Shown here: piece by piece, positions 1 to 64,000 of the stretch
Position numbering within the stretch: position 1 is the stretch's first letter
Layout: every line of letters begins with the position of its first letter
From: Opeltia flavorubescens
Taxonomy: Eukaryota; Ascomycota; Lecanoromycetes; Teloschistales; Teloschistaceae
Length of the DNA: 64,000 nucleotides
Assembly: GCA_000442125.1 (NCBI GenBank)
Contig: KE546972.1
Coordinates: 186,001-250,000 of the forward strand
Direction of reading: 5' to 3'
The notes under the pieces: model-generated
The model's input: the letters and a program-made list of their open reading frames with translations, nothing else
The model's database searches: none
Told to the model about the DNA's origin: nothing
Made by a program: the position numbers and the translations under genes

Positions 1-3000
1 AAATTCATGGTGAAGTGGAGCAGTCCCCGATTAATTTTCTTGAGGATACAAACACGGTTGTTGCGGAGCAAGAGCAGCACCCTGGAGTAACCGATCATCG
101 GGTCAATTCGTTCCGCTTAGAGCCAAAACAACCTTTCATGGAGAGACTCATGACATGGCTTTGGGGACCAGTGAATCCGGAATCAGCAGAGGCCGGACAG
201 CATACAGCAGGTGATGATGAACATATTGTGCGAGATTTAGCAAACGAAGCACCCTTCATCCCTATGGAAAATGGGCAGCCATTGATTAATGGAGAGGAGC
301 AAGAAGACGGGAATAATCGTGATGCACCAGAAGCTGCCCAAGATCCGCAAGTGGCTGAAGCAGCCATTCAGGCAGGGCTTGATCCTAATGAAGCAGAAGC
401 TGCTGAAGAGGTAGAAGACCTCGAGGGTGTCATGGAGCTCGTTGGCATGCAAGGTCCAATTGCTGGTCTCATCCAAAACGGCATGTTCTGCGCAGTACTC
501 GTCTCGTTAACAATCCTCGTTGCTATTTGGATACCTTACATCATGGGAAAGCTATTTTTTATCATCCTCGCCAACCCGGTCTCACTCCTGTTGAAAATGC
601 CGCTTCGATGGGCATCCAGCTCAGCAGACTTGCTTTCCGATGCGTTGATCTTCAGTGTCACTTGCTCATACTACTGGATTGCCATAACGGTGAGCTTTCT
701 ATGCTCTCCAGCTAGGAAATTCGACTTCATAGCTCGTCTGCTGGACGGAGAAGAAGTACTAGCAGATGTTGCTAAAGCTTACGCTGAGAAATCTCTGGGA
801 CGCTTGACCGAGGCTTTTACAGGAACAAGTGGCAGTCTATCTGAATCTGACATTCCCACCTTCTCCATCGTCGCTCATGAATCCCTGCAATCCCTACAGC
901 GACACCTCGCAGCTATCCTCGAATCAATCATGACTTCTGCAATGGCTTTTTGCACCTTAGATCCGAAATCCAACTCTATAAACGCCGGATCATACCAAGA
1001 CTTTGGCAATTGGCAGGCCTTTCAAGAACTCTTAGCTGTCGTTCCGATGAAGTTGAACTTTCTCTCCAGCATTGCCGTTACATGGCCTCAGAGCGTCACC
1101 ACGTGGCTCCTATCACTTAGACAAGTCAATTTCCTACGGCTAAGTGTGAGCATACCTCAAAGAACGCAGCCGCTGGACTATAAGCTCGCATTCTGGGATT
1201 CGAAAGATCGAGCTATAGCTGTCATATTTGGCTATCTGCTCTTCGCTATCCTTGCGGTCCTCTACCTTCAGCTGAGCCGTGTTTTCCGCAACAAGAGGGA
1301 AGCCAGCAAGGCCGAAGGCGTTTTGGCCGAAGTGCTCTATCAAGCGGGCGGAGTCACGAAAGTCATCCTGATCATCAGCATCGAAATGATCGTATTTCCT
1401 TTGTACTGTGGCTTCTTGCTCGATGTGGCGTTGCTGCCATTATTCCGCGATGTCACCCTCCTGTCACGCCTGGAATTCATGGTCAGCTCCCCCTACACGT
1501 CTCTTTTTGTACACTGGTTTGTGGGCACGTGCTACATGTTCCATTTCGCCCTATTCGTTTCTATGTGCCGCAAGATTATGCGGAGTGGTGTATTATATTT
1601 CATTCGGGATCCTGATGATCCCACTTTCCATCCGGTCCGGGACGTGCTTGAACGGAGCGTCTTTACGCAGTTGGGCAAAATCGCATTTAGTGCATTGGTG
1701 TATGGGGGTCTTGTCATCATCTGTCTCGGTGGCGTCGTATGGGGTATTTCGTCGGCATTCGAAGGCGTTTTCCCGATCCATTGGTCCTCCAACGAACCGG
1801 TTTTGGAATACCCGGTAGATCTTCTTTGCTACAACCTCATCGTGCCGCTTGCAGCCAAATACTTCCGACCTTCAGATGTATTGGGCGAGTTGTATGCTTG
1901 GTGGTTCAAGAAATGTGCGCGGGGCTTGCGACTGTCGCACTTTCTATTTTGGGACAAGAAATCGGATGAGGAAGGACGTCATATCAGGCGTACATGGAAA
2001 GATTTATTCACCGGCCAGAATGGCGATACAGACAAGCCAGTGATAGGGGCTGATCGGCAACAGCTCGCTGAAGATCGAGAGCTGAACGCCTTTTTCTTGC
2101 GGGACGGCAGATACGTTCGGGCACCAGCCTCCGACCAAGTCCGCATCCCCAAAGGCGCCCACACCTTTGTCGAGGTTGACGAAGCTGGCAATCGTATAGA
2201 TGGTCAGCCAGACAATGATCAAGGATTGCACGGGCGCAATAACGACCAATTCGCGACATTCTACATACCACCATACTTCCGCTTCCGTGTCGCTGCCTTC
2301 ATTTTCCTCCTATGGCTCTTCACAGCAGTTACCGGCGTATGCGTAACCATCGTCCCCTTACTCTTCGGCCGTTACGCATTTTCTTACCTCTTCCCTTCCC
2401 ACACTCGCATGAACGATGTTTACGCATTTTCTATTGGGATCAATCTGCTCAGTGGTCTAGCCTTCCTTCTCATCAAGTCCCCGTACGTATTCAGTCAGCT
2501 TCGACGAGCTCTAGTACCTTCTTACGGCTCGACTGCGCATGAGCGTATCCGCCAAATCCTTGAATACTCAGGCCGATTTCTCCGCTTTGTGTACACGTAT
2601 GGCGCCTTTGCTCTCCTACTGCCCAGCCTCTGCGCTTTCATCTTCGAATTCTACCTTGTCGCCCCGCTGCACACATACCTCAGCGAAGGCACCGCAGACC
2701 AACATACAATTTACTTCATCCAAGACTGGACTCTCGGAGTCTTGTTCGTGCAATTGGTTGGGCAGCTGATCCTACACCGTGAACAATCTCGACCGGCCAT
2801 TGCCCTGCGGAATATCGTTCGAAACGGCTGGGCGAATCCTGACGCTCGTCTTGCTACACGCGGTTTCATCTTTCCGGCAATAGTACTCACCATGATTCTA
2901 CTATTGGCTCCACTTGGTCTAGGATGGCTGGTGAATGAACACCTATTCAAAGGAGAGGATGAGCTCAGGACTGCAGTCTTCCGCTATAGCTATCCGGGTG

Positions 3001-3170
3001 TGCTCATGCTGGCTGATTGGGCCGTGGCGCTTTACTATGCGGCCAAGGTTTTCAAGGGTTGGAAGAGGAGGATTCGGGATGAGGTGTACTTGATCGGTGA
3101 GCGGTTACATAATTTTGGGGAGAGGAGGACGACGGGGAATTCGGTTGGGGGGACGAGGGTTGGTATGTGA
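1..3170 (+). CDS. DOA10: ERAD E3 ubiquitin ligase Doa10/SSM4 (TEB4), C-terminal part
   Basis: The frame is open from the window edge, so the N-terminal RING-CH domain lies outside. About 1055 residues are visible, ending at a TGA at 3168-3170 with no intron seen. Roughly a dozen hydrophobic segments are spread along it. The first pair, near residues 155-195, carries a GxIxxLIxxG-like loop and matches the conserved TEB4-Doa10 region of the family. An acidic, low-complexity stretch precedes it, and a long cytosolic loop separates the two membrane halves. In the family, Doa10 is a polytopic ER and inner-nuclear-membrane ligase that works with Ubc6 and Ubc7 to ubiquitinate cytosolic, nuclear and tail-anchored degrons. 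I infer the same role here. The assignment rests on topology and local sequence resemblance; the missing RING means catalytic residues cannot be checked. Confidence 0.85.
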   Translation, partial: IHGEVEQSPINFLEDTNTVVAEQEQHPGVTDHRVNSFRLEPKQPFMERLMTWLWGPVNPESAEAGQHTAGDDEHIVRDLANEAPFIPMENGQPLINGEEQEDGNNRDAPEAAQDPQVAEAAIQAGLDPNEAEAAEEVEDLEGVMELVGMQGPIAGLIQNGMFCAVLVSLTILVAIWIPYIMGKLFFIILANPVSLLLKMPLRWASSSADLLSDALIFSVTCSYYWIAITVSFLCSPARKFDFIARLLDGEEVLADVAKAYAEKSLGRLTEAFTGTSGSLSESDIPTFSIVAHESLQSLQRHLAAILESIMTSAMAFCTLDPKSNSINAGSYQDFGNWQAFQELLAVVPMKLNFLSSIAVTWPQSVTTWLLSLRQVNFLRLSVSIPQRTQPLDYKLAFWDSKDRAIAVIFGYLLFAILAVLYLQLSRVFRNKREASKAEGVLAEVLYQAGGVTKVILIISIEMIVFPLYCGFLLDVALLPLFRDVTLLSRLEFMVSSPYTSLFVHWFVGTCYMFHFALFVSMCRKIMRSGVLYFIRDPDDPTFHPVRDVLERSVFTQLGKIAFSALVYGGLVIICLGGVVWGISSAFEGVFPIHWSSNEPVLEYPVDLLCYNLIVPLAAKYFRPSDVLGELYAWWFKKCARGLRLSHFLFWDKKSDEEGRHIRRTWKDLFTGQNGDTDKPVIGADRQQLAEDRELNAFFLRDGRYVRAPASDQVRIPKGAHTFVEVDEAGNRIDGQPDNDQGLHGRNNDQFATFYIPPYFRFRVAAFIFLLWLFTAVTGVCVTIVPLLFGRYAFSYLFPSHTRMNDVYAFSIGINLLSGLAFLLIKSPYVFSQLRRALVPSYGSTAHERIRQILEYSGRFLRFVYTYGAFALLLPSLCAFIFEFYLVAPLHTYLSEGTADQHTIYFIQDWTLGVLFVQLVGQLILHREQSRPAIALRNIVRNGWANPDARLATRGFIFPAIVLTMILLLAPLGLGWLVNEHLFKGEDELRTAVFRYSYPGVLMLADWAVALYYAAKVFKGWKRRIRDEVYLIGERLHNFGERRTTGNSVGGTRVGM

Positions 3171-4795
3171 GATATTGAACATGGGTTTGGACATTATCAA
3201 GTAGCAGTCATTGGCGTTTGGGGAGTTGGGATGATGGCTATTACTTTAGCAACTCAATTCATTTTTTTGAATGTGTATGATGTAGAGAGTCATCTCGACA
3301 TGATTAGATACGTGTGTGTGCTCTACTCTTTTAGTGGAGTTACCGTGTGACCATGTCTGGCTGCCTCTCCCCTCGTCTACAATCCCACAGAACCCAGGCT
3401 ATGAGTTGATTTTTGCTGCGAATGACTGGTTTACAAGCTTGCTTGTTTCTGAATTTTTGGACATTGAGGTAACGTATTCCATTCCTACTTTCCATTTCCT
3501 TTACTATTAGTAAAGTCGAGATGTCGATGTTTTTGATACTTCAGGGATGGGTGGGGGGGGGGGCGGGTTTGGATTTGGTATCTGGTGGAGATCTGGAAGG
3601 ATAGATCTTTTTTTTTTTCTTCTTTTTCGTTAATTTATTGGAAAAGCAAGGGTCTGCGGAAAATCTTTGGCGGTTATTCTTTCTTAACTTTAATCTTTTC
3701 TTCTCTTTCTTTTTTTTCTGCTTTTCGCCCGATAGGAGTCCACTATCTAACAAGCAAACCAGAACCACTCATAAAAACGAAATAAATTGGCTTGACTACA
3801 TAAAAAGTGATTCATAACTATCCCCCACTGTTGAATGATGTGCTCCTTTATCTCCTCTTTGCACAGACTCTCCTCAGCCTGTATTACAATTATGGAATTT
3901 AGACGTTGTTCCCCCACCCTTCGGCCTTTTCTTTTCCCAATTCTAACCCTTTATCCAAAATCCAAAGAAGTAGGGGTTCCCCAATGCAAATTAACAACTT
4001 CCTGTAAAATCGGACCAAGAGCCAGCTTGATGGCGGACACGAGAGAGAGAAAAAGACACCATGGCATATTGAATATCTCAGCTCCGGGCGTACAAGGCTA
4101 GTCACGTGGGAGGCTTAACACATCGGGGAAAAAAACAATGGAGGGGTGTGCTATCCTCGGTACCGAGGGAAAAAATCAACCTCCGGTCGAACGACTAGCA
4201 GAAAACATCCAAAAGCCAGCGAAAGAATTACACTAATTTCTTCCTTAAATTTCATATTGATAGAATATACATCGCATCCATCCATCCTATACAAATCCAT
4301 GAATCCCAATAAAACTACCAGCATATCCCTGTTCGGTAGATAATCCAAATATGTCACACTCAAATAAATCCCATACCGAATCCCATCACAAACTTTGGAT
4401 AAAACAAAAAGCCTCCAACGCCCTGCTGAGAAAACCCTTGAACGCATTACCATTCTGTCGAGGGGACGAAGCCGTCAGCCTCCAGGGCCTCCTCTTTCTT
4501 CCTTCCCTAGAGTCCGTGAGGACTAGATTGTATTCCTGTATCAAAACCTGAGCCAGACTCGGTTTTTGCCACGGCAAAATGCATCCGTCCGAATCGTTCA
4601 TGTACCAGTAGAAACCAAACCAAGTCAATATAATTACCGAAGAAACCATCCACAAAATAGAAATACCAGAGTAAGGAGTGAAAGGCCGGCTCTTGTGTTA
4701 TCAAGCGACGGGGCCTCTCACGCAGCTCCCTGTCTCGTGCTCATGGGCGGAATTGCGAAACACCAAGGCCTCTTGGAAGGTCTTCCTCTGGTTTC
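3171..4795. other. Intergenic region between convergent gene ends
   Basis: This region lies between the Doa10 stop and the homeobox stop on the other strand. It holds a G-run near 3546-3562 and T-rich tracts at about 3605-3720, but no ORF with coding character or recognisable element. It probably carries the two 3' UTRs. Confidence 0.6.
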
Positions 4796-6001
4796 TCATT
4801 TCCCCTTGGCTTTTCCCGGAGAATTTCCGTCTGAAGGACTCCGACTGCTGCTCGCCCGATGAGCTTTAAATTCACTCTCCTGTTCGGCTTGTCGGAGCAG
4901 TCGCGGCATATTCCTTCTCCGGGCATTGATGAACCAATTGCTGACCTGTTTGTCCGCTGCATAGCCAGTCAGCAAGTGTCATTAATAGATCAATGACGCG
5001 ACCAGTCAAACACATGGTAGCGAGTATTTCGATAAAACACTAAGCAATTACCAGGAACACCTACTGAGGTTGGTTTCCCGTATGAGCTGCTGCTTTTGTT
5101 CCTCGTTGGGATACGCATGATCAAGATGGTCATGAAGCCAAGAGCGAAGGACATCGGTCGTTTGCTTTGGAAGATTGCCGCGCCGCTTCTTGTTCGACTT
5201 TTCGCCCACCTCAACGTTTTGAAACTCCACTGGACGTCCCATCTGTGCATGGGGATCGTGAGGATGAGGTGCGTAGCCAGTATATGAGTAGCGAGGATCC
5301 ATATGCATTGCCTCTGGAGGCACAGTCTGGGAATAATGGTTACCCAAAGATGATCGAACGTTTGGATTGATTGGCGGCAGTTGAGGCTGTACGCCGGATG
5401 CTGCCGATTGCGTAAGGGTATAGATTGGAGGTAGAGACCCAGGTCCTGGGGGTCTGCCATTTACGGGCGGGCCTCGCTCTGGGGTCCGGACTCGAGGGAC
5501 AGCAGTGACCGACGAGGTTAAGCTCCGGCTGTCAGAGTAAGGGGATGAAGAGGACGGTGAGCCGCTATTGCGACTTGGGGGCCCCGAATGCATTGGCAGC
5601 TGCATTTCAGATTGTATTCTTGATCGATCATAGTAATCTTGCCGATGACTGTTAGAAGAGCGATGACTCGAAGAGGAACTGCTACTTGTAGGGAAGCGAA
5701 CTCGGCTGTTCGGCGGAGAAGGCCCAATAGTAGGGGTTGTTGGGTAACGACGATCTGGACCAGGCGGATCATGATGCAGTTCCCGAGCGTACGCAGAATA
5801 GTTTCTGCCATCGGGATTGGTGCTACGGATTTCTGGGATCGCCTGGGTTCATATAAGCTGAAATTTCTCATAACAGCCATGGGCAGATTTCACCTCACGG
5901 AGCGACGGTAGACGGGTCTGACTTCCACTCGAACCAGGGATCGGGAGAGGAGTTGAGCTTTCTCGTCCACGTTTATCATTCGGTGAAGATGGCCCCCTCA
6001 T
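4796..6001 (-). CDS. TALE-type homeobox transcription factor
   Basis: Three exons fit exactly: 6001-5894, 5842-5065 and 4956-4796, giving 348 residues. Introns of 51 and 108 nt have GTGAAA and GTAGGT donors and CAG acceptors; the second is phase 1 and falls inside the homeodomain. The N-terminal 250 residues are Ser/Pro-rich and probably disordered. The homeodomain lies at about 252-312. It begins with a KKRRGNLPK arm, has the three-residue loop extension region (HAYPNEEQ) typical of TALE/KN homeodomains, and ends in helix 3 NWFINARRR at 302-310. A short Ser-rich basic tail follows. Filamentous ascomycetes have several such factors, some controlling conidiation or fruiting. I cannot tell which orthologue this is. 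The roughly 5 kb of gene-free DNA upstream would suit a developmentally regulated gene. Confidence 0.88.
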
Positions 6002-9000
6002 GGTACGTTCCGTCCAATGCCTGCTCATGTTTGCGGTGGTTATGACGCGTGGACCCGTCCGAAAGGAAACCTCGAGGAAAAGTCAAGTCAGTATCAGGAT
6101 GCATGAAAACGTGTGTGTTTCTGAATATAGATGTGCAAGCATCCTCGTGCTATGTGGTCGAAGGGTATTTTTGGTTATACGTCAACAATTGACGCTCATG
6201 TCATACAGGAACGCAAAACAAGGGATAATCAAAGAAAGTCAGCCAACACAAAAACAACCTTTGAAAAGAAACATGAAGACAATCGAAACATATGACACTG
6301 AACTCACTTAAGTTTGACTTTTGTCTAACCAAATTGCATATGACTGGCTACACACGGAGAAACGTCACGGCTTTATCTGATATTCGGCGAGCCTCTATCA
6401 AGGATATGTTGATTTATTCGGCTGGTATGGTAGGTTTGGAATGTTGGCAAATTTGGCCACGTCCCCGAACAAGTCCTATTGCCGCCTTGCAGTGTCTGGC
6501 TTGAATTGAGGTGATCAAGCCAAGGAAGGTTTGAGCTCAGAAGCCCCAAATAGGAAGCATGCAAGATGATCTCAGTGACGCTCGCCTCGGAAGATTGATA
6601 GCTGCACAATGCAAGATACCGCGCTTCCTGGACGGGATGTGATTGTGTAGGTGTGAAAACATCAGCCATTGTCCGGGAGGGGTGGGCAGAAGTAACGGGT
6701 TCCAACGCACCGACCACACGGCGGAACCTAAAGTGTCTTTGACAGATCGGATGGCGCCAGTGTACCAAGGAGGATGAAGGCGTCATTTAGGTCCGAGAGG
6801 TGGTCTTCCAGTGGATATTGGGCGTCTTGAGCCATTGATCCGAATGAGGTTGCTAAAGTAGTGTGATGTCGTCTGACGCTTGACACCACCATGGATGCTC
6901 GAGTCAGCTGAAGGATAACCGTTCACAAAAGACGGTGAGGGCATGCGTCCGTTTACGTGTTACGTTTAAATTTAGTTGCCACCCGCCTCGTGCTTGTACT
7001 CCCTCGACGCGTGTGTAAGATGCGGGCTCCTGACGATCCTCCCGGTTTGGACAGCAGCTCGAGTCGTAGACGTTCGAAACGAGTGGCCTAGGGCGGGACA
7101 AGACGATGTAACAGTGGACGAAGCAAAAGCAAGCGGATATCGGAGCTATTGTCGACATGGTAGTTCGAATATGGAGGGAGTAAGTAAAGCCTATGAGCCA
7201 GCTGTTGGAGCAGGCCGCAGTTGAACCAATTATGGACCAGCAGGGAAGTCGTCCGAGTGCGAGGGCAATAGCGCGTAGGATTTGGAAGGGACCAAGGCTC
7301 CGTCAAGGTCGGCGGCGCTGGGAGAGAGTAATTGTTAGTCTTGCGTCACTGCTTGGTCGCCAGGGCCGGCCCTGGTTCGAAGCAAGCATGTTGAGTCCCG
7401 AGGCCCAAGTGTTCGGCGAATTGGAGAGACTATCGAGCTCAAGCGGACAGTAACATCGCTTGGTTGATCCATTCCATGATCCGGCCATGTGGCCATGCCT
7501 GGCTAAGTCGGCAAGTCACGCATCCTTAAGGACTTAGAGGCGGTAAAGTGACGAGGAGCTAAGTCGCTGCTAGCATAGCTTGAGTTTGAGCGCCGCTTCT
7601 CATGCAAGTCATCTGCCCTTTAATCCACAATCCTCTATCAGGGTTTATTGGATGGATGTATCTGAAATCATTTTGGTGCTAGATTAGATAGTATCAGCTC
7701 TTGATATAGGAGAAGATGGTTTAGCAGCTTGTTAGGGGAGTTCTTGACAGGCTGAGCATGCTTGTACCTGCCTCATCTCGATTGCCTCTTTCGAGGCTGA
7801 GTAGGAGGACTTCCTATTCTCGATTATGCGCCCAGCTAGATCGAGCAAGGCCGCCACGGGCTTCCTAGTGGGCGATCCAGCAGCGGCCGATTCGGATTAG
7901 ACGAAATGACTTTGTCGGCAATCGCTCCTCGATGACTTGTGGGGTTTGTTTGGGGGGATTGCGGTCGTGGCGGGCCAATCCTAGGAATGAAAGGATCTGA
8001 TGAGCCGCGAACGGGTGTGTGGGTCCCGATAATTACACCTCTAGGAGTGGGATGGAAATGCGAGTATCACTCTGGCAGTGATACTTCGACTAGAGAGAAT
8101 GAGCAATGGCTAAAGTGTGGAAGCTTCTCTTTCCAGAATTGATTACGTAGAAGAGATGGAACAATGTAGTTTAGGCATGTAGGTAAATTAAAAATCTCCG
8201 TCATAAGGCAGGAGCGTGTGTGTACCCCGTTTACCCTGAGAGAACCAAAACGGCAATCCAGGCAGGTTGCAGCTGCCAGATTCCCGGCTACCAGGTCATG
8301 CCCCTAGGCTAATTCGCTACCGCTCTTAGCTACATGAACCCAATTCTTCAGGTTGGAACATCTCTGTTCCTGAAATTAATGAATTGCCATGCTGACATCG
8401 CCGTCGCAGGACTTCTTGAACGATCAATCTTGCTCTTGCTTTCCAGACGATCGGAAGCTTATCGCCCCCCTGCACTCCAGATCTCTCCTGCCAGCCACCA
8501 CCCTAATGAAGCAACTCAGAGACCCTGCAGTGCTGATACCTGCCGCGAAAGCAGTGACGAAGATTCCAAATACCTCCAAATTCACCTTGCTCTGGGCAGG
8601 CTAGCTAAAACTGGTCACTGCCACCCCCCGACCAAGGCGTGAACCCCAGACGTGTGCTGGATGGTGAAAACCGGGATGAATACAAGTACAGGAATCGGCC
8701 CCACAATGGCTTGTCCTGGCCCGGACGCGGCGTCAGATCTACCGGCAGGCTTTCCTTGACAAGGTTTTCGACCTCTGACATCTTCGCCATCCTTCGTTCC
8801 GGCCGGTCTAGGCCCTTGCCATTTAGTCCGAGGCCCTCCGTATCCTTCGCACGACTTGACAAGAGCTGATCATTACTGCCGCAAGCTGTCAACTGCTAAT
8901 CTCATACATTCGAGCTCTTAGCCATGAGAACTACACACAGAGGTACCCCTTGAAAGAGCTTTACCATCCGGGCCATACTGAGCCTCGCTGCTGTCTACCA

Positions 9001-10735
9001 GAAGGGGAATATCATGGGGACTGGCGCTAGTGGAGCGGCATTGAATGATCGCTGAGCGGAGAAACCTCCTTAAATCCTGGCCAATGACCTGTTGGACCGT
9101 ACATTCTACTGAATGAAATTCATACAAGTACGAAGCTCCCCTTTCTGTTCAGAAATCAGGAGTCGGAGTCGCCGACTAAGTTTCACCATCTCCTTTATTT
9201 CACGGCAGTAAGTCCTACTAGCGACTGTGATGTACCCTACGGTCACCAGATGCCTCAACCTCTAAAGCAACGCCGTCTTTCCCGTCGAATGCGGCTTGCA
9301 AACTTTACCAACAATCGGCATTGATTTCCAGGTAGGAAGTTGGTCTGTCTATTGTAAGCCCGAGTATCTGCGATGGACTTGTTGGATCAGGCATACTCGT
9401 GGTGCTCCCTCACGTCGCACGCTTGTCTGCACGAAGGCAATTTTCTTTCATCGACTAGAAGCGACCAGTGACAGACAATGATTCATCTGGCGATTGAGTT
9501 TCTTCCCCCACGCCTAGAAATTAATTCAGCTTCCCACGATCCGTCATAGTGAGTGGTGATATTAATAAAAGCGGATCGATCTAGTATGACCGGCACAATC
9601 TGTCAGATGCAAGCCACAGTACGTCAAGGCTTTGAATTGGTGTGATCCATCTGTAGCCCGCCGAAGAGAGCCTCTGGTCTGGACTCATCTTTTCCCAAGC
9701 CATTAGAATGATGCCATGAGTTCCAATAAAGGGCGTCACAAATTTCATTTTGGCCGAGGGGGGTTGCGAGAGTAGAAACGCTCTGTGTGCGGTCGCCGGC
9801 CAGGCGATTATTCTACAAAACTGTATACACTGGCATATGCAGCTGGTGTGTCATTGAAGGTCTGCGTAGCATTTGGTGACATATGTGTGCCGAGTCTCAT
9901 CGTGCAGCTTCCCTACCGAACCGTGGTTGAGTCCCTGAGGTATGCCGCCATAATGCAGGTTCCTCTGCAGCTCAACGTCGACGCTTTGGATAGGGATATC
10001 AAGAACAGCGCATCCGTGTTCGGGGTTGATTGTCAATGAACGTGGATAACGAATAAAACTTCGTATGATAGGACATTTTCCGGATCTCGTACCGGCCCGG
10101 TCGCTTAGCTGCAGCACATGTTAAGCATCTGTAAAGTTTTCATCTCACAACCTTGTACAACTCAACGGGGCAGTGATGTACGTGAGCCCTAACGTGAGAA
10201 TTGACAGGATTAAGCGACAGGGGTATGCATATAACCGAAATCCAACGTTCTTCGAAGCTTCCGTTCCAGGAAATGATTGCTCAAAACCACATGGAAGCGA
10301 AGATCTCTATGCGTGACGATCTACATGTTGAAGATCTTCCGTACGATGACACTACTTTTCTTAATGATAAAGGGACCAGATGGCCGCGGAGGTATTAAGA
10401 CTTTCAACACGCGATCAATCGGATAGAACAAAGTGTTTCAGTAACACGATGTAACCCCTGGACCCTGTGGACGATCTACCATAAGGTTTGAAGATCTTCC
10501 CTTCGGTGTCATGAAGCAGCACCATGATTACCCGAGAAATCTCCGTCTCGTTCCTTCTCACGTTCCTAGCGTCCCTTATATGGCAAAGTCCACCAAGACT
10601 GACAATACGCGAATCTGGTGACTTAATTGAGCGGAACACGTCTCTTGAGAAGAGACAATGCTGTTCAATATTTGAATGGCTAAATCATGTGATGGTCTAA
10701 GTCTGTGGTGTTGAAGTTGGCTCAATGTAGCAAAG

Positions 10736-10770
10736 AAAGTGAATAGAGGCGAAATCGATACAACGACTTC
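10736..10770 (+). repeat. 35-bp dispersed repeat, copy 1
   Basis: It matches 18922-18956 at 33 of 35 positions. The core GAAATCGATACAACGACTTC (10751-10770) is an imperfect palindrome: GAAATCG and CGACTTC flank ATACAA. A diverged second TACAACGA unit follows at about 10780. It sits some 190 bp upstream of microprotein 1. Confidence 0.7.
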
Positions 10771-10915
10771 TATCTAAAGTACAACGATACTCGTAGATAA
10801 ATTCCTGAGGTAATCGAGCTATCGATTACACAGTAAACGTAGCGGTTGCCCCTTCCCCGATATTTCGCCGCACCAGCCAGTTCGCTCTTTCCACATTTCC
10901 GTCCATGATCACCTG

Positions 10916-10920
10916 TATAA
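10916..10920 (+). promoter_or_regulatory. TATA-like box of microprotein 1 / PDI-like unit
   Basis: TATAA lies 47 nt before the microprotein ATG. A similar TATAATA lies about 50 nt before microprotein 2, so both would have very short leaders in which the microprotein ATG comes first. This is inferred from position only. Confidence 0.4.
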
Positions 10921-10962
10921 GACAACGATCACGGTCTGTCCGACAGCATCATCAACATTATC

Positions 10963-11166
10963 ATGTCATCCATCCACACTGGCCTTGCGGTCAGTGCAGG
11001 TGTCTTTGGCGTTATCCTTATATACTTTATGTGCTTCAATTGTTATAAAGTCCATTATGAGAACAAGCGTGAACGTGAAGCGTCCCGCGCTAGCCAACCC
11101 GAGTAAGACCACATTTGTCCTCAATGATAATCACCTCTAATACACGTCTACTGCTCTAGACCTTGA
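10963..11166 (+). CDS. Microprotein 1: single-pass membrane peptide, first cistron upstream of PDI-like gene
   Basis: The unspliced frame 10963-11106 encodes 47 residues. A strong GTAAGA donor at 11103 and a CTAATAC branch with TAG acceptor at 11159 would replace the last codon and extend to TGA 11164-11166, giving 48 residues. A hydrophobic helix spans about residues 7-28 (core GVFGVILIYF, then NCYKVH) and is followed by a charged tail rich in Lys, Arg and Glu. The positive-inside rule puts the tail in the cytosol or matrix. The core matches microproteins 2 and 3 in pattern GxFGxxxxYxxxxNxY[KR][VI]H. The ATG has A at -3. Only 7 nt separate the spliced stop from the ATG of the PDI-like gene, so the two frames must share an mRNA if transcription starts at the TATA-like box. 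The function is unknown and no known small-protein family is recognised. Confidence 0.7.
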
Positions 11167-11173
11167 TGCCAAC

Positions 11174-13324
11174 ATGCGCTGCTTTACAGTCCGATACCTC
11201 GTTGTAGGTCTTCTCTATGCCACTGCTACAGAGGCAGTGAAAGAGCTGAACGGAGAAGCCCTGGAGAAGGACATCGGGCAAGGTTATTGGTTCATCAAGC
11301 ACTATTCTCCATATTGTCACCATTGCCAGGCAATAGCTCCGACATGGCAGACTCTTTACGAGTATTACCAGACATCTAAACCAGTCTCATCCTCCAAAAC
11401 TACAGACACGAAAACCTCACTGAACTCATTCGAGAGGTACTATGATTTTCATTTCGCCTCTATCGACTGCATCGCGTTTGGAGACGCCTGTGCCGCACAC
11501 GACATCAATGCTTACCCGACTTTCTCGCTTTACAAAGATGCCAAATTCGTCAAAAAATTCGAGGGTCACAAGGATATGGCAGGCTTGAGCGCATTCATTG
11601 AAGAAACCCTAGAGTCGATTCGTCCGGGATCGAGACCCACAGGCGGTGTCAAGTTGCCTGAGCCGGGGGCGAGTTTTGCCGATACCGCTGCAAAGCTAGA
11701 ATCTCCAACACAAAACGACAAGAAAACCAGTGGAGGTAAAGAAGCGGGTGAGAAGCAGAAAGAGGTCGGATCTAAGGCCGGTGCATCAGCATCTGCAGCA
11801 GACGCAACAGCGACCGAGAAGCCCAAGACCAAAATTCCCAAGGTTCCAACTCTACACAAAAAGCCAAGTACCACCCCAAACCCCACCGGCAAATCTATTT
11901 CCCTATCCCAGGAAAGCTTCCAGAAACTCGTGACGAATACACAAGACCCCTGGTTTGTCAAGTTTTATGCTCCTTGGTGCCATCACTGTCAAGCTCTTGC
12001 GCCAAGCTGGCAGCAGATGGGGAAAGAGTTGCAAGGGAAGCTCAACATTGGCGAAGTCAACTGCGACGCAGAGGTGCGACTTTGTAAGGATGTCCGAGTC
12101 AAAGGCTACCCAACGATACATTTCTTCCGAGGAGGCGAACGCGTTGAGTACGAAGGTCTTCGAGGGCTTGGTGATCTCGTCAGCTATGCCAAGAAGGCAC
12201 TCGATATCGGCATGGGGGTAATTGATGTTGACGCCGCTGCTTTCAAAGAGCTCGAAGAAACGGAGGAGGTCATATTCCTTTACTTCTACGATCACGCAAC
12301 AACGAGCGAGGATTTTGCGGCTTTGGAACGCCTGACATTAAGCTTGGTTGGCCACGCCAAACTCGTCAAAACCGACAGTGCTGCACTGGCTGAGCGGTTC
12401 AAGATCTCAACTTGGCCAAGATTGTTAGTCTCTCGTGATGGGAGGCCCAGCTACTACAATGCCTTGTCTCCTGCAGACATGCGAGATTTCCGTCAAGTAT
12501 TAAGCTGGATGCAATCAGTGTGGCTTCCTCTGGTGCCAGAATTGACTGCATCAAATTCGAGAGAGATCATGACGGGCAAATACGTCGTTCTGGGCATATT
12601 ATCTCGCGAAAGAGCAGATGAATTCATTCTGGATAAACGGGAGATCAAGAATGCAGCATTGGACTGGATGGAGAAACAAACCCAAGCATTCCAGTTGGAG
12701 CGACAAGAATTACGGGATTCCAAGCAACTTAGGATTGAAGAAGCCGAAGATCGTGGCGATCAAAGAGCTCTGCGAAGTGCTAAGAGTATCCGCATTGATA
12801 TCAGTGAGCATGATAAGAAACAAGTGGGCTTTGCTTGGGTCGACGGCATCTTCTGGGACCGCTGGATTCGGACAACATATGGCGTCAACGTCGCTGTTGA
12901 TGGAGAAAGGGTGATTATCAATGATGAGGATGTACGTCAAATCATCCATAAATAGTTGTCCGAGCAAATCACTAACGAGAATTCACAGAATCACCGGTAT
13001 TGGGACAAAACCGTGTCGGGGGCTCCCATTGTGCCTTCACGAACCTCGATCCTGGAGACACTCCCTAAGATTGTCTCGAATTCGCCGCAACTTAGCTCCA
13101 AATCTTCGACTGGAGCAGTACAGCACTTGTTGTTCACATTCAGGGGTGGTATGGCAAGCCACCCGTTCATCACGCTGATTCTTCTGATTGTCGCTGTCGG
13201 TGGAGCGTATTGGGGAAGAGGCCGGATTCGGAGGAGCAAGGGAACTGCTGGAAGTGGCTTCTTTCACTTAGATGGTAAGGAGGGATGGATGAACAATGGT
13301 GGAGCGTCGGGCAAAGCGGATTGA
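11174..13324 (+). CDS. Transmembrane protein disulfide isomerase-like protein, two thioredoxin domains
   Basis: Two exons (11174-12931 and 12989-13324; 57-nt intron, GTACGT donor, ACTAAC branch) encode 697 residues. A signal peptide covers about residues 1-20. Thioredoxin domain one has the active site C48-H-H-C51 and domain two C269-H-H-C272, with Lys/Ala/Pro-rich linker sequence between them. A degenerate third thioredoxin-like region and a coiled, charged segment follow. A single transmembrane helix lies near the C terminus, in exon 2 (HPFITLILLIVAVGG), with a short basic tail. The family forms and isomerises disulfides in the ER lumen; membrane-anchored members resemble TMX or fungal thioredoxin-domain proteins. 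CHHC is a common, fairly oxidising site. The ATG lies 7 nt downstream of the spliced stop of microprotein 1, which suggests translation by reinitiation or leaky scanning. Confidence 0.88.
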
Positions 13325-13616
13325 TTCTTGATGCTTATGACATGAGAGGCGCTGGGGTTCCTGGGGTTGGCTTGTATACCTATGGTCCTATTGCATCTGT
13401 GAATAGGAGACCCGAGGGTGTTAATACAACTGTTCATCTGAATGATCTCCTTTGTTCCACTAAGAGAAATAAGCAAGATTTCTTGCGCGACGGGATCTTG
13501 GTATTCAGGAACAGGGATAGCGCCATGGCCAATCCTCGGCCCCGGTGGAGACTCCACCATTGAAATGCACCTTGCACGCCCACATTCGCAATGTCAAAAA
13601 GACCGCAACATCTAAT

Positions 13617-15726
13617 ATGCAATGCCCAAGACCAACGACGGCAACGAAGCACCTTATACGTCATGCCTTCGTCCCGCTGAGATACAATGGTAGACCGGCC
13701 CCTCGCAAGAACCAATGGCCCCGCCAGACAAGTATCCGTCACGGAATCCAAAATGATCAATTGCGTTTCGCATCCACCACTGCAGCCGTCGCAGCCTCAA
13801 GCACCTCAGCTTCAGATACTCGCTCCCTCCTCACTCGTATCAAAAATCTCTTGCTTGGTACCACCATTGGCTTCACCCTGATCTTTGGCTACTACTATGT
13901 CACCGACACCCGGGCCTCAATACACGAATGGCTGGTCATCCCATGTCTACGATATTTCTACGATGACGCTGAAGATGCCCATGAATTCGGGAACCGGGCA
14001 CTGAAGGCCCTGGGCAGCTTTGGTTTAAATCCAAGAGAGAGGGGGGACCCTGATGGGAAGGGCGATTTGGCAATCGAGGTTTTTGGTCATCTTCTCGATA
14101 ATCCAATCGGGACTTCTGCTGGGTGAATGCTATTCCCAACCCAATTTTATACTGGAATGGATATGCTGATTCTTCTAAATTCTACTCAGAATCGACAAAC
14201 ACTGCGATATCCCGGATCAACTTTTTGCCGCGGGATCGGCGGTGATCGAGATCGGCGGAGCAACTCCGCTTCCCCAGTCTGGTAACACAAAGCCTCGGGT
14301 TTGGCGGATACCGAGCCAAAAGGCGCTGATCAATCGATACGGATTGAACAGTGAAGGAGCTGACCATGTNGCTATGCGCTTGAGGCAGCGTGTGAGGGAA
14401 TATGCATACCACATGGGTTTGGGAATCGATGAAGAAGCGGAGCAGAGGGTTTTGGACGGCGACGCGGGCGTACCTCCAGGAAGTTTGCAGTCCGGGAGGC
14501 TGATGGCGGTGCAGATCGCGAAGAACAGTTGGACTGCAGACGATGATATTGAGGCGGTGAAGAGTGATTATGTCTACTGTGTGGATGCTTTGGGACGATA
14601 CGCCGACATACTGGTGGTGAATGTGAGTAATTCTCCGAGCGGTGATCTCCCAAGGAAAATCTTCGGAGGAGTTCTGAGACATGTACTCGCTCTTTCCGTT
14701 CACTCCAACAGGAAATGCTGACTCCAAAATTTGCATAGGTGTCAAGCCCTAATACACCGGGATTGCGTGGTCTGCAAAGAAACGAACCCTTAACTGATAT
14801 ACTCACGGCTGTTGTTAGAGCCGCGCGAAATCTGAAGAGGAAGACAACACCGAAGGTTATGGTGAAGGTGAGCGTGGATGAGGATAGCAGTGAAGATGTG
14901 CGGGGAATCTGTGATGCCGTTTGGGACAGTGGTGTTGACGGTCTCATCGTCGGTAACAAATCTTGACAGTTCCTTATTATTTTGATCATTAACAAAGTCA
15001 GGAAACACGACGAAAAAGCGGCCAGATCCTATTCCAGAAGGCTACCTTCTCCCAGCGCGAGAACAACGACTCCTACTCGAACAGGGGGGTTTTTCAGGCC
15101 CACAGACCTTCAAACGAACAGTCGCGCTGGTGAAACGATATCGGAGCATACTTGATGATTATTCCTACACCAGGAGCAGAGACAAGGATCCGACGCCGTC
15201 TACTCAACAGTCAATGAATCAAACATCTGCGAGCTTGTTCCCCGTTTCTTCACCATTGGAGACCCCAGCAGCGACTCATCCTCCGATAACAGACACAGAA
15301 ATCGAAGATTCCGTTACTCGTGACAGACGAAATCTGAAGAGCCAGATCCCCGAGGCAGAAGAAGAATCACAGTCGCAGCCTTTAATTCGAATCCCAGAGC
15401 GTAACAAGCCCTTTTCTTCATCATCTAGCACCGCCGACGCGCCCTCATCAACACCTACATCATCGGATGAAACCCAAACAGCTCCTTCACCGTCACCCGC
15501 TACCTCACCTTCACTATCCTCGACTCCTTCCAAACCCCCTGAACGCGCTCGTAAAGTCATCTTTGCAAGCGGTGGAATTACAAATGGCGCTCAGGCCCTC
15601 GAGGTTCTCGCTGCAGGCGCGGATGTAGCCCAGGTATATACTGCGCTTGTTTATGGAGGGATTGGAACTATTAGTAAGATGAAGCTTGAAATGAGAGAGG
15701 AGCTGAAGCGACGGAAAAAGCAGTGA
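13617..15726 (+). CDS. DHODH: Dihydroorotate dehydrogenase (quinone), mitochondrial class 2
   Basis: Four exons (13617-14122, 14190-14622, 14739-14952, 15002-15726) give 625 residues. The protein catalyses oxidation of dihydroorotate to orotate in pyrimidine synthesis, passing electrons to ubiquinone in the inner mitochondrial membrane. The N terminus is basic and rich in Arg and hydroxyl residues (presequence), followed by one membrane helix (LLLGTTIGFTLIFGYYY). Family signatures include NPIGTSAGIDK, the catalytic-serine loop NVSSPNTPGLR, GLIVGNTTKKRPDP and FASGGITNGAQALE. The usual KxAPDL segment reads KVSVDED here. A Ser/Thr/Pro-rich insertion of about 120 residues (roughly 442-565) separates the penultimate and last barrel elements; this is larger than I expect for the family. 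The N at 14370 is the third base of a GTN valine codon and is harmless. I chose the ATG at 13617 because an upstream in-frame ATG would spoil the presequence. Confidence 0.93.
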
Positions 15727-16117
15727 TACCCCGTGGATAACGTACCCTGAAGGCTGGCGATCTGCTCTTGTTCGTCGTGACGAACTCGAAGGATGGGTTG
15801 CCGGACTTGTACAATTCTGTAATATCAAAATAAAGTACAGACTCACAACCCTTACATCGTTCGACGCTGAGATTGGTCACAAAATTTGCATTGGGTACAT
15901 GAAGTTGAATAAGGCTAGCGTCGGAGCCCCCTTTATGTCGTCAAGCGCCGAGATGCCGAGGGACAAGGCGGATTCATACATATGTCAGCTTCACCAGCCG
16001 CCACAGCCTTGCTCTGACTATTTGCATGTAATCATTGCATGCAACGGGATGGCATTGGCTAGCATGCATCCTCCCTGAATATGTGCGATCATTCTACGTT
16101 TTCCCAATAACCTTGAC

Positions 16118-17186
16118 ATGTCCTCTCGAGCGAATGCACTGAAGGAGGAAGGGAACAAGTAATAGCTTAGGAAGTCACTTCAAGATACAGGAACTGATTG
16201 TTGCGTGCAGACACTTTCAAAATGGCGACTTCAAAAGCGCCGAGGTGCTGTATGGCAGAGCGTATGTTCTCCCTCACCACATAACCACCCTCACACCATC
16301 CGCTATTCGCTGATCAAAAAATCAGCATCCAGCAAGATTCCCTCAACCCCAAACTCTTCACCAACCGCGCCATGACCCGCCTCCGCCTACAGGCCTGGAA
16401 CCCTTGCATCGACGACTGCATCCGCAGCATCGATCTCCTCCCCCAAAACATGAAAGCATTCTACATCCTCGCCCAAGCACAACTCGCGCTCCACCACCCC
16501 AACGAAGCCCTCACATCTGCCCTCACCGCCTACGACGAATGCTTGAAATCCGACATCTTCAATTCCAGCACCAGACATATTTCGCAACTTGTGCTGCAGG
16601 CGAAGAGGGATAAATGGCAAGCAGCAGAGCGGGAGAGGATAAGGAGGAGGAGTGATCTGCTGAGGGAGTTGGAGGATGGATTGACCACGACGAGGGATTT
16701 TGAGTTGAAGAATTTAGGGGTGAAATTGCAGGGGAGGGGCGATTCACTCGAGGCGAGGGAGGAGAGGGAGGATGTGGAGGTGGCGGCGAGGAGGAAAGTC
16801 GAAGAGTTGAGATCTGTGTTTGCGCTGGCAGATCCGGAGAATTTGACGCGGAGAGTATGTCTTTCGACTACACCAATCCCCTCAGATCTGTATCTGCCCT
16901 GCGCGGTTGCTGGTTTCGTGAGGAGGATCATTTAGGCTTACAGAGGAAGTAGGAAGTACCCGACTACCTCATCGACAACATCTCCTTTTGTATCATGCAC
17001 GACCCTGTCGTCACCAAAACCGGACATTCCTACGAACGCAGCACCATCCTTGAACACCTGAAACGGTCTCCCACAGATCCATTGACAAGAGAGCCCCTGA
17101 CCATTGATGAGCTGAGGCCGAATCTGGCGTTGAAGCAGGCTTGTGCGGATTTCTTGGAGACGAACGGGTGGGCGGTGGACTACTGA
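16118..17186 (+). CDS. CHIP-like co-chaperone ubiquitin ligase (TPR + U-box)
   Basis: Four exons fit (16118-16158, 16211-16261, 16326-16854, 16953-17186), giving 284 residues, close to the size of animal CHIP/STUB1. The N-terminal half is a TPR array starting ALKEEGNKHFQNGDF, the usual TPR-clamp start for binding Hsp70 or Hsp90 C-terminal EEVD tails. A long charged helical hairpin (Glu/Arg-rich) follows. The C terminus is a U-box: DPVVTKTGHSYERSTI ... DPLTREPL, ending NLALKQACADFLETNGW. In the family, this protein ubiquitinates chaperone-bound clients. Saccharomyces lacks CHIP, whereas many filamentous ascomycetes have it. The last acceptor is the TAG at 16952; another AG ten bases upstream would break the frame. 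Domain order is unambiguous. Confidence 0.9.
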
Positions 17187-18238
17187 TTGGGCAGAGGGGT
17201 GGAATAGGATGGTTGGGGAAGTCCGGGAAGAACATTCTGGGAGGGAGGGATTGTATCAATAGAAAGCGGGGTTGATGAACGGTGTTGGTTGGCATTTTGA
17301 AGGTGTTCAGGGGACATGAGGCGTTGGTGTCACGACTAGGGAGGGTTGGATGCATGTATTACTAGGACTACGCATGCGTGTATATTTGGAAAAATCCGTT
17401 TCGATAGGGGATTGCCAACAGTCTTGTTGGAGAGATATTCATTTCGAGCAGGGGGGAGAAGAAACATGGTTCAAAATATATTCGAGACACCCTTTTAAAC
17501 ATGACTTGAATCAGAACGACTACAGGTTTTCTCGAAATTATCGTCTTGTTATTTCTTTTGATTGGAATGGACACTAAAAATGTTCTAAAGCTGAGTTTCC
17601 GTAGCAACCTATTTGTCTGAATCTAGATATTCGACACTAGATGTAATTTGCTCCTCTATCATCGCTCGTAAGCGCATGCTACTTCCCGCATCACTTGCAT
17701 GTACCACATGTCAGCCCGCTATGTCGTGATCTCGTACCGGTCGACTTAGCAGCTCGGAGATCCGGTGTCAGACCGGAAAGATGGAAACTTGCATGCGGCG
17801 TAGTCGATGCTTACGCTGTAGTCAGTCAGATGGGGGCTGAAAAAGCTTGATGTGAGGGCATGTGCCATGGGGGTTTGAATTAAAGAAATCATGATGATTG
17901 TTGTTGTTCAGGGAAGTTGTAGTTTGATTGTTGTAGAATGCATAGTATGGGGCTTTGTCCGAAGGTGTTTCTCCTTGGCTGGATCTGGATGGAGGAGATA
18001 CCACGGCCGTGGACGAGGAGTTTGACAGGGGCTGTGGGTAGGAAGGTAGGGTGTTCTTTTCCGTATCTATGATCGTTCTATTTTATTCCTATTCTGGATT
18101 CTTTCTGTAAAGTTGTCCAATTGTGAGTGGAGTTACTGAAAGATGGGATTTGCTTGTGGATGATGAGCCCATGTCTCCATAATTATTGTCATGCATGCCA
18201 TTTTTCTTGGTCAATCATTGATTTTNTAATTTCTTTAG
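17187..18238. other. Intergenic region with unresolved 5' exon of next gene
   Basis: No independent gene is supported. The first exon of the 2EXR/F-box-like gene should lie here, but no ATG-bearing segment joins in phase 0 to the acceptor at 18237-18238. Asn-rich and Ser-rich short frames on the minus strand at about 17.8-18.0 kb have no recognisable features. Confidence 0.5.
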
Positions 18239-18916
18239 ACCCCTACGAAAACCATTCCCTCCAGCAAAAAGGCAGCTCATCAGAAACAAAAGCCCTCGCG
18301 CTTCCTGACCCTTCCCCCCGAGATCCGCCTCCAGATCTACACCTACCTCCTTCCCAACGTCCCCTCCTACACAAATGGCATCTCCGACCCCGTCGCCGTC
18401 CTCCGCCCCTGCCTCCGTCTGGACTCAACCCCCTCATACCCAGAAATCCTCTTCACATGCCGCCAGATCTACCATGAAGCCGTCCCCCTCCTCTACCACT
18501 CTCACCGATTCAATTTCGATATTGCCGGCCACCTCCTCCGCTCAGTAGCTAACCGGCGTAACCGCATCACGGCACACAATCTCGCGATGTGGCTGGGCTT
18601 AAGCTCGTATTTCAAGGAACGCTGGCCAGCTTACGAGATCGATAATCTCGATTACACCCGGATGGAGGAAGTGTGTGTGACGTTCTGGCCTGTGCATGGC
18701 GATATGAAGAGATTGCAGGAGTCCAGAAATGTGCTTGTGGATCTTTTGGGGCGCTTGAGAAAGGCAGAGAAGTTGAGGAAGGTGATTGTGATATTTCGGG
18801 ATGGATGGAAGAAGATGGTTGAGGTGGGGTTTCTGCTGGATCTGTTTGGGGTCTTGAAAGGGGTTGAGGATATTGAGGTTCTCATTCCGGGTGTTGGAAG
18901 GAGGGCCATTGGGTAG
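18239..18916 (+). CDS. 2EXR/F-box-like domain protein, 5' end unresolved
   Basis: A 226-codon segment (stop included) opens after a TTTAG acceptor at 18234-18238 and ends at TAG 18914-18916. It begins with a Lys/Gln-rich stretch and then RFLTLPPEIRLQIYTYLLP, the hallmark start of fungal 2EXR and F-box-like proteins, followed by LFTCRQIYHEAVPLLY, which is also typical. The rest is a variable alpha/beta region. Such proteins are numerous in Pezizomycotina and mostly uncharacterised; some may act as substrate receptors. No starting ATG could be linked, and an N at 18226 sits in the presumed intron. It may be complete with a distant first exon or be 5'-truncated. The 35-bp repeat at 18922 starts six bases after the stop codon. 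Confidence 0.6.
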   Translation, partial: TPTKTIPSSKKAAHQKQKPSRFLTLPPEIRLQIYTYLLPNVPSYTNGISDPVAVLRPCLRLDSTPSYPEILFTCRQIYHEAVPLLYHSHRFNFDIAGHLLRSVANRRNRITAHNLAMWLGLSSYFKERWPAYEIDNLDYTRMEEVCVTFWPVHGDMKRLQESRNVLVDLLGRLRKAEKLRKVIVIFRDGWKKMVEVGFLLDLFGVLKGVEDIEVLIPGVGRRAIG

Positions 18917-18921
18917 TTGAA

Positions 18922-18956
18922 AAAGTGAATAGCAGCGAAATCGATACAACGACTTC
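18922..18956 (+). repeat. 35-bp dispersed repeat, copy 2
   Basis: It is identical to 10736-10770 except at two positions. It begins six bases after a stop codon and lies about 260 bp before the DUF3431 start codon. Confidence 0.7.
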
Positions 18957-19217
18957 CGTACAAGCTGTAAGTAGAACACATGTTGCTGTGGAAGGTGCTC
19001 CCAACATCCAATCACATACACTGTTCATAACCACTTCACTTTCATCAATAATCCTTATCTATTGACAGTGAATATCTTTTGATTCAACAAGACTACAGAC
19101 TTCTAAGGGTCTTACCAAGCATTGCTTGTGACAAGCATTCCTTTTCCTAAAGCACCATACCTACTACAAGAAGCCCACGAACACCTCAAGAGTGTGTAAC
19201 CTTCCTATCAAGCAAGA

Positions 19218-20153
19218 ATGTCCAGCCCTAACAGACCACTTGTAGTGACATTCGAAATCGTTGTCGCACACTACAATGAAGACCTGTCCTGGCTGAAGCA
19301 GTATAGCGGCGAGTGCAGCGTGTACTCCAAAGGTGGTGGATCAAAGAACACACCAGAACTACCTTTCACACCGCTGCCCAACATCGGCCGCGAGGGACAT
19401 ACCTTTCTTCATCACATCGTCAGCCACTATGAAACGCTAGCGACAGTCACGCTATTTGTCCAAGGCCGTATTGACGATCACGTCGATCTCTCCTTGACTG
19501 AAATGAAGCAGCGGGCCTTGGATACTGCTGTTGGTCAAGTGACGACATATCCATTCCGTGAGCTCGAGCTCTTCGATCACTGGGACGGCATCCCCTGGGA
19601 GGAGTATCCTTGCTGGAAGAGGTGGTCATCCATGGATTCGCAGGAGATGAAGGAGACACCACTTCAGCTATTCCAGAAATACATCACCGAGAGCGACCGA
19701 GTCCCGGTGGCAGTAGGATTTGCTCCTGGCGCAATCTTCGCCGTCCGCAAGGAAACCATTCAATCTCACAGCAAGACTTACTACCAGCGAATTTTGGACA
19801 CATTCTTCCTCGGCGACATGGCGCATGTCAACCCCGAAACCGGTCACTACATGGAGAGGTTCTGGTTGGCCATGTTCAATCCTAGTGAATACATTCAATG
19901 GAGCACCGACGAGCTTGCCGAAGAAGAGAGAAATAAAGATGGACAACTAGCTAAGGGTAAATGGTATCGTACACCTACCGGCTCAGCAGTCGACTTGGGC
20001 GCCATGCGACGAGGCGAAGATTTCGATATCCCAATGACACCTTTGGCACCAATGACACCGTTCATTCGAAGCTCGGTCAGTCCGAGCACACCGGAGATGG
20101 CGCTGTCAATGATGATGGATGAGGAAGTGGTTGAAAAGAAGTATTTGGATTGA
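19218..20153 (+). CDS. DUF3431 family protein
   Basis: A single exon encodes 311 residues from an ATG with A at -3. The DUF3431 pattern is clear: FEIVVAHYNEDLSWL near the N terminus, a VYSKGG segment, LPNIGREGHTFLHHIV, then VTLFVQGRIDDH and a late conserved NPSEYIQW. The family is common in fungi, with some bacterial and algal members, and is thought to be glycosyltransferase-like. No enzyme activity is known to me. There is no signal peptide or membrane helix, so it is probably cytosolic. The C terminus is a Met/Pro/Ser-rich tail with repeated MTP motifs. Its upstream region carries the 35-bp repeat also found before microprotein 1. Confidence 0.85.
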   Translation: MSSPNRPLVVTFEIVVAHYNEDLSWLKQYSGECSVYSKGGGSKNTPELPFTPLPNIGREGHTFLHHIVSHYETLATVTLFVQGRIDDHVDLSLTEMKQRALDTAVGQVTTYPFRELELFDHWDGIPWEEYPCWKRWSSMDSQEMKETPLQLFQKYITESDRVPVAVGFAPGAIFAVRKETIQSHSKTYYQRILDTFFLGDMAHVNPETGHYMERFWLAMFNPSEYIQWSTDELAEEERNKDGQLAKGKWYRTPTGSAVDLGAMRRGEDFDIPMTPLAPMTPFIRSSVSPSTPEMALSMMMDEEVVEKKYLD

Positions 20154-20287
20154 GAAACTACATGGAGACGCGGGAACATTCTTGATTTGGTTTGCGGATG
20201 GCATTCAAGACTCCTAATTCCTAAGACTCCTAATGAAACTTTGGCTTCTCACATGTTCTATGAAACTTCTGATCCATAAGTGTTATC

Positions 20288-20304
20288 GTTATATCGACTT
20301 CTAC
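20288..20304 (+). repeat. Partial copy of dispersed repeat (GTTATATCG...ACTTCTAC)
   Basis: GTTATATCGACTTCTAC equals the 48694-48725 copy with the middle 15 bases removed. It lies about 110 bp upstream of microprotein 2. It is short, so it is weaker evidence than the other copies. Confidence 0.4.
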
Positions 20305-20363
20305 TAGTGCTGAAGTCATGTGACCGGAGCTCTAGCGTGATGTCGATCTCCCGTCTTTAGACA

Positions 20364-20370
20364 TATAATA
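20364..20370 (+). promoter_or_regulatory. TATA-like box of microprotein 2 / HAT1 unit
   Basis: TATAATA lies about 50 nt before the microprotein 2 ATG, mirroring the spacing at microprotein 1. Inferred only. Confidence 0.4.
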
Positions 20371-20414
20371 GAGCTTTGTGAGCTTCTCCCGCAAGACCAT
20401 ACTATCTTTACATT

Positions 20415-20619
20415 ATGCAGCTAGTCACTGGCATGAAAGTTGCATTGGGCGTCTTTGGTCTTCTTATAATCTATGTTGGTGTCGTCAACGCATACAAGAT
20501 CCATCTGCAGTACAAGCTCAAACGTGAAGAAGAGAAAAAGAATGGAGTGTATGGTACCTGATAGAATAGTAAAGTGGATGTGACTGACCGACCATAACGG
20601 TAGGGTCGACCAATGCTAA
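20415..20619 (+). CDS. Microprotein 2: single-pass membrane peptide overlapping HAT1
   Basis: The exon 20415-20548 joins to 20604-20619 through the same intron used by HAT1 (GTATGG donor, CTGAC branch, TAG acceptor) and yields 49 residues. Unspliced, it would stop at 20561 with 48 residues. A hydrophobic segment spans about residues 7-27 (core GVFGLLIIYV, then NAYKIH), followed by a Lys/Glu-rich tail. It matches microproteins 1 and 3 through GxFGxxxxYxxxxNxY[KR][VI]H. The HAT1 ATG at 20542 lies inside this frame, one base off, so the two coding regions overlap by 23 nt in the spliced mRNA. The intron is phase 2, as in microprotein 1, and within one codon of the same place relative to the conserved His. 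Its function is unknown. Confidence 0.68.
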
Positions 20620-22209
20620 TGAGGCAATCAACATCTCAATTGCCCGTGCTGGCGAAGCGAAACCGGTTACCGTTTCCACCTTTCACCCTAAGTTCACCTA
20701 TCCAATATTTGGCGAAGAGGAGTGCATATTTGGCTACCAAGGCCTCAAGATCTCAATCCGTTTCGCTGCTCACAATCTACTACCGAACGTCTTGATCCAC
20801 TATGACAAGCAATTCAAGGCTGTTGAAGGTACAAAAGCGCTGGATATTGAACAGACATTGAGAGAATGGATGCCAGCAGCTAGCTTTCAAGAAGCAAGCG
20901 CCTTCGAATCCCAAGTTCAGGAAGACGGGTCTGACAAAGATTGGAGACCTCCTGGAACACTTGTCGAACGTTACATTAGTCGTGGAGGACATTTTGAAAT
21001 ATGGTCCGCGGAGCTTACCGACCCAGCCGCGCAAGAGCTCATCGATCGCATTCAAATACTTGTCTCCTTCTTCATTGAAGGTGGAACGCCCATCCCACTC
21101 GACGACCAGGACTGGTCACTTGCTAGATGGAGAATCTTTTTTGTGTAAGGCGATGGACTCGATTACGCTGGGCAAAAGGCTGACATATACACTGAAGCTA
21201 CGAGAAATTCACCTTCACCCCATCACCGAAAACCTCACAGTACTCCTTAGTCGGCTACGCCACAACCTACAACTTCATCACCCACCAACCGTCCTCGGCT
21301 TCCTCAGAACCACAAAGCTTCACCCTCCCCCCCTCATCTCCATTCTCGCTCTCCGCCCTCCCCTCTCGAGCCCGCATCTCCCAGTTCCTTATCCTCCCCT
21401 CCCACCAGTCCCACTCCCACGGCACACACCTCTACGACGCCCTCGTGCGTACCTTCCTCTCCTCCCCGCAGATCTCCGAGATCACAGTCGAAGACCCCAA
21501 CGAAGCCTTCGACGACCTGCGTGATTACTGCGACTACGCACGCCTCACGCAGAACGGCACCTTCTCACAAATTCACCTCGCGAAATCCCTACCCGCAAAC
21601 CTATTTCAAAAACGCATCGGTGTCCGCGTACCTACGGGCCAGCTCCTCGATCTCCCTCTCCTCCACAGTCTACGGATGAAGAATAAAATCGCCCCCAGAC
21701 AATTTGCGAGGTTGGTGGAAATGTACCTCCTCTCCCTGCTCCCCGCCGGGACGCGCCAATCCGGCACGGCGCGCTTGACGCAGCGGGCAAGATCTCAGAA
21801 TGAGAGTGATAGGCAGTGGTATTATTGGAGGTTGCTGGTCAAGCAGAGGGTCTATAAGAAGAACCGGGATGTGCTCATGCAGTTGGAGAAGATGGAGAGG
21901 GTGGAGAAGGTGGAGGAGACGGTGGGGGAGCAGGTTGCGGATTATGAACGGTTGTTGAGGAAGATGGTTGAGAGGGGCGTGGTGGGGAGGAGGAAGATGG
22001 AGGGGAAGAGAAAGGAGGAGGAAGGAGGAGCAGAGAACAGTGCGGGGGAAGCGATGGATGATGGTAAGGGGGATGTTATGGATGTGGATGATGGTGGAGG
22101 TGGTGGAGAGAAGAGGAGGGAGAGGGGAAAGAGGAAGGTTGTTCTGGACGATGAGGAAGAATTGGAGGGGACTCCTGAGCCGAAAAAGGTGAAGGAAGGG
22201 GGTGGATGA
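20542..22209 (+). CDS. HAT1: Histone acetyltransferase type B catalytic subunit Hat1
   Basis: Three exons (20542-20548, 20604-21144, 21198-22209) encode 519 residues. The tiny first exon, ATG GAG T, joins to give MEWSTNANEAINIS, the usual fungal Hat1 N terminus, which fixes the start inside microprotein 2. The Hat1 N-terminal domain (TFHPKFTYPIFGEEECIFGY) and GNAT core (FVYEKFTFTPSP ... YSLVGYATTYNF) follow. In the family, it acetylates newly made histone H4 at Lys5 and Lys12, working with an RbAp/Hat2 subunit in cytosol and nucleus. GNAT motif A normally reads QxxGxG; here it is QSHSHG, with Ser in place of the first Gly. The long Lys/Glu/Gly-rich C-terminal tail is low complexity. Lengths of 450-520 residues are usual in filamentous fungi. 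Confidence 0.93.
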
Positions 22210-22436
22210 TAGACGAACTCTATGAGCGGGCAATGAATCCTACGACACCAGATGAGGACCATGGGTTAACAATGCAGATCGCACGCATAGTCGCTGAACG
22301 ATACCTAAGAACAAGCATAACTTAATCGATTCTCCCTAAGAAGCTCCAATGATCTCTCTAGAAAGAACTCCGAGCCTGCAAACCCTCGATGCAAAAACCA
22401 CCTTAAATTAATTCATCGCCCCCTCCTCCCTTCTGT

Positions 22437-23895
22437 CTAAGCCATAGCCCTCTCCTTCTCAAACCTCTCCGCCTGCCCCTTCCCCAACTCCACATCCCCA
22501 TAATAGAAATTCTCCTCCGGGATCCTCCCTCTCAAAAACTCCGGCTCACTACCCCTCACATAGATATCCTCATAAAGATTCTTCATCGTCGCATCCGGCT
22601 CCTTCATCTCCTCCGCCAGCTTAACCTCCCCATCCACATACGCCCTTGCATCCTTATCCAACCCCTTCAATTCTTCCTCCGTCGTGACTTCCCAATCCAG
22701 GAGTTTTTGTTTGAGACCGGCGATTGGATCGTTGGTGCTGCGCATGCGTTGGATTTCTTCGCGCGTGCGGTAGGTTGTGCCTGGGTCGGACATGGAGTGG
22801 CCGCCGTAGCGGTAGGTGACGTATTCGAGGACGAGGGGGCCGTGGCCGGATGTTGTGTAGTTTTTCCCGTACTGTACGGCGGCTTTTACCGCGAGGATGT
22901 CCATTCCGTTTACCTTGAGGCCGGGGATGTATTGGCCGCGTTTGTAGTATTCGGTTAGGGCGGCGGCGCGGTTGGCGGCGGTACCCATGCCGTATTTGTT
23001 ATCTGAGTCATGTGGATTAGTGTTTCTCTTTGTAAGGATATGAGGAGGGATAATTCACTTTCGCAGCCGAAGAGGATGGGAAGACTCCATAGTTTGGCCA
23101 TGTTGAAAGCTTCGAATACTTGGCCCTGGTTGCTGGCCCCGTCGCCGTAGAGGCAGATTGTCGTGCTGTCCTTGTTGGTGTATTGATTCGCAAAAGCAAT
23201 GCCGGCACCGACAGGGACCTGAGCACCGACAATACCGTTTCCGCCGTAGAAACCCTTCGCGAACATATGCATCGATCCGCCTTTTCCGTATGCAATGCCT
23301 TCTCGTCGACCTAGCAATTCACCGATGATGGACTTGACGGTTCCTCCACGCATTAGAGCGAAGCCATGACATCGGTATGCGGTTATGACGTGGTCTTCTT
23401 TGGTGATGGCGTGTTCTATGCCGGCGGCGACGGCCTCCTGACCGGTGGAAAGATGGCAGAAGCCTCGGATTTTCTTTTCTTTGTATAGTCGATCAGCGGC
23501 CATCTCCATTCGTCTAGAGAGATATTAACGTCCGAGCCTGATAACCAAGACATGTCACCCTTGATACCTTATCGAGACCATATCGTAGTACATCTGCTTG
23601 AGTTCTTTTTTCGTTGTTGCGAGGGTATAGGGCGGGGGGTCGAGTTCGTAGGTTTCGAAGCTCTCATCGGATAGTCTGACTTCGAACGGCTTGTCATCTT
23701 CCTGATCATGAATGTTAATCAATCTGTCCCATTCTTATCCGCTCGGTCAATTGCGAAGCTTACTTCGGGCACATGTTCTTTGTCGGCGTGAGAAGAAGCG
23801 GCGTCTGTGGTGACATTTCGTCTTGCTACTGGTGCAAGAACATTCTGCCTCCTTATTGGCAAAGCGCGAGGCGCCCGCAAGGATCTGGCAATCAT
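22437..23895 (-). CDS. PDA1: Pyruvate dehydrogenase E1 component subunit alpha, mitochondrial
   Basis: Four exons (23895-23764, 23701-23568, 23513-23059, 23002-22437) give 428 residues. The N terminus is an Arg-rich presequence ([18 protein letters not shown]). Thiamine-diphosphate enzyme signatures follow: [52 protein letters not shown], and the TPP-binding [17 protein letters not shown] ending in an NN pair. The regulatory phosphorylation loop [20 protein letters not shown] is present, so E1 kinase control is likely. With the beta subunit it decarboxylates pyruvate and reductively acetylates the E2 lipoyl group, feeding acetyl-CoA into the TCA cycle. The last exon ends in a basic tail. Its 3' end lies about 230 bp from that of HAT1, so the two are convergent. 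Confidence 0.95.
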
Positions 23896-24079
23896 GGTAG
23901 TTGAAGATTGGAGGAATCGTAGATTATTGAGGAAGCTATCAAATTCACTCTCAACAACTGCATTGTGACGCTAAGCCGAACTAGTTCCCGCCTGCTCGGA
24001 TACCGAGCTCCCATCAAACCCTCCGGAAATATTTCGCCTCCAGCAAATCGCGGAGGCTTTTCAAAGACACATTGGGCAA

Positions 24080-24475
24080 CTAGGCTCCATGTTTCCATAT
24101 GCCTATACTTGCTTCTCGACCCAAAGCAACCAAAGAGCTCAGATGAGCAAACACATGGACCCAAGGACTCCCCAAGAGTCCCCCTCTAGGACCTCCTGTT
24201 CCTTCTCCGCTGTAGATTCGATACCCGGCCCTTAGCAATGGACCAGTATGATACAATGCCAATGCAGCCGCAACAGCATTTGATGCTTCGTCCGTAGGCC
24301 GAAACAAGAAGGCGTAGGCAATGAGGTTGCTCGACACAAGCAAAAGGGCGTATTGGCGGATAATCGCGTGGGCATGGGGTTGAGGTTGGGAGAGTGTCAT
24401 CGAGGGGTTTATAAAAAAAGCAACTGAGGCTGGGAACTCGGTGAGAAGATGTAGGAGGAATGCAAGGTGAATCAT
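24080..24475 (-). CDS. Small four-helix membrane protein, uncharacterised
   Basis: A 131-residue single-exon frame has four hydrophobic segments: near 1-23 (IHLAFLLHLLTEFPASVAFF), 40-58 (QYALLLVSSNLIAYAFLF), 65-85 (AVAAALALYHTGPLLRA) and 105-120. The layout, with EFPA in the first helix and RPTD after the second, resembles short fungal integral membrane proteins known only as hypothetical. There is no signal peptide distinct from helix one. It starts about 1 kb upstream of MED20's start-side neighbour and shares no overlap with PDA1. Coding status rests on length, helix periodicity and my recollection of similar fungal proteins, so it is moderate. Confidence 0.6.
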   Translation of the reverse strand: MIHLAFLLHLLTEFPASVAFFINPSMTLSQPQPHAHAIIRQYALLLVSSNLIAYAFLFRPTDEASNAVAAALALYHTGPLLRAGYRIYSGEGTGGPRGGLLGSPWVHVFAHLSSLVALGREASIGIWKHGA

Positions 24476-24720
24476 ATTTGTTTGAGTCGTCAGCGTCTAA
24501 GTCGGCCTTGATCGTATGATAGTGAGGTTCTATCCGATTGTGGTGGCTGCCGCTAATCATAAAGAGTCCAACCAACCTCGCAAGGATTAGATGTCGATAC
24601 GCTCATGTACATGGAGGACCGCTTTCGGATCAGCCTCAATAACCTTTCTTTACACAATTCCTGGCATGGTCGTTTTGCTTAGAAGATTTGTTTTATTCTT
24701 CGGTATCTATCTTTTGTCTT

Positions 24721-25458
24721 TCACCCTCTCAACATCAACGCTCTACACCATATCCTTACATCTTCGATCCCGTCTCTCATCTCCGAAGCAGTCGCTGTAT
24801 ATTCCCTAGCACCTGTGATGCCCAGCTCTCCCCAGAATGCCTTGATTGCATCATCCTTACCTGGTCCGTGTGACTCCCCCGCTCCTCCCTCCTCACACTC
24901 CAGTTCGACAATCACTCCTCGAACCAATTGTGCCCCGCCGAGACCTTGCCGTAACTCTCCCACCCGAATCCTTATGTCTCCCACCTCAAATGTGGATCCA
25001 TCTACCACTGTCAATGATTGACGTTGCTGCCACAGCGGTCCCAGCTTCGATGTGAGGAGTTGGATGAATTCGTCTGTCGAAGGCCCTGAAGGAATTGATA
25101 CAATGGTAGCAGCGGGCTCGGTAGAGGTGCCATTGAGGGATGTAGACGGCGCAGAGGCGGTTATGGCAACGTGGCTATCGCTGGGATAGTCTGGTAATGA
25201 AATTATCTGAAGGGTCCGTGGAGCAGATTTCTGTTCATCGTTGCCCGTAGGAGGTAATGGCGTCAAGCGGAAGAGACGTTGTCTAAGAGACCACCGGGGC
25301 AGCACGGAGGCGTTGTATTGGGTCGCAAGACGATTGATGAGGTCGGGGAGCGGAGAGGTATCGGAGGATGTGGTAGGCAGATAATAAATGCTATGGTAAT
25401 ACGTAAGCTACGCATGGATATGAAAAGTAATAACTGTAACTGACATTCTTGTCGACAT
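24721..25458 (-). CDS. MED20: Mediator complex subunit 20
   Basis: A 14-nt first exon (25458-25445, ATG TCG ACA AGA AT) joins across a 54-nt intron (GTCAGT donor, CATAG acceptor) to 25390-24721, giving 227 residues that begin MSTRIIYYLP. This agrees with the short beta-strand start of MED20 (Srb2/TRF-proximal) proteins. Further family-like parts are WSLRQRLFRLTP, FIQLLTSKLGPLWQQRQSLTV, and VGDIRIRVGELRQGLGGAQLVRGVIVELE near the C-terminal half. Med20 is a head-module subunit of Mediator that pairs with Med18 and contacts RNA polymerase II preinitiation complexes. The first exon is an inference from phase and fit; the second exon is firm. Confidence 0.82.
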
Positions 25459-25863
25459 TTCCGGATGTCCACAGAACCGGTTGATGGAGCTATGAATACA
25501 TAGAAATAACGATGATCGCCATGGTTGGTTTTGTAGCGGCAGCAGCCTCCCAGCGGTTGCTTTGTGACTCTGGGCTCCAGGATAGGAAACCAAGGGTCAT
25601 CGACCTAACGATGCATCGAACATGCTCAGGAAGTGTTGTTCGTCTGGGGGCAGGGTTTGACTGGTGGTTTGGTCGAAATCACTTGGGCATTCACTCGTTG
25701 GTGGAATGTGGTCGATCCCAGTCCTTGCTGTGCACTTCTCAGCCTTCACGTACCTGGCACAGTCAAAGTAACCTTCATCCAACCTGATCAGCGAGGAAGG
25801 TGCGATCCTAATAGGTAAGCCAAGAGAATGCCTTCGTAAGCATCTATCAATCCTCTTGCAACG
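25459..25863. other. Intergenic region, former promoter side of mannosidase
   Basis: This is the sequence between the MED20 start and the transposon's left target duplication. Before the insertion it would have been the shared divergent promoter of MED20 and the mannosidase gene. Only short, non-conserved frames are present. Confidence 0.5.
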
Positions 25864-25871
25864 GCTGGCCG
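25864..25871 (+). repeat. Target-site duplication, left (GCTGGCCG)
   Basis: The eight bases GCTGGCCG directly precede the left terminal repeat and recur directly after the right one at 28276-28283. Eight to ten bases is the usual size for Mutator-like elements. Confidence 0.75.
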
Positions 25872-25995
25872 GGCTCCGTCTATAAGACAGAGGTGCTAAT
25901 GCAAGCCACCAAATAAACGCTGGATGCAATCTCCACAGTGCCTTATACTAATTAGGCGTGTTTTATTTAAGATTCCATCCTACCTCGCTAGTGCT
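25872..25995 (+). repeat. MULE terminal inverted repeat, left
   Basis: It starts GGCTCCGTCTATAAGACAG and ends in CCTACCTCGCTAGTGCT. It pairs with 28152-28275 in inverse orientation over 124 bp, with one divergent patch (about 25901-25916). The outer 74 bp keep normal composition and CpA sites; the inner part merges into the AT-rich interior. Confidence 0.85.
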
Positions 25996-28151
25996 AAATG
26001 CTTTATTACTTTTTTTATTTTTAACCTCGCTGGCGCCGATTTCCGCTTTAAATTCTTCTACTCCGCTACGCCTTAGAGGCCTAGTTATCCTATCTAGCTT
26101 GCTTATTTACTACCTTATAACCTTATCGGCGGCCTTGATAGGTATACCGGCTATTTATTTCTTTAGGGTAAAGTACCTAGAGCGTAGGCTATCTAATACC
26201 TCCTTTATATCTAGCCTCCGCCTAGCTAGCGCCTTTATTTCGGTATCGATGCCTTGTTTAAAATATTTAGTGGTAACGCGTTCGTAGAGTTTATAGCTAT
26301 TATTTTTTTATATAAAAGTATACCGGTTAAAATTTTCGTCTAATATTATACTATAGAGGATGTATTAATATTATATATACTAGTATAGTAGCTAGTATTT
26401 ACGAAAGAATTAGTAGCTATATTAAAGTTTATTATCTAACTCGTTTAGATTCTCGCCGGCGGTAGCTATAATATTATTAATTAATTTAATTTTGTTAGCG
26501 AGTAGGCTTTAAATAAGCGTTAGTAGCTTATATAGATAGGGGTATAGAGCGAGTTAAGATAAAATAGCGCTCCGGAAATTTACTAAGGCTTTATACGTAC
26601 GCTAGTTTTATTCTTTATTAATAGCGAGGATATACTAAATCGTACCTTTAAAGCTAAATTAATATAGAATCGCTTTACTTTTAAATCGCTTAATAGCGGA
26701 GTAGTAAGCTTTTATAGGCGAGGTAGTAAGTATTTAGAGGAGAAGCGGCGAGTAAGTTCAATAGGTATACGCCTATTTTTCGCGTATTTACTACTATTTA
26801 TTAATAATATATTTTTTTTTATCCTTTGGTATAGTACCGATAGCGGCTTTAATAGATTTTTTATACTTTATAATTGTTTTATAGTAGTGGAGTGCGGAGT
26901 AGAAGTATTTTAGTGCCGTTTTATAGTTAGCTCTACTTATAATACGCTTTAAAGTCTACTCGGAGTGTTATATATATAGTAAATAGTTAACTTCGGCCTC
27001 GCCGGCGATTAAGCTAGGAAATACTATCTTAACCGCTTGTTATTCCGCTGTAGAATTATTAGTAAGTATAAATCGTAGGCGCTAACTATCTTTTCTACTA
27101 TACTAGCTTTTTAATACCTTTAGGCATGCGGTTAAGATATTACTATCTTTATACTGGGCTAGAATATAGGTATATAGCCGCTATAAGCTTATTTTATCGC
27201 GAATTATAACGATATAAAGATACCAGCCTAGCTAATTTATTTTATATATAGAATCTATTAAGGTAAAATAGCCGCGAAAGCGAAGAATACCTAGACGGTA
27301 TTCTAGTATAAAAATTGTAGTATACGATTAGATATTATTAACGCGAATTGCTTTAACGTTTTAATACTGGTAGTATTATTAAAAAAATAGAGATATTAGC
27401 TAAGAAAACTATTAAAATTCTTACTTATTTATTAATTCTAGCTAATTAGAAAGCTCTATTTGCTGTTTCTTCTAGTTAAATTCTATCTTACTTATTAAGT
27501 GTTAATCCGGATTAGCTTTTTTTTATTTATAAGCGGTATTATATATATTATACCTATTAAAGTAGTAACCGCTAGCGGTAGTAAAGGCTTCTTTAATACC
27601 TAGGCGATAATAGGTATATAGTATTTTATTAATAGTTGTAGCGGTATAATTATTAGCTATTTCTTTAGCGGTAATTTATTTAACTTTTTAATTTTATTTT
27701 ATAGTATCGATAGCTTTAAAATTATAATTATAAGCTTAATAATTCCCTATTCTTTTTAATAAAAAATAGGCGGGTATAAATAAAATATCGTCGGCGAAAA
27801 AAGTAGTAATTTTAAGCTTTATACTATATAGATCTACTATACGTATATTTTTCTTCCGCTCCCCTCTATCCTAAATTTTTCGCTACTCCTTTTACTACTG
27901 CCGGTATAGGTAGTATTTAATTTAGTAATTTAAATAACGTGGTAAACGCTTATTTAGGGTCTAGATATTTATAATATATAGCTAGTATTCGGCGTATTAC
28001 TCGGCGGAAAGAACTATAGCTTTAGGGAGGTAAAAGAGGCGGAGCCGTATAAGCTCGATGTTATCTAGATTGCTAAGAAGGCGGGATATAACGGCGGCGA
28101 TGAGCTTTAGCGATGGCGAGGTATAATAGCGAAAATAGGTAGATAAATAAA

Positions 28152-28275
28152 AGCGCCAGCGAGGTAGGATGAAATCTCAAATAAAACACGCCTAATTAGT
28201 ATATAGTAATGTGGAGATTGCATCCAGCGCTTACCTGCTAGAGTACATTAGCACCTCTGTCTTATAGACGGTGCC
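28152..28275 (-). repeat. MULE terminal inverted repeat, right
   Basis: This is the inverted partner of 25872-25995. Read on the minus strand it starts GGCACCGTCTATAAGACAG. It lies directly in front of the mannosidase gene, so any transcript of that gene must start in or before it, or within the 37 bp that follow. Confidence 0.85.
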
Positions 28276-28283
28276 GCTGGCCG
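28276..28283 (+). repeat. Target-site duplication, right (GCTGGCCG)
   Basis: It is a perfect copy of 25864-25871 on the other flank of the element. Confidence 0.75.
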
Positions 28284-28312
28284 GGGCTTGTCGCCTTCTG
28301 CCCCACACGGCT

Positions 28313-30246
28313 ATGTTTTTTCCCCGCCGCAAATCGACGGCTTTCGTGCTTGCATGTTGTATAGCACTTTCTTTGTGGTATTTCAATCAATCTCCATTAC
28401 TTCCTCTACTACCATACAATCATCACCAACCTGCCTCATCCCAATCTGGGCCAGCAGCCCCTCCGCCAGAAACACCGGCCCAAGCGCCCGTAAACAACTA
28501 TGAAGAAGCTAAGCCCAGTGTACCGCCAACAAGGGTCTCTGAAAATTATCCCGTCTCGTCCCTGATCTCAATACCAACGGGCACACCCATCGTTATCCCT
28601 AAAATCCAGCATAAGTTCGGCACCGAAACACAGAAGGAGAAAGCAGAAAGGGAAGAGCGATTGACCGCAGTCAAGCAGAGCTTCTTGCATTCATGGACAG
28701 GCTACAAGCAGCATGCATGGAAGGAGGATGAGCTGGTGCCAATAGCGGGCGGCCATGCCACCACCTTTGGCGGATGGGGAGCCACGCTGGTCGATTCTTT
28801 GGATACCTTGTGGATGATGGGCCTGAAAGAGGATTTCGAAGAGGCTGTCAAAGCTGTTGATACAATTGACTTCTCAACGGCGAAGCTGAACGAATTGAAT
28901 GTGTTTGAAACGACGATTAGGTATCTCGGTGGTTTTTTGGGAGCGTATGATCTGAGTGATGGAAAATACCCTATCCTGCTGAACAAAGCCAAAGAAGTCG
29001 GAAATCTGCTCTATGGAGCTTTCGATACGCCGAATAGGATGCCGGTGACACGATGGGAGTGGGCAAACAAGGGCACGAAACAGGAAGCATCCGACGGCTG
29101 TCTTATTGCTGAAATTGGATCCCTTACTCTGGAATTTACCCGGCTCGCACAGCTGACAAATGAGGTCAAGTTTTTCGACGCAATCCAGCGCATCACTAAT
29201 GTACTCGACGAACAGCAGAACAAGACCGCCCTACCTGGCTTATGGCCAGTCATAATGGATGCCAAGCGGGCGACATTCACAGATATAGGCTTCACACTAG
29301 GCGGAATGGCAGACTCCACTTATGAGTACCTTCCGAAACAGCATATGCTTCTTGGCGGCCTGACTCAACAATACCAAAGAATGTACGAGGCTGCTATGGT
29401 TCCTATCCAGAAAAGTATCTTCTTCCGCCCAATGACCCCAGATAATCAACATATTTTGGTCTCCGGTAGTGTCCGGGTGAATGGGAATGCGAATAGGATA
29501 GTTCCAGACTTCAAAGGACAGCATCTTGGTTGCTTCACTGGAGGAATGGTCGGAATTGGAGCTAAGATCTTTGATCGAGCCGATGATATGGAGACGGCAC
29601 GTCAACTTGTGGACGGATGCATCTGGGCATATAACCATACGCAGACAGGCATCATGCCTGAGATCTTCCGCATGGTACCCTGCAAAGACGAAAAGTGCGA
29701 ATGGGACGAGGGACGATGGCTAAAGGTGGTTGGTACTAGCACTGACAAGATCGACAAAATCTTCGATGGTATGACGGACGAGGAGAAGGGCAGATGGGTA
29801 GCTGATAATCAACGGATCCCGCATGGTTTCGCAGCTATAAACGACAGGAGATACATTCTACGTCCGGAAGCGATCGAGAGTATCTTCATATTCTACAGAA
29901 TGACTGGAGAGAAGAAATACCAGGATGCGGCATGGCGGATGTTCACAGCCATCGAAAACTACACGAGGACGGATATTGCAAATGCGGCGATTAGTGACGT
30001 GACCCTACCGAATCCACCCAAGGATGACCGGATGGAGAGCTTCTGGCTCGCGGAGACACTGAAGTATTTCTATGCCATCTTCGCAGACCCAGAAGTGCTC
30101 AATCTAGATGACTACGTACTGTGAGTTCATCTCCCTTCTTTCCCTTCCATGATACGGATTGTATTCACTGTGAGAAATGACTGACGTGCCATCTATTCTC
30201 AAGCAATACGGAAGCTCATCCTTTCAAGAGACCTCATCTGACTTGA
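28313..30246 (+). CDS. Class I alpha-1,2-mannosidase (GH47), type II membrane protein
   Basis: Two exons (28313-30120 and 30204-30246) encode 616 residues. A signal anchor lies at about 8-25 after a basic cytosolic tip (FFPRRK), followed by a Pro-rich stem. GH47 blocks include TTFGGWGATLVDSLDTLWMM, LNVFETTIRYLGG, HLGCFTGGM, LRPEAIESIFIFYRMTG, MESFWLAETLKYFYAIF and the calcium-binding NTEAHP placed in exon 2. In the family, the enzyme trims alpha-1,2-linked mannose from N-glycans in the ER or Golgi. Layout and length fit MNS1/Golgi-type enzymes rather than EDEM. The ATG at 28313 starts the anchor; upstream codons in the same frame come from the target duplication and leader. The MULE ends only 37 bp upstream, so the native promoter has been pushed 2.4 kb away. 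Confidence 0.93.
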
Positions 30247-30636
30247 TAGTACGAATGGACCTTGGATCATGGGTGGATTTTGGGCGTTAGGTATGGTTCG
30301 AAGGACGGGAAAACGATACCTCGTGCTGGGACTTCAGTATTATTGGTGACTGGTGACAACACGGCGAATGACTTTGACATGCATAATGCAATCTGTCGTT
30401 CTTCGCCTGGTCACGCCTTGACAGACATTTCACCTAAAATACCTGTAAATATTACTACTTCTTTTGAGAGGCCCTTCCAATAGTAGTGCTTAGACCTTTT
30501 ACTTAATCTTGAGGTGATCGAGATTATTATAATTGTTCGTAGCGATTGTAAATTTAGGGCGAAACAACGCTAACCTATTTTGTCACGCTCAAAATCTCGA
30601 ACCCTTCGACCTGAGTGTTTGAGTCATGCCAGTCTT

Positions 30637-32736
30637 ATGATTCGTTCTCTTTTGCAGACTCATCGTAATGTTCGATATTTTCAAACTATTCCACTACTAC
30701 GCCATTCCTCTACTACTGGCAATATGACGAATACGGGGCATGACCCAGCAGCTTTTGAAGCAAGCAACCCAGTCAATATCTACAGATCACATATCTCCGA
30801 ATTACTGGCACCTCTTGCAGGCAAGCCAGCAAAGGAAATCTACGAAAGACTCTCTTGGACACAGACTTTTGATAAAGGTGATCTCGGTTTAGCTGTCCCT
30901 TCTCTCAGGATACCACCCAAGGAGGCAGGTAATAAAGCAGCCGAATGGGGCGAAAAATTCCCCAGCTCTGATTTGGTTGAGAAGCCCGTTGTAGCAGGCA
31001 CCTTTCTTCAATTTTTCTTCAAGCCTCAGCCGCTACTCAAGTTGATAATCCCATCAATCCTGAAGAAGAAGGCCGTCTATGGGACTAATCCCAAATTGGG
31101 TCTCAGGGATGAATCTGATGTATCTAAAGGCAAGAAGCGCATAATTGTCGAATTCTCGTCGCCAAACATTGCAAAACCATTTCATGCTGGTCATCTTCGA
31201 AGTACCATCATTGGAGGGTTTTTATCAAATCTGTACGAGGCGGCAGGATGGGATGTCACTCGAATGAACTATCTCGGGGATTGGGGCCGTCAGTTTGGCT
31301 TATTAGCTTACGCATTCGAGCTCTACGGCAATGAAGAGAAGCTGCAAAAAGATCCCATCGGCCATTTATTTGATATTTACGTTGAGATTAACAAGATTTC
31401 GAAACCTGAGGAAGATGAGATTAAAGAGAAAAAGCAGGAGCTTGAGCAAGTGATAGCTGACAGCAAAGATCCAGCACAAGTTGAAAAAGACATTGAAGTC
31501 TTGGAGTCAAAAAGCGTCAACGAGAAGGCGCGGCAATACTTCAAACGTATGGAGGATGGAGACGAAACTGCATTGGCGACATGGAGGCGATTTCGGGATC
31601 TCAGTATCGATCGGTACAAGAAGACATATGCTCGACTCAACATCCACTACGACTACTACTCTGGTGAGTCCCAGGTCGAAATGGACAGAATGGACCGCGC
31701 CGCAAAGCAACTTGAAGAGAGTGGCGTCTCAGAGGACTCTAAAGGCGCTGTAATAGTCGATCTTACGAAGAATCCAAAGACCAAGAAACTCGGGAAAGCC
31801 CTGGTACGAAAAAGGGACGGCTCTTCTTTGTACTTGACGCGAGATATTGGTGAGGCAGTCAAACGTCATGAGCTGTACAAGTTCGACAAGATGATATACG
31901 TAGTTGCATCTCAACAAGATCTCCATTTGGCACAGCTCTTCAAGATCTTGGAGCTGATGGGTCACCAAGACATAGCTGAAAAGTGCCTGCACATCAACTT
32001 TGGTATGGTGCTTGGTATGAGCACCCGGAAGGGAACCGTGAAATTTCTCGATGATATCTTGCGTGATGTTGGAGAAAAGATGCATGAAGTCATGATGAAG
32101 AACCAAGCCAAGTATGAGCAGGTCGAAAACCCTGAGCAAACCGCTGACACACTTGGGATCACGGCAGTCATGGTTCAGGACATGACTGGGAAGCGGTAAG
32201 TACTATTGGGCATACCAAATATATGATAATCAACGATCGTCTGCTGATGCAAGCCAAGAATCAACAACTATGAGTTCTCGCTGGAGCGAATGACTTCCTT
32301 CGAAGGAGACACGGGCCCGTACCTTCAGTATGCGCACGCTCGTCTCTGTTCAATAACCCGTAAGGCGGGCCTGACCGCACAGGACCTGGAGACAGCGGAC
32401 TTGTCCTTACTCCACGAGTCGCATGCCATCAACCTCGTTCGAGCCCTGTCATCTTGGCCTGATGTCGTTCAAAACACACTGAAGACCCAAGAACCAGTGA
32501 CAGTGCTGTCATACCTTTTTAAGATGACTCACATGCTAAGCTCAAGTTACGATGTACTCAAGGTGGTTGGCAGTGAGCCTGAAATCAAAAAGGCTCGTAT
32601 GGCTTTGTACGAAGCAGCCAGACAGGTCTTGAACAATGGGATGAAGCTCCTTGGACTCAACCCGGTAGAACGGTCCGTACACCTTTCTTTTAGCATTTGG
32701 CATATCCAGGTTGGGCTAACACTTGATAGTATGTGA
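30637..32736 (+). CDS. RRS1: Arginyl-tRNA synthetase, probably mitochondrial and cytosolic
   Basis: Three exons (30637-32195, 32259-32672, 32730-32736) encode 659 residues; the last exon supplies only the end of ...NPVERM. Class I features are present: the HIGH-like HAGHLRST in VEFSSPNIAKPFHAGHL, NYLGDWGRQFGLLA, and a KMSKS-loop equivalent GMSTRKG, followed by the anticodon-binding helical domain (YLQYAHARLCSI). The first 29 residues are Arg/Ser/Thr-rich with no acid (a presequence), and a second in-frame ATG at 30724 begins the mature-like N terminus. One gene may therefore feed both compartments through alternative starts. The last intron has an unusual GTCCGT donor, supported by the conserved VERM ending. 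Confidence 0.93.
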
Positions 32737-34409
32737 ACGAATCAACCAACAATCTGGCCTATCAGGATACTCAATCCCTTCCGAAACACCTCTCATCGCG
32801 GTCGTCCATCAATTTCTCCAGCAGCTGGTATCAAGGAAGATATCAGTACATCTTGCGTATCTTCACCTGTGTGATTCTAGACTATCTCCCCGAGGTATCG
32901 GTGGGGTTCGTTGACATGCGTTAGCACCCGGAAGGTGTCAATCGGCGACGGTGATTTCGCTCGGCGTGAATTCTAAGAAGCAAGTATTGAGGCCTCTCCC
33001 GATGAAAAGTTGAAGAGCTGCCAGTAACGAGAACGGTGACTGGACTCGGAGGTCATCGGACGAAAATAGTTGACATTGGCCTTGCAGACATGATTACTCA
33101 TCTAAAGCTTATAGCAACANGAAATCAATGTAAGCAGGCAATTTGGTTTCACATTTGTCCAACATGGCCGGATTGGAAGTCTTATGTGTATTGCGTTCAG
33201 CTTGACCTGAAGGAGCTTAGAAGGAGGTATATTTTTGCCTGCAACGTGAGCATTCATGGCTATTGATGAATGAACCAGCGTCTACTGTCATCAGTCCATC
33301 TCTCACCGTCTATCGTTTGCGGCAGCGGAAGTCGGATTACTCCCCAATCCAGTCATGCTACAAAATGATAGGGCAGACAGGTATGGTTTGCATCGCCATG
33401 ATTCACCTTGCAGTGATTTTGAGCTAGCATGGCATTCAGCTTGCAGAGCTTAAGCGATCAATGCTTGCGCATGCGTTAACCCGGACAGAGTAGGCAAGGT
33501 TGGAGCCGACGATCAGGTTGCAACTACCGTACCTCTGCGAATGCCGACTACACTCGTGGGTCTGACACGGAGAGAGACTGCTTTTCGAGTCGAGGTGCAG
33601 CTTCGTTGTCCACGACCATTCCTTGCTGTTCTCAGGCTCCTTTGGGGGCCGTTGGGCAGCCAATCGACGATCTTTTACTAGGACCAGGCCGCATCACTGA
33701 CCACTTTCGACCCACGCCGCCGTGAACTCGCTCGGACTCGTCCAGTAGTTGATGGATGAAGCTGCATGGAAACCGATAGAGGCCTTTCTCCTCTCTTCCC
33801 CTAGGTCCGAATGCCGGGCCTTCTCTGACTGGCCGTGGGAATGATGTGCAGCACAAGAACGGTCGAATGAAAAAATGCCAGCGCGGAGCAGGCAGCCATG
33901 AGCAAACCAGATGGATCTTCATGCAGCTTTCCACGAATCACGCCACTCCGATGGCTTTTACTTTCTGCGTAAAAAATAAATTCCAGCTTTTTTTCCTGAA
34001 TTGTTTTTCATTGTGACTCAGATGATTTTCTATCTACATCTTGACCGTCATTGCAATCTCATCCTCTCAGCATTATTTTGTCTTGTCTGTTAGTCTCCTT
34101 TCAATTTACTTTGCACTAGATCCATCGTGACCAACACCAACAAGGGCCAGCCCGTCATACAAAGACATTGTTTGAAACTATAATTATTTCAGTGGCCCAT
34201 CATGTCATGGTGGGGCAATCAGCCGCTCAGGAATCGATAAGACTGCTGCCAGAAATTCTTAGCGTTCCCGGACCCCCCCTCGAATCGCTATCCGGACTTT
34301 TTTTGGACTTTCCTCCCACATATCGTAGTCATCGATCCACCTCTCCAATCCATGGTAGCGATTGAGGCCGTTGCCGCGACTCAATCGGCAGCTTCGCTTG
34401 TTCAGCGAC
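32737..34409. other. Intergenic region / long leader of next gene
   Basis: No gene is supported. The last 450 bp are pyrimidine-rich with short upstream frames and probably form the promoter and 5' UTR of the 34410 gene. A 100-codon minus-strand frame at 33632-33934 shows no conserved features. An N lies at 33120. Confidence 0.5.
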
Positions 34410-36452
34410 ATGTCCCATAGCCCATCCCGACCCCATGCCGCCTACATTGAAGATTACAACGAGGACGCGCACACCACCGTCCCCGAGTCCCGCCAAACGG
34501 CCAATGTCGCGGCCAAGCGATCAAAGCCTGAGATCTCAGCCATCAAGGTGACCGACTTGGGTCGAGATGAAGCTAGCGATTCAGGCTACTCCAGCCATAC
34601 CGCTGCGACTCTGGGCAGCCGAGACTCATCGTCCGGTTCAAAGGCCGGATCCGCGACCTTGACCCTGGACACAAATATGGAAAGCGTAGCTGCCCGCAAG
34701 AGGAGGCCAACGATCACCCAAAGGTCATCGCAGACTACACCACAAAGTCCTCAAAAGCCATCGTTGCGGAGGTCCGATTCCAAAGCCCGTCAGAAGGAGG
34801 CGGGGCGACATGGGAGTTGTCCGTGTGGAGACTGTCAAGCAAAGGCCAAATCAAGAGCACAGAGACCGACAGTTTCACCGCAGAATACATCGTCATCCAG
34901 TCCGGATCAAGCCAAGCAGAAATCGGCCGCAAAAGCGGACAACCCGCCAGCAACAAAGAACGTGCAAATTTCCGTTCCGCCAGTGACTACAGCTGCACCG
35001 GTAATACAGCCAGCGCAACCACGTCCACGACACTCAGGCTCGCAATCGTACCGAAGTACTCCTAGGCCAGTGAGTTTTCATGGTGGGATGATGCCTCAAC
35101 CTATGTACTACCAGCCCATGATGATCGCGCGACCACCCTCAGCTTTTCCAACGCAATCACCATTCCCTCCACCATCCTATCCTCCTCCGTCGACTTCGTA
35201 CTTTCCTTCGCCATATCAAAATCCACACCCCCAACCACCGGCTGCGACTCAGCCGTCACCAACACTGCACCGTGAGCTCTATACTATACCCCCGTCACCG
35301 TATAGTCTACCGTCGCAAACACAACATCATCAGTGGTCTACGGCGCAACATGCACCACCCCGACAGCCAATCACTTACAGTGCGCCACCAATAGTTGAAT
35401 ATCCCCATGCTTCGCAATATGCTGGGAGCATGCAACCTAACATGCACCGGACATTCTCGGAGCGAGACCAAGAGCGTCCTATACCACTCCGCGACGAATA
35501 TTTTCCATTCGATGAAGACTATTATCGAATGCCTCCGCCGCCTCCACCACCTCCAAAACCACCTAATACCTCTCAGCACAGGCCAAGTATCAGGCACGCA
35601 GCAACTACGACAACACGTGCCCCGCATACTGGACAGTATTTTACCGAAGAATACTTGGAGGATGATCAAGTGCAGAGAAGTCCTCGTAGATACGCAGGGG
35701 ATAACTACGACAAACCAACTAGGCCAGCATTGGCAGTCAGGCATTCCAATGCCAAGGGCAGCGACCGAACTCATGGGATGGATCGATTGGAGCAGAATTT
35801 TGCTCAAATGAGTGTCGAAGGCAGCAGCGCAGCAGCCAAGCAAAGGAGAAGGATGACCTACTACGGTGGCCCAATACCAAAAGACCTCGAACGGCAAGTA
35901 GAAGCCTACCAAGCCGAGAAGCATGCGAGCGCGGAGGCAGAAACCACTCCGTTGACTGCAGATTCATTGAAGCTTGTGCGTCGGAAGACACAGACCAGTG
36001 GGAGCGATACTGGTAGTCGAATAAGTGGAGATGGAAGAGCGAGCAGGGAAGGCAGCGATGTTAAGCCACGAAGTGCGACCGGCCGAAGAGGAAGCAGCGA
36101 TGTGAAGACACGCAACGACGACGGATTCACGATGCGTTTCAACACATCTCAAGGCGTCAACTTGGATCTTAAGGGGGGCGCTAAAGATCGGACCATCAGT
36201 TTGAGGCAAAGCAGAGAAGGAGAAGGCAACATGGAGCTCAGCATCAAAGGCAAGAATGAGATGAGAGACAAGAGTCGAAGACGGCAGTCATACATCGATG
36301 GAAGCACTGTGAGAGAATTGGAAAGCCTGAGAGCAGGAAGCCGAATGGGACGATCATCTCGCGAAGCAGACGGCGAGCGATTGAAAGAACGATCGGTGGC
36401 TGGCAGCCAAAGCCGGCGAAGTAGCAAAAGTCGGAGGACTTTGTTGGGATAA
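34410..36452 (+). CDS. Large disordered Pro/Ser/Arg-rich protein, unknown function
   Basis: The single exon encodes 680 residues from ATG 34410. The N-terminal part is Ser/Thr/Lys-rich with a Cys cluster, CPCGDCQAKAKSRAQ, near residues 145-160. The middle is Pro/Tyr/Gln-rich with runs such as PPPPPPPPK. The C-terminal third is highly charged with many RRxS/SRR basic-Ser sites, plausible kinase targets. A segment GFTMRFNTSQGVNLDLKGG may form the only folded element. No signal peptide or membrane helix is seen. I do not recognise a family. The Pro tract suggests SH3 or WW binding, and the basic Ser-rich tail suggests phospho-regulation, but both are guesses. Confidence 0.75.
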   Translation: MSHSPSRPHAAYIEDYNEDAHTTVPESRQTANVAAKRSKPEISAIKVTDLGRDEASDSGYSSHTAATLGSRDSSSGSKAGSATLTLDTNMESVAARKRRPTITQRSSQTTPQSPQKPSLRRSDSKARQKEAGRHGSCPCGDCQAKAKSRAQRPTVSPQNTSSSSPDQAKQKSAAKADNPPATKNVQISVPPVTTAAPVIQPAQPRPRHSGSQSYRSTPRPVSFHGGMMPQPMYYQPMMIARPPSAFPTQSPFPPPSYPPPSTSYFPSPYQNPHPQPPAATQPSPTLHRELYTIPPSPYSLPSQTQHHQWSTAQHAPPRQPITYSAPPIVEYPHASQYAGSMQPNMHRTFSERDQERPIPLRDEYFPFDEDYYRMPPPPPPPPKPPNTSQHRPSIRHAATTTTRAPHTGQYFTEEYLEDDQVQRSPRRYAGDNYDKPTRPALAVRHSNAKGSDRTHGMDRLEQNFAQMSVEGSSAAAKQRRRMTYYGGPIPKDLERQVEAYQAEKHASAEAETTPLTADSLKLVRRKTQTSGSDTGSRISGDGRASREGSDVKPRSATGRRGSSDVKTRNDDGFTMRFNTSQGVNLDLKGGAKDRTISLRQSREGEGNMELSIKGKNEMRDKSRRRQSYIDGSTVRELESLRAGSRMGRSSREADGERLKERSVAGSQSRRSSKSRRTLLG

Positions 36453-37270
36453 TGGTCTAATCCAAATTGATCTCCGCTGATGAATATGGAAATCGAAATC
36501 TTACAGCAGGATCTGAAACGAATACTGTCTCTACCTAATCCGCCCTTGAATATTTGCAGATGGAAACTGACTTGGAATTTCGGTATCATACGTGCGCCGG
36601 AAAGGTTATTCAAGATAATTTGCTGACATCGCTCCTCATTGTGGTATTTCGGGTGGCCTTTCGTCGCGCAAAAGTAGCTTCAAAAGCGCTCGTCACTCTC
36701 GGAAGATGTATTCACGGCTGGATTGCTATTTTCTTTCTTGAGCGCCATATCGATGGAACGATTACGATTACGATGAGACGACCGTGTACGATTTGATAGC
36801 GATTACCAGCGATAGGCGTTGGTCTATACACTGTGTCGTTGTGCGGACTGTAGTGTTAGCTGCGGTCTCACTACTAGTAGACTGAAGCAGTATTCAAACA
36901 TGAAATCGATTTTCAATATGCAAAAGACGCAACATATATCTCATTGGCTTCTAGGTCAGGGCAACATTTTGAAAATTATTTCTTGTTGTACTGATCGTTT
37001 CACATGTAATGTCCCAAAAGGTTTTTCGAGCCAAGCATCTGCGAGGTTGGAAGTCACGTGTTGGCGTTGCCCAGCCACCTACTTTGTTTTCAAACATGGC
37101 TCCACCTCAGAAGTACGCTTTCGCAAATTCATTGACTAAAGGAAAACGAAGGCTCATTTCATAAGCTGAGATCTACTGCAATGTACGCTGGCATGGTACG
37201 AAATTAAATCGAACTTCCTCTTGAGCCCTTGCGTTTCACAAATAGAACACCTTCTGGCAGTTGGCCCATA
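36453..37270. other. Intergenic region
   Basis: Only short frames are present, AT-rich in part. I see no element in it. Confidence 0.5.
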
Positions 37271-38446
37271 ATGGCACCGGTGGACCAGATATTCAATCCT
37301 TCCTCCTCCCACCTCATATTCGACCGACGATCAACCTCCTCTTTAAAACAGCTTGTGCGAGCGGACGTCGTCTCACCCCTTCAAGCTGGCTCCTATCTTT
37401 TCACTCGGGATGCTCCTCCAGATGACCATAATTTCAAGCCCGGTAGTGGGATCATAGATCCAACATCTATCAACAACCGCGGTATACAGGCTTTGATCGC
37501 GATTTGTGGTGCTGCCATGGTCCTTGCCAGCATATGGTTCTTCTTCTGGGCCAAGAACGGCGGCTTCCATTTCAAAGAGGGCGATTGGGATGAATACAAA
37601 TCTACAGTCCTTAGGCGGAAAGGGCCGAATGGGACGACGTTGAGTGGTGCAACCCGAACGACGGATCTTGGTGGGGGAAGTATCGTCGCTGACGGTAGTC
37701 GGGATGGAGACTTTGAGGATGTCCCGATCAGCGAGAAGCCTGGAAAGAAGAAGGCAAAGAAGGACAAAAAAGCTCCACCACGCGGGAGCAAGAACAATCA
37801 CGACGAGGATGTCCGAGCCTACCGTCATGAGAAGCCAGCGCGAGTAGGTGGACTTAATCGAGCGCCGGACGGAAGCTACCACCAGGACTTTGCATACTCT
37901 TCTACAGAGCCAACAGAGCCAACGGAGTCAGAAATGACCCAAAGCAGTTACACACCATTTGTTCAGAATTTCGTGCCCATCAATACTCCGAGGAAGCCCA
38001 AGGACAAGAAAGAGACCAAGACCCCTACCAAAAACAATCACTCATCATCGTTCTACACCCACACCCCAGGCTCCACAGACTCACATCGGCCCCTTCGCGC
38101 TCACCAATATGACGACTCTTCGACTAACTCGACGCCCACGCGCTCCCGCCAATCATCACCTCGCAAGAATCCTCGACAGCCAAGCATGCCAGGTAGCTAC
38201 GGCAATTACACGGATCCCCTAGATTTTGAATCTCGCTACACCTCTGTGGGAGGATCAGATGCTGGGGAGACAGACTATAGCCGGGGCACCAAAGGCTACT
38301 TCCACCCAATCCCTGGGCTGGGAGGGCGTAGCAGTAGTCCGGAGAAGAGAACGTCGGGTAATGGAGGATATGGATTTCGACGAGGTGGGGCGCGCGGCAG
38401 AAGAGACAGCTTGAGTGATAGTGAAGGAGAGACGATGGCTTCTTGA
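37271..38446 (+). CDS. Single-pass membrane protein with long basic/Ser-rich tail, unknown function
   Basis: A single exon encodes 391 residues starting MAPVDQIF. A 70-residue N-terminal region precedes one membrane helix at about 71-94 (GIQALIAICGAAMVLASIWF). Then comes a compact conserved-looking block (FKEGDWDEYKSTVLRR ... GGGSIVADGS) and a Lys-rich stretch KKKAKKDKKA. The remainder is disordered and Ser/Thr/Pro-rich, with tandem EPTEPTE. There is no cleavable signal. By charge, the long C terminus is cytosolic. I recall similar hypothetical proteins in other Pezizomycotina but cannot name a function. The ATG at 37271 is preferred because upstream in-frame codons have no ATG. Confidence 0.78.
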   Translation: MAPVDQIFNPSSSHLIFDRRSTSSLKQLVRADVVSPLQAGSYLFTRDAPPDDHNFKPGSGIIDPTSINNRGIQALIAICGAAMVLASIWFFFWAKNGGFHFKEGDWDEYKSTVLRRKGPNGTTLSGATRTTDLGGGSIVADGSRDGDFEDVPISEKPGKKKAKKDKKAPPRGSKNNHDEDVRAYRHEKPARVGGLNRAPDGSYHQDFAYSSTEPTEPTESEMTQSSYTPFVQNFVPINTPRKPKDKKETKTPTKNNHSSSFYTHTPGSTDSHRPLRAHQYDDSSTNSTPTRSRQSSPRKNPRQPSMPGSYGNYTDPLDFESRYTSVGGSDAGETDYSRGTKGYFHPIPGLGGRSSSPEKRTSGNGGYGFRRGGARGRRDSLSDSEGETMAS

Positions 38447-39432
38447 GTGGATTATGTAAATTGGCACGCGGACATGGATGTGCTCGGACAAGGTTTGGCG
38501 GCTGCGTACCGAGAAGCCTTGTATTGACGATGTCACGAGCTAGTCACAGCACAGTAGGGGAACTCATTCGAGATTTTGCATGGCGTAAATAGACCCAATA
38601 GCATAGCGAAGATAGTTGAGCAATCATGTTACTTATCTGCCAATTGAAATGCCGCTTTGCAAGAGGCTCTTAAGAGTTCGTCTCCAGGTGTCGAGATGAA
38701 CAAAATGCCCTCGACAGCCAAGAACCCAGACTTTCAACTCAACCATACTCTCGCGAAGTCAAATTGATGAAAGCCGCGCACAGTATCGAAGGAACCGCTA
38801 CCGAAAATCCGGGGTAAAACGTCTGTGTAACCGACTCTTCGCGCCAATAACAAATTTGACAAATGGCAGCTTGCATGGGAGGTACGTACCTTTCTTCTGC
38901 CGATTCCCGCCAGAAGCCATCGTATCAAAGCCACGAGGTATTATTGAAGGCTAGCTACTGCAACAGAGGTAGGGAACGTTCATGTCAGGTACGTTGCTTG
39001 GCATAAGCATGGGATTACCGTAAGAAACTTAGAGACGGAGATGGAGATGGACGGTGGTACTAAAGGGGCGTATTTGGCGGGCCTCCTAGTCCATAAGACG
39101 TTAGATATGTTCATCGGCAGAAGTTCCCGCTTGCATGCACTTTATTTGCCATTCGAGGCTTCGTTGTTCGACCCTCGTGAATTGCATCTTTTCTTCACGG
39201 TCGGATCAAGGTTGTCGCTTTAATGTTTCTTGGCTTTTGTTTTACTCTTGACCTTGCCGTCTCGTCCACAAGAGATCCAAGGTGTCTCGTCTCAATGTTG
39301 CAGTTGCTCCTTCCAGCTTTGTGCGAGCATATTCTTTTGTTACCTCACGTCATCAATTAGACACCACCACCACCCTGACGATCACACAGCCTCTGTCCAG
39401 TAAGCATACCCTCTCCCAAAATATCTTTTATC
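38447..39432. other. Intergenic region with one weak minus-strand candidate
   Basis: A possible tiny spliced minus-strand frame (MASGGNRQKK from about 38920, then an exon near 38820-38737) is too short to support. Apart from that, I see nothing beyond the upstream region of microprotein 3. Confidence 0.4.
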
Positions 39433-39582
39433 ATGGCGTTGCCAAATGGTATGATAGCTGCACTAGGCGCCTTTGGCATTGTATTACTCTATGTTATGGG
39501 TTTTAATGCCTATAGGGTGCATCTCTTGTCCAAAAAAGAACGTGCAGAAGAGAACAAGAAATCTGCCGCACCTACGGTATAG
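39433..39582 (+). CDS. Microprotein 3: single-pass membrane peptide, first cistron upstream of reductase
   Basis: An uninterrupted frame of 49 residues starts at ATCATGG, a good start context with A at -3 and G at +4. A hydrophobic helix spans about 6-27 (core GAFGIVLLYV, then NAYRVH), followed by a tail rich in Lys and Glu. It shares GxFGxxxxYxxxxNxY[KR][VI]H with microproteins 1 and 2. The stop codon is separated by only 10 nt from the ATG of the reductase at 39593. That leaves no room for a separate promoter, so either both are made from one mRNA or transcripts begin inside the microprotein. No intron is needed here. Its function is unknown. Confidence 0.72.
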   Translation: MALPNGMIAALGAFGIVLLYVMGFNAYRVHLLSKKERAEENKKSAAPTV

Positions 39583-39592
39583 GCCCTTCACA

Positions 39593-41367
39593 ATGTCCTT
39601 CCCTATCATCACCCAGCAACTATCACAATCGTCAGCCAGTTCTATATCATCATCATCAAAGCCCGACTCGCCCGTAACACCAGCAACAGATCCAGAACTA
39701 GAACCAATCGATATCGGCGAAGTACAGAAAATTCTTGGTGAGGGAGAAGCCAAGTCAAGACTAGATCAGGCCTCATGTGGTGAGGGATGCTGTAAGCTGC
39801 AGGCTTTGGAATTGGATCCCGAGTCAGAGGATCATCTTCCTGTCGTGGTTCCAGATAATGATGCATTTCGAAGCCTGCAGATCAGATTAGGTGCCTTAAG
39901 CCTGGACAGCAAGCTCACCAAAACCTTGGATCTTCCTCCTGAAACCATCTCGTTCCATCCATTGGCCAATACTTCCATTCCTCGTACATCGGAAGTCCAG
40001 AAACACCCTCCTAATTTTGTTACTCCACATCCACCCTACGAAGTCTTCTCTGCCAAACTGCACCATACAAGACAGTTGACTAGGCCAGGAGCTGAAAAGA
40101 GAACCTACCACTTCGATTTGGATGTCACAGACTATCCCGAAGAAAGTGGCACTGTTGATTTTGTAGTGGGCGGTGCTATTGGGGTCTGCGCTCCCAACGA
40201 TGAAACCATTGTCGACGAAGTCTTTGATCTCCTAGGCGTTCTAAGACATATTCGCGACAAGCCTGTCATCCTCAAGACCACTGATGGCCGCTGGCCAACA
40301 ATTTGGGGCGACGAAAAGCCTCGAGAACTTGTAACGACGCGCCGCGAGCTCTTGACCTGGTGCTCAGATCTCCAGAGCTACCCGCCAACCAAACCCTTAA
40401 TGCGACTTCTTGCTGAGTACGCTGATGCTCCCAATGAGAAGAAAATCCTCATGTACCTTGCATCTGCTCAAGGTCAATTAGCTTTTTGCGATTTCCGAAG
40501 TGGACCTCACCTAACCCTCGCTCAAATTCTTCACGCCTTTCCTTCATCTCAACCGCCGCTTTCGCGACTCCTCTCCGTCCTCAGTACACTCATGCCGCGA
40601 TTCTATTCCCTTTCGCAGGACCCTATGGTTTCTAGTCGGCGAGATAGCATGCAGAATCGCCGGCTTATTGAGATGGCAGTCACCGTTCATGAGACTCCAA
40701 ACTGGCGCGGCGGGCCGCGAAAGGGAGTTGGCTCTGGATTCATGGAGCGTTTGGCTAAAAAGACCATAGCAGCTGAACAGGCTGGCATCGATCCATCATC
40801 CCTCGACCTCCGTGTTCCAATGTTCAGGGGTCTCATGGCAAACCCTCTCGCCCGGCAATTCTGTATGGATGGGCCCATGATGTTGATTGGCTCCGGGGTT
40901 GGTATTGCTCCATTCCGCGGCTTTGTGCATCGACGACTGATGTCGGATAATGTCACAAACAAAGTATGGGTCGTGCAAGGTATCCGCGACAGCCTGCTGG
41001 ATCAAATCTACTCGGGCGATTGGGGCGTCCACGAAGAGAAGATCAAGACAATCGTGCAATCTCGAGGTGGCACCCATAAGTACGTCCAAGATGCAGTACG
41101 GGCTCAGGCCGATCTGGTCTGGTCTCTGCTTAATGCTTTGGATGGCCGGATATTTGTTTGCGGAAGCGCCAAGGGCATGGGTGAAGGTGTTGAACAGGCC
41201 ATAGTGGATGTAATCATCGGCAAGGGTAATCTCAACAACGAAGAAGCACGTGCCTATCTGGAAGGGAAAAAGAACGAGGGGCAATACATTGCGGTAAGCT
41301 ATGCTATCCCTAACTGCCATTGCTCAACGACACGATCGACTGATAAATCGAACAGGAGACTTGGTAA
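39593..41367 (+). CDS. CPR-type FAD/NADPH reductase lacking a flavodoxin domain
   Basis: Two exons (39593-41293 and 41356-41367) encode 570 residues. The second exon adds only ETW, restoring the C-terminal Trp that stacks on the flavin in cytochrome P450 reductase and its relatives. A Ser-rich N terminus of about 130 residues is followed by the FAD-binding domain (YHFDLDVTD, the linker helical insertion, PRFYSLSQDP for FAD) and the NADPH module (MIGSGVGIAPFRGFVHRR, VWVVQGIRD, YVQDAVRAQADLV, FVCGSAKGMGEGV). There is no FMN flavodoxin domain, although the Cys-rich CGEGCC near residue 65 is notable. Its partner is unknown; sulfite reductase flavoprotein and methionine synthase reductase are the nearest families. 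The ATG lies 10 nt after microprotein 3. Confidence 0.82.
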
Positions 41368-42171
41368 TCCTACATCACCTGATTTCTTTGACAAGATTCA
41401 TTTTGTTCATATGCATAGAGAGCAGGATGTGCATACAGCGAAGGCTCACGCCAAAACATAATGAAGGACTGAGCATTAAGAAGGCGTTCGAGGAGGCTAC
41501 TGTGTTATGAGCGAAATCCAAAGGGCATAGGAAAAAGGAATTGCATGACGGGGGCTTGTACGATATCTACGATCGAATGCAGCATTCATGCCCTATGACT
41601 GTTTTTATATGACTCTGACGCGCAAGCCGATCCTCTGAATTACGACGCCTGTAAGCCTGGGTGTACTCCTTGCCGCGTATGAGTCGGCCCTGGGGTTAAA
41701 TTCGGATCCTAGGATAAATGCCGGCCATGTGCAGAGTGATGCCCCAGTAAGGTTAGCGTGGTGTGCCCGTGGTCAATGTTTTCATCGCAGTAACCAGGAT
41801 CAACACACGGTTCTACACCTTGTAGAATAACAATACAACAGCCAACCAGCCGCTAAATTTACGGGCTGCACAGAACCAAAGGAAATAGAAGAGGAGGAAC
41901 GAGGATGACAAGCGTCGTGGGTCTCTTTGATAACTTTCTGGCCAATCTTGCTCGACAGAAACGACGATAGCCTCTCAATCAATGAGCAGACGCCCCTAGC
42001 AACCGACAAATCAAAAGCTTTTCCTCGTGCAATTTACAGTTATCATCGCTTCTATATCATGCCTTAGGCGCTATCGAACTACGACCACCGAATTTGCGCC
42101 AGGATTCAATTTCCGGATCCGCTTACATCAAATTACCACCACTGAAGGACCCTTTCCAGCCAACCTCAGCC
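41368..42171. other. Intergenic region
   Basis: About 800 bp with only short frames. It probably holds the promoter of nudE near its right end; nothing else is seen. Confidence 0.5.
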
Positions 42172-44028
42172 ATGGCCACGGAGTCTGATGATGACCCATC
42201 ATACTACAAGACACAATATGAGCAGCTCGAGGCCGAGCTTGCTGATTTCCAAGCTTCCAGCCGGGAGCTGGAGCAAGAATTAGAGCGGGATATTGAAGCA
42301 GCGGAGAAAAGAGAACGACAACTACAAGAGAAGATTGAGAGTCTTGGCTATGAAGTTGAAGAATGGAAGGTATAGATCCCAGACCTGACCCCGCTTTTGT
42401 GGGTTTTCTTCAGATTCGAGGCTGACAAGTTTACGGAATGGTAGACCAAGTACAAGCAGTCAAGAACGGAAGCGAACAATGCCCAGAATTCGCTGGAGAA
42501 AGAGATAACATCATTGCGAGAGACGAACAGGGCCATGCAACTCAAGCTGCGCGATATAGAGGTTGCCAATGATGACTTCGAACGACAGGCGAGGCATACA
42601 ACCTCATCACTTGAGGACCTTGAATCGAAATACAATGTTTCTATCGAGCGAGGCGTTATGTTCGAGGAAGAGATCAAGATAGGGGAACACGAAAGAGAAT
42701 CTCTACGTATCGAAACACAGCGACTACGGGACGAACTTGGTGAACTCAGAATCGAAGCAGACATCAGGCAGGATAAATTGCGCCGTGCGGAGGCGACAGC
42801 GTCGGAGGTCCAGCGTCAGAGGCAGGTGGATATCCCAGCTTCTACAGCTCCAAGACCTCAGTCGGTCATGTCAGAGCGCTCTGAACCTACCACAACCTCT
42901 TCCCCCACAGTAGCAACTCCACCAGCAAAATCGACATCGTCGACTGTATCAGAAACCCCGACCCCTCCATCACCACCAACTTCAGATCATTCACTTCCAC
43001 CGGCGCCTGCACCATGTATACCGATACCCAAATCAAGATTATCTATATCTAACTCAAACACCACCCCACGCCCACAGTACTCACACAGGACTCCACGGTA
43101 TTCTAGAGGTCCGTCAGCTACCATGACCTCAGATCATGCGCCTCCGTCAATAAGCCGGAGGACAACGATCAATACCCAAGGCAATGCGAATAGGGGTCCT
43201 GGCCTGCCCAAATCCGGCTCACTTTACCAGATACGTGGATTGATTGGGAAGATGCAGAATTTAGAGCAGAGAGTTCACACGGCAAGATCGAAACTACCAG
43301 CGCCGAGTGCTACGCCGCCCCACGCATCACCCCGTAATGACGCGGCGCCCGTTCAAAGTCAGATACCAGCAACTATCACCATGCGCAGCAACAGGAAGCG
43401 AACTGCTGGTAGCAGTGCTAATTCAATGGGCCTATCAACGCCTGATAATCGACCAAGTAGTCGACTCTCATTCGGAATACCGCAGCCAAGCCCTACCAGA
43501 GAGGCCAATACCTACTCAAATAGGCCGTCCTCTCGAGCGAGTATCTCGTCTCGATCATCGATCAGCCACTTACCTTCAGCCGCGAGTGCAGCAGCGACCA
43601 GTCGGCCAGGTAGTCGTCAGTCTATGACAGGGACAAGGACACCTCTAGGCTACCATAGCACACTGACTTCACAGTCCGAGTCCCGCCGTCCTCGTTCGTC
43701 TATTGGAGGCTCATACGCTAATATGCATTCTAACCCGGGCCACGGACATTCGGCCAGCGTTAGCCGACTAAGTCATTACAGCCAGGATTTCCTCGACGAG
43801 GAAGGGGATAGTACCAACGACGCGCTAACGCCGACGCCTGCCAGACGTACGAATGCACTCAAGGATAACGCGTCATCGAGTGGCATTCCTTCTCTCGCTG
43901 CCAGTGGCAATAAGAAACGCTACAGTGGGGTTGGAGCAGGGAGGCGGATAAGCTCTGGTCCGGGGGAGATGGGTCCACCGGAGAGACGAGGGACAAGGAA
44001 ACTCAGTGGGGTGGGCGAGACATTCTGA
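42172..44028 (+). CDS. nudE: NudE family nuclear distribution protein (dynein/Lis1 adaptor)
   Basis: Two exons (42172-42369 and 42445-44028; 75-nt intron with GCTGAC branch) encode 593 residues, close to Aspergillus NudE. The first 190 residues form a long coiled coil starting [17 protein letters not shown], with the conserved [17 protein letters not shown] block at the exon junction. The remaining 400 residues are Ser/Thr/Pro-rich and probably disordered, with Arg-Ser sites and a Gly-rich end. In the family, NudE dimerises through the coiled coil, binds Lis1 (NudF) and dynein, and supports nuclear migration and vesicle transport along microtubules. The assignment rests on the coiled-coil block and length. 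Confidence 0.9.
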
Positions 44029-44633
44029 CATAGGAGAAGGGGGGTTCTTTGTTATTTATTTTGATGGCGGTATTTAGTTGGCTGGTTACGCTTTTCGGTG
44101 ACGAATGAATGATGGCTGATGGCTTAATGGCTCACGGCTCATGGCGGGGTCGTTATCTGATATTAGCTTGAAATTGCACATTTTTGGTTCTGATCATATG
44201 CTTTCGTCCCTGGTTTGCTTTGTTGTTGGATCGTACTCAAGCAGTGCCAAGCCAAGATCTTATCTGATAGTCGGGCGTGGAAGTACCGTCAAATTCACAT
44301 CGTTCCTTCCAAGCCTCCGAGAATAGTTGATTGGATAAGTTTCATAGAGGGCGCATATTGGATTTGGATGGGATTTGTGACGACCATGGTAATTTGAGTG
44401 GTTCCGCGAAAGTTTGCTAGTGAGCTGCAGCCTGCAGGATCAGTTCCAGGTATGGTATTGTGGGTTTGCCATCTCTAGGCACCATCAAATGGTACCTCCA
44501 AATCAGGCAGCAGCTTGTTTCATCTCCAGCGTTAACAATCAGCCTCACCCGCCATCCTGGTTAGAGTGCACGTCGATTTTATTCATATCTGAATAGACGT
44601 TCTTTCCAGCCGGCCTATGCCAGAGAACCAAAA
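44029..44633. other. Intergenic region with an overlapping upstream ATG
   Basis: It includes a short upstream ATG (about 44618) that overlaps the start of the next gene in another frame, a possible translational brake. Nothing else is seen. Confidence 0.4.
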
Positions 44634-47600
44634 ATGGCGACAACGCTCCGGCACGCTTTTGTCCCAACGAGGATCAGTCAGCTTTATGCTAATACCAAGA
44701 GAACATACGAGCATATGATACAGCACAATGTCACCAATGTACCTCAGACAGCAACTCATACCAAATTAAGAATCCAAAAAGATCGACTCATTGCCTGGGG
44801 CCTGGAGTGGGAAGACTCTAACGCTACACAGAATGGCAATATTGACGATTCCCTGGATAGGGCCGGAATTAGTGATTTGGTGGGAAGCATTATGTCTTCT
44901 ATCCAAGACCTACTTGAGAGAGCCGACAGTATCCAGCCTCAGCGAACAATCAGCTTTCCTGGAGCTTTCCCAAATGACAAACCAATATTGACATCTAGAC
45001 AGAGCCAGCAGTGGACCCCTCAGGATATGGACCGCTTAAGTGACATTGTCAAAGATCTCACAGCTTCAATTGATACTTTATGTGACCTATCGAGGTCACG
45101 GCAAGCTCTAGTTCATGGTCCTAAATTGAATTTCTCAATGAAAGCTCCCCACCCACCGATTGAACAATCCAATTTCAAGGGATGTTCGACCAGTAGAGGA
45201 AACGTTGATCTGATGCATGCATCACATATAAGCGATTCATTACTACAGATACCGGATGAGGATTTCCTTCCCGCCCGGAGCTCTTCACCACCTTCGTACG
45301 AATCAGTAGCCGCGGGCTCGGAGGATAGAGTGCTTGCTTCCATGTTGCCTTCCGACAAGAGCGATACCAAGGAGAAAGCTACCTTTCCAGTCCTTCTAGA
45401 ATATTTACCTTCGATCGACGCTCTCTCGACTGGAGAGCATGAGCCTTCACGGGAACGGTATGAGCACCTCATGGAAGTTCAACCGACGGCATTGGCAGGG
45501 TTTGGTCCTACGTATCTCGGAAGCCTCAAGCTGCGAGGCTGGATTAAGGACGCTCGTAGAGGTCGCATCGCTCTAGTCTACGAGATACCTTTACCTGACC
45601 TGGACCCTTCTCTGGACCGTGATCGCAGGTTGAAAGTCTTCACACTTCTATCCTTCCTCCATCATGGCGCCGACACTGATAGTACCAATATGCCTAGCCT
45701 GGAAGATCGATTTCGGCTAGCTTTCAACCTTGCTTCAAGTTTGCTGCACCTTCATGCGAAGAAGCTTTTTCACAGAAACATTAACAGCCGAAACGTTGTT
45801 TTCTTTATTAGCGACAACACCGACTTATCCAACGCTACCAAGCCATGGAAAAGAGGCCTTATCCGTCGGCCGTTTTTGACTGCGTTCGATCAATGCTCCG
45901 AGGATGTCCTTGGCGAAATCGAGGAATCTTTCATATCAAACATCTATCGGCACCCTGATTACGAGCGTGGACGAAGATCCAGCTTCAAGCCTTTCCATGA
46001 TATATATAGCTTGGGCCTCATTCTTCTCGAAATTGGACTCTGGATGCCAATCAGCAAGCTCTGGAAAACGAGGTATACACGATCACAATTCAAACATAGG
46101 CTGCAGACCATTTACACCAGGAAGCTGGCAGGCAAATGTGGAACCAAGTATATGAATGTTGTTGACTTCTGTCTGAAAGCCGACGACCCGGAGTACATGG
46201 TCAAAGACATGGATCCAATTCAGTCCCGCCAGATCGACTCTTTGACAGCGTCACAGAATAGTCTGTACTGGAAAGCATTCAAGGTGCTTGAGAAATGTTG
46301 CATGATCGATGATGCTAATGACTTCGCCTCTCTGCTCAACGATGTATCATCCAGCACCGAACGCGGAAATACTGGTGGTCAGCCCGTATCCTCGCCATCG
46401 GAGAAACAACCCATGCTAGAGAAAACGGTAGAACAACAGAGACCTGAGCCTTCATTACAAGAAGCTATCCTTACCCCAAAGATTGAAGAGGCACCACGGT
46501 CAAATGATATGCGCAAGTGCAAGTGCAAGGTCTGGTCACACGAAATTCCCTCAACCTTTACAGCCCACTGGCAGCAAACTCTGGAGCCGAAATTGAACCG
46601 AATGTTTAGTAAAATCATAGACAGATGGGAATCGTACAGCATTGAGCTCTTGATGGCTGGTGAGACAGCGGAACTTGCCAGACCCACAATTTACATGGTT
46701 TGTGCGAGCGTTGAGAAGGCACGGAAAGTCCTTCAGTATGTCAATCAAGACCAAGGTCTCTTCGACATCAAGGTCTCTAAGGGTCAGATTCTACGTTCAA
46801 AGGCAGGGAAGAAGAAGAAACGCGGGAAAGGTAAAAAAGGCCTATCGACAGGAAACTCAGGTCCAGGGATCGGTTCTGAGGAAAGTCGGCAACGGTTTAA
46901 TCATTACCAAGAACGCCCTTCCTGCGGTGCATCAATTGGTGCCTATTTGGACGAACAACATCTTCCGCCAGTATCTTTTGGCGGTACAGTGTTGGTTGGT
47001 GGCGAACCGTATGGGATGAGTGTTCACCATATGCTTGAGAACGACGAAATTGACTTTGGCTTGGATGATACTCTTCCACTGCATCGGTCCATGGCGCCGC
47101 CGAATAAGACCACCAGAGAAGTTGAAGAGGACTCAAACAAGGGGTGGAGCTTTGGAAATCTTCCAGAGGCGCTTTACCCTTTCGAAATATCCGATGACGA
47201 AGACGAGGGATATCGGTCATCGGCAGAGGATGAAGACCTGTCAGAATTTGATCCATCGCAATGGGATACCCCAGAGCTCGCAGACCTGGATGACGTTGAC
47301 ATGGGGGATACGCCTGGCGTTGAGCCTGGTAATGGCGAAACGCTGCTTGTCACTCAGCCGGCTATTGATGATGTAGATGAAGGGTTCTTTCCCAGCGAGG
47401 AAGATATTGATGAAGATCACCTGGCCTCCCATACCTTTGGCCATATTCATGCATCATCTGGCATTAGGCGAACCAGTCGAGGACCGATCTCACACGAGGT
47501 TGACTGGGCGCTCATCAAGATTCGGGAACATCGACAAGGGAAAGGGAATGCTGTGAAGGATGGAACCCGTCATTGCCACACAGCCAACCCACACCGAGTA

Positions 47601-48389
47601 CTCGAGGCAAATAAACTCGGTGGTCTCCAAGTTCATGCTCTTGGTCGAACTAGCGGGTTACAGACTGGAACAATCCTTCCGTCGATGGTCACGGTCAAGA
47701 TGCCAGGCCGAATTTCCCATTCTCAAAGCTGGCAGGTCGCAGGCAAATTCGGTATGGGTGGAGATTCGGGCGCTTGGGTCATTGATAATGCTACTGGCGG
47801 TGTATGTGCGCATGTGCTTGCCTGGTCGGAAAGGAATAATACAGCTTATGTTGCGCCTATGGAGGTCTTGTTTGAAGATATGGCTCAGACGTTGGGGGCT
47901 GATGTCACTTTACCGGAGCAGGAACTAAGTCCTTCGGCGGAGATTGAGGGCCTTGCGGAGGATACCGCTTCTCTTGCTATCCGAGGGGGGACTTTGTCAG
48001 ACGACCATGCTGGAACTGATCAGGCACCTGATCTCGCAGTCTATCCAGAGCAAGAGCGAAGTCAAGTACAGCCAGAGTCCTCCAACCCAATCCTGTCGCG
48101 CGAATCTACAATCAGCCCGCCTGTAGCAACGTCTCCGCCTCTTCAACGCCATCCTCAAACTCAAAGTCAAAGTCCAGTCCCAGATGTGAATTTTCCGGCC
48201 AAGCAGCAGCAACAACGCCTTCCGACCATGAACCTACCGCAAGACTCGAATTTATCACCGCCGGCGGCGTACAGTTCGGTATCGAAAAACTACACGTTGG
48301 AGTGTAAAGGTAGGAAGAGCGGGAGTGAGATTTTGTTGGAGAAGGGAGAGGGGGGGTTTAAGAAGGGGTGTAGGGTTAGTATTGGATAG
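44634..48389 (+). CDS. HeLo-like / pseudokinase / trypsin-like serine protease fusion protein
   Basis: A single exon encodes 1251 residues. Residues 1-170 look like a HeLo-like helical domain (LRIQKDRLIAWGLEWEDS is typical). Residues about 270-560 form a kinase fold without catalytic competence: the catalytic loop reads H380-R-N in place of HRD, the DFG position is F418-D-Q420, no VAIK lysine is seen, but the D456-IYSLGLILLE helix is present. A basic stretch KKKKRGKGKKG follows at about 726. The C-terminal half has a chymotrypsin-like layout: GGTVLVGGEPYGMSVHH with His798/799, D957-WALIKI and GDS1045G, with about 150 acidic residues inserted between His and Asp. A disordered tail ends the protein. 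MLKL pairs a four-helix membrane-killing domain with a pseudokinase, so a cell-death role is plausible but unproven. Domain boundaries are by eye. Confidence 0.72.
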   Translation: MATTLRHAFVPTRISQLYANTKRTYEHMIQHNVTNVPQTATHTKLRIQKDRLIAWGLEWEDSNATQNGNIDDSLDRAGISDLVGSIMSSIQDLLERADSIQPQRTISFPGAFPNDKPILTSRQSQQWTPQDMDRLSDIVKDLTASIDTLCDLSRSRQALVHGPKLNFSMKAPHPPIEQSNFKGCSTSRGNVDLMHASHISDSLLQIPDEDFLPARSSSPPSYESVAAGSEDRVLASMLPSDKSDTKEKATFPVLLEYLPSIDALSTGEHEPSRERYEHLMEVQPTALAGFGPTYLGSLKLRGWIKDARRGRIALVYEIPLPDLDPSLDRDRRLKVFTLLSFLHHGADTDSTNMPSLEDRFRLAFNLASSLLHLHAKKLFHRNINSRNVVFFISDNTDLSNATKPWKRGLIRRPFLTAFDQCSEDVLGEIEESFISNIYRHPDYERGRRSSFKPFHDIYSLGLILLEIGLWMPISKLWKTRYTRSQFKHRLQTIYTRKLAGKCGTKYMNVVDFCLKADDPEYMVKDMDPIQSRQIDSLTASQNSLYWKAFKVLEKCCMIDDANDFASLLNDVSSSTERGNTGGQPVSSPSEKQPMLEKTVEQQRPEPSLQEAILTPKIEEAPRSNDMRKCKCKVWSHEIPSTFTAHWQQTLEPKLNRMFSKIIDRWESYSIELLMAGETAELARPTIYMVCASVEKARKVLQYVNQDQGLFDIKVSKGQILRSKAGKKKKRGKGKKGLSTGNSGPGIGSEESRQRFNHYQERPSCGASIGAYLDEQHLPPVSFGGTVLVGGEPYGMSVHHMLENDEIDFGLDDTLPLHRSMAPPNKTTREVEEDSNKGWSFGNLPEALYPFEISDDEDEGYRSSAEDEDLSEFDPSQWDTPELADLDDVDMGDTPGVEPGNGETLLVTQPAIDDVDEGFFPSEEDIDEDHLASHTFGHIHASSGIRRTSRGPISHEVDWALIKIREHRQGKGNAVKDGTRHCHTANPHRVLEANKLGGLQVHALGRTSGLQTGTILPSMVTVKMPGRISHSQSWQVAGKFGMGGDSGAWVIDNATGGVCAHVLAWSERNNTAYVAPMEVLFEDMAQTLGADVTLPEQELSPSAEIEGLAEDTASLAIRGGTLSDDHAGTDQAPDLAVYPEQERSQVQPESSNPILSRESTISPPVATSPPLQRHPQTQSQSPVPDVNFPAKQQQQRLPTMNLPQDSNLSPPAAYSSVSKNYTLECKGRKSGSEILLEKGEGGFKKGCRVSIG

Positions 48390-49466
48390 ATGATGGGTTT
48401 TTTGGGGCTTGCTTTTAGAGGGGCCATTGGGGATGGATTTTGGGAGGGAGGGAGACGGAGGGGTGATATTTATTTGTTCTTATGAGAGAGGGAAGGGGAC
48501 AGGCGAGTGAGAAATGGAGGAGGGAGTTGGGGTTATGGGATGGTTTATGTGATACCCTGGCTGAGTTATATCTTATTTATCGGATGCAAAAATGGTTTTA
48601 AGCACTTGAATGCTTAGTCCGTCGTTCTGCCTTTCCATACAATTAAACACGTGTAATTTGACTGGGTGGGGCGTGATGTGCACATTAAACACAGTTATAT
48701 CGTATTTCGATACAACGATTTCTACTATTATGCCAAAACAGCAGCCGACTTGAGCGTATTTGACGAATGATTTCGCGATGCCTGTTTTTTCTACATTTCT
48801 CTTACGGCTTGTCGTCCCCTTATCGGATAAGACTTCTGTCACTGACCCTCAAACGCGGTGGCTTTCTGCAATGAAAGGGGCTATGTAATAAAGTCGTTCG
48901 AGCCATCGAGATCACAATTTACCGTTTTCTCTATCCTTCCTATTGTATCTACATCTACATTTACATCTCTATACTTCTCAAATCTCATTGAATCAGCCAC
49001 GAATCTCAAGAGATCGATACCTTGGTCGCTCCAGTAGCCGGGTGTCGTTGAGGTGGTCTATTGGTCGTTTTATGAGATAGTAATCATATATCTCTGCGTC
49101 AAGAAGAGGAGGGAAGCTTGCTGTGGGAAATTGCATTCATTCAATTTATTTATTATCATCATCTTTTTAAATGAATTGTTGAGTGCCGAGTTGCTTTATG
49201 CCCGTTGTCGATATACGATAGTTGGCGCATAAATAGTTTGACTTGTATTGCCAGTGCCGTCGATGTATCGAGGTTGCTTTTGGTCTTGGACTGGATATGT
49301 TATTAGTGAGTTCAATTGTGTATGTAGAGGGTTCTGATAGCGAAACTTACCAGCATCCTACGTCTTTCACCTCGTATGCTACTACCAGCGTGCAGTGACA
49401 AAGCACCAAAACCAATCCACCACAATGTCAATACCTTCAAACTTCTCCCTAGTAGCTCAACCCATT
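48390..49466. other. Intergenic region
   Basis: Just over 1 kb without a supported gene. It holds a copy of the dispersed short repeat at 48694-48725. Confidence 0.5.
48694..48725 (+). repeat. Dispersed repeat, copy 3 (core TCGATACAACGATTTCTAC)
   Basis: The 19-base core at 48707-48725 matches the copies at 10753 and 18939, with C/T changes. The preceding GTTATATCG is shared with the partial copy at 20288. Unlike the others, it is not in front of a microprotein. Confidence 0.55.
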
Positions 49467-50235
49467 TCATCCCTCCACCTCCCTCCCGCCCATCCACTCT
49501 TCCACCATCTCCCTCCCCACCCCCCTCACAAGTACATGCACATGATCAATCCCCCTCACACTTTGCAGTCCCGTCCAATTCCGAAACCACATCACCTGTT
49601 CCTCCGCCTTCCCGCCTTCTTTCCCAATCCTATCCCCAAAAACCTCCTTCACGAAACGCTCAATTTGCCCCCGAGCCTCAGGCATAAGGTCGCCTACCGT
49701 GGGCTCAGTGGCAAGACGCGGCTTTAGCCAGATGATTAGGTGTGTGATGGAGGGGTCGAGGCCGTAGGGCCAGTCGTTCAGAAGGATTTTGTAGTCGGAT
49801 GGGTGGGCGAAGGGTGTGGGGTTTTTTAGGGCGAAGGTTGGGGTTGAGTTTGCCTCAGGGAGAGAGGCGGAGGCAGAGGGGGAGGAAGACGGGGATTTTG
49901 GAAGGGGAGTCCAGTGCAAGCGTTCGGTAAGTATGTAATTTGTTATTGTGCCGTATGCGGCTTTGGTAGCTTTTGTCCACTGGAGGTAGCGTTTGAGATC
50001 TGAAGGCCAGCGGCGGAGGGACTCGAGGTCATTTGTCGCTGGTTTTTGGATGCTGATTTAGCTAGAGAATGGGATTATTGGGTAAGTCGTAGGATGTACC
50101 GATGATTTGTTTTAGGTCTTCCCACGTGTGGGGTTGGAAGTCGGAATCTTTGCGAGCGAGGTTTTGACGGTCTTTTTCTGTTAGTTCGAAGGCTGGTATT
50201 TCGTCTTCATCCTGAGCCTCCTCGGGAGTCACCAT
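49467..50235 (-). CDS. NGI1: NGI1-like N-acetylglucosamine-induced protein (DUF3605)
   Basis: Two exons (50235-50100 and 50038-49467; 61-nt intron ending AACCAG) encode 235 residues. The DUF3605 signature is clear: PHTWEDLKQIIATNDLESLRRWPSDLRRYLQWT is formed across the junction, then ILTERLHWTP, and further on DYKILLNDWPYGLDPSITHLIIWLK. The N terminus is acidic and the middle Ser-rich. The family was named from a Candida gene induced by N-acetylglucosamine; the biochemical role is unknown and it is not a sugar-catabolic enzyme. No signal peptide or membrane helix is seen. A 291-bp divergent promoter separates it from CBR1. Confidence 0.88.
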
Positions 50236-50526
50236 TGTTGCTGCTCAATGGTCTTTGACGGAGGCTGATATTACACCAGTATGAGATGGTTTTCCGAAGT
50301 TGGGACTTACGACACCTTACTAAGATAACGCCTTATCGATAAACATCTGCAAAAATTTCCCGAAACGGTCTACCTCATGTTGGGGGCCAATTTTTCTGCG
50401 AGAAATGTTATTCAGCTTTTCTTTTCAGCTCCAACAGTTTCCCGCAGTGTCGGTTTTCGGAATTATAAAACAAAATATCCGCAATTGCTCTGATTCTGGC
50501 ACTGAGCTTCATTCCTTCCCTTAGCA
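50236..50526. promoter_or_regulatory. Divergent promoter between NGI1-like gene and CBR1
   Basis: The 291 bp separate two start codons pointing away from each other and must hold both promoters. No specific motif is claimed. Confidence 0.5.
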
Positions 50527-51635
50527 ATGGCTACGTCTCACACAGTTAAGCCGAACTCGGCACTGTCCCCGCAATATGTTACCGGTGTATATATCCCCTC
50601 CGCCCTGCTACTCATGGGTGTCGCGATAACGAAGAAAGAATGGCTTCCATTTGCTGCGATAATCGCGGCATTACTTGGAGGATATAGAATTTACAGCAGC
50701 CGTGAGTTCTTTGGATTGGTTTCGGTGATACGACTGACTCGCTCAATTTCCAGAATCAAGAAAAGTATTGAAACCGGACGTATATCAGGAGTTTCCGCTT
50801 AAGGAAAAGAACATTCTCTCACATAATGTTGCAATGTGAGTGACTCCTGATGATTTTTGACCATGTCCGATACGCTGACACTTCCTAGTTATCGATTTTC
50901 CCTGCCTCGTCCCAACGACATCCTTGGTCTCCCCATTGGCCAGCACATGTCCATTGCAGCAAGTATCGAGGGACAACCTAAGGAAGTCGTGCGCTCGTAC
51001 ACTCCAATTTCTTCGGACGAAGATCTTGGATACGTTGATCTCATGATTAAGTCGTACCCTACCGGCAACATTTCCAAGCACGTCGCAAAGCTCCAAATCG
51101 GTGACACTTTGAGGGTCAAAGGTCCCAAGGGGGCAATGGTGTATACTCCAAACCTAGTCCGACATTTTGGAATGATTGCTGGAGGAACCGGTATCACGCC
51201 CATGCTCCAGATTATTCGAGCCATAATCCGAGGAAGACCGAGGAATGGCGGCAAGGATACGACCCAAATTGATTTCATATTCGCAAACGTCAACTTTGAC
51301 GATATCCTATTGAAGGATGACCTGGATGCCTTGGCCAAAGAAGATGATGGATTCAGGGTGCATTATGTCCTCAATAACCCGCCTGAGAAGTGGAACGGAG
51401 GTGTCGGTTTCTGCACACCCGAGATGATCAAGGTAATTACCCCTTCGAATTTTGCATGGTTCGTCATGCTCACCAGGTCGCTTAGGAGAAATTGCCTGCT
51501 CCGGCGAAGGACATCAAGATTCTTCTTTGCGGGCCCCCACCCATGGTGAGCGCAATGAAAAAGGCCACCGAATCGCTTGGGTATGAGAAGCCAAGGCCTG
51601 TAAGCAAGTTGCAGGATCAGGTCTTCTGTTTCTAG
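50527..51635 (+). CDS. CBR1: NADH-cytochrome b5 reductase 1
   Basis: Four exons (50527-50701, 50754-50835, 50889-51432, 51486-51635) encode 316 residues. An N-terminal membrane anchor ([13 protein letters not shown] and [11 protein letters not shown]) is followed by the flavin reductase fold: [18 protein letters not shown], the FAD-binding GQHMSIAA and RSYTPIS, and the NADH side, [15 protein letters not shown] and [13 protein letters not shown]. The ending QVFCF is the family's usual F-terminal. It passes electrons from NADH through FAD to cytochrome b5 for fatty-acid desaturation and sterol synthesis, at the ER or mitochondrial outer membrane. Every splice junction is phase-consistent. Confidence 0.93.
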
Positions 51636-51941
51636 GTGTCTCTGGTTGCCTGATATCGAGGATTGTGTTTGTCATAATGGGCCCCCGTATTTGACTATAT
51701 TCTCTCGAGTCTGAGTTGAAGAGAATTATACAATGCAGGATGTTACCGCTTTCTTGATGCCTCGGAGAACTTCTCGATTCCTTGAAGTATATGGACCACA
51801 CCATCAGTATATTTAGTGTCCTGGGCCTGAAGGAATTCAACATAGACTGATTTGACGAAGTTCCTCATAATGCTTTGGGTGGTTGCACAGCTCGCATAGA
51901 AACGGCTTCTGTAGTCTTGATAGATCTTGTGTGATTCTTGG

Positions 51942-52528
51942 TTATCGATATTGCATCTTTTGACCGCCTCGCTTCTCCATCTTCTTCTGACGATTGCTTG
52001 CCGATCCACCCCCGACTTCCCCGCTACTAAATCCACCTGTCATCCCTGCCATACCTTCTCTCAAACCGCCAAAGGTGGTCCAAGCAAGCCAAATCGAATA
52101 AAGTGGAACCACAATCCACGCCCACCAAGCCTTGTCACCCAAAACACTTGCAATGATAGTACATCCCCATGTCCAGTAGAGGATATCCCACATCCATTCG
52201 GTCAAACCTTTAGCTTCGAGGTCTTCTCCGGCTTTCTTGAGCTCGCCATTAGGAGCAAAGGTCGGACGGCCAATTCGTTCGAACCAGAACTCGACAGCAA
52301 AAGCAGGGCCAGACAGCAAGCCATACAACAAGTATGTCGTTCGTGTACACGATGCTCGGAAAATGATTAAGCGCAGGACAAGGAATACCGCGTTGATGAC
52401 GAGGGCGATCAGATGGGTCCGCTTGAGGATGGATGTGTTGCGGGCTGCCTGTTGTTTTGCTGCTTTCTGGGGATATGAGTCAATAATCTGATCATAATAT
52501 TCTCTCACAAGGAAAATACCTGAGCCAT
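51942..52528 (-). CDS. SND2: SND2/TMEM208, SRP-independent targeting protein
   Basis: A nine-base first exon (ATG GCT CAG, 52528-52520) joins across a 53-nt intron to 52466-51942, giving 177 residues, the size of TMEM208. The N terminus MAQKAAKQQAARNTSILKR is characteristic, followed by paired hydrophobic helices (HLIALVINAVFLVLRLIIF and YLLYGLLSGPAFAVEFWF) and a second pair near WMWDILYWTWGCTIIASVLG. The tail is basic and Gly-rich (SASNRQKKMEKRGGQK). In yeast, Snd2 helps insert ER membrane proteins with central or C-terminal signals, independently of SRP and GET. Confidence 0.9.
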
Positions 52529-53151
52529 CACAGAACGAATGTAGACCCAATTCTTGAAACGAGTTGAATTAATTGTGACCATTCAACGGATAAGATTGTT
52601 GCTGGGCGGCAACTGACATAGGGCTGACCAATAAGAGACATTCATAGGCCGTTCTCAGCCAGACCCAAGCGACCAAAATATCACGTTTCGTAACGTGCTG
52701 CAACCATCCCAATCGACCTTGTTCCACAAAGTACCTACAACAGCTAATAGCTTACTTACAAACATCAGTTCTTTCACACATCTAGTACGCCTATAGCTAC
52801 TTCATTCCAGTTCATTCCAGCCGACGAATCTTCTTCCCTTGCATTCGCCGATGAAGTGAGCGTTATCGGAATCACACTCACCTTTGACGCATACCACGAG
52901 GGGCAACCCATGGTACAGACACGGTCGTGACCACGAAAGAGGCCTTGATGGAAAACGACTTTGGAGGTTGCAGTACAATATTTACCTGCGTTGCCGCCTT
53001 GTCCAGGTTCATCTTCATGGACGTTGTCGCAACGAGTGCGGTGTAATTCTTGGACAAAAGCTCGCCTGTCATTCAAAGCTCTGGTCGTCCCCATCAGCTC
53101 TTGATCCCACATTTTCTTCAGCTGTTTCCAAGCTTACCCTTTCATCTGAGC
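52529..53151. other. Divergent region between SND2 and CDC27, with weak minus-strand coding candidate
   Basis: It must hold both promoters. A 113-codon minus-strand frame at 52774-53112 has a Cys/His/Trp-bearing segment (KYCTATSKVVFH ... VCTMGCPSWYASK) followed by a strong GTGAGT donor, so a small Cys-rich protein is possible. No start codon or signal peptide could be joined confidently. Confidence 0.35.
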
Positions 53152-55808
53152 ATGTCGCCTCTCAATCCGTGTGTGATCAGTCAGCTACGGCACCTGGTCT
53201 ACTATCATTTAGATCACAACCTGCTACGGAACGCTCTTTTCTTCGCCGGGAGACTTCAAGCCTACGACCCGAAATCGCCAGAGTCCGCCTACCTCCTCGC
53301 GCTATGTCATTTCCGTTTGGGATCGCTGAAATCAGCATACGACAGCAGTAGACACTGGGGTCAGAGGGCAACGCATCCTCACCTTGGATGTTCGTACATC
53401 TTTGCGCAAGCATGCCTAGGCCTAGGGAAGTACATTGAAGGGACGGCCGCACTTGATAAGAGCAAGGGTTCATGGCGACACATAAATAGCTGGAGTGAGT
53501 GGCTTTCGACTGAAGTCAACGAGGACAGTCCTAACGACTTAATCTTACAGACAAACATACAGAGAGCCGACGGCAACATCTTCCAGACGCAGCAGCTATA
53601 CATTGTTTACAGGGTAAGCTATGGCAAGGACATCGAGACTCAACCAAAGCAATCGAAAGTTATGCGGAAGCTCTCAAACACAATCCTTTCATGTGGGACG
53701 CATTCATCGGCCTTTGCAATCTTGGTACGAATGGATCATATTTTCTAGCTGGCAAAACCACTGACTTCATTAGGCGTCAATGTCCGCATTCCGAATATCT
53801 TCCAGATGACACCAGAGATGAAACGCGCATTACAAACATCGAACTCCGATGAGAGTTTCCTGGAGACGGTGGATGAGTCGCATGTTTCAAATGCCCTTTC
53901 TCAATCACAATATCCAAATAGCGTCAACATAAGCCAGCTACCAGCGAACAATGACCCGTTCAGCATTTCTAAGAATCGGATAAATGGCGAGGTTAGACCG
54001 AACTTGGGAATCTTCGATAAGCTGAATGCTGGGAAAAGCACTGTGACTCCGATCAGCGGTGGTGATGTGGAGTTATTATCATTCGATACGCCAACGGGGC
54101 CAAGCGTTAACGTCAACAACGATATCTTTATGGGCAAGGAAATCAGCAGCCAACAGGCGACTTCCACCAAGGGTATTGAAGCACCTCTAGCTCCAATGCG
54201 TAAGGCGCGACCTGTTCAAGCACCTGGTACTGAAATAAGTGCCGATGGACCACCGAAGATGAGATCAAACTCAATTCGATCGTACTCAAGAAGTAAGGCT
54301 GAGTCTGATGAAGCAAGCAATGGCCGACCTCCATCGACTCACGGCGTTGCAGAGAGAAAGAGAACGATTTCGGGCCAAGCCGCGCCATCTATATCCAACA
54401 TTTCACATTCGTCAGCTAGTCTCAACGACCCAATGGCTCCCCAGCGACGAAGTGTCCGTCTTTTCAACCAGATTAGACCGCAAAGCGGAAAGTTCTCCGT
54501 CTCCGGGGCTCTTGGCATAAAAGAGGAGAGAGAGCTGAAGCGAAAGGCTAAAGCAACCGGCACCAAAGGTCGTTCTACTAACCCGACCAATGTTGGAAGG
54601 GTTGTGAGTGGGAACAGAATGCATGGTGAGGCAATGGACATCGACGGTAAGGAGCAGCGGAGACCATCGACTATACAAGTGGCGACTGGAGACCAAAGAC
54701 CAAAGACTATATCCAGCGAAGGGACCAAAGAGCAAGATGCGATGAGGTGGCTCTTAGATCTTCTCACGAAGCTGGCATCGGCATACTTTGCTCAAAGCCA
54801 CTACCGTTGTCAGGAAGCAGTCCAGATATACAACAGTGTTACTCTTAGCCAGCGGGATACACCATGGGTATTGTCGCAGATTGGCCGAGCGTACTTTGAG
54901 CAAGCATTGTGGTCGGACGCAGAAAAGATTTATGCTCGACTGAAGGGCATAGCTCCATCGAGCATTGAAGATATGGAGCGGTACTCGACATGTCTTTGGC
55001 AGCTCAAGAAAGAAGTTGACTTAGCATTCCTCGCTCACGAAACCATCGATATTGATCGGAACTCACCTCAAGCATGGTGCGTGGTTGGCAACTCGTTTTC
55101 GGTACAACGAGACCATGATCAGGCAATCAAGTGCTTCAAGCGAGCTACGCAACTTGATCCGAAATTCACGTATGCATACACTTTGCAAGGCCATGAGCAC
55201 ATCGAAAACGAGGAATATGACAAGGCTCTGTCTGCATTCCGAAGTGCTATAGCGGTAGAGAATCGACATTTCAACGGATGGTATGGGCTTGGCAAAGTGT
55301 TTGAAAAGCAGGGCAAATACGAATTTGCAGAGCAACATTACCGGACCGCTGCAGGGATCAATTCCTCAAACGCAGTCCTCCTTACTTGTATTGGAGCCGT
55401 ATTGGAAAGACTCAAGAATCCAAGAGCGGCATTGGTGCAATATACGAAAGCATGTGAGCTTTCACCGCCAGTTGCCATTGCTAGATTCAAGCGGGCTCGG
55501 GTACTCGCAAATTTGAATCAGCCGGAGAAAGCATTAGAAGAGCTCAAGATGCTGAAGGCGATCGCTCCGGATGAGGCGAACGTGTTCTTCCTGCTGGGCA
55601 GGGTACACTTAATGTTGAACCAAAAGTCGGAAGCCGTCCGGAACTGGACAATAGCCGGTAATTTGGATCCAAAGGTTTGTCACTCAAATGAATCAATTTG
55701 AATCATGTCAGGCTAATTAATCGTTAGGCTCAGCCTTTGATCAAAGAGCAAATGGAGAGGATGGAGGACATGGAGGATGACGAATACGACACCCTTCATA
55801 TGGGATGA
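53152..55808 (+). CDS. CDC27: Anaphase-promoting complex subunit 3 (CDC27/BimA/APC3)
   Basis: Four exons (53152-53494, 53551-53724, 53774-55674, 55728-55808) encode 832 residues. N-terminal TPRs start ISQLRHLVYYHLDHNLLRNA and carry the characteristic FAQACLGLGKY and YAEALKHNPFMWDAFIGLC blocks. A long Ser-rich disordered linker of about 300 residues follows. The C-terminal TPR superhelix begins AYFAQSHYRCQEA and contains WCVVGNSFSVQRDHDQAIKC and NGWYGLGKVFEKQGKYEFAE. The last exon is an acidic, Met-rich tail. As part of the APC/C, this homodimer docks Ile-Arg tails of Cdc20, Cdh1 and Apc10 during mitotic exit. Length is close to Aspergillus BimA. Confidence 0.95.
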
Positions 55809-56387
55809 TTATAACGACACGAGCATATCAAGGCGTAGCTGGGTGCTATCAGGGATTGGATTCCATCAGCGAGCTCTATTTCAGGAGGGATGCATTGGGT
55901 ACGGGCAATAAATGGTCGAACGGTCGATGCATTTTCCAGCGCTGGCGTCGTTCCATTTCAATGTTTTATGGGTATCTTGTAATATATCGGCATGGTCTGC
56001 ATGGAGTCTTTTGTGTTCTGGAGTTTCATGGTCCTCTAACGGCCTCAATTATCGATCTATCATACCCTTGGTTCCGTTATGCAGCATGTGAACCACGTCG
56101 ATTCAACTAAAATTAAGCGAGCTCAATGAATTTCAACCATGAGTCCTTGTGACTCTTGTCATCCCCACTACAATACATTCTACCACCCCAACATATTGTT
56201 CCTGTGTCAAAAGCCAATATGGCTCTCAGATCCAAGGCATCATCAAGAGTATAGTCAACCCAGAAGCAGCACCGCTTTTCACCATTTATACAAGCCATCG
56301 ACCTATCCGAAATATCACCATCCCTCCACCCATAAGAATCTCTTAAAATCTTTCCCTCCACAACCTACGACCAAAAGAGCCGCAAAC
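55809..56387. other. Intergenic region
   Basis: It likely holds the CDC27 3' UTR and the acyltransferase promoter. No other feature is seen. Confidence 0.5.
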
Positions 56388-57248
56388 ATGCACCCTCTTC
56401 TCCTCTACCCGCTCTATTTCCTCACCGCTTACATCTTCCTCACCCTCGCCCTCTACGCCCTCTCCCCCCTCCTTCCAAGGATGTCCTTCCCCGCCCGCAT
56501 CCTCGCCGCCTACGCTTCTCTCGTCCTCTGCGCTACCTACGGCGTTCTCGTCTCCCTCTTCCTCCGCGCCTTCAACGCCCATCGCCTGGCTCAGCATCTC
56601 ACAGCTCGCTCTTTCGCTTTCGTCATGGCTTACACCACCGGCGTCACGTTTGAAATTATTGAGGGGGAGGAATACCTGAGCGCGAAGAGACCATGCGTCA
56701 TTGTCGGGAACCACCAATCTGAACTCGACGTCCTACTCCTAGCGAGGATATTCCCACCTTGGTGCTCCGTCACCGCAAAATCTAGTCTTAAGAAAGTGCC
56801 GTTTTTGGGCTGGTTCATGGCTCTTAGCGGGACTGTGTTTATCGATCGCGCCAACTCCTCTTCTGCACGACAAGCCTTCGCTGGTGCAGCGGAAGAAATG
56901 CTTACGTATAAGCAAAGTGTATTCATCTTCCCTGAGGGTACGAGGAGTTATGCCCACGGACCGGAGATGGGGGCGTTCAAGAAGGGGGCTTTTCATCTGG
57001 CGGTGCAGGCGCAGGTTGATGTTGTTCCTATGGTTTGTGCGAATTACTGGGGATTGCTGGCGGCGAGGGAGGGGAGGTTTCTGGGGGGTAGGATTCCGGT
57101 TAAGGTGTTGGAGCCGGTGTCTACGAAGGGCTTGGGGACGGGGGATGTGGAGGGGTTATGTGAGAGGGTTAGGGAAGCGATGATGGAGGGGTTGAGGGAG
57201 GTGGGGGAGACGGAGATGGGGAGGGTTGTTGCCGGCAAGGGGAAGTGA
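56388..57248 (+). CDS. SLC1: 1-acyl-sn-glycerol-3-phosphate acyltransferase
   Basis: A single exon encodes 286 residues from ATG 56388. Two N-terminal hydrophobic helices (LLYPLYFLTAYIFLTLALYA and AYASLVLCATYGVLVSLFL) precede the acyltransferase core. The catalytic HX4D box is N-H109-QSELD114; Ser replaces the Thr commonly found there. The glycerol-phosphate-binding FPEGTRS starts at F181, and FIDRANSSSA and VPMVCANYW are further family blocks. In the family, it converts lysophosphatidate plus acyl-CoA to phosphatidate at the ER or lipid droplets. An upstream in-frame extension to 56139 lacks the expected features, so I prefer the start just before the membrane helices. Confidence 0.92.
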   Translation: MHPLLLYPLYFLTAYIFLTLALYALSPLLPRMSFPARILAAYASLVLCATYGVLVSLFLRAFNAHRLAQHLTARSFAFVMAYTTGVTFEIIEGEEYLSAKRPCVIVGNHQSELDVLLLARIFPPWCSVTAKSSLKKVPFLGWFMALSGTVFIDRANSSSARQAFAGAAEEMLTYKQSVFIFPEGTRSYAHGPEMGAFKKGAFHLAVQAQVDVVPMVCANYWGLLAAREGRFLGGRIPVKVLEPVSTKGLGTGDVEGLCERVREAMMEGLREVGETEMGRVVAGKGK

Positions 57249-58024
57249 ATCCGTCAAAGGAAAATCGAGAATTTTGGGAAGAAGGGAGTGGAGGGTGAAC
57301 GTTAAGAATGAGGGTAGCTTCACGAGGAGGAGGAGGTTTGAACAAGGGACCACTACCCCCTCCCTCCTCCCGGCGCTGGGGTTGTGACGGACAAATGTGG
57401 GTGATAAGCAATCGAGATGGGCTTGGATACGGTAGATGGAACGAGTAGGCACCATTCGCTCCCAAATACTCATCAAGGTAGAAGAAGTCTAGTATACAGC
57501 CAAACTATCCCATCCCCTGCTACTCATGGCATCAAAAAAGCTTGGCGCACACCCTCTGTGCTTCTTGTTCAGGGAGCTTCCAAGATGACTATATCGATAG
57601 ATCGATTTCATGGTAGCCTTAAATACATGTCTGATAATCTGGTAACATTGTCGACTACGAGCCTGTGTGGTGGATAAGGAATGAGACCGAGGCGAGATAG
57701 TCGTGGTAGCCCCTATTTTTAGTGCCATAGCAAGGGATGGGATAGAACGGTAGAAAGACTGACATTGCTCAGAGAGCCATGCAAAGAGACACGATGGGTT
57801 TAAGAAGTAATGCATATCGATCCTGTTTTCTTCATAACATCTCATACCGATTCCTCCCTTAGAGCAAATTCTCTCCATCCACGTTCGCTCAAAGCCATAA
57901 ACAGCGCCTCCAGCACCTTCATATCAATAAAAAATGCATGCATCATCTACCCATCATCTCCGCAGCCTCCCCCTTCCCACAACCATCTCTCCCCACCAAA
58001 GTCCCTCACCACCTCTTCACCCGC
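57249..58024. other. Intergenic region between convergent gene ends
   Basis: It lies between the acyltransferase stop and the histone H4 stop on the other strand. No feature is supported. Confidence 0.5.
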
Positions 58025-58858
<834 letters not shown>

Positions 58859-59881
58859 GATGATAGCTACTGCGAGTTGGAACCGTTGATTTGGGTGATG
58901 GTAGAGCAAAGTTTTGTCGATGGAATCGATAAAAAATCGAAAGTCAAACCGTTGCAGACTAAACCTGTGGAATCGGCACTATTCAGACGTTGTAAAAACA
59001 AAGTGGGAAAGAGCAACCTTAAGCAATAAATAGCCCAGGGGGGCGGTGATTGATTGATGAGACGGACGCTAAACCGTACTGAGGTGGATAGGGAGTCATC
59101 ATTTTGTTGTCGGGCGCCTGGCTGCCTAGGCGAAAAATCCCATATTAACGAGTGCTCAAAAGGAAGCGCTGTTAGGTGCTATTTTTCGGGTGCGAAGTTT
59201 GCGGGCAGGATGCTTTGTGCAGCGTTTTAGTTGTTTGGAGCCGGCCGTAGTTTCTTGGCGGACGAACTCTCTTGGCATATGCGTTGCTTCGAGAGTGGAT
59301 GTGCCTTACCCGTGTCGAGGGATTCAAGGTTGGTTTAAATTGAAAGATAACAGTCATTTGAGGATACTGAAATGATAGCAATTGTGTCTATGTTGCCTTC
59401 GCTCGCTCTGAGGCCAGGCTGATTATCTATGTAGCAACCATTGTGTGTCTCCAAAACACCAGTCAACCCCGTAAAGAAACACCCATACTCAACCGACGGA
59501 TCGTTAACTCCTCGTTACGCCATCGCTCAGAGAACGTACACTCTCGTAAGTAGCAAGCTTAGTCCGTCATGAAATTAACGCTTCCCGCCCTGACTAGTAA
59601 GGAGGGAATAATCGTCAGGCCTCTGCTTCGCAATCCTTGCCGGTAAGCCCGAAAGGGGATCAAGAACATCCCATAATCACACGAATAGGAAAATAACACA
59701 CCGCAAGCCAGAAGATGAAGCACACACGCTTGAAGTACAGCAAAAAAAAAGCATTCGTATCCATGTCACGTATCGCATCTCGTGATTCTGATTATAACCT
59801 GTTTTAGCTGAAGTCTGGCCGTGGGGGTTGTCGTGATAAAGAGTCTTGTGCATGGACATTCGAATCGTTGAGAAAGCCACG
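58859..59881. other. Intergenic region, H4 promoter side
   Basis: It begins with the H4 promoter and ends at the 3' end of the GAC1-like gene. No coding potential is supported. Confidence 0.5.
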
Positions 59882-62309
59882 TCATTGCCCTCGAATTGCA
59901 GTTGGAGTATGTGATTCGCTGAACAGTCCGTTCTGCATAGGTTTCGAAAATGCATACCCAAAAACGGGTGAAGCAGCTCGGGACCCCGGTGACGAGCCTG
60001 TCGCAGGCGAATGGCTTCGGGACAATATTGGGCTAGTAACTCTTGGGGGGGTTTTCATTTCTTCTGGCACTGATTGGGCTTTAGAGTCGGGCCTAGGTTG
60101 AGATTTTGCTGGGAGAGGTACTGGTTCGGATTTGGGTTTAGGATTGGGTTCGCGCGCAACTTTTTGTTCGGGTTCGAGCCTAGGCGGCATAGGCTCGTCG
60201 ACAGCACCGTCCAGCTGCGCGAGAGATTGATTGTTGGCAGAAGGAACAACTGGTGCTTTCTGGGCAGATTTATTGGTACCATACTGTAAGCAAGAGTTAG
60301 CACCCTTAATCTTGAACCCCGATCCCTGTACCTGAACGTACGAAACAATAGCTGTTGATCAATTCTTGATATGATTTGGACTGCAGTGCTGGCTTTTCCG
60401 CAGCCAATGCTGCTGGCTTCGCCGTCGCTTCTGGAGAACTGCTGCTGGTGGAATTCCTCTTGTCACCATTTACTCCGTGATTGGCAGCATTCATCGATGG
60501 CTGGCTGCCGGATTCAACGATCGGCTGCTTAGTGAAGGCCATCTTTTGTGACGCTGCTGATTTATCAGCGGCCTTGTATGTGGGATCACCACGCTCGCCG
60601 AGCCCGGGACTGGCGGCGGCGATAGCATTGTGTAAGGAAACGCCGAAATTGTAACGGCTACCAAAAGCTTGGTTTGAGGAGCTGTTCCGTTGCGCTGGCG
60701 CATCCGCGACGATTTCTTCGACAGGCTTCTGATTCTTGAAACGAATTGGAGAATCACCAATTACTTGGGCTGGAGGCGCTTTGAGGTGGGGAAATTCGAA
60801 GCCAGTATCGAAATCCGCAAAGTTCCCGAAGTCATCCAGAGCCGAAGGGAAGCTGCGAGGTCGTACGGATGAAGTGGAATGAGACGGCTTACTCCGTGGT
60901 AACGGACCTGAAGTCCCTTGCTTTGCCTCCTTGCGTTTCTTGGCGAAATCGACCTGATAATTGACGGAATTGTTATTGTCCCAGTACTCCTGACCATTGA
61001 CATTGTACCGTACGCAAAAGAACATGGTCTTGTTCTCTAGATTCGCTTGGTCCTCGAGCTTGACGCTGAATAGGAAACGATCATGCCCGTCGTTAAGCTG
61101 CTTACGCCGTACATCATTGGTGTAGTCCGCCACCACCTCAGACGTCGTTTTCCAATAATCGAGTGTGAAACGTGCAACGACAAGTTTGTGAAATGCAAGG
61201 TTGGCTACCGCAATGGCTCCCAGTAGATTTTTGTTGTCGGACGAGAGATACACCCTTTCAACCCTAACAGGCGCCAATTTCCGCTCCACAGTCTCGGGTG
61301 GAAAATTCGATAGACGGATCTCCCACTCGAATGCTGGCTTACGTTTCTCCGAGGGATCGTTTCCGAATGGAAACTCAATGTCGCTTGCATACTGTTCTGC
61401 CGGGGACGTGCCAGCACTGACGACTATGGGCCGATCGCTCCCACAAAATGTCCGAACGTTTTCAAGACTTGTGGCATCAAAATGCACAGCCTTCGAGTAA
61501 GTGGGTGTGCCCGGCATGCTCGATGGCCTTCGGCGAAGACCCCCTCTCGTCAAAACTGGCTTGACGAGTTCTCCGGACTTCTTGCGCACCGGAATAGGCC
61601 TGACACGGTTTATGTCATCCTCAAGATCGTCAAGGTCGCTCTCCGAGGCACTGCGGGTGGGTGTATCAATTCCATTGCGCGGTATATCGAGTAGAGCACT
61701 CATGTCTGTATTGGACCTGGAGTGTGAGATCTTACGAGCACTCTCAGAAAGTGGCAGAGGCGAGGTGAAGCTTGGGTCTGTGGCGTGCTCCTTTGCAAGT
61801 GGATCGATACGCGGCAGGCCCAGACCTAGCGTTGCTCTTGCCTTGATCCTTTCTTCGCTGACTCTTTCTGGGGAGCTCTCCCTACGCTGCTCAATGATCA
61901 TGATAGCCGCCTGTAACTCCCTGAGATTGGGCGGATCCCGCAACCTCCCCCCACGGGCGGGGTCCTCTTCATCGCTTGGAGAGGAGTTTGGCGGCGATTC
62001 CCCAGTACTGTCACAAGCCGTGGCTGATCCATTCACTTTCGGTCCATCAGCTTCGATGGTAGCCTTCTCCCCATCGGATGTAGTGTCGGCAGGTCCTATG
62101 GAAAAGGTTGCCGTGGCTTTGGTGAGCGAAGGGCTCCGGCGGTGACGGCTCAAGTATGATGACGATGAGCGTGGAAGAGCTGGCCTTGTGGTTTGAGATG
62201 AGGAAGTGCTTGAGGTTGGCTTGTTGCTAGACGAGCCGGCAGCGTTGGAAGAAGGGGTGGTTTTTCCGGATGCAACGGGGGATCGCTGCGTGGGTGGAGT
62301 ATAAGGCAT
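59882..62309 (-). CDS. GAC1: PP1 regulatory (glycogen-targeting) subunit with CBM21 domain
   Basis: Two exons (62309-60342 and 60283-59882; 58-nt intron, GTACGT donor, CAG acceptor) give 789 residues. A Ser/Thr-rich N-terminal region precedes a PP1-docking RVxF-type motif, K273-A-V-H-F277. About 30 residues later comes a CBM21 domain (around 310-430) with VERVYLSSDNKNLLGAIAVANLAFHK, VVARFTLDYWKTTSEV and WDNNNSVNYQVDF. Family knowledge: such subunits direct PP1 (Glc7) to glycogen or glycogen synthase and so promote glycogen accumulation. The C-terminal third is Ser/Pro-rich; within it, an SYQELINSYCFYG segment spans the splice junction and resembles a conserved C-terminal tail of fungal members. 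Confidence 0.92.
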
Positions 62310-64000
62310 TCGTACTATGAGCGCCTGGACAGGAAGACGAGCGAAATGACCTATGACGTGCTAATCATGAAGAAGGTCGGTGGCTCAAGGGCTAAGAACG
62401 CCAATATGTTGACGATTGGCAAGAGTGTGGAGGTGAGGAGGAAGAGTCTAGAAAATCAATTGTCAGCGGGAGGAATGTCCGGTATGACGCAACAGAGGTG
62501 AATAAGGAAATATGCTCAAGTAGAGACCTTGTTTGGTGGTAGAGAGACTCACACCCACAAGTGAAGCAAGTATCTGCTGCGGAACCGGAGATAAAGAAGT
62601 TTGAGAGTGAAACGACACTTGACCGGCAAATGCACGTGGTAGGCGATATGGCGGTATTCTGGAGGACGATGAGGATAGAGACAGAGGGAGCGGTAGGGCT
62701 CGTGAGCGGATTAGGTAGCACGAGTGCAATAGCGAGCAAATATGCGTGGGGACGTTGAGTTGGATCCGGGTGTTGTTCCCCAAAAGGGCGAAGGTAATCC
62801 AAATTACAGGGAAAAAAACAAAGGAAACACCCCGCAATGCAAAAACCCCAAAAAGATCCTAATCCGTGGGAAGATGAGGTAGAAATTCTCTTAAGGGGAT
62901 AGAGGAGGAGAGGAGGTGGAGGAGGATGAGGAGGAGTTTGTAGGAGGAGAGGATTGATAGTAATTACTTTGATGTTACTCTGGCATGATAGGCGAGATGG
63001 TGGGGAAGAGTTTTCATCTCGATGGGAAGGATGCTGGTTAGCGTTTCAGGGAAATCTTCTGTTGGTACTTGGAAGCACAGAGCATCCGACCCCGGTCAAT
63101 GCATACTAAGANATTACGAAGCGAAGAGCGGAGGGCGGAGTGGGAGGTAATAATACTCGTTAAGTGGGATGATGTTCGAGGGACAAGCCGGAAGCAGTAA
63201 TACTACGATGGATTGCAGCAGTCCATTGTTTACACCATCCCTCTAGTTGCTGCTTCGTTGATAAACTCACACATGAATTGACACATCAATATATCCTACC
63301 GATGGTTCAACGAGCTCTTTTTCTGCTGCTATTCCATCCTACAACCCACAACCGCACTATGGCTTGCCACCATCCAAGCCGTTAACGGCCAAGAACCACC
63401 GTCCCCTTCCCATCCACAATACACCGCACAATTTTCTGAACTTATCTTTTGACTTCCCGAGTCTTACTTCTCATCCTTGACGCGCCCTGAAGCTTCTACT
63501 GCAGCTAGGCTGGTGCCCGCTTTCGAGGAGCAAGCNTACGAATCTCGAGACGTTGTCGTGCTCACTATCAGACAGCCGACTCAACAATGCCCCACCACAC
63601 GAAGATCAACGGTTCTATTAGCCAATCACACCAGCATGTCCACCCATACAACCTGCATGTGGCAACCCTCTGCATCACTGATAACGCAGGACAGAAATAA
63701 GGTCTGTGGCTAGGTATGCAGTATTCGTCCTCCTTGTTTCTCCTGCAGCCGCCCAAACGTTGACACTCTGTAGCTAACACAAATACCTGCCGACACCCGC
63801 TTGCCGACAGTATTGATCGGTTGAAGTCGGAAGGGTTTACAATAGATATCGATACACTCTGACAGCCCGGCGAACCACAGCTGCCCCGCCCTGCTTAATT
63901 GCTACGGCTGTTCTTCTGGGACCTAGTGCTGACGGCTCTTTGGTCTCTGAGTCCGTCCATTACGCCATGGCCCTGGTGGAGCTGTGGCGCCCATCGGGGC
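62310..64000. other. Right-hand intergenic region
   Basis: Upstream of the GAC1-like gene. Polypurine GGAGGA-rich sequence lies at about 62900-62950, and N bases at 63112 and 63536. Frames are short and show no family resemblance. I see no gene here. Confidence 0.5.

What the first reader, a model, noticed from the sequence alone, without database searches (positions are those of the whole stretch)
10963..39582. A dispersed family of three paralogous membrane microproteins (about 48 residues)
Frames at 10963, 20415 and 39433 encode peptides of 47-49 residues that align without gaps across a hydrophobic helix and its edge: GxFGxxxxYxxxxNxY[KR][VI]H, then a charged tail. The three share at least eight fixed positions in 20, too many for chance among short hydrophobic frames. 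They are 10-20 kb apart, and none is in a tandem array. I recognise no named small-protein family (Ost4, Pmp1 and NDUFA1 are similar only in layout). Small genes of this size are usually missed by annotation.
Basis: partly seen in the sequence, partly recalled or inferred. Interest (0 to 1): 0.88.

Follow-up and report, generated by a model that had tools for sequence, protein, structure and literature searches.

The report
Fungal membrane microproteins preceding unrelated genes
Three related membrane peptides of about 48 residues, matching no family found here, sit directly in front of or overlapping three unrelated fungal genes, which suggests single messages that each encode a microprotein and an enzyme.

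Summary
The frames at 10963, 20415 and 39433 exist (47, 48, 49 aa) and are homologous: pairwise scores 91-105, against at most 39 for any other of 479 window ORFs. They are under purifying selection as protein (pS 0.60-0.75, pN 0.27-0.37), and ungapped DNA similarity fades at the ORF ends. A profile finds no fourth copy in the window. No relative was found in Pfam or PDB sequences. Fungal genomes could not be searched.

Each is immediately 5' of, and on the same strand as, a conserved gene. p1 precedes a thioredoxin/PDI-like protein (67 nt before its ATG, 7 nt if a candidate intron is removed). p2 precedes histone acetyltransferase HAT1, whose proposed start codon lies inside p2. p3 precedes an FAD/NADPH reductase (10 nt). 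No later methionine could start the main proteins without losing conserved sequence. Best reading: single-pass membrane microproteins translated as first cistrons of bicistronic mRNAs, with the main gene reached mostly by termination-reinitiation. Homology and selection are shown; co-transcription, translation and function are inferred.

The parts
10963..11106 (+). p1: membrane microprotein ORF, 47 aa as read in the genome. If the candidate intron is removed it ends ...SQPEP* (48 aa)
11103..11159 (+). candidate 57-nt intron (GTAAGA ... CTAAT ... TAG) that contains the genomic stop codon of p1
   Evidence: the same scan finds 49 such strings on the + strand of the window and 71-87 in shuffled sequence, so this is plausible, not proven
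11174..12955 (+). main ORF behind p1: thioredoxin/PDI-like protein. ATG 11174; the next Met is residue 135
   Evidence: Pfam Thioredoxin 2e-44, two stretches. The DNA after 12955 looks like a further exon (read by eye, not tested)
20415..20561 (+). p2: membrane microprotein ORF, 48 aa as read in the genome; ...NGVVDQC* if the donor at 20549 is used
20542..20548 (+). proposed HAT1 first coding exon, ATG GAG T (M-E-W after splicing), inside the 3' end of p2 in another frame
   Evidence: the W aligns with the W at which the yeast Hat1 alignment begins; the human chain has Y there
20549..20603 (+). proposed 55-nt HAT1 intron (GTATGG ... CTGAC ... TAG). An alternative donor at 20554 would fuse p2 in frame to HAT1
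20604..22209 (+). main gene behind p2: HAT1 (Hat1_N, HAT1_C_fung), with a proposed internal 53-nt intron at 21145-21197
   Evidence: Pfam Hat1_N 5.3e-49 and HAT1_C_fung 2.2e-7
39433..39582 (+). p3: membrane microprotein ORF, 49 aa
39593..41461 (+). main ORF behind p3: FAD/NADPH reductase related to the reductase half of cytochrome P450 reductase. ATG 39593 is 10 nt after the p3 stop; the next Met is residue 270, inside the FAD domain. An upstream in-frame ATG at 39491 lies inside p3
   Evidence: Pfam FAD_binding_1 1.5e-43, PDB P450 reductases best 4e-30

Best explanation
The three frames are anciently duplicated members of one family of single-pass membrane microproteins: a short N-terminus without net charge, a Gly-rich helix, a Tyr/Asn/Tyr/His membrane edge and a Lys/Arg/Glu tail. 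Each is the first cistron of a bicistronic mRNA whose second cistron is an unrelated main gene (PDI-like protein, HAT1, FAD/NADPH reductase). The ribosome translates the microprotein, terminates within about 25 nt of the main start codon, and a fraction re-initiates there. For p1 that distance holds only if the candidate intron is removed; otherwise the gap is 67 nt. Leaky scanning or transcription starts inside the microprotein ORF may contribute, above all at HAT1 where the two ORFs overlap. The microproteins act in trans in an organelle membrane (mitochondrion or ER), most likely as small helper or assembly subunits. SHOWN here: homology, protein-level purifying selection between paralogues, hydrophobic helix, position relative to the main ORFs. 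INFERRED: co-transcription, translation, re-initiation, membrane and partner.
For: Homology far beyond chance. pS 0.60-0.75 against pN 0.27-0.37 over 35 codons, with ungapped DNA identity 0.10-0.40 per 30-nt block outside the ORFs. Conservation is frame-specific. KD hydropathy peaks 2.14-2.23 at residues 6/7-24/25, with no net charge before and +1/+2/+2 in the 15 residues after. AlphaFold2 gives one helix, 5-44, mean pLDDT 76.9. Main starts cannot lie much further downstream: the next in-frame Met lies inside the conserved domain for HAT1 and the reductase, and at residue 135 for the PDI-like protein. There is therefore almost no room for a terminator and promoter between the cistrons: gap 67 nt (7 nt if spliced), overlap 20 nt (23 nt spliced), gap 10 nt. 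Several AUGs lie between each microprotein start and the main ATG (5, 3 and 6 on genomic sequence, including the microprotein's own), which disfavours pure leaky scanning. Conservation lies in the helix (12-14 of 26 identical pairwise, ungapped), not in the last residues (0-3 of 8), as expected for a protein acting in trans rather than an arrest peptide. Precedent: re-initiation over a 9-nt linker derived from the ascomycete Glarea lozoyensis (PMC10352335, section 8 and passages).
Against: There are no transcript, footprint or peptide data, and no orthologues could be sought. The selection estimate rests on three paralogues with near-saturated synonymous sites. Intron-like strings are common: 49 on the + strand and 38 on the - strand, 71-87 in shuffles; that scan also missed the donor at 20549 and the internal HAT1 intron, so it is a rough guide. 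Small ORFs ending near a long ORF's first ATG are not rare: 3 of 76 other + strand ORFs of 40-60 codons. A PacBio survey reported no polycistronic transcripts in Neurospora crassa (passages of PMC4503453), although its units had first ORFs of 256 aa on average and I did not see whether 48-codon ORFs would have been counted. The HAT1 pair overlaps, which simple re-initiation over a short gap does not cover. Re-initiation after ~48 codons is normally weak in eukaryotes (recalled). The invariant residues do not cluster on one helix face (P = 0.31), so a single partner-binding face is not supported.
Confidence: 0.55

Rival explanations
1. Free-standing microprotein genes with overlapping transcription units: the peptides are real and act in trans, but main-gene messages start at promoters inside or just upstream of the microprotein ORF, so that no mRNA serves both. 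The tight packing is only genome compaction.
For: Purifying selection needs only that the peptide is made. Short 5' leaders are usual in compact fungal genomes (recalled). No bicistrons were reported in N. crassa PacBio data (passages of PMC4503453). A TATA-like string lies 51 nt upstream of p2; the same simple scan found none at p1 or p3.
Against: p3 leaves 10 nt and p2 overlaps HAT1 by 20-23 nt, so a separate microprotein message would have to end inside the main coding region. A similar arrangement is found at all three loci.
Confidence: 0.25
2. Cis-acting conserved-peptide uORFs: the nascent peptide stalls the ribosome, or brings the mRNA to a membrane, and so tunes the main ORF. The free peptide has no job.
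For: Position directly 5' of the main ORF. Membrane-inserting nascent chains can localise mRNAs (recalled).
Against: The main ORFs are unrelated families, whereas in the part of the plant survey's table that I saw each uORF group is listed with one kind of main gene (PMC2075485, passages). The C-terminal end, where arrest peptides usually act (recalled), is the least conserved part apart from the first residues.
Confidence: 0.1
3. Alternative N-terminal anchor exons: splicing joins the microprotein to the main protein in some messages and gives a membrane-tethered isoform (clearest for p2-HAT1).
For: Donor 20554 (GTACCT) joins p2 in frame to HAT1...KKNGVYGSTNANEAINIS....
Against: Donor 20549 gives a short HAT1 start with the W at which the yeast Hat1 alignment begins. 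p3 is out of frame with the reductase, and the intron scan lists none near p3 (the scan is not complete, having missed two HAT1 sites). The PDI-like protein begins with its own signal-peptide-like stretch (read by eye). No common splice design is seen.
Confidence: 0.05
4. Members of an already annotated fungal small-protein family that is absent from Pfam and the PDB, so the sequence itself is not new and only the gene arrangement is notable. (This does not exclude the best explanation; its odds stand apart from the others.)
For: Fungal proteomes were not searchable here. Short hypothetical proteins are common in public fungal annotation (recalled).
Against: No match in Pfam, in PDB chain sequences, or in paper text for six motif variants. 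These are weak negatives.
Confidence: 0.35

Closest known systems
Sloth1/Sloth2 (SMIM4/C12orf73), Drosophila bicistronic microproteins of mitochondrial complex III assembly (PMC9681215, passages seen)
   Same: Paralogous single-TM microproteins (79 and 61 aa there), expressed from a bicistronic transcript with a 5-nt gap between ORFs
   Different: There both cistrons are microproteins of the same family. Here each family member is paired with an unrelated large gene. No sequence relation was seen: the Pfam scan listed no such family; the Sloth sequences themselves were not compared.
OST4_FAM32A and TOM22_SDHAF3 bicistronic loci of green algae (PMC11291117, passages seen)
   Same: A small membrane-protein cistron precedes an unrelated gene on one mRNA
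   Different: The algal paper argues for leaky scanning, with a bias against start sites upstream of the second ORF and many gaps over 100 bp. Here the first ORFs hold several AUGs and the gaps are short or negative. The two algal loci use different small proteins; here one family is used three times.
Glarea lozoyensis operon linker IGG1/IGG6 (PMC10352335, section 8 and passages; PMC11677970, passages; the 2015 mBio paper is not held)
   Same: Ascomycete-derived two-ORF messages with a 9-nt linker, read by termination-reinitiation
   Different: By the title cited in those papers the linker comes from secondary-metabolite operons, and the tests used full-length first ORFs. The linker sequence is not shared here beyond a fungal-type start context (the consensus is recalled).
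Conserved-peptide uORFs (plant homology groups, PMC2075485, passages)
   Same: Small ORF in the 5' leader under purifying selection
   Different: One peptide family in front of three unrelated main genes; conserved in the TM helix rather than at the C-terminus
Ost4, Pmp1, NDUFA1
   Same: Size, single TM helix, charged flank (recalled)
   Different: No match to any of them in the Pfam or PDB sequence lists; no direct pairwise comparison was made

Membership tests
A single paralogous protein family (the three frames) | Similarity beyond chance and beyond composition | tested here: met
A single paralogous protein family (the three frames) | Selection on the protein sequence | tested here: met
   pS 0.60-0.75, pN 0.27-0.37 between paralogues
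A single paralogous protein family (the three frames) | Orthologues in other species | not testable with these tools
   No scannable collection is described as holding fungi. Viral and prokaryote scans gave none, as expected (for the family; 37, 38, 39 for the main genes as bait)
Bicistronic microprotein locus | Two complete ORFs on one strand, with little or no room for a terminator plus promoter between them | tested here: met
   gaps 67 nt (7 if spliced) and 10 nt; overlap 20 nt (23 spliced)
Bicistronic microprotein locus | One mature mRNA carries both ORFs, and both are translated | not testable with these tools
   no RNA or Ribo-seq data
Leaky-scanning bicistron (green-algal type) | First ORF poor in AUGs, with a weak start context | tested here: not met
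   5, 3 and 6 ATGs before the main start, counted on genomic sequence and including the microprotein's own; A at -3 in all three. No background rate of ATGs was computed, and the rest of the start context was not scored
Termination-reinitiation bicistron (Glarea IGG type) | Very short intercistronic distance | tested here: inconclusive
   10 nt for p3; 7 nt for p1 only if spliced, otherwise 67 nt; p2 overlaps instead
Termination-reinitiation bicistron (Glarea IGG type) | Downstream translation depends on upstream translation | not testable with these tools
   needs a reporter assay
Conserved-peptide uORF group | Homologous uORFs in front of homologous main ORFs (definition partly recalled) | tested here: not met
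   Main ORFs are Thioredoxin, Hat1_N/HAT1_C_fung and FAD_binding_1 proteins
Named small membrane subunits (Ost4, Pmp1, NDUFA1 and others with a Pfam model or a solved chain) | Sequence match to the family | tested here: not met
   Pfam hits only to Frag1, TMEM132_C and V-ATPase_su_f, at E 0.04-0.1 and below cut-off; PDB best E 1.9 (p3 alone) and 0.85 (profile). I did not check that each named family is in the libraries; short single helices limit sensitivity

The most novel reading that the evidence does not exclude
One membrane-microprotein family serves as a portable first cistron: duplicated copies were placed or kept in front of unrelated fungal genes (PDI-like, HAT1, FAD/NADPH reductase), so that output of an ER, a chromatin and a redox protein is coupled by re-initiation to a membrane microprotein. 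There may be further copies across the genome, mis-annotated as N-terminal extensions of the main genes.
Probability: 0.2. Interest if true: 0.85.

Novelty: new variant of a known kind. Interest (0 to 1): 0.6.

Why it matters
If confirmed, it would add an unnamed small membrane-protein family to fungi and show one peptide family used as first cistron in front of several unrelated genes, which I did not see in the listings of my paper searches. It would also explain how such genes escape annotation. At locus 3 the longest-ORF rule would start the reductase at 39491, inside p3 in another frame. At locus 2 a gene finder could take donor 20554 and fuse p2 to HAT1. It gives a natural ascomycete-type test case for how efficient re-initiation after a roughly 48-codon ORF can be.

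Tried and rejected
Searches for relatives: Pfam on the three peptides gave only sub-threshold noise. PDB with p3 alone and with the three-row profile: best E 1.9 and 0.85, the latter an NDUFA13 chain with domain i-Evalue 180, rejected; p1 and p2 were not searched singly against the PDB. Viral contigs with the family: 98 stretches matched the patterns, 0 relatives. Prokaryote genome contigs: 131 stretches, 0 relatives. HAT1 as bait for stray fungal contigs: 38 stretches in genome contigs and 12 in viral contigs, 0 relatives. Reductase as bait in viral contigs: 1 stretch, 0 relatives. These collections are not expected to hold fungi, so the negatives say nothing about fungal conservation.

A recent DNA repeat or transposon carrying the frames: rejected. 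Ungapped DNA identity outside the ORFs is 0.10-0.40 per 30-nt block, and the only direct repeat of 25 nt or more found with a 14-nt seed does not include them. One conserved helix face: not supported (resultant 0.29, P 0.31 for all ten invariant positions; 0.16, P 0.75 for those up to residue 30). Adjacency as strong evidence by itself: weakened by the control. There, 3 of 76 other + strand ORFs of 40-60 codons also end -25 to +70 nt from the first ATG of an ORF of 200 aa or more (14 such ORFs on +); 0 of 71 on the - strand, but only 3 long ORFs lie there, so that side says little. p1 was recovered by the rule, p2 and p3 were not, because HAT1's proposed first exon is 7 nt and the reductase's first in-frame ATG is 39491. 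Literature: six motif variants, 0 papers; six topic searches and one on Glarea gave precedents but no description of this family; only the listed titles and abstract starts were seen, and searches listed part of what they found (20 of 33, 10 of 12, 11 of 12, 12 of 29). Papers opened, passages or one section only: PMC11677970, PMC4503453, PMC10352335, PMC11291117, PMC2075485, PMC9681215.
Full report
The window reads as fungal nuclear DNA (inference). A fungal HAT1 C-terminal domain (HAT1_C_fung), DUF3431, DUF7730 and 2EXR proteins are present, and proposed introns of 53-55 nt with CTGAC strings interrupt HAT1. The genome itself is not held, and none of the collections I could scan is described as holding fungi, so everything below rests on the window plus PDB, Pfam and literature searches.

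OBSERVATION. Pairwise BLOSUM62 local scores are 91 (p1-p2), 94 (p1-p3) and 105 (p2-p3). The best other ORF among 479 in the window scores 34, 33 and 39 for the three queries. Shuffles that keep the N-terminal, hydrophobic and tail segments apart never reached the observed score (0 of 5000 for each pair). Over 41 gapless codon columns ten residues are identical in all three. A profile finds no fourth copy among six-frame segments of 15 aa or more (next best E 1.4).

CODING EVIDENCE. In register, the correct frame gives BLOSUM sums 84, 90 and 88; the other five frames give -12 to 52. Shuffling the nucleotide columns jointly (same identities, broken codons) gives a mean of 59.6 and a maximum of 201 in 2000 trials against 262 observed. 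By Nei-Gojobori counts over 35 codons pS is 0.75, 0.75 and 0.60 and pN is 0.34, 0.37 and 0.27. Synonymous sites are close to saturation, so the duplications are old, and the protein has been held. Ungapped nucleotide identity is 0.10-0.40 per 30-nt block outside the ORFs, and the repeat search finds no shared flanks of 25 nt or more. This is selection on a peptide, not a copied DNA element.

THE PROTEIN. The hydropathy maximum is 2.14-2.23 over residues 6/7-24/25, with no net charge before it and a mildly positive flank after it. AlphaFold2 on the three-row alignment gives a single helix from 5 to 44, mean pLDDT 76.9, pTM 0.43. The helix region holds 12-14 of 26 identical residues pairwise and the last eight aligned positions 0-3 (ungapped). 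The invariant residues do not favour one helix face (P 0.31), so I do not claim a binding face. The membrane is not known. An N-terminal anchor with a positive C-flank fits an N-out/C-in single-pass protein of the ER or mitochondrion (general knowledge, inference).

WHERE THEY SIT. Each lies on the same strand directly in front of a conserved gene. Behind p1 is a thioredoxin/PDI-like protein (Pfam Thioredoxin 2e-44) whose first ATG is 11174 and next Met is residue 135. The gap is 67 nt, and a 57-nt intron candidate (11103-11159) that holds p1's genomic stop would make p1 end ...SQPEP*, 7 nt before the ATG. Behind p2 is HAT1 (Hat1_N 5.3e-49). Its open frame has no Met before residue 89 of that exon, inside Hat1_N, so its start must be upstream across an intron. 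ATG 20542 with donor 20549 and acceptor 20603 gives MEWSTNANEAINIS, whose W aligns with the W at which the yeast Hat1 alignment begins. HAT1's start codon is then inside p2; p2 overruns it by 20 nt unspliced or 23 nt spliced. Behind p3 is an FAD/NADPH reductase like the reductase half of P450 reductase (FAD_binding_1 1.5e-43; PDB 4e-30). ATG 39593 is 10 nt after p3's stop, and the next Met is residue 270, inside the FAD domain. The other possible start, 39491, lies upstream, inside p3.

HOW FAR THE GEOMETRY CARRIES. With these gaps a separate message for p2 or p3 would have to end within the main gene's coding region, and a separate main message would have to start inside the microprotein ORF. 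A bicistronic mRNA is the simplest reading, but it is an inference. Control: among the 76 other + strand ORFs of 40-60 codons, 3 also end within -25..+70 nt of the first ATG of an ORF of 200 aa or more; on the - strand 0 of 71, where only 3 such long ORFs exist. At about 4% each, three of three by chance would be of the order of 1 in 10,000; this is a rough figure, and the automatic rule recovered p1 but not p2 or p3.

TRANSLATION. Between each microprotein start and the main start there are 5, 3 and 6 ATGs including the microprotein's own, unlike the green-algal leaky-scanning bicistrons, which show a bias against start sites upstream of the second ORF (passages of PMC11291117). All three microprotein starts have A at -3. 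Termination-reinitiation over 9 nt has been demonstrated in yeast with a linker derived from the ascomycete Glarea lozoyensis (PMC10352335, section 8 and passages; its use in maize in PMC11677970, passages). Against it, one long-read survey found no polycistronic transcripts in Neurospora crassa (PMC4503453, passages); its polycistronic units elsewhere had long first ORFs (256 aa on average), and I did not see whether ORFs of this size would have been counted. For HAT1 the overlap would require backward re-initiation, leaky scanning or a second transcription start.

KNOWN KINDS. Bicistronic microproteins are a known kind: Sloth1/Sloth2 (PMC9681215, passages) and algal OST4_FAM32A and TOM22_SDHAF3 (PMC11291117, passages). 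Conserved-peptide uORFs are another (PMC2075485, passages), but in the part of its table that I saw each uORF group goes with one kind of main gene, while here the three main genes are unrelated. No Pfam model and no PDB chain matches. The paper searches (listings seen) did not show the family; most subscription literature and all fungal proteomes were out of reach. I therefore call it a new variant of a known kind, with the reservation that the sequence family may already be listed somewhere as hypothetical proteins.

Noticed in passing
39491-39592: An ATG in frame with the reductase lies inside p3 in another frame, so a longest-ORF annotation would start the reductase there and hide p3.
   Followed up: partly
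20554: An alternative splice donor 5 nt downstream of the proposed one would fuse p2 in frame to HAT1 and give a membrane-tethered isoform.
   Followed up: partly
10905-11048: A second 47-codon ATG ORF overlaps the start of p1 in another frame and starts upstream of it, so a p1 message starting upstream of 10905 would carry an overlapping upstream AUG.
   Followed up: no
25872-28275: An AT-rich stretch (26001-28000 is 30% GC against 45-53% in the other 2-kb blocks) between 124-nt inverted arms that are 86% complementary; looks like a decayed DNA transposon.
   Followed up: no
10727-10770 and 18913-18956: A 44-nt direct repeat, 86% identical, the only direct repeat of 25 nt or more found with a 14-nt seed. 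One copy lies about 190 nt upstream of p1, the other at the stop codon of a 2EXR/DUF7730 frame.
   Followed up: no
14370, 18226, 33120, 63112, 63536: Single N bases in the window; the one at 14370 falls inside a long open frame (14179-14721).
   Followed up: no
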